Part shown: positions 1-64,000 of the stretch, piece after piece | Numbering within the stretch: position 1 is the stretch's first letter | How the letters are laid out: the number at the start of each line of letters is the position of its first letter | Source of the DNA: Citrobacter sp. MGH106 | GTDB taxonomy: Bacteria; Pseudomonadota; Gammaproteobacteria; Enterobacterales; Enterobacteriaceae | Direction: 5' to 3' | Length of the DNA stretch: 64,000 bases | Assembly: GCF_001037495.1 (NCBI RefSeq) | Contig: NZ_KQ089823.1 | Coordinates: 124,001-188,000 of the forward strand | Notes under the pieces: model-generated | Seen by the model: only the letters and a program-made list of their open reading frames with translations | What the model was told of the DNA's origin: nothing | The model's database searches: none | Translations under genes and position numbers: made by a program

Positions 1-1910
1 TCCTCTCCGGCAAATGGGGGGATGGCGTGCCATTCCCCTTCAGGTAAAACGATATCTGTCACCTCAAGCGAAGCGTTTATCGCAATCAAAAAACGCTCTG
101 AAAGCAGGATTTCCATCTGCTTCAGGCCGTTTTGCCACTCATCCGCACTTAAGGGTTGTGCATACTTGTTCAGCCAACGGACATTGCCATCACCCTCTTC
201 CCACCAGCGATCGTTTGTTAACGCGGGGATCTGCCGGCGAAGATGAATCAAGGCGGCGGTAAATGCGGTTAGCCCACTGTTTGCCTGCTGCCAGTCCAGC
301 CAGGTTAAAGCGTTATCCTGGCAGTAAGCGTTATTGTTGCCGTGCTGGCTATGACCATGCTCATCGCCCGCCAACAACATCGGCGTCCCCTGAGAGAGCA
401 ACAGCGTCGTTAACAGGGCATGAATGCTGTCGCGCCGCCTTTCAATCAGGTCCAGCGTGCCGCCTAACCCTTCTTTACCATGATTATCACTGTAGTTATT
501 GCTAGTGCCGTCCCGATTTTCCTCACCGTTCGCTTCATTGTGCTTATTTGTGAAGCACACACAGTCGCGCAGCGTAAAACCGTCATGCGCAGTAACCAGA
601 TTAACCGTGGCGCTGGGTTTACGACCATTGCGTTTAAACACATCGCTGGATGCTGCAAAACGTCCAGCAAACTCCCCCAGCGACAGATTACGCTGTAGCC
701 AGAAGCGTCGGATTGCGTCGCGGAAATGGTCATTCCATTCGACAAACGGTGGTGGGAAATTACCCACCTGATAACCGCCTTCACCAATATCCCACGGCTC
801 TGCAATCAGCTTAACGCGTGAGAGCAACGGACAGTTTTGGATGGCGGTAAACAGCGGTGCATCCTGACGAAACGCAGGCGTGCGCCCCATAACGGAAGCT
901 AAATCGAAACGAAAACCATCCACGTGGCAGGTTTCAACCCAATAACGCAGGCATTCACACGCATACTCCACCACACCGGGATGGCTCAGATTGATGGTGT
1001 TCCCACAGCCGGTCCAGTTGTAGTAATCACCATCTTCCCTAATCCAATAATAGCTACGGTTATCAATTCCGCGCAGCGAGAAGAGCGGCCCCTCAAGATC
1101 CAACTCGGCGCTGTGGTTTAAAACGATATCGAGAATGACCTCAATACCCGCTTTGTGCAGCGCTTTCACCGCGTCACGAAACTCATCAAGAGCGCTCTCT
1201 GGCGAGCAGGCATAAGCCGGATGCAGCGCAAACATCGCCAACGGGTTGTAACCCCAGTAGTTAGATAATCCCAGCCGTTGAAGACGGGGTTCGCTGGCGA
1301 AATGCGCCACTGGCAGCAGCTCCAGCGCGGTAATGCCAAGGTGCCTGAAATAGTCAATCATCACCGGATGACCGAGCGCTTTGTACGTGCCGCGAATATC
1401 CTCCGGGATATCGGGGTGCAGATACGTCAGTCCTTTGACGTGTGCTTCGTAAATGACGGTGTTGCCCCACGGTGTACGCGGCGGGACATCATCCTCCCAG
1501 TCATATCGGTCTGATACCACCACGCACTTGAGCGCAATCTCCGCATTGTCACGATGATCCGGCTCATCCACCCCACCGTGTAGCAGCGGGTTATCTTTTA
1601 ACTCGCCTTCCACGCGGCGTGCACAGGGGTCAATCAGCAGTTTCGCCGGGTTAAAACGATGACCTTGCCCAGGTTGCCACGGCCCATGTACACGATAACC
1701 ATAACGCAAACCCGGTCTGGCACCGGCCAGATAACCGTGCCAGACATCACCGCTACGTCCAGGCAGGTCATAGCGGTGCTCGCAGCCTTGCTCATCGAAG
1801 ACGCATAGCTCAACGCGCTCAGCGTGGGCCGAGAAGAGTGTAAAATTGACGCCATGACCGTCATACATGGCACCGTGGGGGGTGGCGTTACCGATTGCCA
1901 GTTGCGTCAT
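1..1910 (-). CDS. glgX: Glycogen debranching enzyme GlgX (partial, C-terminal end outside window)
   Basis: Hydrolyses alpha-1,6 branches of phosphorylase-limit glycogen in the cytoplasm. The frame is open from the ATG at 1910 to the window edge, giving about 636 residues; E. coli GlgX is 657, so roughly 20 C-terminal residues are missing. The GH13 motifs are visible: DGFRFDLAS (nucleophile Asp), [13 protein letters not shown] (acid Glu) and [11 protein letters not shown] (third Asp). The ATG overlaps the glgB TGA by one base (TGATG), so translation is probably coupled to glgB. The order glgB-glgX is that of the enteric glgBXCAP operon. Identity is near certain from the close match to E. coli. 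Confidence 0.97.
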
Positions 1911-4093
1911 CACCCCTCCCGAACCAGCCAAATCGTGGCCAGCGGAGGCAAGGTGAGACTCAACGAGTGCTGACGACCATGGCTGGCGATTTCATCGCTG
2001 TGTACCACGCCGCCATTACCGGTATTGCTGCCGTGGTAATGCATCGAGTCAGTATTAAGGATCTCACGCCATTTACCCGGCTGATTGATGCCAAAGCGAT
2101 AGCCGTAACGTGGCACTGGCGTAAAGTTGCTGGCGACAATAATTTCGTTGCCAGCTTTGTCACGACGGACAAAAATCAGCACCGAACGCTCGTTGTCGTC
2201 CACCACCAGCCATTCGAACCCATACCCGTCAAAGTCGAGCTCATGCAGCGCCTTGTGGTGACGGTAGGTGTGGTTCAAATCACGTACCAGGCGTTGTACG
2301 CCGTGATGCCAGTTATCGCCCCCTTCCAGCAAATGCCAGTCGAGGCTGGCATCGTGGTTCCATTCTCGTCCCTGGGCAAATTCGTTACCCATAAACAGCA
2401 GTTTCTTGCCGGGGAAGGCCCACATCCAGCCATAGTAGGCACGTAGATTGGCAAACTTCTGCCACGCGTCGCCTGGCATGCGATCAAGGATCGATTTCTT
2501 ACCGTGCACCACTTCATCGTGGGACAACGGCAGAACAAAGTTTTCGGTATAGTTGTAGAGCATGCCGAAAGTCAGCTTATCGTGATGATGCTGACGATAA
2601 ATCGGATCCAGCTTCATGTAGTCCAGCGTGTCATGCATCCAGCCCAGGTTCCACTTGTACCAGAAACCTAAGCCGCCCATATCCTGCGGTCTCGATACTC
2701 CGGCAAAGTCGGTGGATTCCTCCGCCATGCTCACAGCACCAGGTACCTGTTCACCAAGAATACGGTTGGTATTACGCAAAAACTCAATGGCTTCGAGGTT
2801 TTCGCGCCCGCCGAATTCGTTAGGAACCCATTCCCCTTCCTTACGACTGTAATCGCGATAGATCATCGACGCCACGGCATCGACCCGTAGCGCGTCAATG
2901 CCAAATCGTTCAATCCAGTACAGGGCGTTGCCCACCAGATAGTTGCTGACTTCACGGCGACCGTAGTTGTATATCAGCGTGTTCCAGTCCTGGTGATACC
3001 CTTCGCGCGGATCGCTGTGTTCATACAAATTGGTGCCATCAAACTCTGCCAGCCCAAAATCGTCCGACGGAAAATGGCCCGGCACCCAGTCAAGGATGAC
3101 ATTCAGCCCGGCCTGATGCGCGGCATTCACGAAATAGCGGAAGTCATCGCGCGTGCCGAAACGACGGGTCGGTGCGTACATGCCAGTCGGCTGGTAACCC
3201 CAGCTACCATCGAACGGATGTTCGTTAATTGGCAGCAACTCAAGGTGGGTAAACCCCATCCACTTCACGTAGGGGATTAGCTGATCCGCAAGTTCGCGGT
3301 AGCTCAACCAAAAATTGTTGTCCGTATGGCGACGCCATGAGCCCAGATGGACTTCATAGATAGAGATCGGAGCATCAAACTGGTTAGCTTTTTTACGCTC
3401 CTCAGTTTGCACGACTTTTTCCGGCAAACCACAGATCAGCGATGCTGTTTCAGGACGCATTTGCGCTTCAAAAGCGTAAGGATCAGCTTTGATGCGTAGC
3501 TTGCCGTTAGCATCGATCATCTCGTACTTATATAGCTGACCATGCTGTGCACCGGGGATAAACAGCTCCCAGATGCCGCTCTCTTTACGCAGACGCATCG
3601 GGTGTCGGCGTCCATCCCAGTAATTGAACTGCCCGACTACCGAGACACGTTGTGCATTCGGCGCCCAGACGGAGAAACGAGTACCTGTTACGCCGTCCAT
3701 GGTATCCGCATGTGCGCCCAGCGTTTCGTAGGGGCGCAGATGCGTCCCTTCAGACAGCAGCCAGGCATCCATATCTTGTATTAGTGGGCCAAAACGGTAA
3801 GGGTCATCAATCAGATTCTGCTGTCCATGCCAGACAACAGCCAGTTGATAGCGAAAGAAATTTTTACGTCGGGGAAGTACAGCACAGAAAAAACCGCGAG
3901 AGTCGAGACAGTCCAGTTTGCCGACTTTGCGTCCGGTTTTAGGTTCGATCACCCACACTTCGGTGGCGTCAGGCAATAGGGCACGGACTTCAAGTCCCGC
4001 TTCAGTTTGGTGCATACCGAGTACGGAAAAAGGATCCGCAAAATGGCCTGCAATTAGCGCATTAATCACGTCTCTATCAACACGAACGGACAT
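1910..4093 (-). CDS. glgB: 1,4-alpha-glucan branching enzyme GlgB
   Basis: Transfers alpha-1,4 chains to alpha-1,6 positions on glycogen. 727 residues against 728 in E. coli. An N-terminal CBM48-like region is followed by the GH13 barrel with [13 protein letters not shown] (nucleophile Asp near 405), [10 protein letters not shown] (Glu near 458) and [14 protein letters not shown] (Asp near 526). A start at 4102 is possible (MTTMSVRV), but the ATG at 4093 has AGGA eight bases upstream and matches the E. coli start, so I chose it. It is the first gene of the glycogen operon in this window; glgX follows with a one-base overlap. Confidence 0.97.
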
Positions 4094-4454
4094 GGTTGTC
4101 ATCCTGTTTTATGTGTCACCCCTTCCAACTGATTTTCGACATCAGGTAGTGACATTTTTTTGACCTGAACGGCGCAGCACAATTGTGCATCCTCTCTGCG
4201 TCGTCCCACCTTCAGGCAACAACTTAATACCTCCGGTACTAAGCCACCCTTAAAGAATAGCCAATGCTTTATCTTACTCCCGGTAAAAAATGAAACATCT
4301 GCGCTTACTCCTGTATTACGCAAAAAAAAGGGCGACTCAGCACCCATTGTTTACACATGATTATCATCTGCCTGATGACGAACTCGTCTAACCTGGCCTA
4401 CTGACTCACGTCATGTGCAGGCCAGATAAATAGAGTGCCGTCAGGCAGTCATCA
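4094..4454. other. glgB-asd intergenic region
   Basis: 361 bases between asd (whose 3' end faces it) and the glgB start. It should contain the glgB promoter and the asd transcription end. A REP-like hairpin lies at 4393-4425 (listed separately). An 82-codon open frame at 4099-4347 on the minus strand has no recognisable product and is probably chance. I could not pick out a convincing promoter by eye. Confidence 0.6.
4393..4425. repeat. REP-like inverted repeat downstream of asd
   Basis: CTGGCCT at 4393-4399 pairs exactly with AGGCCAG at 4419-4425 around a 19-base loop that is itself partly palindromic (TGACTCACGTCA). It lies just after the asd stop and resembles a diverged REP. It may stabilise or end the asd transcript; there is no clear T tract. 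Confidence 0.5.
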
Positions 4455-5561
4455 TTACGCCAGTTGACGCAGCATCCGGCGCAGTGGCTCAGCAGCACCC
4501 CAGAGCAGTTGGTCGCCAACGGTAAAGGCTGACAGGAACTCCGGTCCCATATTCAGCTTACGCAGACGGCCTACTGGCGTGGAAAGCGTACCGGTTACGG
4601 CCGCAGGGGTTAACTCACGCATAGTGATATCCCGATCGTTAGGCACCACTTTCGCCCATGGATTGTGAGCTGCCAGCAGTTCTTCCACGGTCGGAATTGA
4701 CACATCTTTTTTCAGTTTAATGGTGAACGCCTGGCTGTGGCAGCGCAGTGCGCCTACGCGCACGCAAAGACCATCCACCGGGATCACGGAAGACGTGTTG
4801 AGAATTTTGTTGGTTTCTGCCTGCCCTTTCCACTCTTCGCGGCTCTGACCGTTATCGAGCTGTTTGTCGATCCACGGAATCAGGCTCCCGGCCAGCGGTA
4901 CGCCAAAGTTATCAACCGGCAGGTCACCGCTGCGGGACAGGGTTGTCACTTTACGTTCGATATCGAGAATAGCAGAAGAAGGGGTCGCCAGTTCATCGGC
5001 CACATGGCTATACAGATGGCCCATCTGGGAGAGGAGTTCACGCATATGACGCGCACCGCCGCCGGAAGCCGCCTGGTAGGTTGCTACGGATACCCAGTCC
5101 ACCAGATCGTTGGCAAACAGGCCGCCGAGTGACATCAGCATCAGACTAACGGTGCAGTTACCGCCGACAAAGGTCTTAACGCCTTTGTTCAGACCGTCGG
5201 TAATCACATCCTGGTTAACCGGATCGAGGATAATGATGGCATCGTCTTTCATACGCAGCGAAGATGCCGCATCAATCCAGTACCCTTGCCAACCGCTTTC
5301 ACGAAGCTTTGGATAGATTTCGTTGGTATAATCGCCGCCCTGACAGGTCACAATGATGTCGAGCGCCTTCAGCGCTTCCAGATCAAATGCATCCTGAAGC
5401 ATGCCAGTGGAGGTCGTACCAAACGTCGGTGCCGCCTGTCCGAGCTGGGAAGTAGAAAAGAAAACAGGGCGAATGGCGTCGAAGTCACGTTCTTCTACCA
5501 TGCGTTGCATGAGTACAGAGCCGACCATACCGCGCCAGCCGATAAAACCAACATTTTTCAT
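4455..5561 (-). CDS. asd: Aspartate-semialdehyde dehydrogenase
   Basis: Reduces aspartyl phosphate to aspartate semialdehyde with NADPH, the branch-point step for lysine/diaminopimelate, threonine and methionine. 368 residues against 367 in E. coli. The N-terminal Rossmann motif is [11 protein letters not shown]; the catalytic Cys136 is in [10 protein letters not shown], and the His in [10 protein letters not shown] fits the active-site base. The frame extends 28 codons further upstream, but the ATG at 5561 starts the family N-terminus [11 protein letters not shown] and has AGGA upstream. It is transcribed alone, between glgB and yhgN. Diaminopimelate is needed for the cell wall, so it is expected to be essential. 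Confidence 0.97.
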
Positions 5562-5751
5562 AGCGTTTTTTCCTGCAGAGATGTGTGCTGTGTATGCTAA
5601 CCAGTATCCTACTGGCCTATCCTTCACCATACAAAAAGCAGCCAAAGTCGCAAGTGAAATTAATCAATGATAGCGAAGCCATCAGTAATGCGACTTATCC
5701 CGCTGCGCAAGCAAGCAGAAAGTCCGCTGTAATTATCAGGGAATTTGACTT

Positions 5752-6345
5752 ATGAATGAAATCATTTCTGCGGCAGTTTTATTGATCCTGATTATGGACC
5801 CGCTCGGAAATCTGCCCATTTTCATGTCCGTATTGAAACATACCGAACCTAAACGTCGTCGCGCGATTATGGTTCGCGAGCTGTTTATTGCGCTGTTGGT
5901 GATGCTGATATTCCTGTTCGCGGGCGAGAAAATTCTGGCATTTCTTAACCTGCGAGCGGAAACCGTCTCCATCTCCGGGGGCATCATTTTGTTCCTGATT
6001 GCCATCAAGATGATTTTCCCCAGCGCAACCGGCAATAGCACCGGACTTCCGGCGGGTGAAGAGCCCTTTATCGTGCCGTTGGCCATTCCACTGGTTGCAG
6101 GACCGACTATCCTGGCATCGTTGATGCTGTTATCGCATCAATACCCGAATCAGATGGGACATCTGGTGATTGCACTGCTGATCGCCTGGGGCGGTACATT
6201 TGTGATCTTGCTACAGTCATCGCTGTTTTTGCGTCTGCTGGGCGAGAAAGGTGTTAATGCGCTGGAACGCCTGATGGGGCTGATTCTGGTGATGATGGCG
6301 ACCCAGATGTTCCTGGATGGTGTGCGGATGTGGATGAAGGGGTGA
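5752..6345 (+). CDS. yhgN: MarC-family inner-membrane protein YhgN
   Basis: 197 residues with about six hydrophobic segments, e.g. AAVLLILIMDPLGNLPIF near the N-terminus and LIVALLIAWGG-like segments in the second half. Matches the UPF0056/MarC family. The family was once linked to antibiotic resistance, but that was withdrawn for MarC and the function is unknown. AGGGA lies upstream of the ATG. It is divergent from asd and faces gntU, separated by a BIME. Confidence 0.92.
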   Translation: MNEIISAAVLLILIMDPLGNLPIFMSVLKHTEPKRRRAIMVRELFIALLVMLIFLFAGEKILAFLNLRAETVSISGGIILFLIAIKMIFPSATGNSTGLPAGEEPFIVPLAIPLVAGPTILASLMLLSHQYPNQMGHLVIALLIAWGGTFVILLQSSLFLRLLGEKGVNALERLMGLILVMMATQMFLDGVRMWMKG

Positions 6346-6355
6346 TGTACTCGTT

Positions 6356-6444
6356 TTACGCCGGGAGGCGGCTTCGCCTTACCCGGCCTACGGTGTGGAT
6401 ATGTGCCAGTTTGTAGGCCCGGTAAGCGCAAGCGCCACCGGGCT
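6356..6444. repeat. REP pair (BIME) between yhgN and gntU
   Basis: Two REP units in opposite orientation: one with GGCGGCTTCGCCTTACCCGG then CCTAC, and one starting GTAGGCCCGGTAAGCGC and ending CCACCGGGC. It lies between two convergent genes, the usual place for mRNA 3'-end protection and gyrase binding. Confidence 0.85.
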
Positions 6445-6451
6445 TTCTAAC

Positions 6452-7792
6452 TCAGCTCAGGAGCTGAAAGGCAATCATACCGACAATTGCACCGACCGTT
6501 CCGAGGATAGTTTCCATCATCGTCCAGGTCTTCAGCGTTTGTGCTTCAGTCGCACCGGTGAATTTACCGAACAGCCAGAAACCAGCGTCATTGACGTGGC
6601 TGACCACGATAGAACCACCCGCGATGCAAATAGACAGCGCCGCCATCTGCGCCCCGGAGAAGTTCAGCTGTTCAATCACTGGCATCACCAGACCGACCGC
6701 CGTTAAGCAGGCCACCGTCGCGGAACCCTGGATGATACGAACCGCAGCCGCCAGCACAAAGCAGGTAATGGCAATTGGCAGCCCCATGCCGGTTAACGCT
6801 TCACCCAGTGCCGGACCGACACCAGAATCCACCAGCACCTGCTTGAACACGCCGCCAGCACCAATCACCAGCAGAATAATCCCCGCAGGTTGCAACGCGT
6901 GACCACAGATCTCCATCACGCGGTCCTTCGCCATACCCTGACGGATTGCCAGACCATAAATAGCGACCAGGCAGGCGACCAGAATCGCGGTGAACGGGTG
7001 ACCAATAAACTCAAACCATTCGTAAGCGGTAGAACCGACCGGCACAAAGCGAGCAGCAATGGTTTTCAGGCCAACCAATACCAGCGGCAGCAGGATAAGC
7101 GCGAGACTGAAACCAAAGGACGGCATTTTGCCTTCGCCCAGATGCGGCTCGGTAATATCGTCCGGCACATGCAGTTCAACGAAACGACTGATGAAATTGC
7201 CCCACAACGGTCCGGCGATAATCATGCCAGGAATTGCCGCACACAGGCCAATCAGGATCATCCAGCCGAAATCGGCGTGCATCTGAGAGGCCAGCAGCAT
7301 TGGCGCAGGCCCCGGCAGCAGAAACGCTGCAGCAGCCGCCACACCCGCAAACAGCGGGATAACCAGCTTCACGAGGTTGGTGCCCGTATGACGCGCCATA
7401 GAGAACGCCACGCTTATCAGCAGCACAATCGCAACTTCAAAGAACAGCGGCAGCGCGCAAATCAGGCCGGCCAGGCCAATCGCATAATGCGCGCGGCTGT
7501 GGCCGAAGGACTTCAGCATTTTGACGGCAATCTGATCGACCGCCCCGGTCTCATGCAAAATCTTACCGAACATCGCTCCCAGAGCGACCACAATCGCCAG
7601 GAAACCGAGTGTGCCTCCCATCCCTTTTTCCATAGTCGCAGCGATTTTATCGAGCGGCATACCGGAAAAGAGACCTGCACCTATAGAAACCACCATCAAA
7701 GCAACGAAGGCGTGCATACGCGCCTTCATCACTAAAAACAGCAGTAATAAAACGGACCCTACTGCTGTTAAAACAAGCGTTAATGTACTCAC
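6452..7792 (-). CDS. gntU: Low-affinity gluconate transporter GntU
   Basis: Inner-membrane proton-coupled gluconate permease of the GntP family. 446 residues, the same length as E. coli GntU, hydrophobic throughout with 12 or more membrane segments. The start is GTG at 7792, which shares one base with the gntK stop (TAGTG), so translation is coupled to gntK. Gluconate entering here is phosphorylated by GntK and passes to the Entner-Doudoroff pathway. Control is expected from the GntR operators upstream of gntK. Confidence 0.96.
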   Translation of the reverse strand: MSTLTLVLTAVGSVLLLLFLVMKARMHAFVALMVVSIGAGLFSGMPLDKIAATMEKGMGGTLGFLAIVVALGAMFGKILHETGAVDQIAVKMLKSFGHSRAHYAIGLAGLICALPLFFEVAIVLLISVAFSMARHTGTNLVKLVIPLFAGVAAAAAFLLPGPAPMLLASQMHADFGWMILIGLCAAIPGMIIAGPLWGNFISRFVELHVPDDITEPHLGEGKMPSFGFSLALILLPLVLVGLKTIAARFVPVGSTAYEWFEFIGHPFTAILVACLVAIYGLAIRQGMAKDRVMEICGHALQPAGIILLVIGAGGVFKQVLVDSGVGPALGEALTGMGLPIAITCFVLAAAVRIIQGSATVACLTAVGLVMPVIEQLNFSGAQMAALSICIAGGSIVVSHVNDAGFWLFGKFTGATEAQTLKTWTMMETILGTVGAIVGMIAFQLLS

Positions 7793-8322
7793 TACTTACT
7801 GCCTTGGTTAATGACCTCAATGGTGCTTGCTACCACACCGTCCAGCGGCTGATCGATATCCACCACCAGAACATCACTTTCGTTTGCACCCGGTTCTTCC
7901 AGCGTTTCAAACTGGGTCACCAGCATCTGCGTTTTGAAGAAGTGGCCTTTACGCTCCTTCAGGCGGCTTTCGATAACGTCAAACTCCCCTTTCAGATAGA
8001 TGAAAGAGAGATTCGGGTTACCTTCACGCAGCAGGTCACGATAGTGTTTTTTCAAGGCAGAACAGACGATAAGCGACACTTTGTTGGTACGCTGCATCGC
8101 AAAAGCGGCGTCATTCAGCGCCTGTAACCACGGTTTACGGTCATCATCGTTTAACGGCTCACCGGAAGCCATTTTCATGATGTTGCTGCGTGGATGGAGA
8201 AAATCGCCATCAAGAAACGCGGCCTGCAGTTGATGCGCCACTTCGCTGGCGACAGCAGATTTACCGCTGCCCGATACGCCCATCAGAACGTAAACGTGGT
8301 GATCATGATTAGTCGTGCTCAA
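7792..8322 (-). CDS. gntK: Gluconokinase GntK
   Basis: Phosphorylates D-gluconate to 6-phosphogluconate with ATP. 176 residues against 175 in E. coli. The P-loop GVSGSGKS is at residues 15-22, and the body LDGDFLHPRSN...MASGEPLNDDDR is characteristic. The start is TTG at 8322, as in the E. coli gene; a GGGGG ribosome binding site lies about 8 bases upstream and the protein begins MSTTNHDHH. First gene of the gntKU unit, downstream of gntR on the same strand, with its own operators. Confidence 0.95.
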   Translation of the reverse strand: MSTTNHDHHVYVLMGVSGSGKSAVASEVAHQLQAAFLDGDFLHPRSNIMKMASGEPLNDDDRKPWLQALNDAAFAMQRTNKVSLIVCSALKKHYRDLLREGNPNLSFIYLKGEFDVIESRLKERKGHFFKTQMLVTQFETLEEPGANESDVLVVDIDQPLDGVVASTIEVINQGSK

Positions 8323-8355
8323 AGCGTTGCCCCCACTGGTACAAGAATCAGGAAA

Positions 8356-8384
8356 TTGTTACGGGTAACTGTTATCGGTAACAT
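8356..8384. promoter_or_regulatory. Tandem GntR operators upstream of gntK
   Basis: Two near-palindromes lie back to back: TTGTTACGGGTAACT (8356-8370) and TGTTATCGGTAACAT (8370-8384). Both fit the known GntR operator pattern TGTTA-N4-TAACA. They sit 34-66 bases before the gntK start, as in E. coli, where GntR represses gntKU unless gluconate is present. Confidence 0.85.
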
Positions 8385-8463
8385 TGTCCGACCGGATAAA
8401 TGGAGAAGCAATATCCATTCGTGCCAGAAGTGTATAAGTGTGAGCTACTTCAAACTTGTTGGG

Positions 8464-9459
8464 CTAAATAGATCCGCCCGGTGACAAGGTGAAACCTAAA
8501 TCTAACATTTTAGGGGTAACTGTTTCACCACGGATACGCGCCAGCAGACGTTCTGCGCCAATGCTGCCCATCCGTTCACGCGGCGTGAGCACACTCGCCA
8601 GACGTGGCTCCATCACCTGCCCGATATCGTGACCGTGGAAACCAGCAATCGCCATATCATCAGGGATTTTCAATCCTAACCGCTGGCATTCAAATGCCGC
8701 CCCGACAGCCAGGTCATCGTTGGTACAAAAGACACCGTCCAGTTGCGGATATTCACGTCGCGCCTGGCGGATTAGCTCAATACCGGAGGAGTAAGAAGAG
8801 GATTGTTCCACCATCACGCTGTAAGGCACCAGGTTCGCATCCCGCATTGCCTGTTCGTAGCCTCTTTGTTTGATGATAGTACGTTCATCAAGACGCGCGC
8901 CAAGATAAGCAATATGGCGATGTCCGCGAGCAATGATGGCGGCGGTCATCTGGCGAGCAGCCTCGAAGTTGTCAAAACCCACAGCGATATCAAGACACGG
9001 AGTCTGGCTATCCATCAGCTCAACCACCGGGATCCCCGCGACTTCAATCATTTTTAACGTGCGGGGAGTATGACTACGTTCGGTGAGGATCAGACCATCG
9101 ATATTCCACGACAGCATCGATTCCAGACGCTCTTGTTCCATCTCGGGTTTATAGCCATAGTGCGCCAGCATAGTCTGATAACCGTGAGCGTCAGTAACAG
9201 CCTCAATACCGCGTAATACTTCAGCAAAAACCTGGTTGGTAAGAGATGGTAACAGTACGCCGATAGCGCGGCTGGTAGCGTTAGAAAGGATATCAGGAGC
9301 ACGATTGGGAATATAACCCAGCTCATCAAGTGCAGCGGCAATTTTGCCCCGCAGCGCGACGGAGACCTGCTCCGGATTACGCAAAAAGCGGCTGACCGTC
9401 ATTTTGGTCACACCCACGCGGTCGGCTACATCCTGAAGTACGGGTCTTTTCTTTTTCAT
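8464..9459 (-). CDS. gntR: Gluconate repressor GntR (LacI family)
   Basis: Transcriptional repressor of gluconate uptake genes, released by gluconate. 331 residues: N-terminal LacI-type helix-turn-helix (LQDVADRVGVTKMTVSRFL, residues about 8-26), then a periplasmic-binding-protein-like effector domain with the family motif GVFCTNDDLAVGAAFECQRLG. It is monocistronic or reads into gntKU 141 bases downstream. The operators recognised lie between it and gntK. Confidence 0.96.
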   Translation of the reverse strand: MKKKRPVLQDVADRVGVTKMTVSRFLRNPEQVSVALRGKIAAALDELGYIPNRAPDILSNATSRAIGVLLPSLTNQVFAEVLRGIEAVTDAHGYQTMLAHYGYKPEMEQERLESMLSWNIDGLILTERSHTPRTLKMIEVAGIPVVELMDSQTPCLDIAVGFDNFEAARQMTAAIIARGHRHIAYLGARLDERTIIKQRGYEQAMRDANLVPYSVMVEQSSSYSSGIELIRQARREYPQLDGVFCTNDDLAVGAAFECQRLGLKIPDDMAIAGFHGHDIGQVMEPRLASVLTPRERMGSIGAERLLARIRGETVTPKMLDLGFTLSPGGSI

Positions 9460-9536
9460 CGTCCTGAAGTATTAAAAAGGGGATAGATATCCCCAGTTTA
9501 CCACGGACGCGCGGAATTAATGACAAACGATGAAAA

Positions 9537-9573
9537 GCCGGATGTCGACGCTTTCGCGTTTTATCCGGCCTAC
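9537..9573. repeat. REP element between gntR and yhhW
   Basis: GCCGGATGTCGACGCTTTCG followed by CGTTTTATCCGGCCTAC is a standard enteric REP with imperfect hairpin arms. It lies between the yhhW 3' end and the gntR start. Confidence 0.85.
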
Positions 9574-9589
9574 AAAGGGTTACAGCACA

Positions 9590-10285
9590 TTAGACTGGCG
9601 GCAGGTCAAACAGTAACACTTCACAATCACTGTCGGCATGGATAGAAATCGCCTGCTCGTCCCAGATAGCCAGTCCATCACTGGTGGACGCTTTGGTTCC
9701 ATTAATAGTCACATTGCCTTTTACCACCTGGATCCAGACGCGGCGTTCAGCGGCAATCTGATGCACTGACTGCTCATCTTTGACCAGCGCCCAACGGTAC
9801 AGCTCCATATCCTGATAAACCTTAAGCGAACCATCGCGAGCATCCGGCGAAAGCACCAGTTGTTTGCCCTGAGCGGCATCGAAACGACGTTGCTCGTAAC
9901 GCGGCGTAATACCGTTCTCCTGCGGAATGATCCAAATCTGATACAGATGCAGCTTCTCAGTATCGCTCGGATTGTACTCCGAGTGACGGATCCCCGTCCC
10001 GGCGCTCATAATCTGGAATTCACCAGCCGGAACCTGCTCTTTGTTGCCCATGCTGTCCTGATGCTCTACCGCGCCTTCGAGCACGTAGGTCAGGATCTCC
10101 ATATCTTTATGGGGGTGAGTACCAAAACCCTGACCTGCGTCGATAACGTCGTCGTTAATCACGCGCAGTGCAGAGAACCCCATAAAATTCGGGTCATAGT
10201 AGTTGGCAAAAGAGAAGGTATGCCAGGAATCGAGCCAGCCATGATTAGCATGACCACGGTCGTTAGCTTTGCGTAAATAGATCAT
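9590..10285 (-). CDS. yhhW: Pirin-family quercetin dioxygenase YhhW
   Basis: Bicupin protein; the E. coli homologue has quercetin 2,3-dioxygenase activity in vitro and its physiological substrate is unknown. 231 residues as in E. coli. The metal ligands are all present: His57 and His59 (FGTHPHKDMEIL), His101 and Glu103 (GIRHSEYN). A GTG at 10294 would add three residues, but GGGGG lies about 8 bases before the ATG at 10285, and the E. coli protein starts MIYLRKAN. It is followed on the same strand by gntR after a REP. Confidence 0.95.
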   Translation of the reverse strand: MIYLRKANDRGHANHGWLDSWHTFSFANYYDPNFMGFSALRVINDDVIDAGQGFGTHPHKDMEILTYVLEGAVEHQDSMGNKEQVPAGEFQIMSAGTGIRHSEYNPSDTEKLHLYQIWIIPQENGITPRYEQRRFDAAQGKQLVLSPDARDGSLKVYQDMELYRWALVKDEQSVHQIAAERRVWIQVVKGNVTINGTKASTSDGLAIWDEQAISIHADSDCEVLLFDLPPV

Positions 10286-10408
10286 TGTGTTCACCCCCAG
10301 ATGTTTTCGATGAAGTAAGTGTGGACTTAATCAGTCTGGGATCATAGAGGGTGAAAATTGACTCCTCTGTTCAAAAAATATGAACAAACCCAGAGGAGTC
10401 GGTAAACG

Positions 10409-11446
10409 CTAATTGGCGAGCGTTATCGTCGCAGGCGATGCCTGTTCAAACGCACGTTCGAGGATTTCCAGGTTGGTAAGAACTTCAGATTCCTTGACGT
10501 AATTGGGCGTACCGGATGTCAGTGTCTGGTACAGCGCATCATAGACGCGACCATAGTCTCCCACTTCCGGTTTCACCTCTTCTTTCACCGTCACACCTTC
10601 ATCATTGACGTACTCCAGCATCCCAATGGAATCGTCGGCGGCAAAACCGGGTTCACCCGGCATGATATTCGCTTTCAGGCTGGTTTCCTGTTGGTCGATA
10701 CCGTACTTCACAAACGAACCGTTCGTACCGTGGACGATAAACTTCGGGTAGTCGATTTTCACCAGATGACTGGTTTTGACAATCGCCTTCAGATCGCCGT
10801 AGAACAGTTGTGCTTCAAAGGTATCATCCGGATTCGCTTTGTTGCGCAGACTACGGATGTCATACGCCACATGATCGGGGCGGCCAAACAGCGAAATAAT
10901 CTGATCCATCGTGTGCACACCCAGACCATAAAACGCACCGTCCTGCGGCAACCCTGGTTTGGTTTCCGCAACAGGTCGGTAGTAGTCGAAATGGCTTTCA
11001 ACCTCAACAATCTCGCCCAACTTGCCGCTCTCTATCGCTTTTTTGGCGGTAAGGAAGCAGGAGTCAAACCGACGGTTCTGATACGGAGTAACGGTGAGTC
11101 CCTTACTTTTCGCCAGTTCGAACAACACTTTCGCTTCAGCCAGCGTCGGGGTGAAAGGTTTCTCGACCAGTACACTTTTCCCTGCTTCCAGCGCACGTTT
11201 GGCGTATTCAAAATGGCTATCGGCGTGGGTGCAAACGATCACCAGTTTCACCTGCGGATCGTTTAAGATCTCGTCGAGGTCGCTGGTGAAGTGAATATGT
11301 GAATACTGGGGTGCCTGCTCTTCCGGTTTAGCATGACGACGGAAGATATGAGCAACATGCCAGCTCTCTTTGCGGTTAAGGACGTATGGCAAATGGTAGC
11401 GCGTGGTGCTTTTACCAAAACCAATGAATGCGCAGTGTAAGGTCAT
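10409..11446 (-). CDS. yhhX: Gfo/Idh/MocA-family oxidoreductase YhhX
   Basis: Predicted NAD(P)-dependent oxidoreductase of unknown substrate. 345 residues as in E. coli. N-terminal Rossmann segment CAFIGFGKSTTRYHLPYVL, the family motif VLVEKPFTPTLAEA (catalytic Lys in EKP) and the dimerisation domain with GLGVHTMDQIISLFGRPD. The frame runs 14 codons further upstream, but the ATG at 11446 has AGGA at the right distance and fits the family start. The ryhB gene lies just upstream on the same strand, as in E. coli. Confidence 0.95.
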   Translation of the reverse strand: MTLHCAFIGFGKSTTRYHLPYVLNRKESWHVAHIFRRHAKPEEQAPQYSHIHFTSDLDEILNDPQVKLVIVCTHADSHFEYAKRALEAGKSVLVEKPFTPTLAEAKVLFELAKSKGLTVTPYQNRRFDSCFLTAKKAIESGKLGEIVEVESHFDYYRPVAETKPGLPQDGAFYGLGVHTMDQIISLFGRPDHVAYDIRSLRNKANPDDTFEAQLFYGDLKAIVKTSHLVKIDYPKFIVHGTNGSFVKYGIDQQETSLKANIMPGEPGFAADDSIGMLEYVNDEGVTVKEEVKPEVGDYGRVYDALYQTLTSGTPNYVKESEVLTNLEILERAFEQASPATITLAN

Positions 11447-11530
11447 GGGACAGTCCTTTTGAAGGTGATTGTCTACACCATAGCGCAAAGTGGGGGGAGA
11501 CTGAATATTGGATTCTTTGCCAGATGTGGC

Positions 11531-11549
11531 GCGGCCTTATCCGGCCTAC
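11531..11549. repeat. Partial REP element
   Basis: GCGGCCTTATCCGGCCTAC is a half REP unit lying between ryhB and yhhX. No partner arm is intact nearby. Confidence 0.5.
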
Positions 11550-11691
11550 AAAACAAAAAAATCGACCATCAGCGTCGCCGTCAGTTTGTTCACGGCAAGC
11601 GCGCAGGGCCAGGAGCGTACACAGAGTATGTGAGGATTGTGAGCACAGCCCGGGATTAAGCTGGCAAGCAAACTAGTCCGAAACCGAGCCA

Positions 11692-11785
11692 AAAAAAAAG
11701 CCAGCGCAAGGCTGGCTAAAGTAATACTGGAAGCAATGTGAGCAATGTCGTGCTTTCAGGTTCTCCGTAGGGTTCCCCTGAACGC
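11692..11785 (-). ncRNA. ryhB: Small regulatory RNA RyhB
   Basis: The minus strand carries the conserved RyhB core CATTGCTCACATTGCTTCC within a segment running from GCGTTCAGG to a GC-rich hairpin (AGCCAGC...GCTGGCT) with a run of nine T. About 94 bases against 90 in E. coli. It lies between yhhX and yhhY exactly as in E. coli. Known role: an Hfq-dependent RNA made in iron starvation that represses iron-using proteins such as SodB and the Sdh complex. The 5' stem differs in a few bases from E. coli, while the seed region is unchanged. Confidence 0.96.
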
Positions 11786-11790
11786 AGAGC

Positions 11791-11810
11791 AATAATAATC
11801 ATTCTCATTC
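11791..11810 (-). promoter_or_regulatory. Fur box at the ryhB promoter
   Basis: Read on the minus strand the site is GAATGAGAATGATTATTATT, close to the Fur consensus of GATAAT-type repeats. It ends six bases before the RyhB 5' end and covers the likely -10 (TATTAT), so Fur-Fe2+ binding would block transcription. Confidence 0.9.
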
Positions 11811-11905
11811 GCACTTGTCCACTTCTTTTTGCAAAAAAATGCAGTTGACGGCATTTTCAATCTCAGCGAGTGTAAATACACAATTAACCCTGCAGGAGAT
11901 AAGGA

Positions 11906-12394
11906 ATGAGTGAGATAGTGATACGCCACGCTGAACCGAAAGATTACGACGCAATTCGTCAGATCCATGCCCAGCCGGAGGTGTACCACAACACGCTACA
12001 GGTTCCTCATCCTTCTTTGGAGATGTGGCAGGAAAGACTCGCCGAGCGATCTGGAATTAAACAACTGGTCGCCTGTGTTGATGATATTGTCGTTGGGCAT
12101 CTTTCCATTGAAGTCGCACAGCGCCCGCGCCGTAGCCACGTCGCCGATTTTGGTATCTGTGTAGATGCCCGATGGCAGAACCGCGGCGTTGCCAGCGCGC
12201 TAATTCGCACGATGATTGATATGTGCGACAACTGGCTGCGCGTCGATCGTATCGAGCTCACAGTGTTTGTCGATAATGAACCTGCTGTTGCGGTCTATAA
12301 GAAGCATGGTTTTGCAATCGAAGGCACAGGCAAGAAATACGGCCTGCGCAACGGTGAATACGTTGATGCTTACTTTATGGCGCGGGTGAAATAA
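11906..12394 (+). CDS. yhhY: GNAT-family amino-acid N-acetyltransferase YhhY
   Basis: 162 residues as in E. coli. The acetyl-CoA-binding stretch DARWQNRGVASALIRTMI and the C-terminal FVDNEPAVAVYKKHGF are typical GNAT motifs A and B. The E. coli homologue acetylates free amino acids such as methionine and phenylalanine. A strong binding site (CAGGAGATAAGGA) precedes the ATG. It is divergent from ryhB and is followed by a hairpin terminator. Confidence 0.94.
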   Translation: MSEIVIRHAEPKDYDAIRQIHAQPEVYHNTLQVPHPSLEMWQERLAERSGIKQLVACVDDIVVGHLSIEVAQRPRRSHVADFGICVDARWQNRGVASALIRTMIDMCDNWLRVDRIELTVFVDNEPAVAVYKKHGFAIEGTGKKYGLRNGEYVDAYFMARVK

Positions 12395-12400
12395 TTTTTT

Positions 12401-12421
12401 GGGCGAGTTATATCGCCCTTT
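12401..12421 (+). terminator. Hairpin terminator after yhhY
   Basis: GGGCGA-GTTATA-TCGCCC followed by TTTA, seven bases after the yhhY stop. The stem is short and the T run weak, so termination may be partial and some transcription may continue into the next gene 20 bases away. Confidence 0.6.
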
Positions 12422-12439
12422 ATCTTGAAAGGACGCATT

Positions 12440-13324
12440 GTGAAAAAGGTTTTTTCGCTTGTTCTGCTGGCAGCAATCTTCCCTGGCTATGCCACGACCG
12501 TACAGAATCTGGACTCCGTACCCAGCGCCATTCACCATCCGGAAGGTAAGCAGATCTTCACCGAACAAATGATGGGTGCGACACCTGCCAAAGGGTTTGG
12601 CGAACTTCCGCAAGGGTTGGATGTGGCCCAATGGATTGCCTGGGTTGCGCCGAATGAAGACCCCAAAAACCTGATCATGAGCGGTGCCAAAGCCTGGGGC
12701 AAAAACGGGAAATACATTGGTGTTGCCTGTTTTGCAGATAATCAGGCAGAGGCAGAACAAACCAGGAAACGCGCAGATAACGGCTGTCCGGAAAATTACA
12801 GCACCAGCCGCGTCAATAAATTATATCTCGGCGTATTTTCCTGGCAGAATCAACAGTTGCAGCCGATCGCACGTTCAGAAAACCCGCTGGACCAGCTTTC
12901 AACATGGAATAACGCTGCCGAGAAAGAGAGCAATGATGAATCGGTCAGACCGCTGGCCTATTACACCAAACTGGATCTGGCCCCTTATCGGATCGCACCC
13001 GATACCCTGGCATTCGGGGTACGCGGCGGATACTCTGATGCGTATTCCGGCGGCGGTGCCTTCTATGAAGTGCTGGAGCTCTACGCGATCAAAGATAACA
13101 GGATAATCAACGTCTTTTCCGACCTTGTTTACCAATATCAGGATCTCGCCGGAGACTGGAATCAGGATGGAACGCGACAGCACGACATCAGCGAAAGTAA
13201 ATACATCCTGAAAATGCGTTCAGCAAAAACCGAGGGGTTTTATGACCTGGAACGCGTTGATCTACAGGATAAAAGCAGTCACATATTTCGCTGGTCCGAA
13301 TCGAAGCAACGGTATCTCCCGTAA
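12440..13324 (+). CDS. Exported protein of unknown function
   Basis: 294 residues starting at GTG 12440, with GAAAGGA about 6 bases upstream; a TTG start 15 bases earlier is open but would spoil the signal peptide. The N-terminus MKKVFSLVLLAAIFPGYATT is a Sec signal with cleavage likely after YA. Only two cysteines lie in the mature part (GVACFADN and NGCPENY), about 20 residues apart, compatible with one disulfide. A tyrosine- and glycine-rich stretch AFGVRGGYSDAYSGGGAFYE lies near residue 190. I do not recognise a family. E. coli K-12 has different genes (yhhZ and IS remnants) between yhhY and ggt, so this is probably lineage-specific. Periplasmic location is inferred. Confidence 0.8.
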   Translation: MKKVFSLVLLAAIFPGYATTVQNLDSVPSAIHHPEGKQIFTEQMMGATPAKGFGELPQGLDVAQWIAWVAPNEDPKNLIMSGAKAWGKNGKYIGVACFADNQAEAEQTRKRADNGCPENYSTSRVNKLYLGVFSWQNQQLQPIARSENPLDQLSTWNNAAEKESNDESVRPLAYYTKLDLAPYRIAPDTLAFGVRGGYSDAYSGGGAFYEVLELYAIKDNRIINVFSDLVYQYQDLAGDWNQDGTRQHDISESKYILKMRSAKTEGFYDLERVDLQDKSSHIFRWSESKQRYLP

Positions 13325-13333
13325 CCGACAGAT

Positions 13334-13365
13334 AAGGCCTACAGCGTTCCAGACGATGTAGGCCA
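13334..13365. terminator. Bidirectional hairpin between the exported protein gene and ggt
   Basis: AAGGCCTAC pairs with GTAGGCC across a 15-base spacer, between the 3' ends of two convergent genes. It looks like a shortened REP and may serve both transcripts. Confidence 0.45.
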
Positions 13366-13371
13366 CTAACC

Positions 13372-15117
13372 TTAGAACCCTGCCGTTAAATCATCCACAG
13401 AGCGTGGATCGGAAGCACCATACAGTGCGCCGTCCGGTCCAACCATGATGCTCTGAGTGCTACCCATAGCCTCTTTCAGCACCACTTTCTGCCCCTTCTG
13501 CTCCAGCAGCTTGATAGTATCCGGGCTGAAGCCTTTTTCCACACGCAGTTCATCCGGCAACCACTGGTGGTGGAAGCGCGGCGCATTGGTGGCTTCGGCA
13601 ACGTTCATCCCAAAGTCGATACTGTTCACCACCATTTGCAGCACAGTGGTGATAATTCGGCTACCGCCGGGGCTGCCAGTGACCAGCCAGGTTTTACCAT
13701 CTTTGACCACGATGGTCGGTGACATCGACGACAACGGACGTTTCTTCGGCCCCACGGCATTGGCATCGCCGCCTACCAATCCGTAGACATTCGGGACTCC
13801 TGGCTTGGCAGAAAAATCATCCATCTCGTTATTGAGCAAAATGCCTGTGTTACCCGCCACAATACCAGTACCAAAGGTGGTGTTCAGGGTGTAGGTCACC
13901 GCCACAGCATTACCGTCTTTATCCACCACCGAGAAGTGGGTGGTCTGGTTACTTTCATATGGGGCAAGCTTACCTGGCTTAATCTGGCTTGAAGGCCTGG
14001 CCTTATTGATATCAATCTGATCGGCAAGGGATTTGGCATAGGCCTTATCGGTGAGTGCCTGCCACGGAACCTTCACAAAATCCGGATCGCCGAGATACTC
14101 TGAACGGTCGGCGTAGGCATGTTTCTCCGCTTCCGCCATCACCTGCATGGCATCGGCACTGCCAAATCCGTATTTCTTCATATCGAAGTTTTCGAGAATA
14201 TTAAGGATCTGCACGATGTGAATACCGCCAGAGGATGGAGGCGGCATCGAGAAAACCTGATACCCACGATAGTCGCCGCTGATTGGCGTACGCTCCACAG
14301 CTTTATAGGTGGCTAAGTCCTCTTTGGTCATCAGACCACCGTTCTTCTTCATCTCCGCGGCTATCTGATCGGCAATCGCCCCTTTATAAAACGCATCCGG
14401 GCCGTTCTCAGCAATCATTTCCAGGCTTTTCGCCAGGTTTGCCTGTACCAGCTTGTCGCCTTTTTTCAGCGGCTCACCGTCTTTCCAGAAAATGGCTTTG
14501 CTGTTCTCGTGGTTTGGGATCACTTCACTGCCGTAGGTCTTTAGATCGTCGGCCAGCGCATCGTTAACCACAAAACCCTCTTCGGCCAGCTTCATCGCCG
14601 GGCGCACCACTTTATTCAGCGGCAGGGTGCCATACTTTTCCAGAGCCAGCGAGAAACCCGCCACAGTGCCTGGCGTGCCGGAAGCCAGATGTGAAGTCAG
14701 CGACTTTTTCGCATCAGCGTTGCCCTGTTCATCGAGGAACATATCACGGGTTGCGCCAGCAGGCGCCATTTCACGGAAATCAATCGCGGTAGTCTTTCCG
14801 TCTTTGGTGCGCAGCAGCATAAACCCACCGCCACCCAGGTTCCCCGCCTGAGGATGCGTCACCGCCAGCGCGTAGCCAACGGCAACGGCGGCGTCTACAG
14901 CATTGCCACCCTGCTTAAGGATATCAACGCCAACCTGCGTAGCCAGCGCATCCACGGAGGCCACCATCCCCTGCTGCGCGCGCACAGGATGGAACACATC
15001 TTCCTCAACACCGTATGACACCGGTGAGGGTGTCGGCGGTGCGGCGGCAACACTAAAACAACTTCCTGAGAGCAGAGCAGCAATGGCTACCCGGCGTAAA
15101 AACGTCGGTTTTATCAT
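13372..15117 (-). CDS. ggt: Periplasmic gamma-glutamyltranspeptidase
   Basis: Cleaves glutathione and other gamma-glutamyl compounds in the periplasm. 581 residues against 580 in E. coli. A signal peptide (IAALLSGSCFSVAAA) is followed by the large-subunit region. The autocleavage Thr is at about residue 392 in ESNQTTHFSVVDKDGN, which becomes the nucleophile of the small subunit. The oxyanion pair PLSSMSPT and the loop GSPGGSRIITT are present, so the enzyme should be active. One extra residue relative to E. coli lies just after the signal peptide. Confidence 0.97.
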   Translation of the reverse strand: MIKPTFLRRVAIAALLSGSCFSVAAAPPTPSPVSYGVEEDVFHPVRAQQGMVASVDALATQVGVDILKQGGNAVDAAVAVGYALAVTHPQAGNLGGGGFMLLRTKDGKTTAIDFREMAPAGATRDMFLDEQGNADAKKSLTSHLASGTPGTVAGFSLALEKYGTLPLNKVVRPAMKLAEEGFVVNDALADDLKTYGSEVIPNHENSKAIFWKDGEPLKKGDKLVQANLAKSLEMIAENGPDAFYKGAIADQIAAEMKKNGGLMTKEDLATYKAVERTPISGDYRGYQVFSMPPPSSGGIHIVQILNILENFDMKKYGFGSADAMQVMAEAEKHAYADRSEYLGDPDFVKVPWQALTDKAYAKSLADQIDINKARPSSQIKPGKLAPYESNQTTHFSVVDKDGNAVAVTYTLNTTFGTGIVAGNTGILLNNEMDDFSAKPGVPNVYGLVGGDANAVGPKKRPLSSMSPTIVVKDGKTWLVTGSPGGSRIITTVLQMVVNSIDFGMNVAEATNAPRFHHQWLPDELRVEKGFSPDTIKLLEQKGQKVVLKEAMGSTQSIMVGPDGALYGASDPRSVDDLTAGF

Positions 15118-15234
15118 CGTTATTCTCCAGATGTATGGGGTCAGCCCCCACTAAGCCTGGTGCATAACTCTGAAATAATCATCGTAACGGTGAATAAGGA
15201 GTAAACTTAAGAGATCCCCGGGAGGAGAAAAGCG

Positions 15235-15678
15235 ATGAAACGACTCTTGATATTAGCCATGCTATTGCCGTTTGCAGGCTTTGCACAGCCCATCAACACC
15301 ATGAATAACCCGAATCAACCTGGTTATCAGATCCCGAGTCAGCAGCGTATGCAGACGCAAATGCAGACACAGCAAATTCAGCAGAAAGGGATGCTCAACC
15401 AGCAGTTGCAATCGCAGACGCGTATGCAACAGCAGCATATGGAAAATCAAATCAACACCAACTCCCAGCGAGTACGTCAGTCTCAGCCAGGGGAGTTGAA
15501 TTCCACCCAACAGCAAATGCTGCCCAACAACAACGGTGGGATGTTAAACGGAGCCCGTAATCCGGACAGCTCGCTGAATAAACAGCAGCAAATGCTTCCG
15601 GAGAAAAAGAACGGCGACATGCTGAGACCCTCCAACACGCCGCAGCCTAACGTTCCGTTAAAAACGATTGGGCCTTAA
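15235..15678 (+). CDS. yhhA: Exported Gln/Met-rich protein YhhA (DUF2756)
   Basis: 147 residues against 146 in E. coli. Signal peptide [18 protein letters not shown], then a low-complexity region very rich in Gln, Met and Asn (residues about 30-85, with repeated MQTQ and QQQ runs) and a short proline-bearing tail. Function unknown. GGAGGAGA lies just before the ATG. Its TAA and that of ugpQ on the opposite strand share the TTAA at 15675-15678, so the two genes overlap tail to tail by four bases. Confidence 0.92.
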
Positions 15679-16418
15679 TCGGGCTGAAAATCAGGGCCAA
15701 TCACATCAATAGCATCAGTACAAATGCAGTCCACTCCCCAGCGCAACAGCTCAGCAGCGCGCTGGGGCCGGTTGACGGTATACACCAGAATTCTTAAACC
15801 CGCATCGCGCAACGCGTCCACTCTCGCCTCATCCAACAGCTTATGGTTAAGATGAATCGAGATGCAGCCCAGGCGCGCGGTGAGTTCTCGCCAGTCTTCA
15901 CGCCACTCGTCAAGCAGTAGCCCACGCGGCAGTTCAGGAACAGCCAATTGCGCCGCTTCAAGGGCGTCAATCTCGAATGATGAAAGCAGCGGCGGCGTCA
16001 TTTCAGCCCATAATTCACGCGCGGCGAGCGCGACGGCTTTCCCCGTGATGGTTCCGCTACCCGTGGTAGGTTTAATCTCTATATTCGCCATCATACCGTG
16101 CTGGCGACAGCGCTCAGCCACCTGTGAGAGCAACGGCAACGGCTCGCCTTTGAACTCACCGCTAAACCAACCGCCAGCATCCACACGCAGCAAATCCTGC
16201 CAGTTCAGTTCACCGGCAACGCCCCAACCGTTGCTAGTACGCTCGAGGTTGTCGTCGTGCAGTAAAAAGATCTCGCCATCCTTCGACAATTTAGCGTCAA
16301 ATTCAATCATGGTATGCCCGTATCGCGCCCCCATGTCGATTGCCGCCAGGGTGTTCTCCGGAGCCAGTTTGCCGCCACCACGGTGGGCGACAATATGAGG
16401 ATAAGGCCAGTTACTCAT
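15675..16418 (-). CDS. ugpQ: Glycerophosphodiester phosphodiesterase UgpQ
   Basis: Cytoplasmic enzyme that splits glycerophosphodiesters brought in by the Ugp importer into glycerol-3-phosphate and an alcohol. 247 residues as in E. coli. GDPD motifs [15 protein letters not shown] (catalytic His) and [20 protein letters not shown] (metal Glu/Asp and second His) are intact. The start overlaps the ugpC stop by four bases (ATGA). Last gene of ugpBAECQ. Confidence 0.96.
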
Positions 16419-17485
16419 ACGCGTTGTCCTGTTTCGCCATCAAAGAGATGCAAATGATTTTCTGGCAGATGCAGCCATAGCGTACTGCCAGCCGTCGGGC
16501 GATGCTGATGTGCCAGTCGCACCACCAACTTTTGCTCACCCCAACGTCCGTGTGCCAGGTTATCTGCTCCCAGCATTTCCAGCGTGTCGACAACCAACGG
16601 CACGCCGCCTTCGGCTTGCGAGCTTAGCGCAATATGCTCCGGGCGGATACCCAACGTCATTTTCCGTCCACTATAGCGACGATAGTCATGACCGGCAGGC
16701 AACGCCATGCCCCCCTCCAGTTCAAAATGGGTACCCGAGGCGCTGATGTGTCCGTCCATCAGGTTCATGGCCGGGCTACCAATAAAACTCGCCACAAAGC
16801 GGCTGGCGGGTTTTTCGTATACCTCGACCGGGGTGCCAATTTGCTCAGCGACACCTTTGTTCATCACCAGCACGCGCTGGGCAAGTGTCATGGCCTCAAC
16901 CTGATCGTGCGTAACGTATAGCGAGGTGGTTTTCAGTCGGCGGTGCAGATGTTGTAACTCAAGGCGCATCTGCACACGCAGCTTGGCATCAAGGTTAGAA
17001 AGCGGTTCATCGAACAGGAATACCGCCGGATCGCGCACAATCGCCCGCCCCATCGCCACACGCTGCCGCTGACCACCGGAAAGCTCACGCAGGCGGCGTT
17101 TGAGCAGTTCACCCAGTTCAAGAATACGCGCGGCTTCTTTCACCCTCTCCGCAATATGTTCCTTGCCCATCCCGCGGATTTTTAACCCCCAGGCCATATT
17201 TTCTTCCACGCTCATATGCGGGTAGAGCGCGTAGTTTTGAAACACCATGGCAATACCGCGATCCTTTGGCTCCATCTCAGTGACGCGCTTACGATCAATC
17301 CAGATGTCACCGCTAGTCACCCGTTCCAGCCCGGCGACCATTCGCAGCAGCGTGGACTTACCGCAGCCCGACGGGCCGACCATCACAATAAATTCCCCGT
17401 CCGCAACATCCAGCGTCAGCGGTTGAATAACCTGGGTTTTACCGTCCCAGCTTTTGGTTACTGCCTGTAGTTTTAAACCAGCCAT
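16415..17485 (-). CDS. ugpC: ABC transporter ATPase UgpC (sn-glycerol-3-phosphate)
   Basis: ATPase of the glycerol-3-phosphate/glycerophosphodiester importer. 356 residues. Walker [10 protein letters not shown] near residue 37, signature [16 protein letters not shown], Walker [17 protein letters not shown], then the C-terminal MalK-type regulatory (TOBE) domain with [10 protein letters not shown]. Lies 2 bases after ugpE and overlaps ugpQ by four. Confidence 0.96.
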
Positions 17486-17487
17486 TT

Positions 17488-18333
17488 TTATTTCTCACTG
17501 TCTACTAAACCACGCACAAATGCGCGCTGCATGGCTAACACGATGATTACCGGGGGGATGAGCGTCAGCAGCATGGCTGCCATTACGTGGTTCCACTGCG
17601 TGGTGCCTTCGCCAGTGGCGATCATGCCTTTGATGCCTGCCACGGCCGTGCCCAAATTAACGTCGGTAATAATTAACAACGGCCAAAGGTACTGATTCCA
17701 GCCGTAGATAAAGGTGATGACAAACAGCGCCGCCAGGTTGGTTTTCGACAACGGCAGCACGATGTCCCGGAAGAAACGCATTGGAGAAGCGCCGTCAATA
17801 CGCGCCGCTTCGACCAGTTCATCCGGCAGAGTCATAAAGAACTGACGGAACAGGAAGGTGGCGGTAGCCGACGCCATCAGCGGTAGCGTCAGGCCTGCAT
17901 AACTGTCAAGCATCTTCAGGTTGGCGATAACCTCCACCGTTGGAAAGATACGCACCTCAACCGGCAGCATCAGCGTGATAAAGATCATCCAGAAAAACAG
18001 GTTACGCAGCGGGAAGCGAAACCAGACAATGGCAAACGCAGAGAGCATGGAAACCGTAATTTTCCCCACCGTAATGCTGAACGCCATGATGAAACTGTTC
18101 AGCATCATCAGCCAGAACGGCGCGCTATTGACGCCCACGCCGTTGACCCAGATGGTGTACATGTTTTCCAGCAGATGCGTACCAGGAACCAGCGTCATCG
18201 GCGTTTCAAACACCGCTTTGTTATCCAGCGTCGCCGCGACGAACGCGACGTACAGTGGAAAAAGGATCACCATAATCCCCAGAATCAACATGGTATGGCT
18301 GAATATTGTCAGCCCGTGGCGATTCTCAATCAT
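17488..18333 (-). CDS. ugpE: ABC transporter permease UgpE
   Basis: Inner-membrane permease of the glycerol-3-phosphate importer, MalG-like. 281 residues with six predicted membrane segments. The EAA loop [21 protein letters not shown] is seen around residue 195, the contact site for UgpC. Its ATG overlaps the ugpA stop by four bases. Confidence 0.95.
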
Positions 18334-19217
18334 TGGTAACGCACCTTACTTTCGACATAGCGGAACTGCACCACTGTCAAAATAATGACAAGGAACATCA
18401 GCACCACTGACTGTGCGGCGGAAGCTGAGAGATCCAGTCCAACAAACCCTTCACGATAGATCTTATAAATCAGCGTAGTGGTCGCCTGTACCGGCCCACC
18501 TGCAGTCGCTGCATCGATAACCGGGAAAGTGTCAAAGAAGGCATAAACCAGATTCACCACCAGCAAAAAGAAGCTCACCGGGGCAATTAACGGCAGCGCC
18601 AGTTTAAAGAAACGGCGAATCGGCCCTGCACCATCAATTGCAGCGGCTTCTATCAGCGAACGAGGGATAGACTGCAAGGCAGCAAAGAAGAACAGGAAGT
18701 TGTAACTAATCTGCTTCCAGACGGACGCGAACACCACCAGGAACATCGCCTGGCCACTGTTTTGCGCATGGTTCCAGTCATAGCCAAACTCACCGAGAAA
18801 ATGCGTAATCAACCCACGTCCGGGGTTGAACAGGAAGATCCACAGCACGGCAGCGACGGCGGGGGCCACGGCGTAAGGTAATAGCATCAGCGTCTGGTAA
18901 AGACGGCTACCACGCACCACATAATCCACCAGTGCGGCAAAAAACAGCGAAACCAGCAGGCCGCTTGCCGTGACCAGCGTACTGAACTTCATCGTTGTCC
19001 AGAAAGAGTCGAGGTAGTAGATGTCATGGAACAGAGCGACGAAGTTATCCAGGCCTACAAACTGGCTGGAAAGACCAAACGGATCGACGCTTTGCAGTGA
19101 ATACCACAGCGCTTCACCTGCGGGCCAGATAAAGAAAATAACGGTGATGACCAACTGCGGGGCAACCAATAAGTAGGGAAGCCAGCGCGAGCGGAACACC
19201 GGACGGGATGAGGACAT
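18330..19217 (-). CDS. ugpA: ABC transporter permease UgpA
   Basis: Second permease of the importer, MalF-like, 295 residues with six predicted membrane segments. The EAA loop [20 protein letters not shown] is present. Separated from ugpB by 100 bases containing a BIME; such repeats commonly lower expression of downstream permeases relative to the abundant binding protein. Confidence 0.95.
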
Positions 19218-19237
19218 TGAGGTTTGATTCCTGAACA

Positions 19238-19312
19238 GCGCCGGATGGCGCTACGCTTATCCGGCCTACGCGCATTTGTAGGCCGGGTAAGGCGAAGCCG
19301 CCACCCGGCATT
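19238..19312. repeat. REP pair (BIME) between ugpB and ugpA
   Basis: Two REP units in opposite orientation: CGCCGGATGGCGCTACGC then TTATCCGGCCTAC, and TGTAGGCCGGGTAAGGCG then AAGCCGCCACCCGGC. It lies inside the ugp operon, so it would form a stable hairpin in the mRNA just 3' of ugpB. Confidence 0.88.
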
Positions 19313-19317
19313 TCACA

Positions 19318-20634
19318 TTAAGACTTGGTCGATTGCTCAAAGCGGCGCAGCAACTGATTCCCACGTTCAACAGCGGAATCCAGCGCCTGCTGTGGCGTTT
19401 TCTTACCGGTCCATACGCTTTCCAGTTCCTCATCCACGATAGTGCGGATTTGAGGCATATTGCCCAGACGCAGACCTTTGGTAAACGACAACGGCGGTTT
19501 GTTCAGCATCTGACGTGTAGCGATATCCGCTCCCGGATTCTTGTCATAGAAACCCTGCTCACGGGTCAGATCGTACGCGGCGGTAGTAATCGGCAGATAA
19601 CCTGTTTTCTGGTGCCATTCGGCAGCGATTTCAGGTTTCGCCAGGAAGTTGAGGAACTGCGCCACACCCTGGTAGGTTGCTTTGTCTTTACCCTGCATCA
19701 CCCACAGGCTCGCACCGCCAATAATCGCGTTCTGCGGCGCGCCTTTCACGTCGGCATCGTATGGCATCATGCCTACACCGTAGTTGAATTTAGCGTAGTG
19801 ACGAATATCAGCCAGAGAACCCGAAGAGGCGGTAGTAATTGCGCAGTCACCGTTGTAGAACTTCTCAGTGGATTCATCTTTGCGCCCGAAGTAGCTGAAA
19901 TCCCCTTTCTTGTTCAACTCTTCCAACAGAGCAATGTGTTTCACCTGCTCTGGCTTATTGAACTCCAGAACCGCATCGGTACCGTCAAAGCCATTATTTT
20001 TGGTTGCAACGGGTAAGCCGTTCCAGGCGCTGAAGTTTTCAATCTGGATCCACCCCTGCCAGCCGCTGGCGTAACCACACTTCATGCCTGCGGCTTTCAA
20101 CTTCGCGGTGTATTCGGCCAAATCCTGCCAGGTTTTCGGCGGCTGATCGGGATCTAAGCCGGCTTTTTTAAAGGCATCTTTGTTGTAATACAGCACCGGA
20201 GTGGAGCTGTTAAACGGCTGAGAGAGTAAGTGCCCGGTTTTAGAGTCGGTGTAATACCCGGACACCGTCGGCACAAACTGGGACTCATCGAAGTTAATTC
20301 CGGCCTCTTTAAACACTTCGAAAACTGGCTTAATCGCTTTCGAAGCCATCATCGTCGCCGTACCAACTTCATACACCTGCAGCAGCGCAGGCGCGTTTCC
20401 GGTACGGAAGGCGGCAATACCTGCGCTCAGACTCTGCTCGTAATTACCTTTGTACTGCGGAACAATTTTGTAATCGGGGTTGGATTCATTAAAACGTTGC
20501 GCCAGTGAATCAACTTCTTTACCCAGTTCGCCTTCCATTGAATGCCAGAATGGGATGGTAGTTACTGCCAGAGCCTGACCTGCAAATGCCAGACTGAGAG
20601 CCAGTCCTAAAGCTGTATGTCGTAACGATATCAT
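19318..20634 (-). CDS. ugpB: Periplasmic sn-glycerol-3-phosphate-binding protein UgpB
   Basis: Substrate-binding protein of the importer for glycerol-3-phosphate and glycerophosphodiesters. 438 residues as in E. coli. A signal peptide ([15 protein letters not shown]) precedes the MalE-like fold beginning [18 protein letters not shown]. First gene of ugpBAECQ. In E. coli the operon is induced by phosphate starvation through PhoB; a possible Pho-box-like repeat lies upstream. Confidence 0.96.
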
Positions 20635-20696
20635 CGGTTATCTCTCTTGTTGTGCCGGATGCGCGATATCACGCGTTTTATGCTCGCGGGGGTAAC

Positions 20697-20716
20697 ATGA
20701 CATGCTCGAATGACAG
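20697..20716 (-). promoter_or_regulatory. Possible PhoB-binding repeat upstream of ugpB
   Basis: On the minus strand CTGTCAT and ATGTCAT occur in direct orientation, about 65-80 bases before ugpB. The seven-base units resemble Pho-box halves, but their spacing is 13 bases, not the canonical 11, so I rate this as tentative. The operon is a known PhoB target in E. coli. Confidence 0.4.
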
Positions 20717-20844
20717 AAAAATAACTTTTTTATTACAAAAAAAAGATAGTAAGGCGACAAACAGATGGCAAGGCAGTGAAGGTTATGAGAGGAGAAAGTG
20801 GGAGTTAAGACACGTATAGATACGGTGCTGCTTATGAACACTCT

Positions 20845-20923
20845 GCAGGATGACAACGCTGGTGCGTTTAATCCGGCCTACGATCACGTGTAGGCCGGAT
20901 TAAGCGTTTACGCTGCCATCCTG
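20845..20923. repeat. BIME downstream of livF
   Basis: The core is a perfect 14-base inverted repeat, TTAATCCGGCCTAC (20868-20881) and GTAGGCCGGATTAA (20890-20903). Outer arms CAGGATG and CATCCTG extend the symmetry. It sits 15 bases beyond the livF stop and probably marks the 3' end of the liv operon. Confidence 0.85.
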
Positions 20924-20938
20924 TAGTGCCGCAAAGGG

Positions 20939-21652
20939 CTAACCGCCGAGATACGCGCTGCGTACCGCTTCGTTGGCAAGCAAGGCGTCACCGGTATCGG
21001 ATAGCACCACATGACCGTTTTCCAGCACGTATCCGCGGTCGGCGAGCTTCAGCGCCTGGTTGGCGTTCTGCTCAACGAGGAAGATTGTCATCCCCTGCTC
21101 GCGTAGCTGCTCGATGGTGTTAAAAATCTGCTGAATAATGATCGGTGCCAGCCCCAGGGAAGGCTCATCAAGTAGCAGCAGGCGCGGTTGACTCATCAAT
21201 GCACGACCAATCGCCAGCATCTGCTGCTCGCCGCCGGACATGGTCCCTGCGCGCTGGATACGGCGCTCATGCAGGCGGGGGAACAGATCATATACCCACT
21301 TGATGCGTTCCTGAAACTGGTCACGCTCAGCAAAGAAGCCGCCCATCGCCAAGTTCTCTTCCACCGTCATACGGGAAAACACACGACGTCCTTCCGGAAC
21401 AATCGCTACCGCTTCACGCATAATTTTCGCCGTCTGCCAGTCGGTAATATCTTTACCGTCAAAGACAATATGCCCGCTTGTAGCACGCGGATCGCCGCAC
21501 AGCGTACCGAGCAGCGTCGTTTTCCCTGCACCGTTGGCACCAATCAGCGTCACGATTTCACCCTGGTTAATATACAGGCTGACGTCGTGCAGCGCCTGGA
21601 TCTTGCCGTAGTGGGCACTGACTTTGTCAAAGGACAACATGACTTTTTCCAT
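20939..21652 (-). CDS. livF: Branched-chain amino acid ABC transporter ATPase LivF
   Basis: One of two ATPases of the LIV-I/LS importer for leucine, isoleucine and valine. 237 residues. Walker A GANGAGKTTLLG, signature MSGGEQQMLAIGRAL, Walker B LLLLDEPSLGLAP. An upstream in-frame start at 21667 exists, but the ATG at 21652 has GAGG nearby, starts one base after the livG TAA and matches E. coli MEKVMLSF. Last gene of livKHMGF. Confidence 0.96.
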   Translation of the reverse strand: MEKVMLSFDKVSAHYGKIQALHDVSLYINQGEIVTLIGANGAGKTTLLGTLCGDPRATSGHIVFDGKDITDWQTAKIMREAVAIVPEGRRVFSRMTVEENLAMGGFFAERDQFQERIKWVYDLFPRLHERRIQRAGTMSGGEQQMLAIGRALMSQPRLLLLDEPSLGLAPIIIQQIFNTIEQLREQGMTIFLVEQNANQALKLADRGYVLENGHVVLSDTGDALLANEAVRSAYLGG

Positions 21653-21653
21653 C

Positions 21654-22421
21654 TTACGCCTCACCAAGGTATGCGCGGATCACGTCCGGGTTATTACGAA
21701 TCTGTTCCGGCGTCCCGTTCGCCAGCGGCGTGCCCTGGTTCACCACATAAATACGGTCAGAAATGCCCATCACCAGTTTCATGTCGTGTTCAATCAGCAA
21801 AATGGTGGTGTTGTGATGATTACGTAGTTCGGCAATCAGCTCGTCCAGCTCTTTAGTCTCTTTCGGATTGAGACCCGCAGCGGGTTCGTCGAGCATCAGG
21901 ATTTCCGGCTGCGTGACCATACAACGGGCTATCTCCAGGCGACGCTGATCACCGTACGCCAGGTTACTGGCCTGACGGTTGGCATGCTCCAGCAGACCAA
22001 TACGCTCCAGCCAGGTAGCGGCGCGGTCCAGCGCTTCACTCTGTGCACGACGGAACGACGGAGTCTTCAGCAAACCAGAGAACACGCCCGTTTTCAGTTG
22101 CTGATGTTGTGCTACCAGCAGGTTTTCAATCACCGTCATTTCACGAAACAGACGCACATGCTGGAAGGTGCGCACCACGCCCATACGGGCGATTTGCTGG
22201 CCCGGTAGCCCTTCCAGGTGCTGGTCACGCAACTTGATCGTGCCGCCGGTCGGCTTATAAAAGCCGGTCAGGCAGTTGAAGACCGTAGTTTTTCCCGCGC
22301 CGTTTGGCCCGATTAACGAAACGATCTCCTGCGGCCTCAGCTCCAGCTCAACGTTGTTGACCGCCAGCAGTCCACCGAAGCGCATCATCAGGCCGTTAAC
22401 GGATAATAATGGCTGACTCAT
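21654..22421 (-). CDS. livG: Branched-chain amino acid ABC transporter ATPase LivG
   Basis: Second ATPase of the importer, 255 residues as in E. coli. Walker [13 protein letters not shown] and Walker [13 protein letters not shown]. The signature is the LivG-type [15 protein letters not shown] rather than LSGGQ, which is normal for this subfamily. Its ATG overlaps the livM stop by four bases. Confidence 0.96.
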
Positions 22422-23695
22422 GCCTGCTCTCCTTTTGCTTGACCGTTTTTCAGCTTCAACTGTGGACGGGTCATCGGCAACAAGCCCTGTGGACGCCAGA
22501 TCATCATCAGTACCATTAAACCACCCAGCATCAACATGCTGTATTCATTGAAATCGCGCATCAGCTCGCGTGATACAACCAGCAGGACAGCCGCCAGGAT
22601 CACCGCAAACTGCGACCCCATTCCCCCCAGGACGACAATCGCCAGCACAAAGGCGGATTCGGCAAAGGTAAAAGATTCCGGGCTGACAAAGCCCTGGCGA
22701 GCGGCAAACAACGTTCCGGCAAAACCAGCAAACGCAGCGCTGATAGTAAAAGCGGTCAGTTTGATGCGCGTTGGGTTTAGGCCCAGCGAACGACAGGCAA
22801 TTTCATCTTCACGCAACGCTTCCCATGCGCGACCCAGCGGCATACGTAACAGACGGTTAATGACGAAAAGCGAGAAGACCACTAGCAGCAGCGCCACCAG
22901 ATAAAGGAAAATCACGCGGTCAGACGGATCATACTTCACGCCAAAGAAGTTGCTGAAGGTATCCCAGCCGCCTTCGCGGGCACTACGACTGAACTCAAGG
23001 CCGAAAAAGGTTGGTTTCGGGATCTGGCTGATACCGTTCGGACCACCGGTCACTTCAGTATTGTTGAGCAACAGAATACGAACGATCTCGCCAAAGCCCA
23101 GCGTCACAATCGCCAGGTAGTCACCACGCAGGCGCAGCACCGGGAAGCCGAGCATAAAGCCTGCAGCTGCCGAAACCAGCCCCGCCAGTGGCAGGCAGGT
23201 CCAGAAACCAAGACCGTAATAGTGGTTCAGCAGCGCGAAGGTGTAAGCGCCAATCGCATAAAAACCACCGTAGCCCAACACTAACAGACCGGAAAGACCA
23301 ACCACGACGTTTAAGCCCAGACCGAGGATGATATAAATCATCGTCAGCGTGGCGATATCCACCGTCCCACGTGACACCATAAATGGCCATGCCACGGCAA
23401 TGACCAGCAGCGCCACCAGGAACAGCTTTTGTTTGACAGTTGAGCCGTCAATCGCTGGCAGAATAAACTTCGGTCCGGAGACGCTTTTCAAGCTCTTCTG
23501 GAACACCGGACGCAGCAGCTGGAACAGAAAAACCACCCCAGTGCCAATAAACACCCACTGCCAGCGAATATCACTGGCGACATCAACAACCAGCTTAGTG
23601 CCATCCAGCTCTAGCTGGACGCCCATAAAGACACCCGCCAGGATGAAAAACATAACGGCAGAGAGCAGCGCCATCGCAAAATGCATTGGTTTCAT
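22418..23695 (-). CDS. livM: Branched-chain amino acid ABC transporter permease LivM
   Basis: Inner-membrane permease, 425 residues as in E. coli, with about ten hydrophobic segments. The ATPase-contact region is seen around [20 protein letters not shown]. It overlaps livH and livG by four bases on each side, indicating coupled translation within livKHMGF. Confidence 0.96.
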
Positions 23696-24618
23696 ACTTT
23701 CTCTACCTCCGGACGACCCAGAATACCGGTCGGCATCACCAGCAGCACCAGAATCAGCAGTGCGAACGACACCACGTCTTTGTATTCCGTACTCAGATAA
23801 GCAGAGGAAAGCGCTTCAGCTACGCCCAGAATCAGGCCGCCGATCATCGCACCAGGAATGCTGCCAATACCGCCGAGAACCGCAGCAGTAAAGGCTTTCA
23901 TCCCGGCCATAAAGCCAATATACGGATTAATTACGCCGTAGAACTGACCGAGCAGCACACCCGCCACCGCCGCCATCGCCGCACCAATCACAAAGGTCAG
24001 CGCAATGACGCGGTCAGTGTTGATACCCAGCAGACTGGCCATTTTCAGGTCTTCCGCACAGGCGCGGCAGGCGCGTCCCATACGTGAATAACGGATAAAA
24101 ATGGTCAGCGCCAGCATCGCCATGAAGGTCACTATCCAGATAACCAACTGCATGGTAGTGATGGAAGCAGAAAAGTTTTCGCTACTGCCGATAGTCCATT
24201 GACCGTTAAACAGGCTTGGCAGCGCCACATCACGCGAGCCTTCCGTCAGGCTGACGTAGTTTTGCAGGAAGATAGACATCCCGATCGCAGAAATCAGCGC
24301 AATCAGACGCTTGGAGCTACGCACGGGCCGGTATGCCACGCGCTCGATACTCCAACCGTAGGCGCTGGCAATCACGATAGCACCGATAAATCCGGCCGCC
24401 ACCAGCAGCCAGCTGGTATCAATGCCCATCATCATCAGCGCGGCGATAATCATAAAGGAGACATAGCTGCCGATCATATACACCTCGCCGTGGGCGAAGT
24501 TGATCATGCCGATAATGCCGTACACCATCGTGTAACCGATGGCAATCAGCGCATAGGTGCTTCCCAGCGTGACGCCGTTAAACATCTGCTGCAAAAAATA
24601 GAGGAACTGCTCGGACAT
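23692..24618 (-). CDS. livH: Branched-chain amino acid ABC transporter permease LivH
   Basis: Partner permease of LivM, 308 residues with about eight membrane segments. The coupling motif [20 protein letters not shown] is present. Starts 104 bases after the livK stop; that gap holds a short GC hairpin (24636-24650) and an ERIC remnant, both of which could lower livHMGF relative to livK. Confidence 0.96.
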
Positions 24619-24667
24619 AAAATAACCTTTCCAAACCCGCCCGGACGGGATATTGAATCCACTCTAA

Positions 24668-24716
24668 ATAATTCGAGTTGCAGCCAACGCACCTGCGATT
24701 CGAAGTATAACGAGTG
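24668..24716. repeat. ERIC remnant between livK and livH
   Basis: AATTCGAGTTGCAGCCAACG followed by CACCTGCG and CGAAGTATAACGAGT is one end of an ERIC-type repeat. The other arm is missing or diverged. Confidence 0.6.
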
Positions 24717-24722
24717 GCTGCC

Positions 24723-25832
24723 TTATTTGGCGGCGGTGGAAGAACCATCCGCGTGCCACTGGAAGACACCAAACTCAAATCCCTTCAAATCGCCTTTTTC
24801 GTCCCAATTCAGCGGCCCAATCACGGTGTCAGCCCCGTGAGCTTTCAGATCTTTCACCAGCTCCAGCGGTTCTTTGCTACCGCTACGATCCATAGCTGTC
24901 GCCAGCGACTGTACGGCGGCGTAGGTGATCCATACATAAGGTCCGGTTGGATCTTTCTTGTCAGCTTTGAGCGCATCCACGATACCTTTATTCGCCGGAT
25001 CCTGGTCATAGCGTTTTGGCATCGTAACCAGCATGCCTTCAGCGGCATCACCTGCAATGTTGGACAGTGAGGCATTACCCACACCTTCTGGTCCCATAAA
25101 CTGAGTTTTCAGACCAACAGAACGGGCCTGGCGCAGCATTTGTCCCATCTCCGGGTAATAGCCACCGTAGTAAACGAAGTCGATGTTCTCTTTTTTCAGG
25201 CGAGCAATCAGCGCAGAAAAATCTTTTTCACCCGCGGTGATCCCATCAAAGAAGACAATATTGGCTTTGCCCGCTTTCAGGCTGTCTTGTACCGAACGCG
25301 CAAGACCTTCGCCGTACTGCTGTTTATCGTGGATGATGGCGATACGCTGGGGCTTCACCGTCTCCAGAATGTATTTCGCGGCGGTCGGTCCCTGGGAGGA
25401 GTCCAGACCTGCGGTACGCATGATGTGCGCGTAGCCGCGTTGCGTCAGTTCCGGGTTGGTGGCTCCCGGGGAGATCATCAAAATACCTTCGTCTTCGTAG
25501 ATATCGGAGGCTGGCTGAGTGGAGGACGAGCACAGGTGACCAATAACATACTGAATGCCGTCGTTAACGATTTTGTTCGCCACAGCCACAGCCTGTTTCG
25601 GATCGCAGGCATCGTCATATTCCACGCCCACCAGCTTGTCGCCTTTGATCCCGCCTTTAGCATTGATATCTTTAATTGCCTGACGTGCGCCATTAAATTC
25701 CATATCGCCCCACTGCGCGACCGGGCCTGACATCGCTCCGACAACAGCGACCTTAATATCTTCCGCCATGGCAGTGTGCGACATTGCCAGTGCTATCACT
25801 CCCGCGATGATTGTTTTCGCATTCCGTTTCAT
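24723..25832 (-). CDS. livK: Leucine-specific periplasmic binding protein LivK
   Basis: Delivers leucine to LivHMGF. 369 residues as in E. coli, with signal peptide [19 protein letters not shown] and mature start [19 protein letters not shown]. The disulfide pair is visible in DDACDPKQ and [10 protein letters not shown]. The '[19 protein letters not shown]' version identifies LivK against the LivJ paralogue. An ATG at 25847 would add five residues; the ATG at 25832 has GGGGA upstream and matches E. coli. The leader contains a full ERIC element. Confidence 0.95.
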
Positions 25833-25868
25833 TAACTGAATCCCCATTCGTGATGTGTTTACACTTCA

Positions 25869-26043
25869 TCCTTCAAGCTGCCTCAGTGTTGGCTACCTTC
25901 GCTCACCCCAGTCACTTACTTATGTAAGCTCCTGGGGATTTAATGAGGGACATCCCTGTCCCTCACCGAAGGCAGCCTTTGGCTGTTCAAATTCGTTCCA
26001 GACGAATTTGTCACTCCCTTGCCGCCTTGATGCAACTTGAATG
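25869..26043. repeat. ERIC element with internal insertion, copy A (livK leader)
   Basis: Contains the ERIC hallmark segments CACCCCAGTCACTTACTTAT and GTAAGCTCCTGGGGATT, then a further stretch (GAGGGACATCCCTGTCCCTC...) that makes it longer than the usual 127 bp form. It begins 37 bases before the livK start, between livK and any promoter further upstream. Positions 25934-26028 are identical to the reverse complement of 26874-26968. Confidence 0.88.
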
Positions 26044-26448
26044 ATTTTGCGTATATATTTTGTATTTATATGGTTAAAAAGCAGACTGTGCTTTTTTTGA
26101 ACTGCGCTATTTTTACCAGTCTCATTAATGGCTTAGCGCAGATTTTTAAGCATAATCAGGCTAAAATCTCTATTTTTCAGTCGATTAAGAAAAGATAATA
26201 TTCTGCTTTTCACTATAGATAAACAAAAAAAAGTGCGTTTGTCAGCATAAAATAACGGCATAATGAGCGGAATAAAATGCTGCATTCCAGGGTATTATCC
26301 TGCCTGTTTTTCAATCTCTAATGTTTCAAACTGTCATTATCGTTGTTACAAAACTATTAACCTGGTTATTCGCATAAAAAAGAGAAAGCGTCCGGGTGAA
26401 TTATTTCGGTACACTGATTTCATCTTTTGTGATTTGGACATGCTGTCA
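26044..26448. other. AT-rich region between livK leader and panM
   Basis: About 400 very AT-rich bases that must carry the divergent promoters of panM and livK. Candidate -10-like TATA runs lie at 26051-26070. An open frame from 26263 runs in phase into panM but has no homology before MKLTIIRL and no good ribosome binding site, so I do not count it as coding. Confidence 0.5.
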
Positions 26449-26832
26449 ATGAAGCTGACCATCATTCGTTTAGAAAACTTTAGCGCTCAGGATCACATCG
26501 ATCTGGGCAAAATCTGGCCTGAATATTCCGCCTCATCCTTAAGCGTAGATGACGCCCACCGGATCTATGCTGCGCGTTTTAACGAGCGTCTGCTGGGAGC
26601 GGTACGTGTGACACTGAGCGGTACGCAAGGCGCGCTGGATTCATTACGTGTTCGTGAAATCACGCGTCGTCGAGGCGTCGGGCAGTATTTAGTAGAGGAG
26701 GTTCTCCGGGATAACCCGGACGTTTCATGCTGGTGGATGGCGGATGTTGGCGTCGAGGACCGAAATACCATGGCCGCGTTTATGCATGCGTTAGGGTTTA
26801 CTGCGCAGGCGGATGGCTGGGAGAAAAGATAA
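26449..26832 (+). CDS. panM: PanD maturation factor PanM (PanZ)
   Basis: GNAT-fold protein that binds acetyl-CoA and triggers self-cleavage of the aspartate decarboxylase PanD, needed for beta-alanine and coenzyme A; in the mature complex it also mediates feedback by CoA. 127 residues as in E. coli (YhhK). Acetyl-CoA loop VREITRRRGVGQYLVEEVL. I chose the ATG at 26449 (MKLTIIRLENF) from the family start; an ATG nine bases upstream is also possible. It lies between livK and livJ on the opposite strand and is bracketed by inverted ERIC copies. Confidence 0.93.
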   Translation: MKLTIIRLENFSAQDHIDLGKIWPEYSASSLSVDDAHRIYAARFNERLLGAVRVTLSGTQGALDSLRVREITRRRGVGQYLVEEVLRDNPDVSCWWMADVGVEDRNTMAAFMHALGFTAQADGWEKR

Positions 26833-26851
26833 AATAACCGCCTCGCAATTT

Positions 26852-27036
26852 TCCAAGAATTTCGCGTTGCAGGAAGGCGGCAAGGGAGTGACAAATTCGT
26901 CTGGAACGAATTTGAACAGCCAAAGGCTGCCTTCGGTGAGGGACAGGGATGTCCCTCATTAAATCCCCGGGAACTTACATAAGTAAGTTCCCGGGGGAGA
27001 ATAACGCAGCCAACGCCCCTGCAGCGCGAAAGGCGC
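26852..27036. repeat. ERIC element with internal insertion, copy B (3' of livJ and panM)
   Basis: Inverted relative to copy A. The central palindrome is CCCGGGAACTTACATAAGTA then AGTTCCCGGG, which has become a near-perfect hairpin. The 95 bases 26874-26968 exactly match the reverse complement of 25934-26028. It starts 20 bases after the panM stop and ends 8 bases beyond the livJ stop, so it probably forms the 3' end of both mRNAs. Confidence 0.88.
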
Positions 27037-27043
27037 AGGAAAA

Positions 27044-28147
27044 TTATTTGGCGTCGGTTGCAGTACCGTTAGCGTGCCAGTCGAACACGCCAAACTCGAA
27101 GCCTTTCAGATCACCCTTCGAATCCCAGGACAGCGGCCCCATGACGGTTTCCACTGAGTTTGCTTTCAGGTATTTGGCAATTTCAGCTGGATCTTCAGAC
27201 TGGTTCAGACCGGCCTGCAAAGACTGCAGTGCAGCGTAGGTCGTCCACACGAAGGCTCCGCTCGGATCCTGTTTCTTGGCCTTAATCGCATCTACGATTG
27301 GTTTGTTCGCAGGAACCTGATCGTAGTTCTTCGGCTTGGTTACCAGCAACCCTTCAGCAGATTCACCGGCAATGTTAGACAGCGATACGTTCGCAACTCC
27401 TTCCGGCCCCATAAACTGCGTTTTCAGACCTGCGGCGCGCGATTGACGTAAAATCTGCCCCATTTCCGGGTGATAACCACCATAGTAAACAAAGTCGATG
27501 TTCTCTTTCTTCAGGCGCGCTACCAGGGTAGAGAAGTCTTTTTCACCGGCGGTGATCCCGTCAAAGAATACTACGTTGGCGTTGCCTTTTTTCAGACCGT
27601 CCTGCACTGCGCGCGCCAGACCTTCACCATACTGCTGCTTATCGTGGATGATAGCGATGCGCTGCGGCTTCACTTTTTCCAGAATGTATTTCGCGGCGGT
27701 TGGCCCCTGATCGGAGTCCAGGCCGGTCGTACGCATAACCAGGTTATAGCCACGCGCAGTCAGTTCCGGTGCCGTAGCCGCCGGGGTGATCATCAGAATA
27801 CCTTCATCTTCATAAATATCTGATGCTGGCTGAGTGGATGATGAGCAAAGGTGGCCGATAACGTATTTGATCCCGTCGTTGACCACTTTGTTAGCAACCG
27901 CTACCGCCTGCTTAGGGTCACAGGCGTCGTCGTATTTCACTACGGCCAGTTTGTCACCCTTAACGCCACCTTTTGCGTTGATGTCCGCAATCGCTTGTTC
28001 TGCACCGGTAAATTCCTGGTCGCCATACTGCGCCACCGGGCCCGACATCGCGCCGACGACGGCAACCTTAATATCCTTAGCAAACGCCATATTGCTCAAA
28101 GACAGGGCGATACATCCTGCCAATAACGCTTTACCCTTCATATTCAT
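27044..28147 (-). CDS. livJ: Leu/Ile/Val periplasmic binding protein LivJ
   Basis: Binds leucine, isoleucine, valine (and others) for the LivHMGF permease. 367 residues as in E. coli. Signal peptide [20 protein letters not shown], mature start [19 protein letters not shown], Cys pair in DDACDPKQ and [10 protein letters not shown]. The frame is open 19 codons upstream; the ATG at 28147 has GGGGA at 8 bases and the family start [10 protein letters not shown], while ATG 28141 (AGGA at 5 bases) is an alternative. The paralogue livK lies downstream in the same orientation. Confidence 0.95.
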
Positions 28148-28360
28148 CCTGACAATCCCCATTATTGTGGTTATTACGTGTGTTGTGATGTTGTTGTTCA
28201 GCACTTTATTTCAATTATTGGATAGCCACCCGTGCTTTAGCAGCATACTCTGCTAAAACATACCCGATTTTTATTATTTTGGAATAGCTAAATTTGACAT
28301 GCAGATAACAACTTGATGACAAAAAGCATAGACCTCAGGAGAGAGCAGGAGAGATAAAAA

Positions 28361-28391
28361 CAAAAAACCCCAGATTTTCATCCAGGGTTTA
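28361..28391 (-). terminator. Intrinsic terminator after rpoH
   Basis: On the minus strand AACCCTGGAT-GAAA-ATCTGGGGTT is followed by TTTTTG. The stem-loop begins about 27 bases after the rpoH stop. Confidence 0.85.
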
Positions 28392-28417
28392 TAAGCATTT
28401 CCAGGTTTACTGGAAGG

Positions 28418-29272
28418 TTACGCTTCGATTGCCGCGCGCAGTTTTTTCATGGCGTTCTTTTCAAGCTGACGCACACGTTCAGCGGAGACGCCGTAGCGAT
28501 CGGCCAGTTCCTGCAACGTCGACTTGTTGTCTTCGTCCAGCCAACGGGCACGAATGATGTCCTGGCTACGCTCGTCCAGACCCTGCATTGCGTCGGTCAG
28601 TCGGTTAGCCGCCTGCTCTTCCCAGTTGTCATCTTCGATGCCGTCAGCAAAGTTAGACGATTTATCCTGCAGATAAAGCACGGGAGCCATCGGCTGGCTG
28701 TCGGACTCGTCGTCCGAAGACATATCAAACGTCATGTCCTGCGCCGCCATACGGGATTCCATTTCGCGGACGTCTTTGCTGGAAACACCCAGCTCACGAG
28801 CAACCATTTCAACTTCATCCTGATTAAACCAGCCCAGACGCTGCTTGGTTTTACGCAGGTTAAAGAACAGCTTACGCTGTGCTTTGGTGGTCGCGACTTT
28901 AACGATACGCCAGTTACGCAGAACGTATTCGTGGATCTCAGCTTTGATCCAGTGCACGGCGAAGGAAACCAGGCGCACACCCACTTCCGGGTTGAAACGG
29001 CGCACGGCTTTCATCAGGCCGATATTACCTTCCTGAATCAGATCCGCCTGCGGCAGGCCATAGCCCGCATAATTACGAGCAACATGAACAACAAAGCGCA
29101 GGTGAGACAGGATCAGCGTTTTAGCTGCTTCCAGATCGCCCTGGTAATGCAGCTTTTCAGCCAGTGCCCGCTCCTCGTCAGCCGACAACATCGGCCACGC
29201 GTTCGCAGCCCGGATGTAAGACTCCAGGTTACCAACAGGGGCTAAAGCTAAATTTTGCATTTCTTTGGTCAT
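28418..29272 (-). CDS. rpoH: Heat-shock sigma factor RpoH (sigma-32)
   Basis: Directs RNA polymerase to heat-shock promoters. 284 residues as in E. coli. Region 2 is seen as [20 protein letters not shown] and [20 protein letters not shown]; the RpoH box as [20 protein letters not shown]; region 4.2 as [20 protein letters not shown]. Strong SD (GAGAGGA) upstream of ATG 29272. In E. coli the 5' end of the mRNA is a thermosensor and protein stability is set by DnaK/FtsH; those features are assumed, not read here. Order ftsYEX-rpoH is the standard enteric one. Confidence 0.98.
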
Positions 29273-29472
29273 TCAAATCCTCTCAATCTGTATCATCTGG
29301 CGCGATGGAAAACCAATAGCAACAACCATGCCAGAGCTTATGAGCAACGAGAATATCATTCAATCTTTTATCAGACAGTGATTTTATCCACAAGTTCCAT
29401 GTCGTATTGTGTATAAATTACGCACAAAATGTGACATCACGATGAATGCGCCGGGAAGAGAAAACAGTGACT

Positions 29473-29509
29473 CTTTCCCTGCAGAGCGAACTACTCAGTG
29501 CAGGGAAAG
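29473..29509. terminator. Inverted repeat between ftsX and rpoH
   Basis: CTTTCCCTGCA (29473-29483) and TGCAGGGAAAG (29499-29509) are perfect 11-base arms 18 bases past the ftsX stop. No long T tract follows on the minus strand, so it may be a weak terminator or an mRNA 3'-protecting hairpin. Confidence 0.5.
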
Positions 29510-29526
29510 ATTATACCAGAGATTTT

Positions 29527-30585
29527 TTAATCGGGGGTAAAGTGGCGTAAATGTTGAACCGTGGCAAGCCAGGCTGCCACCCAGCCAATCATCGAGCACA
29601 CCAGCAGAAGCAGCAGGCATTCATCAAATGATAAGCCATTGATATCAAACTTTGTTCCAAAAATCTGCGCCACTTCTGTTACCGCTGACGACAGCCGCAT
29701 CACCAAAATTTCTGACAAAATCAGTGAAAGAAATGCGCCAGAAAAGCCTAACAGCGCCCCACCGTAGAGGAACGGTCGCAGGATAAATCCATCCGTTGCA
29801 CCAATCAGTTTCTGTACGTTAATGGTATCGCGACGAGCAAAGATACTCAGACGTACACTGTTACCGATGACCAGGAAGACCGCTGCCACCATCAGCACGC
29901 CAATCATCGCTGACACACGCCCAACCAGTCCCGTCAGCGCAGCCAGCCGCGCAAACCAGCTGTCATCCATGCGAACTTCATCAATACCATTGATTTGCGT
30001 AATACGGTCACGCAGCGTATTCAGCGACTCCGTGCCCTGGAAATCCAGTTTCGGGATCACCACCGCCACAGCCGGAAGCGGGTTCTCTTCCAGCATATCC
30101 AGCGCACCACCAAAACCGGACCAGTTGCGGAATTCGCCCAGCGCATCATCGCGGGAAAGATAATTCACTTTCTCCACGCCCTGCTCTGCCTGCAATTGAC
30201 CCACCACCCGCGCCGCCGCATCGTCATCCAGCGTTTTTTGCAGATAAACAGTGATCTGCGGGGACGGATAATACTGGCTTGCCGCCTGGTTAACGTTCTT
30301 ATAAACCATGTAGCAGACGCTTGGCAGCGTCAGGGAGATGGCGATTACCATCACCGTCAGGAATGTCGCCAGTGGCTTACTTTTCAGATCCTGTAACGCC
30401 CCCTGGAATGCATAGCGCACCTGCTCGTTAAAGACGTTGGTTTTACGCGAGTTCGGCTTCGGCGATGATTTTGCACGCTTTGGCGCGTTGCGACCACCGT
30501 CCCCCGGAGCACCGCCCGATTTACGGAAGCGGTCCAGTCGGCCACCAAACTGTTTAATTTGATTGATAGCGTCGCGCCTATTCAT
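29527..30585 (-). CDS. ftsX: Cell division protein FtsX
   Basis: Inner-membrane partner of FtsE; the complex recruits EnvC to activate amidases AmiA/B at the septum. 352 residues as in E. coli. Charged cytoplasmic N-terminus, first membrane segment [20 protein letters not shown], large periplasmic loop (about residues 95-220), then three further segments ending in [13 protein letters not shown]. The ATG at 30585 lies 7 bases inside ftsE and has GGAGG upstream; an open start 27 bases earlier is not supported by the family. Confidence 0.97.
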
Positions 30586-31246
30586 GGGCCAGGCCTCCAT
30601 GCAGATGTCCATCGCTCAGGACAAGCTGACGATATGAACGTCGGGAGATCAGCCCAATATCGTGCGTTGCCATTAATACCGTTACTCCTACGCGGTTAAA
30701 CTCTTCAAACAAGCGTAAGATCCCTTCCGACAGCGCATCGTCGAGGTTCCCTGTAGGTTCATCCGCCAGAAGTACCGCAGGCTTATTCACCACCGCACGG
30801 GCAATCCCCACGCGCTGCTGTTCGCCGCCGGAGAGTTGAATCGGGAAGTTCTTCGCTTTGTCCAACAGCCCGACCTTGTCCAGTGCCGCCGACACGCGGC
30901 GACGGATATCGTCCCCGCTGGCACCCGCAATGATGAGCGGGATTGCTACGTTGTCAAAAACGGTTCGGTCCATCAACAGATGGTGATCCTGAAAAATCAT
31001 CCCGATCTGACGGCGCAGAAAAGGCACTTCACGGTTTTTTAAACGGCTAATGTCATGCCCGCTGAAGTAGATTTTCCCGGCGCTGGGCCGCTCAATTCCA
31101 CAGATCAGCTTCAGCAGGGTACTTTTCCCCGCACCGGAGTGGCCGGTCAGAAACGCCATCTCGCCAGGCTGCATATGGAATGTGACTCCCTGCAGCGCTT
31201 GTCTCCCACCGAGATAGGCCTTGCTGACATGTTCAAAGCGAATCAT
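30578..31246 (-). CDS. ftsE: Cell division ATP-binding protein FtsE
   Basis: ATPase of FtsEX. 222 residues as in E. coli. Walker [14 protein letters not shown]-loop IFQDHHLL, signature [15 protein letters not shown], Walker [14 protein letters not shown]. It starts 2 bases after ftsY and overlaps ftsX by 8 bases, in operon ftsYEX. Confidence 0.97.
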
Positions 31247-31248
31247 TG

Positions 31249-32769
31249 TTAATCCTCTCGGGCAAAAAGTGCCTCTATAAAATCGTCCGCTTTAAACGGA
31301 CGTAAATCCTCGATACGTTCGCCCACGCCGATATAACGGATAGGGATGCCAAACTGGTCGGCAACCGAGAAAATTACTCCACCTTTCGCCGTACCGTCCA
31401 GCTTGGTGAGGGTAATACCGGTCAATCCCACCGCTTCATGGAACAGTTTGGCCTGGCTTATTGCATTCTGCCCGGTACTGGCGTCAAGGGTCAGCATAAT
31501 TTCATGCGGCGCATCCTCGTCCAGCTTCTTCATGACACGAACGATTTTTTTCAATTCTTCCATCAGGTGCGCTTTGTTCTGCAAGCGACCCGCAGTATCA
31601 GCGATCAGCACGTCAACGTTACGCGCCTTCGCAGCCTGAATAGCATCAAAGATAACGGATGCGGAATCCGCGCCGGTATGCTGAGCAATCACCGGGATGT
31701 TGTTACGCTGACCCCAGACCTGCAGCTGCTCTACCGCCGCAGCACGGAAGGTGTCCCCGGCTGCCAGCATCACCGACTTACCCTGCTGCTCAAACTGGCG
31801 CGCCAGCTTACCGATGGTGGTCGTTTTACCCACACCGTTCACACCCACCATTAAAATAACAAATGGCGTTTTACCATCAACATTCAGCGGTTCATCAACC
31901 TTTGCCAGAATCTCGCCCATTTCATCTTTCAGCAGACCATACAGCGCTTCTGCATCACGCAGTTGCTTGCGGCTGGCGCCTTCCGTCAGATTGGCGATGA
32001 TCTTGCGGGTGGTTTCCACACCCACGTCAGCGATCAGTAACTGCTCTTCCAGCTCTTCAAACAGATCATCGTCGATCTTTTTACCACGGAACAGACTGAT
32101 AAATCCGGAACCGAGGTTTTCTTTTGTTTTCAGCAAGCTGCGTTTAAGACGCGCAAAGAAACCTTCTTTCGTCGGCTTTTCCTGCTCCTGCGCGGCCTCT
32201 TCTTCTACCGTTTCCTCTACCAAACCCTCTTCCGCTGGGGTATCTTCAACCGGTACAACAGTTTCGGCTTCTTCCACCGCCACGGCTGCCAGCGCCTGCG
32301 CTTCCAGCTCTTCGTCAGTCAGTTGCGGTTCGTTATCCGCTTCTTCTTCAACCGCCTCCACAATTTCAACGGTTTCCGCTTCGGCCTGCCACTCCTCAGG
32401 TGAAGTTTCTTCAGCTTTCACCTCTTCCGGCAGCGGCAACTCTTCGCGTTCAATAACCTCAACGGCGGCCACTGTCGGTTCAGGTGCTTCAACAACCGGC
32501 TGAACATGTTCGGCAACGGGCTCTATTTCAGGCTGCAGCTTTTCGATTTCCGCAACCTGTTCCGTGACTTCAACAACTTCAGCAGCAAAAGCTTCTGATT
32601 CCGCTTCACTATGCGTTTCCTGCGCGCGAGGTTGTTCCTCTACGACGACAGTTTCTTCGGCAACCGATTGTTGTTCTTCGTTTTTTAATTCTGTCTCGTT
32701 TTCCGGTGCCTGCTCTTTTTGACCAAAGCCCAGCCAGGAAAAAAAGCCACGTTTTTTCTCTTTCGCCAT
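31249..32769 (-). CDS. ftsY: Signal recognition particle receptor FtsY
   Basis: GTPase that docks SRP-ribosome complexes at the membrane. 506 residues against 497 in E. coli; the extra length lies in the acidic N-terminal A domain (residues about 20-200, very rich in Glu, Ala and Val), which varies between strains. NG domain: GVNGVGKTTTIGKLA (G1), DTAGRLQNK (G3), TKLDGTAKGG (G4). N-terminal KKRGFFSWLGFGQK is the membrane-binding amphipathic start. First gene of ftsYEX; divergent from rsmD. Confidence 0.97.
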   Translation of the reverse strand: MAKEKKRGFFSWLGFGQKEQAPENETELKNEEQQSVAEETVVVEEQPRAQETHSEAESEAFAAEVVEVTEQVAEIEKLQPEIEPVAEHVQPVVEAPEPTVAAVEVIEREELPLPEEVKAEETSPEEWQAEAETVEIVEAVEEEADNEPQLTDEELEAQALAAVAVEEAETVVPVEDTPAEEGLVEETVEEEAAQEQEKPTKEGFFARLKRSLLKTKENLGSGFISLFRGKKIDDDLFEELEEQLLIADVGVETTRKIIANLTEGASRKQLRDAEALYGLLKDEMGEILAKVDEPLNVDGKTPFVILMVGVNGVGKTTTIGKLARQFEQQGKSVMLAAGDTFRAAAVEQLQVWGQRNNIPVIAQHTGADSASVIFDAIQAAKARNVDVLIADTAGRLQNKAHLMEELKKIVRVMKKLDEDAPHEIMLTLDASTGQNAISQAKLFHEAVGLTGITLTKLDGTAKGGVIFSVADQFGIPIRYIGVGERIEDLRPFKADDFIEALFARED

Positions 32770-32920
32770 TTGCGACTACACTCCCCCGCTGTTGCTTCAT
32801 GGCACAGCGTCAACGCTATGTACATAGCAGCTATAAAAATGATGAAATAGTCTATCACTTAACTCAACTCACATCACCGCCTGGAACGACATGCTATAGG
32901 CGGATTGAGCAATAATCGAA

Positions 32921-33517
32921 ATGAAAAAACCGAATCACTCAGGCAGCGGTCAGATCCGCATTATTGGCGGGCAATGGCGGGGCCGTAAACTCCCGGTTCC
33001 GGACAGTCCCGGTTTACGACCGACGACCGACCGAGTCCGCGAAACATTGTTTAACTGGCTGGCCCCGGTGATGGTCGACGCGCGCTGCCTCGACTGCTTC
33101 GCCGGAAGCGGCGCGCTGGGGCTGGAAGCCCTCTCCCGCTATGCAGCAGACGCCACGCTGCTGGAGATGGACCGTGCGGTATCGCAGCAGTTACAAAAGA
33201 ATCTTGCCACACTTAAGGCAAGCCATGCCCGCGTCATCAACACCAACACGCTCGCATTTCTGGCCCAGGCGGGTACGCCGCATAATGTGGTGTTTGTTGA
33301 TCCACCTTTTCGCAAAGGTTTACTGGAAGAAACATTAACTCTTCTGGAAACAAACAACTGGCTGGCAAACGAGGCGTATATTTACGTGGAAAGCGAAGTT
33401 GAAAACGGTCTGCCTCCGGTTCCTGTTAACTGGTCGTTGTATCGCGAAAAGGTAGCCGGACAGGTCGCCTATCGCCTGTATCAACGCGAAGCCAAAGGAG
33501 AGCACAATGCTGATTAA
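32921..33517 (+). CDS. rsmD: 16S rRNA m2G966 methyltransferase RsmD
   Basis: SAM-dependent methylation of G966 in 16S rRNA. 198 residues as in E. coli. SAM motif LDCFAGSGALGLEALSR near residue 56 and catalytic VFVDPPF motif. Divergent from ftsY with a 151-base shared promoter region. Its end overlaps yhhL by 11 bases. Confidence 0.96.
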   Translation: MKKPNHSGSGQIRIIGGQWRGRKLPVPDSPGLRPTTDRVRETLFNWLAPVMVDARCLDCFAGSGALGLEALSRYAADATLLEMDRAVSQQLQKNLATLKASHARVINTNTLAFLAQAGTPHNVVFVDPPFRKGLLEETLTLLETNNWLANEAYIYVESEVENGLPPVPVNWSLYREKVAGQVAYRLYQREAKGEHNAD

Positions 33518-33782
33518 TCTGGGACGCTTATTGATGCTCTGCGTCTGGGCCTTTTTACTGCTTAATATTTTTCAGCCGTTTCCACGCCCACTCAACATCT
33601 TCGTTAACGTTGCACTGGTGTTTATGGCACTGATGCATGGGATGCAGTTAGCGCTGTTAAAAAGCACGTTGCCAAAAGATGGCCCGCAGATGACCCGCGG
33701 TGAGAAAATCCGCATTTTTCTGTTTGGCGTGTTTGAGCTACTGGTCTGGCAGAAGAAAATTAAGACTCAGTTGAAGAAGTAA
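33507..33782 (+). CDS. yhhL: Small membrane protein YhhL (DUF1145)
   Basis: 91 residues against 89 in E. coli. Two hydrophobic segments (MLCVWAFLLLNIFQPF and IFVNVALVFMALMHGMQLAL) and a basic C-terminus (WQKKIKTQLKK). Function unknown. The ATG lies 11 bases inside rsmD with AAAGGAG upstream, so the two are cotranslated. Confidence 0.92.
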   Translation: MLINLGRLLMLCVWAFLLLNIFQPFPRPLNIFVNVALVFMALMHGMQLALLKSTLPKDGPQMTRGEKIRIFLFGVFELLVWQKKIKTQLKK

Positions 33783-33789
33783 CCGCAAT

Positions 33790-33819
33790 GCCGGATGGCG
33801 GTTTACGCCTTATCCGGCC
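33790..33819. repeat. REP element between yhhL and yhhM
   Basis: GCCGGATGGCGGTTTACGCC then TTATCCGGCC, a standard REP between two convergent genes. Confidence 0.85.
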
Positions 33820-33826
33820 TGCTCAA

Positions 33827-34186
33827 TTACGGTTGTGCGCTAAACCCCTCAAAGCGCGAGCCTTTGTAACTCAGCGTGCCCTTGTCCCCGACCGTTAATG
33901 CATGATATTGCTGCGCATCAAGACGAAACGTCTGCTCCAGACCTCCATTTTGCGGCTTGAAGCTCGCTTCATAACGCATGCTGGTGCCCGCCGGAGTCAC
34001 TTCCTGCTGACGTGAACGCCTGTCGTTAAGCTGCTTTTCTCGTTTATTACTTACCACCACCTGCTTTTGCACCAGCGGTGCGGCATCATTATCCGCTTTT
34101 TCACGTCGCTGCTGAACAAAGCGAAACGATGCGGCAATAACAATTAATACAATGATAACAATGAAAAAAAGTGGTGGTTTACTCAT
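33827..34186 (-). CDS. yhhM: Membrane-anchored protein YhhM (DUF2500)
   Basis: 119 residues as in E. coli. One N-terminal membrane segment (LFFIVIIVLIVIAASFRF) followed by a basic linker and a soluble domain (QTFRLDAQQYHALTVGDKG). Function unknown; outward-facing topology is inferred. Confidence 0.92.
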   Translation of the reverse strand: MSKPPLFFIVIIVLIVIAASFRFVQQRREKADNDAAPLVQKQVVVSNKREKQLNDRRSRQQEVTPAGTSMRYEASFKPQNGGLEQTFRLDAQQYHALTVGDKGTLSYKGSRFEGFSAQP

Positions 34187-34327
34187 ATTATTAACCCATC
34201 AGAAAATGCGGAAATAAGCATAACCTGCCTGTTATGGTGTTGTCATCTGGCGCTATCGGCCTCTACACTGGTCAGAAGAGCCGTAGGCACCCCGCTTACG
34301 AAAAAATAACGAATTCAAGGAACTAAG

Positions 34328-34954
34328 ATGCTTTGGTCGTTTATCGCTGTCTGTCTTTCCGCATGGCTGTTTGTAGATGCCTCTTATCGTGGCCCCGTCT
34401 GGCAACGTTGGGTCTTTAAGCCACTCACATTATTACTCCTGCTGTTACTGGCCTGGCAGGCACCAATGTTTAACGCCGTCAGCTACCTGGTGCTGGCCGG
34501 CTTGTTTGCCTCACTACTGGGCGATGCACTGACACTGTTGCCACGTCAACGCCTGTTGTATGCCGTGGGCGCGTTTTTCCTGTCGCATTTGCTGTATACC
34601 ATTTATTTCGCCAGCCAAATGACACTGTCGTTCTTCTGGCCACTGCCGTTGGTGCTGCTGGTGATGGGAGCCTTACTGATCGCCGTGATCTGGACGCGAC
34701 TGGAAGAGCTTCGCTTAGCAATATGTACCTTTATCGGCATCACCCTGATGATGGTATGGATGGCCGGTGAGCTCTGGTTCTTCCGCCCAACTGCCCCGGC
34801 GCTGTCAGCATTTATGGGGGCCGCGTTACTGTTTGTCGGCAATATTGTCTGGCTGGGAAGTCATTATCGTTGCCGCTTCCGCGCTGATAATGCAATTGCC
34901 GCCGCCTGCTACTTTGCCGGACATTTCCTGATTGTTCGTTCGCTGTATCTTTAA
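34328..34954 (+). CDS. yhhN: Membrane protein YhhN (TMEM86/lysoplasmalogenase family)
   Basis: 208 residues as in E. coli, with seven to eight membrane segments. Family members in other organisms cleave lysoplasmalogen; activity in enterics is not established. AAGGAACTAAG precedes the ATG. It ends 75 bases before zntA. Confidence 0.92.
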
Positions 34955-34960
34955 AAATGC

Positions 34961-34992
34961 TTGACTCTGGAGTCGACTCCAGAGTGTATCCT
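34961..34992 (+). promoter_or_regulatory. ZntR-controlled zntA promoter
   Basis: -35 TTGACT (34961-34966) and -10 TATCCT (34987-34992) are separated by 20 bases. The stretch 34965-34984 is a perfect palindrome, CTCTGGAGTCGACTCCAGAG. An over-long spacer with a dyad is the hallmark of MerR-family activators; ZntR-Zn untwists it to activate zntA. Confidence 0.95.
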
Positions 34993-35029
34993 CCGGTTAA
35001 TACGAAATGATTATCGACCGGAGGATGCC

Positions 35030-37228
35030 ATGTCGACACCAGATGCCAATGGCAAAAAGGCCCCACAGTTTTCTTCATTCAAGCTTGCTCCTGCACCACA
35101 GAAGGCAGATGACTGCTGCTGTGAAGGGAGTTGCTCAACCCCACCGCCCGTTTCCGATGCCGTTGAAGGTACTCGCTATTCCTGGAAAGTAGCGGGTATG
35201 GATTGCGCTGCCTGCGCCCGTAAAGTTGAAAATGCGGTCCGTCAGGTCAGTGGTGTCAATCACGTTCAGGTGCTGTTCGCGACTGAAAAACTGGTGGTCA
35301 ATACCGACGCCGATATCCGCCAACAAATTGAAAACGCGGTGCAAAAGGCAGGCTATACCCTGCGCGATGAGCAGGCTCCGCAAGAGGCCCCCGAGTCCCG
35401 ATTTAAAGAGAACCTGCCGCTGATTACGCTGGTCATCATGATGGCTATCAGTTGGGGACTGGAGCAGTTCAATCACCCTTTTGGTCAGATGGCGTTTATC
35501 GCCACCACGCTGGTTGGTCTGTATCCTATTGCCCGTCAGGCCCTGCGCCTGATGAAAACCGGCAGCTACTTCGCCATTGAAACACTGATGAGCGTTGCCG
35601 CCATTGGCGCGCTGTTTATTGGTGCCACGGCTGAAGCCGCGATGGTTTTACTGCTGTTCTTAATTGGCGAACGCCTGGAAGGATGGGCAGCCAGCCGCGC
35701 CCGTAAAGGCGTCAGCGCCCTGATGGCACTGAAACCAGAAACCGCCACACGCCTGCATAATGGCAAGCGTGAAGAGGTCGCCATTAATACTCTCCAGCCT
35801 GGCGACATTATCGAAGTTGCCGCGGGTGGACGTTTACCTGCCGATGGCAAACTGGTCTCCGATTTTGCCAGTTTTGATGAAAGCGCACTCACCGGCGAAT
35901 CTATCCCGGTTGAACGCGCAACCGGCGAAAAAGTCCCGGCGGGCGCAACCAGCGTCGACCGTCTGGTCACACTTGAAGTTCTCTCTGAACCCGGTGCCAG
36001 CGCCATTGACCGCATTCTGAAACTGATTGAAGAAGCCGACGAGCGTCGCGCGCCCATTGAGCGTTTTATTGACCGCTTCAGCCGGATTTACACCCCAGCT
36101 ATTATGGCGGTTGCCCTGCTGGTCACCCTCGTGCCGCCGCTGCTGTTTGCTGCATCCTGGCAGGAGTGGATTTATAAAGGGCTGACGCTGTTGTTGATTG
36201 GTTGTCCATGCGCATTGGTTATCTCTACGCCTGCAGCGATCACCTCCGGTCTGGCAGCAGCGGCACGTCGTGGGGCGCTCATTAAAGGCGGTGCGGCACT
36301 GGAACAACTGGGCAGAGTCACTCAGGTGGCGTTTGATAAAACCGGAACGCTGACTGTAGGTAAACCCCGCGTAACAGCCATTCATCCAGCGAGCAATATC
36401 AGCGAGTCCGAACTCCTGGCACTGGCGGCGGCGGTAGAACAAGGCGCCACGCATCCACTGGCACAGGCGATTGTTCGCGAAGCACAAACCCGTGAATTGA
36501 CCATCCCAGGGGCCAAAGCACAGCGTGCGCTGGTTGGTTCAGGCATTGAAGCGCAGGTTAATGGCGAACGCGTGCTGATTTGCGCCGCAGGTAAACAACC
36601 TGCCGAAGCCTTTACCGGGCAGATAAGTGAACTGGAAAGCGCAGGACAAACGGTAGTGCTGGTGCTGCGCAACAATGCCGTGTTGGGTGTAATTGCCTTG
36701 CAGGATACGTTGCGTGACGACGCCCGCACCGCCATCAGCGAGCTTCATCAGTTAGGTGTGAAAGGTGTGATCCTCACCGGCGATAATCCACGAGCAGCAG
36801 CAGCGATTGCCAGTGAACTGGGTCTGGAGTTCAAAGCCGGGCTACTGCCGGAAGACAAAGTTCGGGTGGTAACCAGCCTGAACCAGCAGTCGCCTCTAGC
36901 AATGGTCGGTGACGGAATTAACGACGCTCCGGCAATGAAAGCCGCCACTATCGGCATTGCAATGGGAAGCGGGACCGACGTCGCGCTGGAAACCGCAGAC
37001 GCCGCCCTGACCCATAACCGTTTGCGTGGTCTGGTACAAATGATTCAACTGGCGCGCGCCACTCACGCCAATATTCGTCAGAATATTGCGATTGCGCTGG
37101 GACTGAAGGGAATTTTTCTGATTACCACACTGCTCGGGATCACCGGATTGTGGCTGGCGGTGCTGGCAGATACGGGGGCGACGGTTCTTGTGACTGCCAA
37201 CGCGTTGCGACTGTTACGTAAAGGATAA
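35030..37228 (+). CDS. zntA: Zn2+/Cd2+/Pb2+-exporting P-type ATPase ZntA
   Basis: Pumps zinc, cadmium and lead out across the inner membrane. 732 residues as in E. coli. N-terminal metal sites DDCCCEGSC (residues 28-35) and GMDCAACARK (Cys59, Cys62); membrane metal site CPC in LLIGCPCALVIS; phosphorylation site FDKTGTLT; hinge GDGINDAPAMK; membrane Asp near the C-terminus in LAVLADTGATV. The frame is open 23 codons upstream into the promoter; GGAGGATGCC sits just before ATG 35030. Confidence 0.97.
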   Translation: MSTPDANGKKAPQFSSFKLAPAPQKADDCCCEGSCSTPPPVSDAVEGTRYSWKVAGMDCAACARKVENAVRQVSGVNHVQVLFATEKLVVNTDADIRQQIENAVQKAGYTLRDEQAPQEAPESRFKENLPLITLVIMMAISWGLEQFNHPFGQMAFIATTLVGLYPIARQALRLMKTGSYFAIETLMSVAAIGALFIGATAEAAMVLLLFLIGERLEGWAASRARKGVSALMALKPETATRLHNGKREEVAINTLQPGDIIEVAAGGRLPADGKLVSDFASFDESALTGESIPVERATGEKVPAGATSVDRLVTLEVLSEPGASAIDRILKLIEEADERRAPIERFIDRFSRIYTPAIMAVALLVTLVPPLLFAASWQEWIYKGLTLLLIGCPCALVISTPAAITSGLAAAARRGALIKGGAALEQLGRVTQVAFDKTGTLTVGKPRVTAIHPASNISESELLALAAAVEQGATHPLAQAIVREAQTRELTIPGAKAQRALVGSGIEAQVNGERVLICAAGKQPAEAFTGQISELESAGQTVVLVLRNNAVLGVIALQDTLRDDARTAISELHQLGVKGVILTGDNPRAAAAIASELGLEFKAGLLPEDKVRVVTSLNQQSPLAMVGDGINDAPAMKAATIGIAMGSGTDVALETADAALTHNRLRGLVQMIQLARATHANIRQNIAIALGLKGIFLITTLLGITGLWLAVLADTGATVLVTANALRLLRKG

Positions 37229-37240
37229 CGCGTTTTGTCG

Positions 37241-37273
37241 GCCGGATGGGACGCTTTAGCGTCGGCATCCGGC
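37241..37273. repeat. REP element between zntA and tusA
   Basis: GCCGGATGGGACGCTTTAGC then GTCGGCATCCGGC, between two convergent genes. Confidence 0.82.
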
Positions 37274-37278
37274 AGCGA

Positions 37279-37524
37279 TTACTGACCCTTACGCACTAAA
37301 TAACGGTACGGCAGAGAGTCGGTCTCTTTTGCCACCAACTCATGCTCCATAAACGTGCAGAAGCCGGGAATATCGCGGGTTGTCGCCGGATCGTCCGCGA
37401 CAATCAGCAGCGTTTCTCCGGCCTGCATGCCGCGTACGGTTTTACGCACCATCATTACCGGTTCCGGGCAGCGCAGTCCCTGTGCATCAAGGGTATGGTC
37501 GGGAGAGGTAAACAAATCGCTCAT
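37279..37524 (-). CDS. tusA: Sulfur carrier protein TusA
   Basis: Takes persulfide sulfur from IscS and passes it to TusBCD for 2-thiouridine in tRNA; also linked to molybdenum cofactor. 81 residues as in E. coli. The active cysteine is in [12 protein letters not shown] (about Cys19). ATG 37524 fits the E. coli start; an adjacent ATG three bases upstream is equally close to the weak GAG site. Confidence 0.94.
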
Positions 37525-37692
37525 CATTATCTCGTTCAATAAAAAACGGCGTTATTTTACGCTCTGTTGGTCAGTAAGCCAATCAGGTTAACGATTGCGT
37601 GAAAAACAACCATTGCAATGTGCTCTTAAAGCAGTATCATGCGACGGTTTTTTATTGGGTTCCCTCACCCCATCCAACAAAAAGGTCACAAT

Positions 37693-38358
37693 ATGACTCC
37701 GTTTACACAAACTCAGCGCGTAAAAGCGTTGTTCTGGCTATCGCTATTTCATCTGCTGGTGATCACCTCCAGCAACTATCTGGTGCAGCTTCCGATCTCC
37801 ATCTTTGGTTTTCATACCACATGGGGTGCTTTTAGCTTTCCGTTTATTTTCCTCGCAACCGACCTGACCGTACGTATTTTTGGCGCACCGCTGGCACGAC
37901 GCATCATCTTTGCAGTGATGGTCCCCGCGCTGCTGATCTCATATGTTATTTCAGCACTGTTTTATATGGGATCCTGGCAGGGATTCGGCGCGCTGCTGCA
38001 CTTTAACCTGTTTGTTGCCCGTATCGCCGCCGCCAGCTTTATGGCCTACGCGCTGGGACAAATTCTGGACGTGCATGTCTTCAACCGTCTGCGTCAGAAC
38101 CGTCGCTGGTGGCTGGCACCCACGGCTTCAACGTTGTTTGGCAATATCAGCGATACGCTGGCCTTCTTCTTTATCGCCTTTTGGCGTAGCCCGGATGCCT
38201 TTATGGCAGAGCACTGGATGGAAATCGCGCTTGTTGATTACTGCTTCAAGGTGCTGATCAGTATTATTTTCTTCCTGCCGATGTACGGCGTGCTGTTGAA
38301 TATGTTACTGAAAAGGCTGGCAGATAAATCCGAAATATCGGCATTGCAGACGAGTTAA
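37693..38358 (+). CDS. yhhQ: Queuosine precursor (preQ0) transporter YhhQ
   Basis: Inner-membrane importer of 7-cyano-7-deazaguanine, used to salvage queuosine precursors. 221 residues as in E. coli, six hydrophobic segments, family motifs WGAFSFPFIFLATDLTVRIF and LFGNISDTLAFFFIAF. The ATG at 37693 follows AAAGG; the frame is open 18 codons earlier without support. Confidence 0.94.
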   Translation: MTPFTQTQRVKALFWLSLFHLLVITSSNYLVQLPISIFGFHTTWGAFSFPFIFLATDLTVRIFGAPLARRIIFAVMVPALLISYVISALFYMGSWQGFGALLHFNLFVARIAAASFMAYALGQILDVHVFNRLRQNRRWWLAPTASTLFGNISDTLAFFFIAFWRSPDAFMAEHWMEIALVDYCFKVLISIIFFLPMYGVLLNMLLKRLADKSEISALQTS

Positions 38359-38430
38359 AGGTTCATTTTCCGAGTTGTGATAAGATGGACGAATGAGCCG
38401 TTATGGCCGTTTATCGAAAGGAAGAAGTCA

Positions 38431-38988
38431 ATGCGCAATCTGGTTAAATATGTCGGTATTGGCCTGCTGGTTATGGGGCTTGCGGCCTGTGATAATAGCG
38501 ATTCAAAAGCACCAGCAGAGGGTGCTGCCGCAGAAAGTAGCGCTACCGGACAACCGGTTAGCCTGCTGGATGGCAAACTCAGTTTTTCCCTGCCAGCAGA
38601 CATGACCGATCAGAGCGGCAAGCTAGGTACTCAGGCCAACAACATGCACGTGTACTCTGATGCTACCGGCCAAAAAGCAGTGATTGTGATTGTCGGCGAC
38701 GATACCAGCGAAGACCTGGCTGTTCTGGCAAAACGTCTGGAAGATCAGCAGCGCAGCCGTGACCCGCAGTTACAGGTGGTCACTAACAAGTCGATTGAAC
38801 TGAAAGGTCACACTCTTCAGCAGTTAGACAGCATCATCTCCGCGAAAGGCCAGACTGCTTACTCTTCCGTGGTACTGGGGAAAGTCAACAACCAGCTGCT
38901 GACTCTGCAAATCACGTTGCCTGCTGACGATCAGCAGAAAGCGCAGACTACCGCAGAAAATATCATTAACACCCTGGTTATCCAGTAA
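38431..38988 (+). CDS. dcrB: Lipoprotein DcrB
   Basis: 185 residues as in E. coli. Lipobox LVMGLAAC with Cys20. In E. coli it is needed for phage C1/C6 adsorption and affects envelope lipoprotein maturation. GAAAGGAAG precedes ATG 38431. A strong terminator follows inside the 3' part of the convergent yhhS. Confidence 0.94.
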
Positions 38989-38991
38989 TCG

Positions 38992-40209
38992 TTAAGATGA
39001 TGATGCTGCCTCCGATGATGCAATCGGGGGCCGTTTTTTTAGCCTCCAGGTCAGCAGGAACGCCACCGCAACCAGCCCGGCTGCCGCCAGATAGATAACT
39101 GGCACGTCCGCCCATGTCATCACCAACCCCGCCAGCGGCCCGGTGACCCCTAGCGATAAATCCATAAACACCGTATAAGTTGCCAGCGCAGCACCCTGAT
39201 TCTGTTGCGGTACAGCTTTTACCGCCACTACGCCCAACGCGGGGAAGACCAGCGAGAATCCCGCACCTGCCAGCAAAACGCCTATTTTCGCCATCCACGG
39301 CATGGATGCCATCCCTACCAGCAGCAGCCCAACGATCTCTACGCTGAAGCAGATCATCGCCACATTCAAACCACCTAACCGATTGATACCATTTGGGAAT
39401 AACAAACGAGTACCGACAAACGTGCAACTGAACAGCGTTAGCGCAAATGCAGCACCGTCCCAACCTTTGGCGTCATAAAACAGCGTAATAAAGGTGGCGA
39501 TCACCCCAAATCCTGCGGAGGCCAGCGCCAGCGCCATGCCATACAACCAGACGCGTCCGAGTACCGCGCGAAACGGCAGCGGTTTGCCCTTGCTGGCCTT
39601 CACTGCCGGGCGAGGGAGTGCCAGCAGTATCGCCAGTAGCGCCACCCCCATGACGGTTAATGCCAGTCCTTGTAATCCGCCCCAGGCATAGCACAGTACG
39701 CCTAGTGGTGCGCCTATCGCCATCGCGCCGTAGGTGACGATGCCATTCCACGAAATCACCCGGCCAATGTGTATTGACCCCACTACTCCCACGCCCCACA
39801 ACGTGGATCCCGTGCCAGCAAAACTTTGCCCAATTCCCAGTATCACGCGTCCCAGACACAGCAGCAGCAAACTCGCCATTGGCCAGCCGCTGGTCGAACC
39901 CGCCAGCAAATAGCCCAGCCCACTTAAAAAGCAGCCACACAGTCCGAAAACTACGATCTTCTTCGGCCCCAGCAGATCGGCATATCGACCAGCATGGGGA
40001 CGACTCAGTAGCGTGGCGAAATACTGCAGGCTAATCACCAGTCCGGCCCAGAAGGCGCTAAAGCCCATAACATCATGGACATATCCCGGCAGAACCGCGA
40101 GCGGCAAGCCGATAGTCAGGTAGCTGGCGAAGTTAAACATTACCACGGAGACAATGCGCAGATTGAGACGTAATCCGCTAAACGTTGGTTCAGCGACGGG
40201 TTCGGGCAT
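38992..40209 (-). CDS. yhhS: Major facilitator transporter YhhS
   Basis: 405 residues as in E. coli, twelve predicted membrane segments; the MFS loop 2-3 motif appears as RPHAGRYADLLGPKK. The E. coli homologue has been associated with arabinose and glyphosate efflux when overexpressed; the natural substrate is unknown. It is convergent with dcrB, with three bases between the stops, and divergent from yhhT. Confidence 0.94.
   Translation of the reverse strand: MPEPVAEPTFSGLRLNLRIVSVVMFNFASYLTIGLPLAVLPGYVHDVMGFSAFWAGLVISLQYFATLLSRPHAGRYADLLGPKKIVVFGLCGCFLSGLGYLLAGSTSGWPMASLLLLCLGRVILGIGQSFAGTGSTLWGVGVVGSIHIGRVISWNGIVTYGAMAIGAPLGVLCYAWGGLQGLALTVMGVALLAILLALPRPAVKASKGKPLPFRAVLGRVWLYGMALALASAGFGVIATFITLFYDAKGWDGAAFALTLFSCTFVGTRLLFPNGINRLGGLNVAMICFSVEIVGLLLVGMASMPWMAKIGVLLAGAGFSLVFPALGVVAVKAVPQQNQGAALATYTVFMDLSLGVTGPLAGLVMTWADVPVIYLAAAGLVAVAFLLTWRLKKRPPIASSEAASSS
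39008..39040 (+). terminator. Intrinsic terminator of dcrB, inside the yhhS 3' end
   Basis: GCCTCCGAT-GATGCA-ATCGGGGGC forms a nine-pair stem (one G-T pair) followed by CG and seven T. It starts 20 bases after the dcrB stop. The same bases on the other strand encode the last residues of YhhS. Confidence 0.9.
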
Positions 40210-40341
40210 GGAGTGTCACCACATTTTTACAACAGTGTTTCATATCTACCATGATGCAGAAGAGAAATCAGCAGCCAGATTAGGAATATCTGTCGCAAGC
40301 CAGCCGCTACACTTAATGCAAAACGTAAAAAGGAAGAATAC

Positions 40342-41388
40342 ATGACAACCTCTCAGCCCGATAAAACGGGTTTGCACATTCTGCTCAAACTTGCCGCTCT
40401 GGTTGTTATCCTCGCAGGCATACATGCCGCCGCAGATATTATTGTGCAACTACTGCTGGCCCTCTTTTTTGCCATTGTATTGAATCCACTGGTCACCTGG
40501 TTTATTCGCCGGGGAGTACGTCGACCGATCGCCATTACGCTGGTAGTGATGGTGATGTTGATCGTTCTCACCGCGCTGGTGGGTGTTCTTGCTTCCTCAG
40601 TCAATGAGTTTATCGGCATGCTGCCAAAGTACAACAAGGAGCTAACACGCAAGGTACTGTATCTGCAGGATATGATGCCCTTTCTTAATCTGCATATGTC
40701 GCCAGAGCGCATGCTACAACGCATTGATTCTGACAAGCTGATGACCTTTACAACCACGCTGATGACCGGAGTTTCCGGTGCGATGGCAAGCGTCGTCCTG
40801 CTGGTAATGACGGTGGTATTTATGCTGTTTGAAGTACGCCATGTCCCCTACAAAATGCGTTTTGCGCTGAATAATCCGCAAATCCATATTGCTGGTCTTC
40901 ATCGGGCATTAAAGGGCGTCTCTCACTATCTGGCGCTAAAAACGCTACTCAGCCTATGGACAGGAGCTATCATCTGGCTGGGGCTGGCGCTAATGGGTAT
41001 TCAGTTTGCTCTGATGTGGGGCGTACTGGCATTCCTGTTAAATTACGTACCCAATATTGGTTCCGTCATTTCCGCCGTACCACCGATGATCCAGGCACTG
41101 TTGTTCAATGGCATCTACGAATGCGTGCTCGTTGGCGCACTTTTTCTGGCGGTACATATGGTGATTGGTAACATCCTTGAGCCACGCATGATGGGACATC
41201 GCTTAGGATTGTCGACGCTGATCGTATTTCTCTCCTTGCTGGTATGGGGATGGCTACTCGGCCCGGTAGGAATGCTGCTCTCCGTACCATTAACCAGCGT
41301 GTGCAAAATTTGGATGGAAACCACCACAGGCGGCAGCAAACTGGCTATTTTACTTGGACCAGGCAGACCCAAAAGCCGGCTTCCCTGA
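40342..41388 (+). CDS. yhhT: AI-2E/PerM-family membrane protein YhhT
   Basis: 348 residues against 349 in E. coli, about eight membrane segments clustered at the two ends with a hydrophilic middle (residues about 80-140). Family motif FLLNYVPNIGSVISAVPP is present. Function unsettled (family includes AI-2 and Na+/H+ transport claims). AAGGAAGAATAC precedes the ATG. It marks the left border of the aryl polyene insertion. Confidence 0.93.
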   Translation: MTTSQPDKTGLHILLKLAALVVILAGIHAAADIIVQLLLALFFAIVLNPLVTWFIRRGVRRPIAITLVVMVMLIVLTALVGVLASSVNEFIGMLPKYNKELTRKVLYLQDMMPFLNLHMSPERMLQRIDSDKLMTFTTTLMTGVSGAMASVVLLVMTVVFMLFEVRHVPYKMRFALNNPQIHIAGLHRALKGVSHYLALKTLLSLWTGAIIWLGLALMGIQFALMWGVLAFLLNYVPNIGSVISAVPPMIQALLFNGIYECVLVGALFLAVHMVIGNILEPRMMGHRLGLSTLIVFLSLLVWGWLLGPVGMLLSVPLTSVCKIWMETTTGGSKLAILLGPGRPKSRLP

Positions 41389-41390
41389 AA

Positions 41391-41415
41391 AACTACCAAC
41401 CGGGGTAGTTCTTAC
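41391..41415 (+). terminator. Hairpin after yhhT
   Basis: AACTACC-AACCGG-GGTAGTT forms a seven-pair stem three bases past the yhhT stop, followed by CTTAC. The T tract is poor, so termination may be partial. Confidence 0.5.
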
Positions 41416-41827
41416 ACGACCATTAAACTGGTATAAGCGTAGATATATATGCCGATTTGCCATAAATAAGATAATGAAAATAAGTTCATTATCTTATTTA
41501 AGGAAACACATTAAATTCATGAATTGAATATATAAAACAATAAATTTCAAAAATCATTTAACCCAAACCAACCCTCTATATTTAAAGGTTATTTCCATTG
41601 ATATCGTTTGCTTGACAACCTATACTTACCACCGACAATAGCGACGTAGACTTTCCGTTGCAGAAAAACATAGAATATTATACTCAGGTAATTCCATCAC
41701 CTTGCTATCAGTCTTGTGAAATAGATCACAAATTTAGCTTAAATAAAATCACAAGGTGATGCGGGTGATCATTATTTCGCAGCTTATTATTTAACACGTA
41801 TAAACAGTACTTTGATAGGGAGTTTTA
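41416..41827. promoter_or_regulatory. AT-rich leader of the aryl polyene cluster
   Basis: About 410 bases without a gene, strongly AT-rich between 41450 and 41620 and near 41660-41830. It should hold the promoter(s) of the cluster. A CRP-like site is at 41715-41730 and 9-base inverted repeats ATCACCTTG/CAAGGTGAT lie at 41696-41704 and 41752-41760. Such AT-rich leaders are typical H-NS targets; that is inference. I could not fix the transcription start. Confidence 0.6.
41715..41730. promoter_or_regulatory. CRP-like binding site upstream of the aryl polyene cluster
   Basis: TGTGAAATAGATCACA has both consensus half-sites TGTGA and TCACA at the exact 6-base spacing. It lies about 98-113 bases before the first gene. 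FNR sites have a different first base pattern (TTGAT), so CRP is the better reading. Confidence 0.75.
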
Positions 41828-42217
41828 ATGAAACAGTATATTAAATGGTTTGCGGCAATTGCTGTTGTCGGTGCGCTGGCAGGTTGTGCGCGTACCGCGC
41901 CGATTGATCAAGTACACTCCAGCGTTAGCGCAGGGCACACTCAGGATCAGGTAAAAACCGCTATTCTGAAAGCAGGCGTTCAACGCCAGTGGATCATGTC
42001 TGAGGTTAGCCCTGGCGTCATCAAAGCACGTCAGCAAACCCGCGATCATGTGGCTGAAGTCCGTATTACCTATACCGCCACCAGCTACGACATCAAATAT
42101 GACAGCAGCCTCAATCTGCAGGCTTCAGGCGGGAAAATTCACAAAAACTATAACCGCTGGGTGCGCAATCTGGATAAAGACATCCAGATCAATTTGTCAA
42201 CCGGTGCCAATCTGTAA
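41828..42217 (+). CDS. apeA: Aryl polyene cluster lipoprotein (ApeA)
   Basis: 129 residues. Signal peptide and lipobox VGALAGC with Cys20, then a small soluble domain (residues 30-129) with no catalytic motif that I recognise; TATSYDIKYDSSLNLQ and KNYNRWVRNLDKDIQ are typical of small enteric envelope lipoproteins. AGGGAG precedes the ATG. First gene of the cluster. A hairpin separates it from the next gene, so it may be made in greater amount. The ape letters follow the E. coli/Xenorhabdus scheme by gene order from memory; position A of A-R fits exactly. Confidence 0.75.
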   Translation: MKQYIKWFAAIAVVGALAGCARTAPIDQVHSSVSAGHTQDQVKTAILKAGVQRQWIMSEVSPGVIKARQQTRDHVAEVRITYTATSYDIKYDSSLNLQASGGKIHKNYNRWVRNLDKDIQINLSTGANL

Positions 42218-42229
42218 TTATGCCTAAAG

Positions 42230-42248
42230 TCGGGCCGATAAGGCCCGA
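42230..42248 (+). other. Intercistronic hairpin between apeA and apeB
   Basis: TCGGGCC-GATAA-GGCCCGA is a perfect seven-pair stem 12 bases after the apeA stop and 38 before apeB. No T run follows, so it may protect an apeA 3' end or attenuate, rather than end, transcription. Confidence 0.55.
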
Positions 42249-42285
42249 TACTCTAACTATCTGCCATTTAACAGGTTGTTCCCAC

Positions 42286-43347
42286 ATGTACGAACAGGAT
42301 TCGCTTAGCGCACTGGATGCCATTACTGAAGCACAACGAATCGCATTTGCCCCTATGCTTTTTCAAACCGCGTTGTGCCTGCGAAATGCGGGAGTACTCG
42401 CCTGGCTGGACAAGCAAGGTAAACGCGGCGCGACACTCGACGAAATTACTGAAAACAGTACCATCAACGAATATGCCGCCAGCATACTGCTGGATATGGG
42501 GTTAAGCGGGCGAATCATTACCTATAAAGAGGGGCATTATTACCTCGCTAAAGTCGGTCATTTTCTTTTACATGACACGATGACGCGTGTGAATATGGAT
42601 TTCACCCAGGATGTTTGCTATCAGGGTTTGTTCTATCTGGAGAATGCGCTGAAAGAAGGAAAACCCGCTGGATTAAAAATCTTTGGTGACTGGCCAACAA
42701 TCTATCCCGCTCTGTCGCAATTACCGCCGGCTGCGCGTGAAAGTTGGTTTGCTTTCGATCATTACTATTCAGATGGGGCATTTGACGCCGCACTGCCATA
42801 TGTATTCGCCAGCGCCCCTGCAACCCTGTACGATATTGGCGGAAATACCGGGAAATGGGCATTACGTTGTTGTCAACATGATGACAATATTGCAGTAACC
42901 CTATTAGATTTACCGCAACAAATTGCACTTGCACGTGAAAATATCGAAAATGCAGGATTATCTCATCGCATAAATTTCCATCCTGTGGATATGCTTAGCG
43001 ATTCGCCTTTACCCGCCGAGGCGGATATCTGGTGGATGAGCCAATTCCTGGATTGTTTTTCTCCGGAACAAATTATCACCATGCTTAGCAATATTGCCCG
43101 CGTGATGAAACCCGGCGCAAAGTTGTGCATTATGGAACTGTTTTGGGATGCCCAAAAATTTGAAGCGGCCTCATTTAGCCTGAATGCGTCTTCGCTTTAT
43201 TTTACCTGTATGGCGAATGGCAACAGCCGTTTCTACAGCGTAGAGAAGTTTTATCACTATCTGAATCAGGCAGGATTTCAGGTAGATGAACGCCACGACA
43301 ACTTAGGTGTTGGACATACTTTATTGATATGTCAGAAGAAAAAATAA
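42286..43347 (+). CDS. apeB: SAM-dependent O-methyltransferase of the aryl polyene cluster (ApeB)
   Basis: 353 residues. The N-terminal winged-helix-like domain (residues about 10-100, with AASILLDMGLSGRI) and the C-terminal Rossmann domain with SAM motif YDIGGNTGKWALRCC and acidic post-motif VTLLDLPQQIALAREN match the Methyltransf_2 family of O-methyltransferases. Mature aryl polyenes often carry an O-methylated aryl head, so modification of the head hydroxyl is the likely role. I chose ATG 42286 (MYEQDSLSALD); the open frame upstream crosses the hairpin. AGG lies about 11 bases upstream, a weak site. Confidence 0.82.
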   Translation: MYEQDSLSALDAITEAQRIAFAPMLFQTALCLRNAGVLAWLDKQGKRGATLDEITENSTINEYAASILLDMGLSGRIITYKEGHYYLAKVGHFLLHDTMTRVNMDFTQDVCYQGLFYLENALKEGKPAGLKIFGDWPTIYPALSQLPPAARESWFAFDHYYSDGAFDAALPYVFASAPATLYDIGGNTGKWALRCCQHDDNIAVTLLDLPQQIALARENIENAGLSHRINFHPVDMLSDSPLPAEADIWWMSQFLDCFSPEQIITMLSNIARVMKPGAKLCIMELFWDAQKFEAASFSLNASSLYFTCMANGNSRFYSVEKFYHYLNQAGFQVDERHDNLGVGHTLLICQKKK

Positions 43348-43387
43348 TAAACAATCGGAACTACCGATTTATCGCGGACGCGCGTTG

Positions 43388-44110
43388 ATGAAATTTGCAT
43401 TAAACATTATCGACTGGCAGGCCAAGGCGCCAGGGTTAAGCGAAAGGACACAGTGGCATGAATGGTCACGGCTTTCGCACGCTATCGATCCAGCCGCACC
43501 ACTGGCTAAACTCAGCGAGTTACCGATGATGACGGCTCGCCGCCTCAGTTCCGGCAGCAAGCTGGCCGTCGATTGCGGGCTGGCGATGCTACGCCGCCAT
43601 AAGATCGATGCCATCCTCTATACCAGCCGCCACGGTGAACTGGAGCGTAACTACCGGATCCTGCACGCCCTGGCGACAGAGCAGGCACTCTCACCGACCG
43701 ATTTTGCCCTTTCTGTGCATAACTCCGCCGTGGGTAACCTGACTATCGCTGCGAAAAAACCGATCGTCTCCTCCTCGCTCTCTGCAGGCAGGGATACATT
43801 CCAGCAAGGATTATGCGAAGTCATGAGCCTGTTGCAGGCGGGATATCAGCGCGTGTTAATGGTCGATTTCGACGGTTTTCTGCCTGAGTTTTATCACCCA
43901 CAACTGCCTCCTGAAATGCCGACATGGCCATTTGCCGTCGCGCTGGTAATTGAATCAGGTGATACCTGGCAATGCAAAACCCGTCCGCATAGCGCCCATA
44001 GTGAGACCTCGTTGCCGCAAAGCTTGTTGTTTTTACAGCACTATCTACAGGATATCGATACGTTTACCCTGCCGGGTGAACGCGTGCAGTGGCAGTGGAG
44101 TCAGGGATGA
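43388..44110 (+). CDS. apeC: Ketosynthase-like chain-length partner (ApeC)
   Basis: 240 residues, about 60% of a full ketosynthase. It matches the beta-ketoacyl-synthase N-terminal-like family; the place expected for the active cysteine reads FALSVHNSAVGNLTIAAKKP, with no Cys, and the His residues of the C-terminal half are absent. It is therefore probably not catalytic by itself and acts as a partner (chain-length factor) of a full ketosynthase such as ApeO. ATG 43388 has GGA 9 bases upstream; TTG 43385 is an alternative. Stop overlaps the next ATG (ATGA). Confidence 0.8.
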   Translation: MKFALNIIDWQAKAPGLSERTQWHEWSRLSHAIDPAAPLAKLSELPMMTARRLSSGSKLAVDCGLAMLRRHKIDAILYTSRHGELERNYRILHALATEQALSPTDFALSVHNSAVGNLTIAAKKPIVSSSLSAGRDTFQQGLCEVMSLLQAGYQRVLMVDFDGFLPEFYHPQLPPEMPTWPFAVALVIESGDTWQCKTRPHSAHSETSLPQSLLFLQHYLQDIDTFTLPGERVQWQWSQG

Positions 44111-44922
44111 ACAGGATACTTCTGCGCCTTAATTGGGGATGGCGGCTGGTAATGACCGGATTTTGCTTTGCCTTGTTTGGTCTCGGGGGACTACTGCTTT
44201 CTACTATCTGGTTTAACTTATTGTTAGTTGCGATATGGAATAATACCAGACGTCGGCGCATCGCCAGACGCAGCATTGCCGCCAGTTTTCGTCTCTTTTT
44301 AACCGTGGCGAAACGACTTGGCGTACTGGATTACCGCATTGAAGGACGAGATATCTTGCGCAAAGAGCGAGGGTGTCTGGTGGTCGCCAATCATCCGACG
44401 CTAATCGACTATGTGTTACTGGCCTCGGTTATGCCGGAAACGGACTGCCTGGTGAAAAGCGCGCTCCTGAAGAATCCGTTCCTCGGCGGCGTAGTCCGGG
44501 CGGCAGATTACCTGATTAATAGTCAGGCCGATGCGCTATTGCCTGCCTGCCAGCAACGGCTGGAACAAGGCGATACAATTTTAATTTTCCCCGAGGGTAC
44601 TCGCACACGCCCCGGAGAGGAAATGACGCTACAGCGCGGTGCAGCAAATATCGCTGTGCGCTGCAGCAGCGATTTACGCATAGTGACCATTAACTGCAGC
44701 GAACAAATGCTGGATAAAGAAAGCAAATGGTATGACGTCCCATCGGTAAAACCAGTATTTACTATTTCAGTACACGAACGAGTTAAAATCGATCAATTTT
44801 ACGATGCAAATTCACAAGAACCGGCGCTGGCTGCAAGGCAGTTAAACCGGCATCTTTTGCTTCAATTACAACCAGGTAATTTACCTCTTTCAGGAATTAA
44901 TGATGCAAGCGCTTTATCTTGA
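44107..44922 (+). CDS. apeD: PlsC-type acyltransferase (ApeD)
   Basis: 271 residues. One N-terminal membrane segment (MTGFCFALFGLGGLLLSTIW), then the 1-acyl-glycerol-3-phosphate acyltransferase domain: NHPTLIDYVLL is the catalytic NH-X4-D box and FPEGTRTRPGE the acyl-acceptor motif. Likely joins the aryl polyene acyl chain to a lipid or sugar acceptor at the inner membrane. Start overlaps apeC by four bases; the last 20 bases overlap apeE. Confidence 0.83.
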   Translation: MNRILLRLNWGWRLVMTGFCFALFGLGGLLLSTIWFNLLLVAIWNNTRRRRIARRSIAASFRLFLTVAKRLGVLDYRIEGRDILRKERGCLVVANHPTLIDYVLLASVMPETDCLVKSALLKNPFLGGVVRAADYLINSQADALLPACQQRLEQGDTILIFPEGTRTRPGEEMTLQRGAANIAVRCSSDLRIVTINCSEQMLDKESKWYDVPSVKPVFTISVHERVKIDQFYDANSQEPALAARQLNRHLLLQLQPGNLPLSGINDASALS

Positions 44923-45160
44923 AATCAAAAATCTCATTATAACGACACTGAATCTCGACGAACTGACAGCTGACGATATTGAAACCGAAGCGGCACTCTT
45001 TGGTGATGGCTTAGGGCTGGACTCGATCGATGCTCTGGAGCTGGGTCTGGCGGTGAAAAACGAGTATGGCGTGGTGCTCTCTGCTGAGAGTGAAGAGATG
45101 CGCCAGCACTTCTTCTCCGTCGCCACGCTGGCATCTTTCATTCACGCGCAACGTGCCTGA
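44903..45160 (+). CDS. apeE: Acyl carrier protein (ApeE)
   Basis: 85 residues. The phosphopantetheine site is Ser41 in DGLGLDSIDALELGLAVK, with the classical DSI/L motif. Acidic overall. Two adjacent ATG codons (44900 and 44903) are possible; AGGA lies 4 and 7 bases before them, so the second is better placed. One of two consecutive ACPs; having two carriers suggests separate roles for starter and extender chains. Confidence 0.9.
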   Translation: MQALYLEIKNLIITTLNLDELTADDIETEAALFGDGLGLDSIDALELGLAVKNEYGVVLSAESEEMRQHFFSVATLASFIHAQRA

Positions 45161-45172
45161 GGATAGTCCGTT

Positions 45173-45424
45173 ATGACCGAACAAAAAGCCATTTACGAAG
45201 AAGTCTCCTCGCTGCTGGTTAAGCTATTCGAAGTCGACCCACAGGATATCAAGCCTGAGGCACGCCTGTACGAAGATCTGGAGCTCGACAGCATTGATGC
45301 CGTCGACATGATCGTGCATCTGCAAAAGAAAACCGGTAAGAAAATCAAGCCGGAAGAGTTCAAAGCAGTACGCACCGTACAAGATGTCGTCGATGCGGTA
45401 GAACGCCTTCTTAAAGAAGCGTAA
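45173..45424 (+). CDS. apeF: Acyl carrier protein (ApeF)
   Basis: 83 residues. Phosphopantetheine Ser40 in EDLELDSIDAVDMIVHLQKK. GAGGA precedes the ATG. More basic helix III (KKTGKKIKPEEFK) than ApeE, so the two ACPs are likely recognised by different enzymes. AcpT at the end of the cluster is the probable holo-ACP synthase. Confidence 0.9.
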   Translation: MTEQKAIYEEVSSLLVKLFEVDPQDIKPEARLYEDLELDSIDAVDMIVHLQKKTGKKIKPEEFKAVRTVQDVVDAVERLLKEA

Positions 45425-45430
45425 CTCACC

Positions 45431-46012
45431 GTGTCGGGCACTCGCTCGCTGCCAGTCGTACAACTGCTAACAGGTTTACTGCTGTTGGCCTGGCCATTTT
45501 TAATCTGGTTTGGCCTGGCGCATAACAGCCTGCACTGGCTGCTGCCGTTGATGGCGCTACTCCTGTTTTTGCGCTTTCGCCAGACCCGGCGACAGGCGGG
45601 GCCGTTGCGCGTCGTGACACAGGTAGTGGCGGTCGCTGGCATCACACTGTGCATTGCCAGCTATCTGCTCAAAACGCACCAACTGTTGCTGTTTTATCCG
45701 GTGGTGGTAAATGGCGTCATGCTGGCGGTATTTGGTGGCTCACTCTGGTCAGCCATGCCAATTGTCGAACGGCTGGCGCGACTGCGTGACCCAAACCTTC
45801 CCGAAGCGGGCGTGCGCTACACTCGCCGTGTGACGCAAATCTGGTGCGCCTTTTTCATCCTTAACGGCAGCGTTGCGCTTTTTACCGCACTGTATGGCGA
45901 TATGTCACTGTGGACGACCTGGAACGGTATGATCTCCTATCTGCTGATGGGAACACTCATGGCGGGTGAGTGGTTAGTTCGCCAACAGATGATAAAACGA
46001 GATACCCAATGA
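45431..46012 (+). CDS. apeG: Integral membrane protein of the aryl polyene cluster (ApeG)
   Basis: 193 residues starting at GTG 45431 with no clear SD; it lies 6 bases after the apeF stop, so coupling is likely. About six membrane segments (LLTGLLLLAWPFLIWFGLA, WLLPLMALLLFL, VVAVAGITLCIASYLL, LLFYPVVVNGVMLAVFGG, FFILNGSVALFTALY, MISYLLMGTLMAG). Corresponds to the COG4648-type protein always found in these clusters; role unknown. Its TGA overlaps the apeH ATG. Confidence 0.78.
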   Translation: MSGTRSLPVVQLLTGLLLLAWPFLIWFGLAHNSLHWLLPLMALLLFLRFRQTRRQAGPLRVVTQVVAVAGITLCIASYLLKTHQLLLFYPVVVNGVMLAVFGGSLWSAMPIVERLARLRDPNLPEAGVRYTRRVTQIWCAFFILNGSVALFTALYGDMSLWTTWNGMISYLLMGTLMAGEWLVRQQMIKRDTQ

Positions 46013-47370
46013 AGCAGCCCCTCACTCTTGCTCAATGGCTCAGTGCCCCACGTCCGGACGGAGTGCCTGTGGCGTGGCAGGAAGAGCACACCTGGACACT
46101 TGGTCATCTGCGCCATGATGTGGCCCGGTTGATAACACATCTGCAGCAGCAGGAAGGTGAACGCTGGGCATTGTGCTTCGAGAACAGTTATTTATTTATC
46201 GTCGCACTGCTGGCAACGCTCCACGCAGGCAAAATACCGGTGATCCCTGGTCATTGCCGTGTTTCATTATTAAACGAGCAGCATGCGCTGTTTGATGGCG
46301 TACTGAGCGATAAAGCGCTGGACTGGCAAGGTGCACTGCTGGTTGTCAGTTCTGCCATGAAACCCGCTACCTACGATATTACTTTCCCGGCAATACCCAG
46401 CGACGCCTTCGTGGAACTCTTCACCTCCGGCTCCACCGGCCAACCGAAACGGGTCATCAAGCCAATCAATCGTCTGGATAACGAAGCCGCGCTGCTCGCG
46501 ACGCGTTTTGCCGATCGCCTGGCAGGTTGTCGGGTGGTCGCGTCAGTGGTGCCACAGCATCTGTATGGTCTGACGTTTCGTATCTTCTTGCCAATGGCCT
46601 TAGGTTTACCGTTACATGCTGCAATGCTGTGGTACGCCGAGCAGTTGGCGGCGCTAAGCCATGAACATCGCTATGTGTTTATCAGCAGCCCGGCGTTTCT
46701 GAAACGCCTCGACCATCAGCTTACCCCGCCGCCGGTCGAGATGATTCTGTCCGCAGGCGGCATGCTGCCCTGGCAGGACGTCACGCAGGCCGCTGACTGG
46801 CTGAACGTATGGCCCGATGAGATCTACGGCAGCACCGAAACCGGCATCCTCGCCTGGCGTTATCGCCAGCGGGATGATGTGGCATGGCAGCCCTTCCCGG
46901 GGGTCATATTCCAGCCAGAAAACGAGGCATTTCGCGTGTTTTCTCCACTTATCGCCGCTGATGATGGCCTGTTGCTCGACGATATTCTGCATTTTACAGA
47001 AAGCGGGCAGTTCCGTCTGATGGGTAGACGGGGTCGCGTGGTCAAAATTGAAGAGAAGCGTATTTCACTCAGCGAAGTGGAGCAACGCTTACTGGCTCTG
47101 GACGGTATCCGCGAAGTCGCGGCATTGCCCGTCTCACGCGGAGGGCGTCAGGGAGTTGGCGTCCTGTTAGTGCTGGATAACGAGGCGCGTCAACGCTGGC
47201 ATGAATGCGGGGGGAAACCGCAAGAGCTGAGCTGGAGGCGCTCGCTGCTGCCGTGGCTGGAGCCGGTCGCCGTTCCTCGCTACTGGCGCGTGATTGACGA
47301 AATCCCGGTCAACAGTATGAACAAGCGTGTCTATGCGCAATTACAGGAGTTATTTCATGAAACCCCATGA
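46009..47370 (+). CDS. apeH: Acyl-AMP ligase activating the aryl starter (ApeH)
   Basis: 453 residues of the ANL superfamily. P-loop VELFTSGSTGQPKRVIKP, A5 motif IYGSTETGILAWR, A8 hinge GRRGRVVKIEEKRISLSEVE, and the C-terminal catalytic Lys in NSMNKRVYAQL. Loads an aryl carboxylate (4-hydroxybenzoate type in described systems) onto an ACP. ATG 46009 overlaps apeG TGA; the last 14 bases overlap apeI. Confidence 0.87.
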   Translation: MKQPLTLAQWLSAPRPDGVPVAWQEEHTWTLGHLRHDVARLITHLQQQEGERWALCFENSYLFIVALLATLHAGKIPVIPGHCRVSLLNEQHALFDGVLSDKALDWQGALLVVSSAMKPATYDITFPAIPSDAFVELFTSGSTGQPKRVIKPINRLDNEAALLATRFADRLAGCRVVASVVPQHLYGLTFRIFLPMALGLPLHAAMLWYAEQLAALSHEHRYVFISSPAFLKRLDHQLTPPPVEMILSAGGMLPWQDVTQAADWLNVWPDEIYGSTETGILAWRYRQRDDVAWQPFPGVIFQPENEAFRVFSPLIAADDGLLLDDILHFTESGQFRLMGRRGRVVKIEEKRISLSEVEQRLLALDGIREVAALPVSRGGRQGVGVLLVLDNEARQRWHECGGKPQELSWRRSLLPWLEPVAVPRYWRVIDEIPVNSMNKRVYAQLQELFHETP

Positions 47371-47710
47371 AATCGAGCGCCACCAGGCACAGCCTCAACA
47401 GGCTGAGATCGTTTTACATCTCGACCCTTCTTTGTTCTGGTTCAGCGGGCATTTTGCTGTGCAGCCACTGCTGCCTGGCGTTGCACAGCTGGATTGGGTG
47501 ATGCATTACGCCACCACGCTGCTGATCCCCGGCTGGCGTTTTCACAGTATTCAGAACGTGAAATTCCAGTCACCGCTCCTGCCGGGAACAACCGTAACCC
47601 TGAGTCTGAGCTGGCAGGAAGAGCGTCAGATGCTCTCTTTCAGCTACCAGCGTCACGACGGCGAAGCGCGTCATACCGCCAGCAGCGGGAAGATTCGGTT
47701 ATGTCACTAA
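47357..47710 (+). CDS. apeI: Hotdog-fold 3-hydroxyacyl-ACP dehydratase (ApeI)
   Basis: 117 residues. FabA/FabZ-like active-site motif GHFAVQPLLPGVAQLD, with His32 and Asp46 as likely catalytic residues. Makes the double bonds of the polyene from 3-hydroxyacyl-ACP. CAGGAG is 7 bases before ATG 47357, which lies inside apeH. Its end overlaps apeJ by ten bases. Confidence 0.86.
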   Translation: MKPHEIERHQAQPQQAEIVLHLDPSLFWFSGHFAVQPLLPGVAQLDWVMHYATTLLIPGWRFHSIQNVKFQSPLLPGTTVTLSLSWQEERQMLSFSYQRHDGEARHTASSGKIRLCH

Positions 47711-49392
47711 CCTTTTCCCCTTGCGTGCTGATCCCTTGCTACAACCATGGCGCGATGATGTCGCGCGTACTGGCACGTCTACAGCCGTTTGACCTCCCCT
47801 GCATTGTGGTCGACGATGGCAGTGATGACGCCACACGGGATGAACTGGCTCGCCTGGCAGCTGAAAATAGCAATCTGACATTAATCCGCCTGCCTGTAAA
47901 CGCGGGCAAAGGTGCTGCGGTGCTCCGGGGAATGCAGGCCGCGGCAGACGCAGGGTTCAGCCATGCGGTGCAAGTGGATGCCGACGGACAGCATGACATT
48001 GAAGATATTCCCAGACTGCTTGCGCTGGCGAAAGAACATCCGACGGCGCTGATTTCCGGACAACCGATTTACGATGGCTCAATTCCCCGCTCGCGCCTGT
48101 ACGGACGCTGGGTAACCCACGTCTGGGTGTGGATAGAAACGCTTTCACTGCAGTTAAAAGACAGCATGTGCGGTTTCCGGGTGTATCCGGTTGCGCCAAC
48201 GCTTCAACTGGCGCAGCGCGTGACGCTTGGCAAGCGAATGGATTTTGACACCGAAGTGATGGTACGCCTCTACTGGCAAGGCAACACCAGCTATTTTATT
48301 CCAACCAGGGTTACCTACCCACTGGATGGACTGTCCCATTTCGACGCGCTCAAAGACAACCTGCGCATTTCACGGATGCATACACGCCTGTTCTTTGGCA
48401 TGTTGCCGCGCATCCCTTCCCTGCTTCTTCGCCGCTCATCCACACACTGGGCACATCAGCAAGAGGTCAAAGGGCTGTGGGGAATGCGTCTGATGGTGCT
48501 GGTCTGGCGTTTTCTGGGACGCAAGGTATTTTCCCTGATGCTATATCCGGTAGTCGGCGTTTACTGGCTCACGGCTTCGGCCGCTCGTAAAGCATCTCAG
48601 AGCTGGATTAGCCGCGTACGGGCACAACTGACCGCACGTCAGATGGCAGTGCCGTCAAACCTGACCAGCTATCAACATTTCCTGCGTTTTGGCGACGCAA
48701 TGTTGGATAAAATTGCCAGTTGGCGCGGTGAACTGCACTTTGGTCGCGATGTGGTTTTCGCGCCAGGCGCAGAAGAGGCGTTAAACGTCAGCGATCCGCG
48801 GGGAAAACTACTGCTGGCTTCACATCTGGGCGATGTCGAAGCCTGTAGGGCTCTGGCCCAACTACAGGGCAGCAAAACCATCAATGCACTGGTATTCAGC
48901 GAGAACGCCCAGCGTTTCAGGCAAATCATGGAAGAGATGGCCCCACAGGCCGGACTAAACCTGCTTCCGGTGAACGATATCGGCCCGGATACCGCCATTC
49001 TGCTCAAAGAGAAACTGGAGCGCGGAGAATGGATCGCCATCGTCGGCGATCGCATCGCGGTAAATACCCAACGTGGCGGCGAATGGCGCGTCTGCTGGAG
49101 CCGCTTTATGGGACAAGCTGCTCCCTTCCCGCAGGGGCCGTTTATCCTTGCGTCTATTTTACGCTGCCCGGTCGATCTGATTTTTGCCCTGCGCCAGCAG
49201 AATAAACTACGCATTCACTGCGAGCCGTTTGCCGACCCGTTGCTCTTACCGCGCGCCAGCCGGCAACACGCGTTACAGAATGCTATCGATCGCTACGCCG
49301 AACGCCTGGAGCACTATGCGCTTCAGTCGCCGCTTGACTGGTTTAACTTTTTCGATTTCTGGCAACTGCCGGATACCAAAGACAAGGAGTAA
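47701..49392 (+). CDS. apeJ: Fused glycosyltransferase 2 - LpxL-type acyltransferase (ApeJ)
   Basis: 563 residues. Residues about 1-235 are a GT2 glycosyltransferase (PCIVVDDGSDDATRD and VQVDADGQHDIEDI nucleotide-sugar Asp motifs). After a hydrophobic stretch near 265-300, residues about 310-560 are a lipid A-type acyltransferase with ASHLGDVEACRAL (HX4D/E) and IVGDRIAVN. The fusion couples sugar and acyl transfer, suggesting that the polyene is attached to a glycosylated lipid. The upstream frame extension overlaps apeI and is not used; MSLTFSPCVLIPCYNH is the family start. Confidence 0.85.
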   Translation: MSLTFSPCVLIPCYNHGAMMSRVLARLQPFDLPCIVVDDGSDDATRDELARLAAENSNLTLIRLPVNAGKGAAVLRGMQAAADAGFSHAVQVDADGQHDIEDIPRLLALAKEHPTALISGQPIYDGSIPRSRLYGRWVTHVWVWIETLSLQLKDSMCGFRVYPVAPTLQLAQRVTLGKRMDFDTEVMVRLYWQGNTSYFIPTRVTYPLDGLSHFDALKDNLRISRMHTRLFFGMLPRIPSLLLRRSSTHWAHQQEVKGLWGMRLMVLVWRFLGRKVFSLMLYPVVGVYWLTASAARKASQSWISRVRAQLTARQMAVPSNLTSYQHFLRFGDAMLDKIASWRGELHFGRDVVFAPGAEEALNVSDPRGKLLLASHLGDVEACRALAQLQGSKTINALVFSENAQRFRQIMEEMAPQAGLNLLPVNDIGPDTAILLKEKLERGEWIAIVGDRIAVNTQRGGEWRVCWSRFMGQAAPFPQGPFILASILRCPVDLIFALRQQNKLRIHCEPFADPLLLPRASRQHALQNAIDRYAERLEHYALQSPLDWFNFFDFWQLPDTKDKE

Positions 49393-49395
49393 AGG

Positions 49396-49818
49396 GTGCT
49401 TAACGATCCCCGATTTACGGCTGAAGTCGAGCTGACTATTCCGTTCCATGACGTCGATATGATGGGCGTCGCGTGGCATGGCAACTACTTCCGCTATTTC
49501 GAGATTGCCCGTGAGGCACTGCTGAACCAGTTCGATTACGGCTATCGGCAGATGAAAGAATCTGGCTATCTGTGGCCGGTGGTCGATACACGGGTGAAAT
49601 ACCGTAACGCCCTGACCTTCGAACAGCGTATCCGTGTACGTGCTCAGATTAAGGAATTCGAAAATCGTCTGCGTATCGGCTACGAAATTTTCGATGCTGA
49701 AACAGGGAAACGCGCCACCACGGGCTACACCATTCAGGTCGCGGTGGACGAAAAAAGTCGCGAGCTATGCTTCGTCAGCCCGGATATTCTGTTTGAACGC
49801 ATGGGGGTCACACCATGA
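49396..49818 (+). CDS. apeK: 4HBT-type acyl-ACP/CoA thioesterase (ApeK)
   Basis: 140 residues from a GTG start at 49396 with AAGGAG 6 bases upstream. Hotdog thioesterase signature FHDVDMMGVAWHGNYFRYFE, close to YbgC-type enzymes. Could release finished chains or clear stalled ones. TGA overlaps the apeL ATG. Confidence 0.86.
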   Translation: MLNDPRFTAEVELTIPFHDVDMMGVAWHGNYFRYFEIAREALLNQFDYGYRQMKESGYLWPVVDTRVKYRNALTFEQRIRVRAQIKEFENRLRIGYEIFDAETGKRATTGYTIQVAVDEKSRELCFVSPDILFERMGVTP

Positions 49819-50420
49819 AATTATGGCCACTGCTGGCGCTACTCATCAGCCCATTCGTCAGCGCCCTGACGCTTGACTCCCTGCAACAGCGTTTTACCGA
49901 ACAGCCGGTAGTCCGTGCCCGCTTCGATCAAACCCGGACGATAAAGGATCTGCCGCAGCCGTTGCGATCTCAGGGCCGGATGCTGATCGCACGCGACCAG
50001 GGCTTACTGTGGGATCAAACCGCTCCGTTCCCGATGCAGTTGCTGCTGGATGACAAACGGATGGTTCAGGTGATTAACGGTCAGCCACCACAAACCATCA
50101 CCGCCGATAACAACCCGCAAATGTTCCAGTTCAACCATCTGCTGCGTGCGTTATTCCAGGCGGATCGTAAAGTGCTGGAGCAGAACTTCCGTGTAGAGTT
50201 TGCAGATTTAGGTGAAGGCCGCTGGACACTACGCCTGACGCCTATTACCACACCGCTGGATAAGATTTTTGCGACTATTGATTTAGCCGGAAAAACCTAT
50301 CTGGAGAGTATTCAGCTCAACGATAAACAGGGCGATCGCACCGATATCGCGCTTTCTCAACACCAACTGACGCCAGCGCAACTGACCGATGACGAACGCC
50401 AACGCTTTGCAACCCAGTAA
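49815..50420 (+). CDS. apeL: LolA-like periplasmic carrier (ApeL)
   Basis: 201 residues. Signal peptide LWPLLALLISPFVSA, then a LolA/LolB-type domain (LQQRFTEQPVVRARFDQTRT, GLLWDQTAPFPMQLLLD). Predicted to carry a lipid-linked aryl polyene, or a lipoprotein, across the periplasm to the outer membrane. Its last 32 bases overlap apeM if apeM starts at 50389. Confidence 0.84.
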   Translation: MKLWPLLALLISPFVSALTLDSLQQRFTEQPVVRARFDQTRTIKDLPQPLRSQGRMLIARDQGLLWDQTAPFPMQLLLDDKRMVQVINGQPPQTITADNNPQMFQFNHLLRALFQADRKVLEQNFRVEFADLGEGRWTLRLTPITTPLDKIFATIDLAGKTYLESIQLNDKQGDRTDIALSQHQLTPAQLTDDERQRFATQ

Positions 50421-52707
50421 ACGTCCCGCGCTGTTATGGGGAATCGCCTGCCTGATACTGCTGGGCGTTTTGCTGACGCTGCTACCTCAGGCGCGTCTCA
50501 ACAGCAGCGTGCTGGCAATGTTGCCAAAACAGACGTTGGGGACCATACCACCGAGCCTGAACGAAGGTTTCATGCAGCGCCTCGACCGGCAACTGGTCTG
50601 GCTGGTGAGTCCCGGTAAACGGCCAGACCCGGCGGTGGCCCGCGGCTGGCTGACGTTGCTGCAAAAATCACACGCGCTGGCACAGGTGAAAGGCCCGATG
50701 GATGCCGACAGCCAGCAGGCATGGGGTGCATTCTTCTGGCAAAATCGCAACGGCCTGATAGATAACGACACCCGCGCCAGACTGCAAAACGGCGGTGAAG
50801 CGCAGGCCCAGTGGATCCTCTCCCAACTTTACTCAGCCTTTTCCGGCGTCAGTGGTAAAGAGCTGCAAAACGATCCACTGATGCTGATGCGCGGCTCGCA
50901 GCTGGCGATGGCCAAAAACGGCCAGCGCTTGCGCCTGATGGATGGCTGGCTGGTCACTCAGGATGAACAAGGCAACTACTGGTATCTGCTGCACGGCGAA
51001 CTGACCGGTTCATCGTTTGATATGCAACAGACACACCACCTGGTCACCACGCTTACTACGCTGGAAAATGAACTCAAAGCACAATATCCCCAGGCACAAC
51101 TGTTGTCGCGCGGGACGCTGTTCTATAGCGATTACGCCAGCCAGCAGGCGAAACAAGACATCTCTACCCTCGGTATAGCTACCGTGATCGGGGTGATACT
51201 GCTGATTGTGGCGGTGTTTCGCTCGCTGCGCCCGCTGCTGCTATGCCTGATTTCGATTGGTGTTGGCGCGCTGGCGGGTACTGTCGTCACGCTGCTGATT
51301 TTCGGTGAACTCCACCTGATGACGCTGGTTATGAGCATGAGCATCATCGGTATTTCCGCTGACTATACGCTCTACTATCTGACCGAGCGGATGGTACACG
51401 GTGCGGAAACATCGCCATGGCAAAGTCTCGCCAAAGTGCGTAACGCACTGCTGCTGGCCTTACTCACCACCGTCGCAGCATACCTGATCATGATGCTGGC
51501 CCCCTTCCCCGGAATCCGTCAAATGGCGGTATTCGCGGCGGTGGGTCTGAGCGCCTCCTGCCTGACGGTGATTTTCTGGCACCCATGGCTGTGCCGCAGT
51601 CTGCCGGTGCGTCCGGTTCCGGCGATGGTGCTGATGTTACGTTGGCTTGCCGCCTGGCGACGCAATAAAAAACTTGCCGTTGGCCTGCCAGTAGCGCTGG
51701 CGCTGTTCTCGCTGGCAGGCATGGCGACGCTGCGCGTGGACGATGATATCTCCCAGCTACAGGCGCTGCCGCAGGATATTCTGGCTCAGGAAAAAGCGAT
51801 TACTGCCCTGACCGGGCAAAGCGTCGATCAGAAGTGGTTTGTGGTGTACGGCAAATCTGCACAACAAACGCTGGAGCGGCTGGAAACCTTTATTCCGGCG
51901 CTGGAACAGGCGAAAAAAGAGGGATTACTCGGCGGATATCGCACTATTCCGCTAAATTCGCTCGCCCGACAGCAACAGGATCTCACTCTGCTTAAAGACG
52001 CTGCGCCCGCCGTAACGAAAGCCCTGAATCACGCCGGACTGGCAACGGTAAATCCCGACCTTACCGCCATGCCGGTAACAGTCGAAGCCTGGCTTGCCAG
52101 TTCAGCCAGCGAAGGCTGGCGGTTACTGTGGCTGACACTGGCTGATGGCGAGAGCAGCGTACTGGTTCCCGTTGAAGGCGTTAAACAAAGTACGGCATTA
52201 AACACACTCAGCGCGAAATATCCCGGCGTCGCGTGGGTGGACCGTAAGAGCAGCTTCGACACGCTTTTCGCCCTGTATCGCCATATCCTGACCGGCCTGC
52301 TATGCATTGCGCTGGCGGTAATCGCTTGCGGGGCTGTCATCCGACTTGGCTGGCGTAAGGGTTTTATCAGCCTGGTACCCTCAGTGCTGTCTTTAGGTTG
52401 TGGTCTGGCGGTACTGGCCCTGAGTGGTCATGCGCTCAACCTGTTCTCACTGCTGGCCCTGGTGCTGGTATTGGGAATCGGCATTAACTACACGCTGTTT
52501 TTCAGTAATCCACGCAGCACACCGCTGACATCGCTGCTGGCTATCACTCTGGCGATGATGACCACGCTCCTGACGCTCGGCATGCTGGTATTCAGCGCCA
52601 CTCAAGCCATCAGCAGTTTTGGCATTGTACTGGTGAGCGGTATTTTCACCGCATTCCTGCTTTCACCACTGGCGATGCCTGGTAAAAAAGAGAAAAAAAG
52701 AAAATGA
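50389..52707 (+). CDS. apeM: MMPL/RND-type exporter (ApeM)
   Basis: 772 residues with the MMPL layout: one N-terminal segment, a large periplasmic loop (about 45-255), five segments, a second single segment near 440, second loop (about 460-635), and a last block of five segments. ISADYTLYYLTERM and GIGINYTLFFSNP are the paired TM4/TM10 proton-relay motifs. Likely exports the aryl polyene lipid. The ATG 50389 has no good SD; TTG 50407 is an alternative that shortens the overlap with apeL. Confidence 0.86.
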   Translation: MTNANALQPSKRPALLWGIACLILLGVLLTLLPQARLNSSVLAMLPKQTLGTIPPSLNEGFMQRLDRQLVWLVSPGKRPDPAVARGWLTLLQKSHALAQVKGPMDADSQQAWGAFFWQNRNGLIDNDTRARLQNGGEAQAQWILSQLYSAFSGVSGKELQNDPLMLMRGSQLAMAKNGQRLRLMDGWLVTQDEQGNYWYLLHGELTGSSFDMQQTHHLVTTLTTLENELKAQYPQAQLLSRGTLFYSDYASQQAKQDISTLGIATVIGVILLIVAVFRSLRPLLLCLISIGVGALAGTVVTLLIFGELHLMTLVMSMSIIGISADYTLYYLTERMVHGAETSPWQSLAKVRNALLLALLTTVAAYLIMMLAPFPGIRQMAVFAAVGLSASCLTVIFWHPWLCRSLPVRPVPAMVLMLRWLAAWRRNKKLAVGLPVALALFSLAGMATLRVDDDISQLQALPQDILAQEKAITALTGQSVDQKWFVVYGKSAQQTLERLETFIPALEQAKKEGLLGGYRTIPLNSLARQQQDLTLLKDAAPAVTKALNHAGLATVNPDLTAMPVTVEAWLASSASEGWRLLWLTLADGESSVLVPVEGVKQSTALNTLSAKYPGVAWVDRKSSFDTLFALYRHILTGLLCIALAVIACGAVIRLGWRKGFISLVPSVLSLGCGLAVLALSGHALNLFSLLALVLVLGIGINYTLFFSNPRSTPLTSLLAITLAMMTTLLTLGMLVFSATQAISSFGIVLVSGIFTAFLLSPLAMPGKKEKKRK

Positions 52708-53288
52708 TCAAACAGACATTCTGGCGCGCCGCCGCACTGGTCGCTACGTTAATTCTCACCGGATGCAGCCACTCACAGCCGGAACAGGAAGGCCGTCCGC
52801 AAGCGTGGCTGGAGCCGGGCACACGCGTGACGCTGCCTGCCCCGGGGATTTCCCCCCAGGTTAATTCACAACAGTTGCTGACCGGCAGTTTTAACGGCAA
52901 AACCCAGTCACTGTTGGTAATGCTTAACGCCGACGACAGGAAAATAACGCTTGCCGGGCTGTCGTCGGTCGGCATTCGTCTGTTTCTTGTGACTTACGAT
53001 GAAAAAGGCTTACATACCGAACAATCAATCATCGTGCCGCAACTGCCGCCCGCCAGCCAGGTGCTGGCTGACGTGATGCTCAGCCATTGGCCAATTAGCG
53101 CCTGGCAGCCACAATTGCCGAAAGGCTGGACGCTCATTGATATGGGTGACACACGCGAACTGCGCAACGCCAACGGCAAACTGGTTACGGAAATCACGTA
53201 TCTGAATCGGAAAGGAAAACGCGAGCCGATCAGTATCGAGCAGCACGTTTTTAAATACCACATCACCATTCAATATCTGGGTGACTGA
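52704..53288 (+). CDS. apeN: DUF3261-type lipoprotein (ApeN)
   Basis: 194 residues; lipobox TLILTGC with Cys21. The rest resembles DUF3261 proteins found in these clusters (LTGSFNGKTQSLLVMLNADD, then a long middle part). Probably an outer-membrane acceptor paired with the LolA-like ApeL. Overlaps apeM by four bases (ATGA). Confidence 0.82.
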   Translation: MIKQTFWRAAALVATLILTGCSHSQPEQEGRPQAWLEPGTRVTLPAPGISPQVNSQQLLTGSFNGKTQSLLVMLNADDRKITLAGLSSVGIRLFLVTYDEKGLHTEQSIIVPQLPPASQVLADVMLSHWPISAWQPQLPKGWTLIDMGDTRELRNANGKLVTEITYLNRKGKREPISIEQHVFKYHITIQYLGD

Positions 53289-53289
53289 G

Positions 53290-54459
53290 ATGATCTACAT
53301 TTCTGCCGTTGGCATGATTAACGCATTGGGCAACGACGCCGATGAAATTGCAGCTAACCTCACACGTGGCATTGCACCCGGAATGCGCGCCCGCACAGAC
53401 TGGCTACAAGGGCATCTGTGCGCCGTATTAGCAGGCATTGACGGTGAACTTCCGACCATTCCCGACAATTTTCGCGCCCATCGTTCACGCAATAATCAGC
53501 TGCTGCTGGCGGCACTGGCGCAAATCCAGCCACAGGTGGATGACGCCATCGCCCGGTATGGCCGCGATCGGATTGCTATCGTGCTCGGCACCAGTACCTC
53601 CGGGCTGGATGAAGGTGACGTTCACGTTGATCTCACGCTCAATGGCAAAGTGAGCACCGAATGGCACTATCCGCAGCAGGAGTTGGGCGATCCCTCGCGC
53701 TTTCTCAGCCACTGGCTGGCGCTGGATGGTCCGGCCTTTACCCTCTCAACTGCCTGTTCATCCAGCGCGCGCGCTATTATGAGCGGACGTCGCCTGATTG
53801 AATCCGGTCTGGCGGACATCGCGATTGTTGGCGGTGCTGATACGCTCAGTCGGATGCCAATCAACGGCTTCCACAGTCTGGAATCCCTCTCCCTGACGCG
53901 GTGTCAGCCGTTTGGCCGCGACCGTAGCGGGATCACCATCGGCGAAGGTGCCGCGTTGATGCTATTGACCCGTGAACCACAGCCCATTGCGCTACTGGGC
54001 GTCGGTGAATCCAGCGACGCTTACCATATTTCAGCTCCCCATCCACAGGGGGAAGGTGCTATTCGCGCCATAGGCCAGGCGCTTAACGACGCGGGGATTA
54101 CGCCGGATCAGGTAGGCTATATCAATCTGCACGGTACCGCTACACCGTTAAACGATCAGATTGAGTCCAAAGTCGTGAACGCGATTTTTGGCGAAAATGT
54201 CCCGTGCAGTTCGACTAAACACCTGACCGGGCACACGCTGGGCGCGGCCGGGATTACCGAAGCAGCCATCAGTATGTTGATTTTACAACGCGACCTGCCG
54301 CTGCCGCCGCAGGATTTTAGCCAGTCGCCACGCGATGAAACGCTGCCGCCCTGCGGCATCATTGAGCAGCCGCAGCCGCTGGCTCGCCCGGTAATCTTGT
54401 CTAATTCGTTTGCCTTCGGCGGGAACAATGCCAGTATCCTGCTCGGGAGAATCTCATGA
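53290..54459 (+). CDS. apeO: Ketosynthase (ApeO)
   Basis: 389 residues, FabF-like. Catalytic triad present: Cys156 (TLSTACSSSARAI), His281 (NLHGTATPLND) and His315 (TKHLTGHTLGAAG), with Lys310. Extends the polyene by decarboxylative condensation. GTG 53281 is an earlier possible start; ATG 53290 gives the family N-terminus MIYISAVGMINALG and lies one base after the apeN stop. TGA overlaps apeP. Confidence 0.88.
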   Translation: MIYISAVGMINALGNDADEIAANLTRGIAPGMRARTDWLQGHLCAVLAGIDGELPTIPDNFRAHRSRNNQLLLAALAQIQPQVDDAIARYGRDRIAIVLGTSTSGLDEGDVHVDLTLNGKVSTEWHYPQQELGDPSRFLSHWLALDGPAFTLSTACSSSARAIMSGRRLIESGLADIAIVGGADTLSRMPINGFHSLESLSLTRCQPFGRDRSGITIGEGAALMLLTREPQPIALLGVGESSDAYHISAPHPQGEGAIRAIGQALNDAGITPDQVGYINLHGTATPLNDQIESKVVNAIFGENVPCSSTKHLTGHTLGAAGITEAAISMLILQRDLPLPPQDFSQSPRDETLPPCGIIEQPQPLARPVILSNSFAFGGNNASILLGRIS

Positions 54460-54932
54460 GCCACTATTTATCGCCTGGCGACTATTTACCGCACGATGCG
54501 CCGATGCTGCTACTCGAAGAGGTCGCAAGCGTGACGGACGAGACCGCCATCTGCCACGTGACAATATCAGCAAACAGCGTGCTGGCCCCCTTTCTCGATC
54601 CAGACGGCAACCTGCCCGGCTGGTTCGCCCTGGAATTAATGGCGCAGACCATCGGCGTCTGGTCTGGCTGGCACCGTCAGCAACAAGGTCAGGAGAGTAT
54701 TGCTTTAGGCATGGTGCTTGGCGCGCGCGAGTTAGTCTGTGCTGCGGGGGTTCTGCCTGCAGGCAGGATGCTAAGTATCAATGTCAAATTGCTGATGCAG
54801 GACGCACGTTTCGGCAGCTTCGAATGCGCCATTCAGGCGGGCGAAGAGACGCTGGCAACCGGTCGCGTCAACACCTTCCAGCCGACATCTGAAGAAATTA
54901 ACACGCTATTTCAACAAGGAGCGTCCACATGA
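54456..54932 (+). CDS. apeP: Hotdog-fold dehydratase (ApeP)
   Basis: 158 residues, FabA/FabZ superfamily. YLPHDAPMLLLEEV carries the likely His13 and FALELMAQTIGVWSGW the Glu60 of the active site. Second dehydratase of the cluster beside ApeI; an ApeI-ApeP pair is described for other aryl polyene systems. Overlaps both neighbours by four bases. Confidence 0.86.
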   Translation: MSHYLSPGDYLPHDAPMLLLEEVASVTDETAICHVTISANSVLAPFLDPDGNLPGWFALELMAQTIGVWSGWHRQQQGQESIALGMVLGARELVCAAGVLPAGRMLSINVKLLMQDARFGSFECAIQAGEETLATGRVNTFQPTSEEINTLFQQGAST

Positions 54933-55660
54933 GTCGTTCAGTTTTAGTTACGGGTGCCAGCAAAGGTATCGGTCGCGCCATCGCCCTACAGTTGGCGGCG
55001 GACGGTTTTGTGGTCGGCGTTCACTATCATCGTGATGCGCAAGGTGCGCAAGAAACGCTAGATTCTATCCTCACCGCTGGTGGCGCAGGGCGTCTGCTGA
55101 CGTTTGATGTTGCTAATCGCGAACAGTGCCGTGAAGTACTGGAGCAGGATATTGACGCACATGGCGCATGGTACGGCATCATCAGCAACGCCGGGGTCAC
55201 CCGCGATGCCGCTTTCCCTGCGCTCAACGATAATGACTGGGATGCGGTGATCCACACCAACCTCGACAGTTTCTATAACGTCATTCATCCATGCATTATG
55301 CCGATGATTAGCGCACGCCAGGGCGGACGTATCATCACGCTGTCCTCGGTTTCCGGCATAATGGGCAATCGCGGCCAGGTCAATTACAGTGCAGCAAAAG
55401 CAGGGATTATCGGTGCAACCAAAGCGCTGGCCATTGAGCTGGCAAAACGCAAAATCACCGTAAATTGCATCGCACCGGGACTCATTGATACCGGAATGAT
55501 CGAGATGGAGGAAGCCGCGCTGAAAGAGGCCATGTCGATGATCCCAATGAAACGGATAGGTCAGGCCGAAGAAGTGGCCGGACTTGCCAGCTATTTAATG
55601 TCGGATGTGGCGGGTTATGTGACTCGTCAGGTGATTTCCATCAATGGAGGGATGTTATGA
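54929..55660 (+). CDS. apeQ: FabG-like ketoreductase (ApeQ)
   Basis: 243 residues, short-chain dehydrogenase. NADPH motif GASKGIGRAIAL, NAG motif ISNAGVTRDAAF, catalytic Asn111, Ser140, Tyr153 and Lys157 (VNYSAAKAGI). Reduces the 3-ketoacyl-ACP each cycle. Overlaps apeR by four bases. Confidence 0.9.
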   Translation: MSRSVLVTGASKGIGRAIALQLAADGFVVGVHYHRDAQGAQETLDSILTAGGAGRLLTFDVANREQCREVLEQDIDAHGAWYGIISNAGVTRDAAFPALNDNDWDAVIHTNLDSFYNVIHPCIMPMISARQGGRIITLSSVSGIMGNRGQVNYSAAKAGIIGATKALAIELAKRKITVNCIAPGLIDTGMIEMEEAALKEAMSMIPMKRIGQAEEVAGLASYLMSDVAGYVTRQVISINGGML

Positions 55661-56886
55661 CACGTCGTGTCGTGATTACAGGCATGGGCGGCGTCACCGC
55701 CTTTGGGGAAAAATGGCAGGATGTCTCCGCCAGGTTACTGGCGTATGAAAATGCGGTACGCAAAATGCCGGAGTGGCAGGTTTATGACGGACTGCACACG
55801 CTGCTTGGCGCGCCGATCGACGATTTCACCCTGCCGGAACACTATACCCGCAAGCGTATTCGCGCCATGGGACGCGTGTCGCTGATGTCCACGCGCGCAT
55901 CCGAACTGGCACTTGAACAAGCAGGGCTGATTGGCGATCAGATACTGACCAACGGTGAAACTGGAATCGCGTACGGTTCCTCCACCGGAAGTACCGGCCC
56001 GGTGAGCGAGTTCGCCACCATGCTGACCGAGAAGCACACCAATAACATCACCGGCACAACTTACGTGCAGATGATGCCGCACACCACTGCCGTTAACACC
56101 GGTCTGTTTTTCGGCCTGCGCGGGCGGGTAATCCCAACCTCCAGCGCCTGCACCTCTGGTAGTCAGGCGATTGGTTACGCATGGGAAGCTATTCGACACG
56201 GTTATCAAACGGTGATGGTCGCAGGCGGCGCAGAAGAACTGTGTCCTTCTGAAGCCGCGGTGTTTGATACACTATTCGCCACCAGCCAGCGCAACGATGC
56301 ACCGAAAACCACCCCCTCCCCGTTTGATGAAAAACGCGATGGTCTGGTGATTGGTGAGGGCGCGGGCACGCTGGTGCTGGAAGAACTGGAACACGCTAAA
56401 GCGCGCGGGGCCACTATTTACGGCGAAATCGTCGGTTTTGCTACCAACTGCGATGCTGCGCATATTACCCAACCACAACGCGAAACGATGCAGATTTGCA
56501 TGGAAAAATCGCTGAAGATGGCCGGTATTGGTGCCCGGGATATCGGTTATATTTCTGCACATGGTACCGCAACCGATCGTGGTGATATTGCAGAAAGCCA
56601 GGCAACCGCCGCAGTTTATGGTGATAATGTACCGCTCTCCTCGCTTAAAAGTTATTTTGGGCATACCCTTGGCGCCTGTGGCGCACTGGAAGCCTGGATG
56701 AGTCTGCAAATGATGCGTGAAGGCTGGTTTGCACCTACGCTAAATTTGAGCCAGCCAGATGCCAATTGCGGCGCGCTGGATTACATTATGGGTGAAGCCC
56801 GCAAGATTGATTGTGAGTTCCTGCAGAGCAATAACTTTGCGTTTGGCGGCATCAACACTTCCATTATCATCAAACGTTGGCCCTGA
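55657..56886 (+). CDS. apeR: Ketosynthase (ApeR)
   Basis: 409 residues. Cys165 (TSSACTSGSQAIGYAWE), His302 (SAHGTATDRGD), Lys331 and His336 (LKSYFGHTLGACG) give a complete active site. Second full ketosynthase, possibly for the first condensation on the aryl starter while ApeO with ApeC elongates; which does which cannot be read from sequence. Followed one base later by acpT. Confidence 0.88.
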   Translation: MTRRVVITGMGGVTAFGEKWQDVSARLLAYENAVRKMPEWQVYDGLHTLLGAPIDDFTLPEHYTRKRIRAMGRVSLMSTRASELALEQAGLIGDQILTNGETGIAYGSSTGSTGPVSEFATMLTEKHTNNITGTTYVQMMPHTTAVNTGLFFGLRGRVIPTSSACTSGSQAIGYAWEAIRHGYQTVMVAGGAEELCPSEAAVFDTLFATSQRNDAPKTTPSPFDEKRDGLVIGEGAGTLVLEELEHAKARGATIYGEIVGFATNCDAAHITQPQRETMQICMEKSLKMAGIGARDIGYISAHGTATDRGDIAESQATAAVYGDNVPLSSLKSYFGHTLGACGALEAWMSLQMMREGWFAPTLNLSQPDANCGALDYIMGEARKIDCEFLQSNNFAFGGINTSIIIKRWP

Positions 56887-56887
56887 T

Positions 56888-57466
56888 ATGTACCGGATCG
56901 TTCTCGGGAAAGTTTCTACTTTAAGCGCTGGCACATTGCCTCCCGCGCTCTTCGAGCAGGCACCGCAGGGTGCTCGCCGTGAACGCTGGCTGGCGGGCCG
57001 CGTGCTGCTTTCCCATACCCTTTCGCCATTGCCTGACATCATCTACGGCGAGCAAGGAAAACCGGCTTTTACAGCCGACACGCCGCTATGGTTCAACCTT
57101 AGCCACAGCGGCGATGACATCGCTCTGCTGCTCAGCGACGAAGGGGAAGTGGGCTGCGATATTGAAGTCGTACGCCCACGCGACAACTGGCAGACGCTGG
57201 CAAATACGGTGTTCAGCCTGAGAGAACATGCCGAAATAGAAGCAGAACATCCAGACCAACAGCTGGCGGCTTTCTGGCGTATCTGGACGCGTAAAGAAGC
57301 CATCATTAAACAGCGAGGTGGTAGCGCCTGGCAAATTGTCAGCGTCGACAGCACCACGCTGACATCCTCGCTCTCTGTTAGCCAGTGTCAGCTCGATACG
57401 CTGAGCCTGGCAGTGTGTACTCCGACACCATTTACCCTGACAGCCGACGCCGTTCAGAGGCTGTAA
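56888..57466 (+). CDS. acpT: 4'-phosphopantetheinyl transferase AcpT
   Basis: Converts apo-ACP to holo-ACP. 192 residues against 195 in E. coli; the C-terminus ends a few residues early. Sfp-family motifs VGCDIEVVRPRDNW (Mg ligands) and WRIWTRKEAIIKQRG. The frame is open upstream in apeR, but ATG 56888 matches the E. coli start MYRIVLGKVSTLSA and lies one base after the apeR stop. E. coli K-12 keeps acpT while lacking the ape genes, in keeping with acpT being the remnant of such a cluster. Confidence 0.94.
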   Translation: MYRIVLGKVSTLSAGTLPPALFEQAPQGARRERWLAGRVLLSHTLSPLPDIIYGEQGKPAFTADTPLWFNLSHSGDDIALLLSDEGEVGCDIEVVRPRDNWQTLANTVFSLREHAEIEAEHPDQQLAAFWRIWTRKEAIIKQRGGSAWQIVSVDSTTLTSSLSVSQCQLDTLSLAVCTPTPFTLTADAVQRL

Positions 57467-57509
57467 CTCCCGCATTCCCTGTGCGCCGACGCACCATATG
57501 AAAGGTTAA

Positions 57510-57917
<408 letters not shown>

Positions 57918-57930
57918 TTGCCCGTTACGT

Positions 57931-57960
57931 TGCCGGGGGCGCTTAGCTTGCCCGGCCTAC
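57931..57960. repeat. REP element between nikR and yhhJ
   Basis: TGCCGGGGGCGCTTAGCTTG then CCCGGCCTAC, between two convergent genes. Confidence 0.8.
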
Positions 57961-57980
57961 GTCGGTTCTGTTTTCCGGCA

Positions 57981-59108
57981 CTACGCCATTGTGCCAATCG
58001 TCTTTCTGAAACGCAGCAGTGCTATCAGGAAGAACGCGCAGCCGATCGCCAGTAACGTCAGGAACTGCGGCCAGACGATGCTGAACCCTGCGCCACGATA
58101 GAGTATCGCCTGTGCGAGACTGACAAAGTGGGTGGTCGGCATGGTCAGCATGATATCCTGCACCGCCTGCGGCATGCTTTCGCGCGGCGTAGAACCTCCA
58201 GAGAGCATCTGTAATGGCAGCAGCACCAGAATCATCAGCAACCCCAGTTGTGGCATTGAACGCGCCAGCGTGCCCATAAAAATGCCAATGGACGTTGTGG
58301 CAAACAGGCTCAGCGCCACGCCGAGCATAAACAATGGTATGGAGCCTTCAATCGGCACGCCGAGAACGCCTTTCACCATCAGCATCAACGACAGGCCAGA
58401 AACCACCAACACCACCAGCCCCATCGACCAGATTTTTGCCATCATTATCTCAAACGGCGTCACCGGCATCACCAACAGGTGCTCAATGGTCCCGTGTTCG
58501 CGCTCGCGGATCAGCGCCGACCCGGTGAGTACAATCGCCAGCATGGTGATATTGTTGATGATTGCCATTACCGCCCCGAAACGCGCGGGTTCCAGATTCG
58601 GGTTGAAGCGCATACGGATCTCCAGCCCGACCGGCGTCATACTGTTATCACGATAGCGAGCAACAAAGCTGTTCACCTCACCACTGATAATATTCTGGAT
58701 ATAGCTGTTGCCAGTAAATGCCTGGCTCATACGCGTGGCATCCACATTAACCTGTAACTCTGGTTGCCGCCCTGCCAGCACATCACGCTGAAAGTTGGGG
58801 GGAATATTCACCGCAAAGGTATAACGTCCGGCATCAAGGCCAGCATCCATTTCATCCGCGGTGATCATCTCCGGCGGTAAAAACCATGGGCGATAAAAAC
58901 TGTTCACGATACGGTTCGACAGTTGTGACTGGTCCATATCGGCAATAGCAATCGGCGCAAGATGCAGAGAACCCGGCAGAACCGTTGCAGAAGAATAAAC
59001 CGAAATGGTGAAGGCGAAGACAATCAGTGCCAGCATCGCCTTATCACCCAGCAGGCTGCGCAACTCTTTGACTCCGAGGTTATAAATATTGCGTAATCGG
59101 CGCATCAC
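57981..59108 (-). CDS. yhhJ: ABC-2 type permease YhhJ
   Basis: 375 residues as in E. coli. One N-terminal segment, a large periplasmic loop (about residues 45-170), then five segments (e.g. [20 protein letters not shown]). Permease with RbbA and YhiI in a tripartite-like export system; substrate unknown. Start overlaps the rbbA stop by four bases. Confidence 0.94.
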
Positions 59109-61852
59109 CCCTCCTGTTTTTTCAGCAGCAACACGCTCAGGCCAATCACCACCGGAATAGCGATCACCAGCGGAATAAACAACTGCCAGAGATCCATCAA
59201 ATCCAGCGCTTTCGAAAACGTGCCGCGCGCAATGGTCAGAAAGTGGCTGGTCGGGTAAATTTCACCGATCCAGCGCCCCGGTCCTTCCAGCGACGCCACC
59301 GGATCGATCATCCCGGAAAACTGCGTTGCCGGGATCAGCGTAATAATCGCCGTACCGAAGATGGCCGCAATCTGGCTTTTCATAAACGTGGAGATCAGCA
59401 ATCCCAGACCGGTAGCGATAGTGACATACAGCAACGCAGCAAGCGTCAGCGTCAAAAAACTCCCCTTATGTGGCACGCCAAAAACAAATACCGATAGCGC
59501 ACACAACAGCAGAAAGTTCAGCATCCCCAGTACGATGTAAGGCAGTTGTTTACCGAGTAAAAACTCACTGCGGGTAGTGGGCGTGACATACAGGTTGATA
59601 ATCGACCCCAGCTCTTTCTCGCGCACCACGCTCAGGGCGCTAAGCATCGAAGGGATCATCATCAACAGTAATGGGATCACGGCAGGAACAATCGCAGGCA
59701 GGCTCTTCACATCCGGGTTATAGCGATAGCGTGTTTCAATGGTCATCAGTCCGTTCTGCCCGCTGGCGTTTGGTTGACGCGCCATCACGTCTTGTAGCCA
59801 GGCCTGGTGCATCGCCTGTACGTAACCCCTCACCGTTTCGGCACGGCTGGGCATCGCGCCATCCACCCAGACACCAAGCTGCACCGGCGTGCCGCGTGCA
59901 ATGTCACGACCAAAATTAGGTGGAATTTCTATTGCTACCGCCACCTCACCCGAGCGCATCCGTTTGTCCAGTTCGTCATAACTGGTAAGCGGCGGTTGCT
60001 CGATAAAATAGCGGGAACCAGACAGATTCAGCGACCACGCCTGGCTACTGACGGTTTGGTCACGATCGAGCACCGCAAAACGCAGGTTTTCCACATCCAT
60101 GCTAATGCCGTAGCCCATAATCAACATCAGGATCACCGTACCCATCAATGCCAGTGTTGAGCGGACCGGATCGCGCCGTAGTTCGAGTGCTTCACGGCGG
60201 CTGTAACTGAACAGACGCCGCAGGCTAAATCCCTGACGTGGCGGCAAGCTACTCTCATGCTCAACCGGAGCATCTGCTGGCGGTAACTGAGTTTCAGGGG
60301 CCGGCCCTGCTGCTTCCTGTAACCAGGAGATAAATGCCTCCTCCAGACTGGCTGCACCACGCTGCTTCACCAGTTCCCGAGGCGTACCACTGGCGAGCAC
60401 TTTTCCGGCGTGCATCAGCGACATACGGTCGCAGCGCTCCGCCTCATTCATAAAGTGGGTGGAAATAAAAATGGTTACTTTATCCTGACGAGACAAATCA
60501 ACCATCAGTTGCCAGAACATATCCCTGGCCACCGGGTCAACGCCGGAGGTAGGCTCATCAAGAATTAACATTTCCGGGCGATGAATCACCGCCACTGCCA
60601 GCGACAGGCGCTGACGTATCCCCAGTGGTAACGCGCCAGGCAGTACATCTTCGACATCGGCCAGCGTAAAGCGCTCACTCATCTCTTTTACGCGCTCAGG
60701 GATCTCCGCTTCCGGAATGTGAAAGAGACGTGCGTGTAGTTCCAGGTTTTGCCGCACGGTCAGTTCGCTGTAGAGCGAAAAAGCCTGCGACATATAGCCC
60801 ACCCGACGACGAGTGTCGATATTCTTCGGATCAACCGCTTGTCCGAACAACCACGCCTCACCCTCACTGGCTGGTAGCAGCCCGGTGAGCATCTTCATAG
60901 TGGTGGATTTACCGCAGCCGTTCGAGCCGAGAAAACCAAAGATCTCTCCGCGTGGTATGCGAAAATTAACGTGATCAACGGCAACAAAATTACCGAAGCG
61001 CATGGTCAGATCCCGCGCTTCGATGGCTATCTCTTCTTGTTCTGCGTGATAAGGCGGGATCACGACCGGTTTGTGCGCCTGACGCTGGGCTTCAGGTAAC
61101 AGTGCGATAAACGCCTGCTCCAGCGTGTCGCTGTTGGTTTTTTCGCGCAGGTGCTGTGCACTACCTGTGGCTAATACCTCACCCGCGTTCATCGCTACCA
61201 GCCAGTCAAAACGCTCGGCCTCTTCCATATAGGCAGTCGCGACCAGCACGCTCATGTTGGTCTGACGCTGGCGAATGCTGTTAATCAACTCCCAAAACTG
61301 GGCGCGGGAGAGCGGATCCACCCCGGTGGTAGGTTCATCAAGGATTAATAATTCCGGGTCATGGATCAACGCACAGCACAACCCCAGCTTTTGTTTCATC
61401 CCACCCGAGAGTTTCCCGGCAGGACGATCGCGAAACGGCGCCAGACCTGTGCTATCCAGCAGCTCTGTTATTCGCGCCTCGCGCTCTGCTTTATCATGGC
61501 CAAACAGGCGTGCGAAAAAATCGACGTTCTCATACACCGACAGCGTGTGGTACAAGTTTTTCCCCAACCCCTGAGGCATCCAGGCTATGCGCGGGCAGAC
61601 ATCGCGGCGGTGCTTCGGGTCACGCATGTCGCCGCCCAGCACCATCACGTTGCCGCGCTCAATAACCCGAGCGCCGGAGATGAGGGACAGTAAGCTCGAC
61701 TTACCCACACCGTCCGGGCCAATCAACCCCACCATGCAGCGGGCGGGGATATCCAGCGTGATATTGTTCAGCGCTACCGTTGCCCCGTAATGCTGACTCA
61801 CGCCGTCAAGGTGCGCCACGGGAGGAACGGGAACCAGCGCCAGTTGCGTCAT
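59105..61852 (-). CDS. rbbA: Ribosome-associated ABC ATPase/permease RbbA
   Basis: 915 residues against 911 in E. coli. Two ABC domains, then an ABC-2 permease domain. First [45 protein letters not shown]. Second: [13 protein letters not shown], atypical signature [26 protein letters not shown]. The permease part (residues about 560-915) ends in hydrophobic segments. The E. coli protein binds ribosomes and stimulates ATP-dependent elongation in vitro; the membrane part suggests export. Overlaps yhiI and yhhJ by four bases each. Confidence 0.94.
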
Positions 61853-62916
61853 TGCGGTAACCTCACCACCAGATCATCCGGCCAGGCACGACTTTCATCA
61901 AGACGTACCCAGGCCATGCCCGGCAGCCCGGTTTTGACGTATTCCAGATGCTGCTGTAACAGCTCCGGTGGGATGCGGGCTTTTACACGAAACATGAGTT
62001 TCAGCCGTTCATCGCTGGTTTCGACCGTTTTTGGCGTAAATTGCGCCACGCTGGCAACAAAGCTGATGGTTGCCGGAATACGCAGATCGGGCGCGGCATC
62101 CAGTACCAGACGCGCTTCACCACCAATTTTTAGCAGACCAGCCTGTTCAGTAGGCAGGAAAAACGTCATGTAAACATCGCTGAGATCGACCATATTCAGC
62201 ACCCGCCCACCGGCTGAAAGCACTTCACCCGGTTCAGCTACGCGGTACTGCACGCGACCATCGCGCGGAGCCTTAAGCTCGCTATCATCGATATCTGCCG
62301 CAATCCGTCGTTCGGTTGCCTGCGCAGCTTCAACACGAGTTTGCGCCTGAATAATGCTGGTGCGGGCTGCTTCAATAGCCGCTTTCGCCGCAGAGACCTG
62401 TGCCTTTGATGATTCCAGCGCAGCCCGCGCGCTTTCGGCAGCGGCACGATCGTCATCCAGTTGTTGCTCAGATACCGCTCCACGTTGTGACAGCGAACGG
62501 GAACGAATATGACGTTTAGAGACCGACTGCAGTTCCGCCTCGCGCTGCTTTACTACCGACTGCGCGGCGCGCATTTCACTTTGCCGCTGTTCCAGCAACG
62601 CGCGCGCCGCCGCAACGGCACTTTCTGCCTCTTTGATTTGCGCGACCGCTTCCAGCCGCTGCTCGTGTAGCACGCGGGTATCCATTTTCGCCAGCACCTC
62701 GCCCTGGCGAACGAACTGCCCTTCCGACACGAGGATCGTGTCAATACGCCCGGCAATCTTAGTGGCTATATCTACTTCGGTAGCTTCAATTCTGCCATTA
62801 CTGGCAGCAAATCCTTCCGGTACTCCCGCCGGACGTAGCATCCACCATACTATCGCGGCGGCCACCACCAGGAGGCCTGCCCCCCACCACACCAGATGAC
62901 GCTTAATTTTATCCAT
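61849..62916 (-). CDS. yhiI: HlyD-family membrane fusion protein YhiI
   Basis: 355 residues as in E. coli. N-terminal membrane anchor ([20 protein letters not shown]), then a lipoyl-like domain split by a long alanine- and glutamine-rich coiled coil (residues about 80-215), then beta-barrel segments ([19 protein letters not shown]). Periplasmic adaptor for RbbA-YhhJ. First gene of the operon yhiI-rbbA-yhhJ. Confidence 0.94.
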
Positions 62917-63310
62917 ATTCGACCCGCTATAATCCCTGTTACCAAACGATGCGTGTCACAAAGACCACTGAACAGCTATTCAGCGGGAGATTCCATCCGG
63001 GATGAGAAGGAATGAAAAGTAAAGGCCAGACGGTGGACAGGCGTCACGACAACGCTCACCGCAAAGGAAGTGAATGACGAAGATGCTGTGAAATCGGGTA
63101 GTAATGTTGTCATCATCAGCGTTCCTGGCCGGAAATGAAACACGCATACTCATAACTGCTATCTATTGAATACTAACACCTGGATTCGATATGTCTATTC
63201 GGTTGTAGTTTCCAGTTATGCCCTACCGCGCTCCGACTCAGAAATTATTCCGTATATCAACGATTGATAAACAAACGTAACTATAAACATAATCAATAAT
63301 TAGACATACC
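62917..63310. other. Divergent intergenic region between yhiI and the MgtE-like gene
   Basis: About 390 bases without a gene. The half next to yhiI is GC-balanced and should hold its promoter; the half near 63150-63310 is AT-rich. I saw no repeat element or small gene. Confidence 0.55.
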
Positions 63311-63316
63311 TATAAT
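63311..63316 (+). promoter_or_regulatory. Likely -10 box of the M-box/mgtE-like transcript
   Basis: A perfect TATAAT lies 16 bases before the M-box 5' end, putting the expected start near 63323. The -35 is poor (AT-rich ATAATC near 63289), so an activator or an alternative start cannot be excluded. Confidence 0.55.
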
Positions 63317-63331
63317 AGCGGCTCATTTACC

Positions 63332-63507
63332 GATCTCGTTATGGCGAGGCTCCTGCACAAATATAAGTTACCGCCCTGCTGGTATCGAGAGAGACCACTC
63401 AGGGAAATACAGGCATCCATCGAATCAAGGTGTTGCCAAGGTAACTTCTGACGATCTCACCATCGGACAGATACGTTGTTCAGTGCTAAAACCAGGACGT
63501 AGGGATC
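63332..63507 (+). promoter_or_regulatory. M-box (ykoK) magnesium riboswitch
   Basis: Conserved M-box blocks occur in the right order: GAGGCTCCTGCAC, ACCGCCCTGCTG, ATCGAATCAAGGTG, CAGTGCTAAA. Helices can be drawn: AAGTTACC pairs with GGTAACTT as an eight-base stem, CCCTG with CAGGG, and an outer closing stem GATC...CGT with ACG...GATC. The B. subtilis mgtE leader has the same layout. M-boxes sense Mg2+ and shut off Mg2+ importers, which agrees with the gene downstream. The assignment is from memory of the consensus. Confidence 0.87.
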
Positions 63508-63534
63508 TGCCTGTGCTAATCCTGTCTTGTTCGC

Positions 63535-63557
63535 CCCTATGAGAGCTTTTTATAGGG
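63535..63557 (+). promoter_or_regulatory. Hairpin covering the ribosome binding site of the MgtE-like gene
   Basis: CCCTAT (63535-63540) pairs with ATAGGG (63552-63557) around an 11-base loop. The 3' arm contains the AGGG of the SD for the ATG at 63567, so the hairpin would hide it. This is a plausible expression platform for the M-box, acting on translation. Confidence 0.6.
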
Positions 63558-63566
63558 AATTACACC

Positions 63567-64000
63567 ATGTCATCTATGCAACTCTGCGCCACCCATCTTC
63601 CTGAGCCGGATTTTAATGGCGATGCCATCGCGCAGTATATGCGTACCGATTTTATTACCCTGCCGGATCATCTCAGCGTGAACGGTGCCCGTGAATACTT
63701 TGTCTCACAGCTCACGACGGATGATATTCCTGGTCAGGTTTTTGTGGTTGCAGGGAAAGCGCTACGCGGGGTGTTATCCGTCAAGCGCCTGCTGCAGGAA
63801 AAAGATACGTCGCTGAACATCAACCATATTATGGACAGCTGTCTGTTCCATGTTAAGCCTGATGATGAACGGGCAATGGTCGTTGCCGAGCTAGCCGAGC
63901 GTGAACTCGATCTGGTTGCTGTAGTTGAGAAAGGCGATCTGGTCGGCTGTCTGATGGAAAAAGAGATAGCCCATCTACAGGAGGATGATGTTACCGAAGA
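63567..64000 (+). CDS. MgtE-like Mg2+ transporter, N-terminal CBS part (partial)
   Basis: The first 144 residues; the gene continues past the window. Two CBS-like repeats are visible (MRTDFITLPDHLSVNGAREY...FVVAGKALRGVLSVKRLL and MDSCLFHVKPDDERAMVVAE...LVAVVEKGDLVGCLMEKEI), as in the cytosolic Mg2+ sensor of MgtE. The helical MgtE_N domain that usually precedes them is missing; only about 25 residues lie before the first CBS. The membrane domain is assumed to follow. AGGGA at 63554-63558 gives a good SD. Identity as MgtE-like rests on the CBS pair plus the M-box. Confidence 0.75.
   Translation, partial: MSSMQLCATHLPEPDFNGDAIAQYMRTDFITLPDHLSVNGAREYFVSQLTTDDIPGQVFVVAGKALRGVLSVKRLLQEKDTSLNINHIMDSCLFHVKPDDERAMVVAELAERELDLVAVVEKGDLVGCLMEKEIAHLQEDDVTE

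Follow-up and report, generated by a model that had tools for sequence, protein, structure and literature searches.

Why Escherichia coli K-12 keeps acpT, an orphan gene for a phosphopantetheinyl transferase (PPTase), is the question raised by the locus described here. The window, i.e. the whole stretch of 64,000 nucleotides analysed (contig NZ_KQ089823.1, positions 124,001 to 188,000), comes from Citrobacter sp. MGH106, a Citrobacter close to C. youngae, and in it acpT is preceded by a predicted aryl polyene (APE) cluster, apeA to apeR. An earlier note on this DNA had reported 18 consecutive same-strand cluster genes, and these are indeed found on the plus strand between 41828 and 56886; the span 41828..57466 assigned to them ends with acpT and thus holds 19 genes (18 ape and acpT). 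Both in E. coli and in the window the locus is bordered on the left by yhhT. A single base separates apeR from acpT, and nikABCDE is absent between acpT and nikR: nikA, nikB and nikC had no match anywhere in the window, and nikD and nikE gave paralogue-level matches only, elsewhere in it.

Table 1 Features of the ape-acpT locus in the window. Percentages are amino acid identities to proteins of E. coli CFT073, L002 (acpT-joined cluster) or K-12.
Feature	Predicted product	Position	Strand	Evidence
yhhT	AI-2E family transporter, left flank	40342..41388	+	88.5% to K-12 YhhT
hairpin 3' of yhhT	AACTACC...GGGGTAGTT	41391..41410	+	terminator-like by eye
apeA	lipoprotein-like	41828..42217	+	CFT073 ApeA 76%, L002 82%
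apeB	SAM methyltransferase	42286..43347	+	CFT073 83%; PF00891
apeC	ketosynthase-like chain-length factor	43388..44110	+	CFT073 83%; PF13723
apeD	acyltransferase	44107..44922	+	CFT073 82%; PF01553
apeE	acyl carrier protein	44903..45160	+	CFT073 89%; PF00550
apeF	acyl carrier protein	45173..45424	+	CFT073 89%; PF00550
apeG	membrane protein of COG4648 type (so labelled in PMC8253772 Table 1, available part)	45431..46012	+	CFT073 77%
apeH	acyl-ACP synthetase (AMP-binding)	46009..47370	+	CFT073 73%; PF00501
apeI	dehydratase	47357..47710	+	CFT073 79%; PF22818 ApeI-like
apeJ	glycosyltransferase/acyltransferase	47701..49392	+	CFT073 82%; PF00535
apeK	thioesterase	49396..49818	+	CFT073 94%; PF13279
apeL	LolA-like carrier	49815..50420	+	CFT073 93%; PF19574
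apeM	MMPL/RND exporter	50389..52707	+	CFT073 85%; PF03176
apeN	DUF3261 lipoprotein, LolB-like (label from PMC8253772 Table 1, available part)	52704..53288	+	CFT073 90%; PF11659
apeO	elongating ketosynthase	53290..54459	+	CFT073 87%; PF00109/PF02801; Cys-His-His motifs
apeP	dehydratase	54456..54932	+	CFT073 77%; PF22817 ApeP-like
apeQ	ketoreductase	54929..55660	+	CFT073 88%; PF13561
apeR	ketosynthase	55657..56886	+	CFT073 94%; PF00109/PF02801
acpT	phosphopantetheinyl transferase	56888..57466	+	K-12 AcpT 84%; PF01648 1.2e-13
nikR	right flank	57516..57917	+	K-12 NikR 96%

When 21 window proteins were searched, all 18 CFT073 Ape proteins had their best match in the gene at the corresponding position (73-94% identity). 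This one-to-one, collinear homology to an experimentally studied cluster, obtained by the comparison with CFT073 that the earlier note had proposed, bears out its assignment of an E. coli-type APE cluster. The Ape proteins of the acpT-joined E. coli cluster L002 are 75-94% identical to those of the window. Pfam backs 16 of the 18 named functions: the methyltransferase, the ketosynthase-type ApeC, ApeO and ApeR, the acyltransferase, two PP-binding carrier proteins, the AMP-binding protein, GT2, the thioesterase, the ApeI-type (PF22818, 9.4e-38) and ApeP-type (PF22817, 4e-41) dehydratases, LolA, MMPL, DUF3261 and the SDR reductase; for apeA and apeG the Pfam search of the window proteins gave no match. 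With starts placed by the E. coli proteins, 11 of the 18 junctions (that with acpT counted) overlap by at least 4 bases, in agreement with the ten or more noted before. Cys-His-His motifs are present in ApeR and ApeO, YxxxK in ApeQ, DSI serines (LDSIDA motif), for phosphopantetheine attachment, in ApeE and ApeF, and Mg-binding D-x-E and WTRKEA in AcpT, all of which we take to be active-site motifs. Frameshifts and active-site loss, which the note had named as signs against the cluster, were looked for in the sequence: neither a frameshift nor an internal stop was seen across the 18 ape genes and acpT, and the motifs are present where examined.

Very probably these genes form an intact operon of the E. 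coli type (APE_Ec) for making and exporting an APE, which also encodes the activator of its carrier proteins. Gene content, order, frames and motifs are read directly from the DNA, as is an intact ubiC in the host's own genome outside the cluster (PF04345 match; one TGA is listed for the matched stretch, but the frame itself reads as an uninterrupted 166-codon ORF followed by a UbiA-like ORF); the pathway steps are modelled on the E. coli and Xenorhabdus pathway according to the available part of PMC8253772. AcpT would put phosphopantetheine on ApeE and ApeF, ApeH would load 4-hydroxybenzoate made by UbiC, and the chain would be extended with malonyl units by ApeO and ApeC, with reduction by ApeQ and dehydration by ApeI and ApeP. 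The head group would be methylated by ApeB, the acid released by ApeK and joined to lipid by ApeD and ApeJ, and the product, presumably a cell-bound yellow APE lipid guarding against oxidative stress, carried to the outer membrane by ApeM, ApeL and ApeN. ApeH is the least conserved Ape protein (73-75%), and the starter unit is therefore uncertain. The available part of PMC8253772 reports deletion phenotypes for the CFT073 cluster and cites De Lay and Cronan 2006 for in vitro activation of the ApeEF homologues by O157:H7 AcpT. The same part reports that the final APE lipid is still made without apeR, the extract of the apeR deletion having kept the primary APE lipid, which contradicts the earlier suggestion that pigment would be lost in an apeR mutant.

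A copy that is silent or decaying and yields no product in this strain is very improbable: promoter-like sites found by scanning were not above chance (9 against 12.0 in shuffles), as this reading would have it, but all 19 genes are open, the active-site motifs are kept where examined, and each of the 18 ape genes, set against the E. coli cluster, has a dN far below its dS, although dS is near saturation. Terminator-like sites likewise did not exceed chance (21 against 18.4 in shuffles), and that scan did not flag the hairpin 3' of yhhT; several other alleles with the cluster have a similar hairpin after yhhT, which was seen in none of the orphan alleles compared.

The cluster type is already known, and the window adds one host to a pathway studied in E. 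coli. In CFT073 the same 18 genes (c1204-c1186) in the same order sit downstream of dgcT, amid an integrase gene and many broken genes, and, as far as the available part of PMC8253772 tells, contain no PPTase, whereas the cluster of the window adjoins acpT; the CFT073 yhhT site holds an orphan acpT. APE clusters have also been placed in two O157 segments (PMC9205054, available part). E. coli L002 carries the same 18 genes at the same site, yhhT-[ape]-acpT, but unlike the window has nikABCDE between acpT and nikR. The clusters of C. youngae and C. gillenii (L006, L009), compared up to 10 kb upstream of apeR, differ from the window by sequence divergence only, with ApeR 96-98% identical and acpT and nikR directly after. 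The O157:H7 form of the acpT-joined E. coli cluster was reportedly described by De Lay and Cronan in 2006. K-12 shares with the window an orthologous AcpT and the left flank yhhT, but the 18 ape genes are gone at the site and an apeR stub is left.

Two forms of the locus thus exist among the relatives, the cluster-bearing yhhT-apeA-R-acpT, to which the window belongs, and the deleted yhhT-apeR stub-acpT. In K-12, 20 nt identical to the apeR 3' end of L002 (IKRWP and stop) stand right before the acpT start codon, and this remnant directly supports the loss that had been suggested for K-12. The loss is not a K-12 event, since the same junction, with the last apeR codons before acpT, is found in 4822 of 5426 E. 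coli genomes. Within the window's genus, 11 of 17 genomes show a partly similar junction, as do two genomes in each of three further genus groups. Pigment genes are missing from the site in most E. coli and in many Citrobacter, in which acpT is nevertheless intact.

For E. coli, the window's genus, g45, g94 and g139 we do not favour a separate deletion in each group, because the junctions align on both sides. When the 24 bases following the yhhT stop were matched without gaps (each group represented by one sequence and the genus by two; yhhT border of the linked form from a yhhT match in 6 of 10 regions taken), K-12 matched g45 at 16 positions and g94 and the genus representative L103 at 14 each; g45 and g94 shared 14, g94 and L103 12 (chance per pair 0.00055 for at least 14 matches and 0.008 for at least 12), and K-12 matched five linked representatives at 3-5 positions only. 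Against a single event count the lower scores of other orphan pairs (g45-L103 9; L099 with K-12 7, g45 4 and g94 7) and high scores elsewhere (L099 with linked L112 12, g94-L112 11, linked L002 with linked L153 13). One deletion event for all groups may thus be said to have moderate support only. The stub of L122 (g140) is particular to it and resembles how apeR ends in L130, its linked relative, which makes at least one deletion a separate event; the junctions of L123-L125 show no clear apeR stub.

Orphan acpT has a dN/dS of 0.06-0.10, near that of cluster-linked acpT, and judged by these rates is not decaying. Weaker constraint was found between the g74 orphans L124 and L125 (0.339), and between L123 and L131 (0.240), the linked pair L131-L132 having 0.155. 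Of 33 orphan AcpT sequences, 31 retain both D-x-E and WTRKEA; L116 has Q in place of E and L123 has S in place of D, and the SHSGD motif is altered in L123 and L124. Among the papers listed in literature searches no title deals with how the orphan junction is distributed over genera or with selection on orphan acpT, and De Lay and Cronan 2006 and 2008 may cover part of it.

We regard it as nearly evenly balanced between right and wrong that AcpT has a second, APE-independent job which keeps it under full purifying selection once the cluster is lost, the locus forms being very old alleles swapped by recombination within Escherichia and Citrobacter. A possible, if somewhat doubtful, alternative is that orphan acpT has no other job and is kept only through frequent return of the cluster or recombination with linked alleles. 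About 252 E. coli do hold the cluster away from acpT (805 - 553; CFT073 and M22546 examined individually), and one of the 11 orphan genomes of the genus (G002) has all 18 ape genes elsewhere. Against such maintenance stand the dN/dS of 0.060 over a dS of 0.59 in these 11 genus orphans, of 0.064 in the eight genomes of the genus in which the carriers detected have only the sizes of AcpP, EntB and EntF, and of 0.070 in five of those eight, whose branch of the acpT tree (support 90/70) has no linked members.

It is unlikely that E. coli and this Citrobacter group had the orphan form first and acquired their acpT-joined clusters later, by recombination into the site next to an orphan acpT already resident there. 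Such imports would fit the grouping of acpT, which follows host group and not possession of the cluster (13 label changes, of which at least 6 are forced), the identical AcpT accession WP_000285784.1 in orphan and linked E. coli, and the dS between the window and L002, which for 11 of the 18 ape genes is 0.93-1.34 (median over the full 18, 1.21), lower than for all three flanking genes tested (nikR 1.43, yhhT 1.56, acpT 2.11). However, orphan acpT is preceded by the 3' end of apeR, whose encoded C-terminus is also that of ApeR in clusters lying away from acpT; the stub therefore once came from an ape cluster at the site. Linkage of apeR to acpT is moreover what most of the family shows (51 of the 65 genomes with an acpT-like match), and the ape dS, near 1, is not that of a recent event, against 0.44 for genus-linked acpT. 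With ape dS at least 0.93, a recent exchange of the cluster between E. coli and this Citrobacter is not supported; import into deleted backgrounds by recombination may have occurred.

Multicopy AcpT affects yejM/lapC mutants independently of catalysis (PMC7240159 and PMC10607373, available parts), for which the former proposes titration of FtsH. Retention of AcpT for a non-catalytic role only is not favoured, because the catalytic motifs persist in nearly all orphans. If AcpT does have a second job, its partner in hosts without ape carriers would be AcpP, EntB or EntF, a carrier missed by Pfam, or a non-catalytic target, and the "orphaned" AcpT of K-12 would not be a leftover. The value of the Citrobacter cluster is comparative: it displays a state of the acpT locus which most E. 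coli lack, and with the orphan form common, selected and found beyond E. coli, the question why K-12 keeps an orphan PPTase becomes testable.

The interval between yhhT and nikR in the window, which is G000:C2:124001-188000, is occupied by 18 plus-strand genes and acpT, the gene of a phosphopantetheinyl transferase (PPTase). The earlier note correctly recognized an 18-gene aryl polyene (APE) set here, as each of the 18 genes has its own counterpart in the apeA-R set of E. coli CFT073 (73-94% amino acid identity). Its reading of the set as an E. coli-type APE cluster holds in the main, given the homology to the CFT073 cluster and to the acpT-joined E. coli cluster L002 (75-94%). Pfam backs 16 of the 18 products, apeA and apeG being without a match in this search. 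Overlaps of at least 4 bases occur at 11 of 18 junctions, one base separates the apeR stop codon from the acpT start, and AcpT is 84% identical to its K-12 counterpart. The frame of ubiC, the starter supply gene located elsewhere in the same genome, is intact. The host is most likely a Citrobacter, with ApeR 98% identical to those of C. youngae and two Citrobacter sp. records. The cluster is a further example of an already known type.

Borders of the ape-acpT locus in the window
Gene	Position	Role
yhhT	40342-41388	left border
nikR	57516-57917	right border

The acpT-nikR interval (57466-57516) is without nikABCDE, as in L006-L009, which include the C. youngae and C. gillenii loci; a nikA (85%) with matches to nikB and nikC after it lies elsewhere in the genome (G000:C1:1944845-1946410, L086), so that NikR is encoded apart from its presumed target, the transporter genes.

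According to PMC8253772, CFT073 carries the same 18 genes, which gave strong yellow pigment once they were introduced into an E. coli cloning strain; most core gene deletions abolish the pigment, and APE protects from oxidative stress and contributes to biofilm. The paper also describes that cluster as lacking a PPTase, and the activation in vitro of ApeEF homologues by AcpT of O157:H7. By homology, the most likely product of the window cluster is therefore an APE lipid, and AcpT is the likely activator. Pigment loss in an apeR mutant, the check proposed previously, would mislead because, according to the same paper, the primary APE lipid persists without apeR. ApeA (65%), ApeG (81%), ApeH (66%) and ApeI (71%) diverge strongly between L002 and L005, which represents the E. 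coli island form, the other 14 proteins being 94-100% identical; this mosaic may point to another starter unit or another attachment.

Among 5426 complete E. coli genomes, 804 contain a locus that covers 80% or more of the query cluster (805 with the CFT073 cluster as query). The acpT gene is present in 5375, the sum of 553 with apeR and acpT joined and 4822 with the K-12-type yhhT-acpT junction. In a family survey of 246 genomes, acpT-like matches (E up to 2.1e-16) were found in 65 and apeR matches (at least 1000 bases) in 83. In 51 genomes they adjoin at a distance of 1-177 nt; no such apeR match adjoins the remaining 14 acpT-like matches. Among the best 80 of 452 ApeR-relative loci, 54 carry an acpT-like match together with apeR. 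All 17 genomes of the window's genus have acpT, joined to ape genes in six (linked) and beside yhhT without them in 11 (orphan), one of which, G002, carries the full set of 18 ape genes at another site.

In K-12 the 20 nt upstream of the acpT start codon, including a stop codon, are identical to the L002 apeR 3′ end plus the spacer base. The C-terminal IKRWP or IKRWA also ends ApeR in clusters not adjoining acpT (CFT073, L014, L027, L031, L055), which means that the stub belongs to apeR and that orphan acpT descends from the linked gene. Twelve E. coli orphans were read, K-12, CFT073 and ten others; they have one junction in common, differing from the K-12 junction by no more than two base changes. 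Orphan junctions of the window's genus and of genus groups g139, g45 and g94 align partially with it on both sides, the stub being worn in the window's genus (CTAAAGGTTAGCCCTGA vs TTAAACGTTGGCCCTGA). The sequence directly after yhhT differs in cluster-bearing alleles of E. coli and in most of those of the genus; a CTACC-GGTAG hairpin stands there in the window, L111-L115 and L152-L155. A single old deletion common to these groups is the simplest reading, with moderate support. By eye, the K-12 junction (L003 7912-7968) reads as an ORF of 19 codons with stop, overlapping the yhhT stop (ATGA) and terminating at the former apeR stop immediately upstream of acpT, and could couple acpT translation to yhhT; similar short ORFs seem present in some other orphan groups (L117-L121).

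The acpT tree (33 orphan and 21 linked rows) follows host groups. The orphan/linked label changes 13 times on it, at least six of these forced by well supported branches, and is weakly clustered (16.9 changes with shuffled labels; 20 of 500 shuffles as low as observed), which argues for repeated replacement between cluster-bearing and deleted forms. In E. coli the same AcpT accession occurs in both forms.

Mean pairwise dN/dS (Nei-Gojobori) of orphan and linked acpT is 0.075 (n=12) and 0.073 (n=5) in E. coli, and 0.060 (n=11) and 0.073 (n=6) in the genus. Orphan pairs gave 0.098 (g45), 0.081 (g139) and 0.077 (g94), the g74 pair being unlike other groups (0.339). The reading frame is full-length in all 33 orphans (192-206 aa), and D-x-E and WTRKEA are retained in 31, which together with the dN/dS values indicates that orphan acpT is under selection. 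The effects that AcpT in multicopy has on yejM/lapC mutants need no catalysis according to PMC10607373 and PMC7240159, and would for that reason not explain the retained catalytic residues.

As for carrier partners, eight of the 11 orphan genomes of the genus each gave exactly three PP-binding matches, with the ORF sizes of AcpP, EntF and EntB (named by size only), in a search that detected ApeE carriers at E about 3e-6 to 4e-5 only and could therefore miss a divergent carrier. In these eight genomes acpT has a dN/dS of 0.064 at dS 0.55. The six linked genomes have five matches, G002 13, and G008 and G013 four each. In G013, which has an orphan acpT, an additional small PP-binding ORF of 88 codons (G013:C1:2662728-2662925) is a possible partner of AcpT. 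G008 has a second acpT-like gene (58% aa; L109, G008:C10:1796000-1802000) and, at a distance of about 4 kb, an additional 100-codon PP-binding ORF (G008:C10:1803307-1803471); the two may form a further carrier system that includes a dedicated PPTase. The orphan acpT pattern, found while checking the remark that K-12 has only acpT here, is the part that deserves follow-up.
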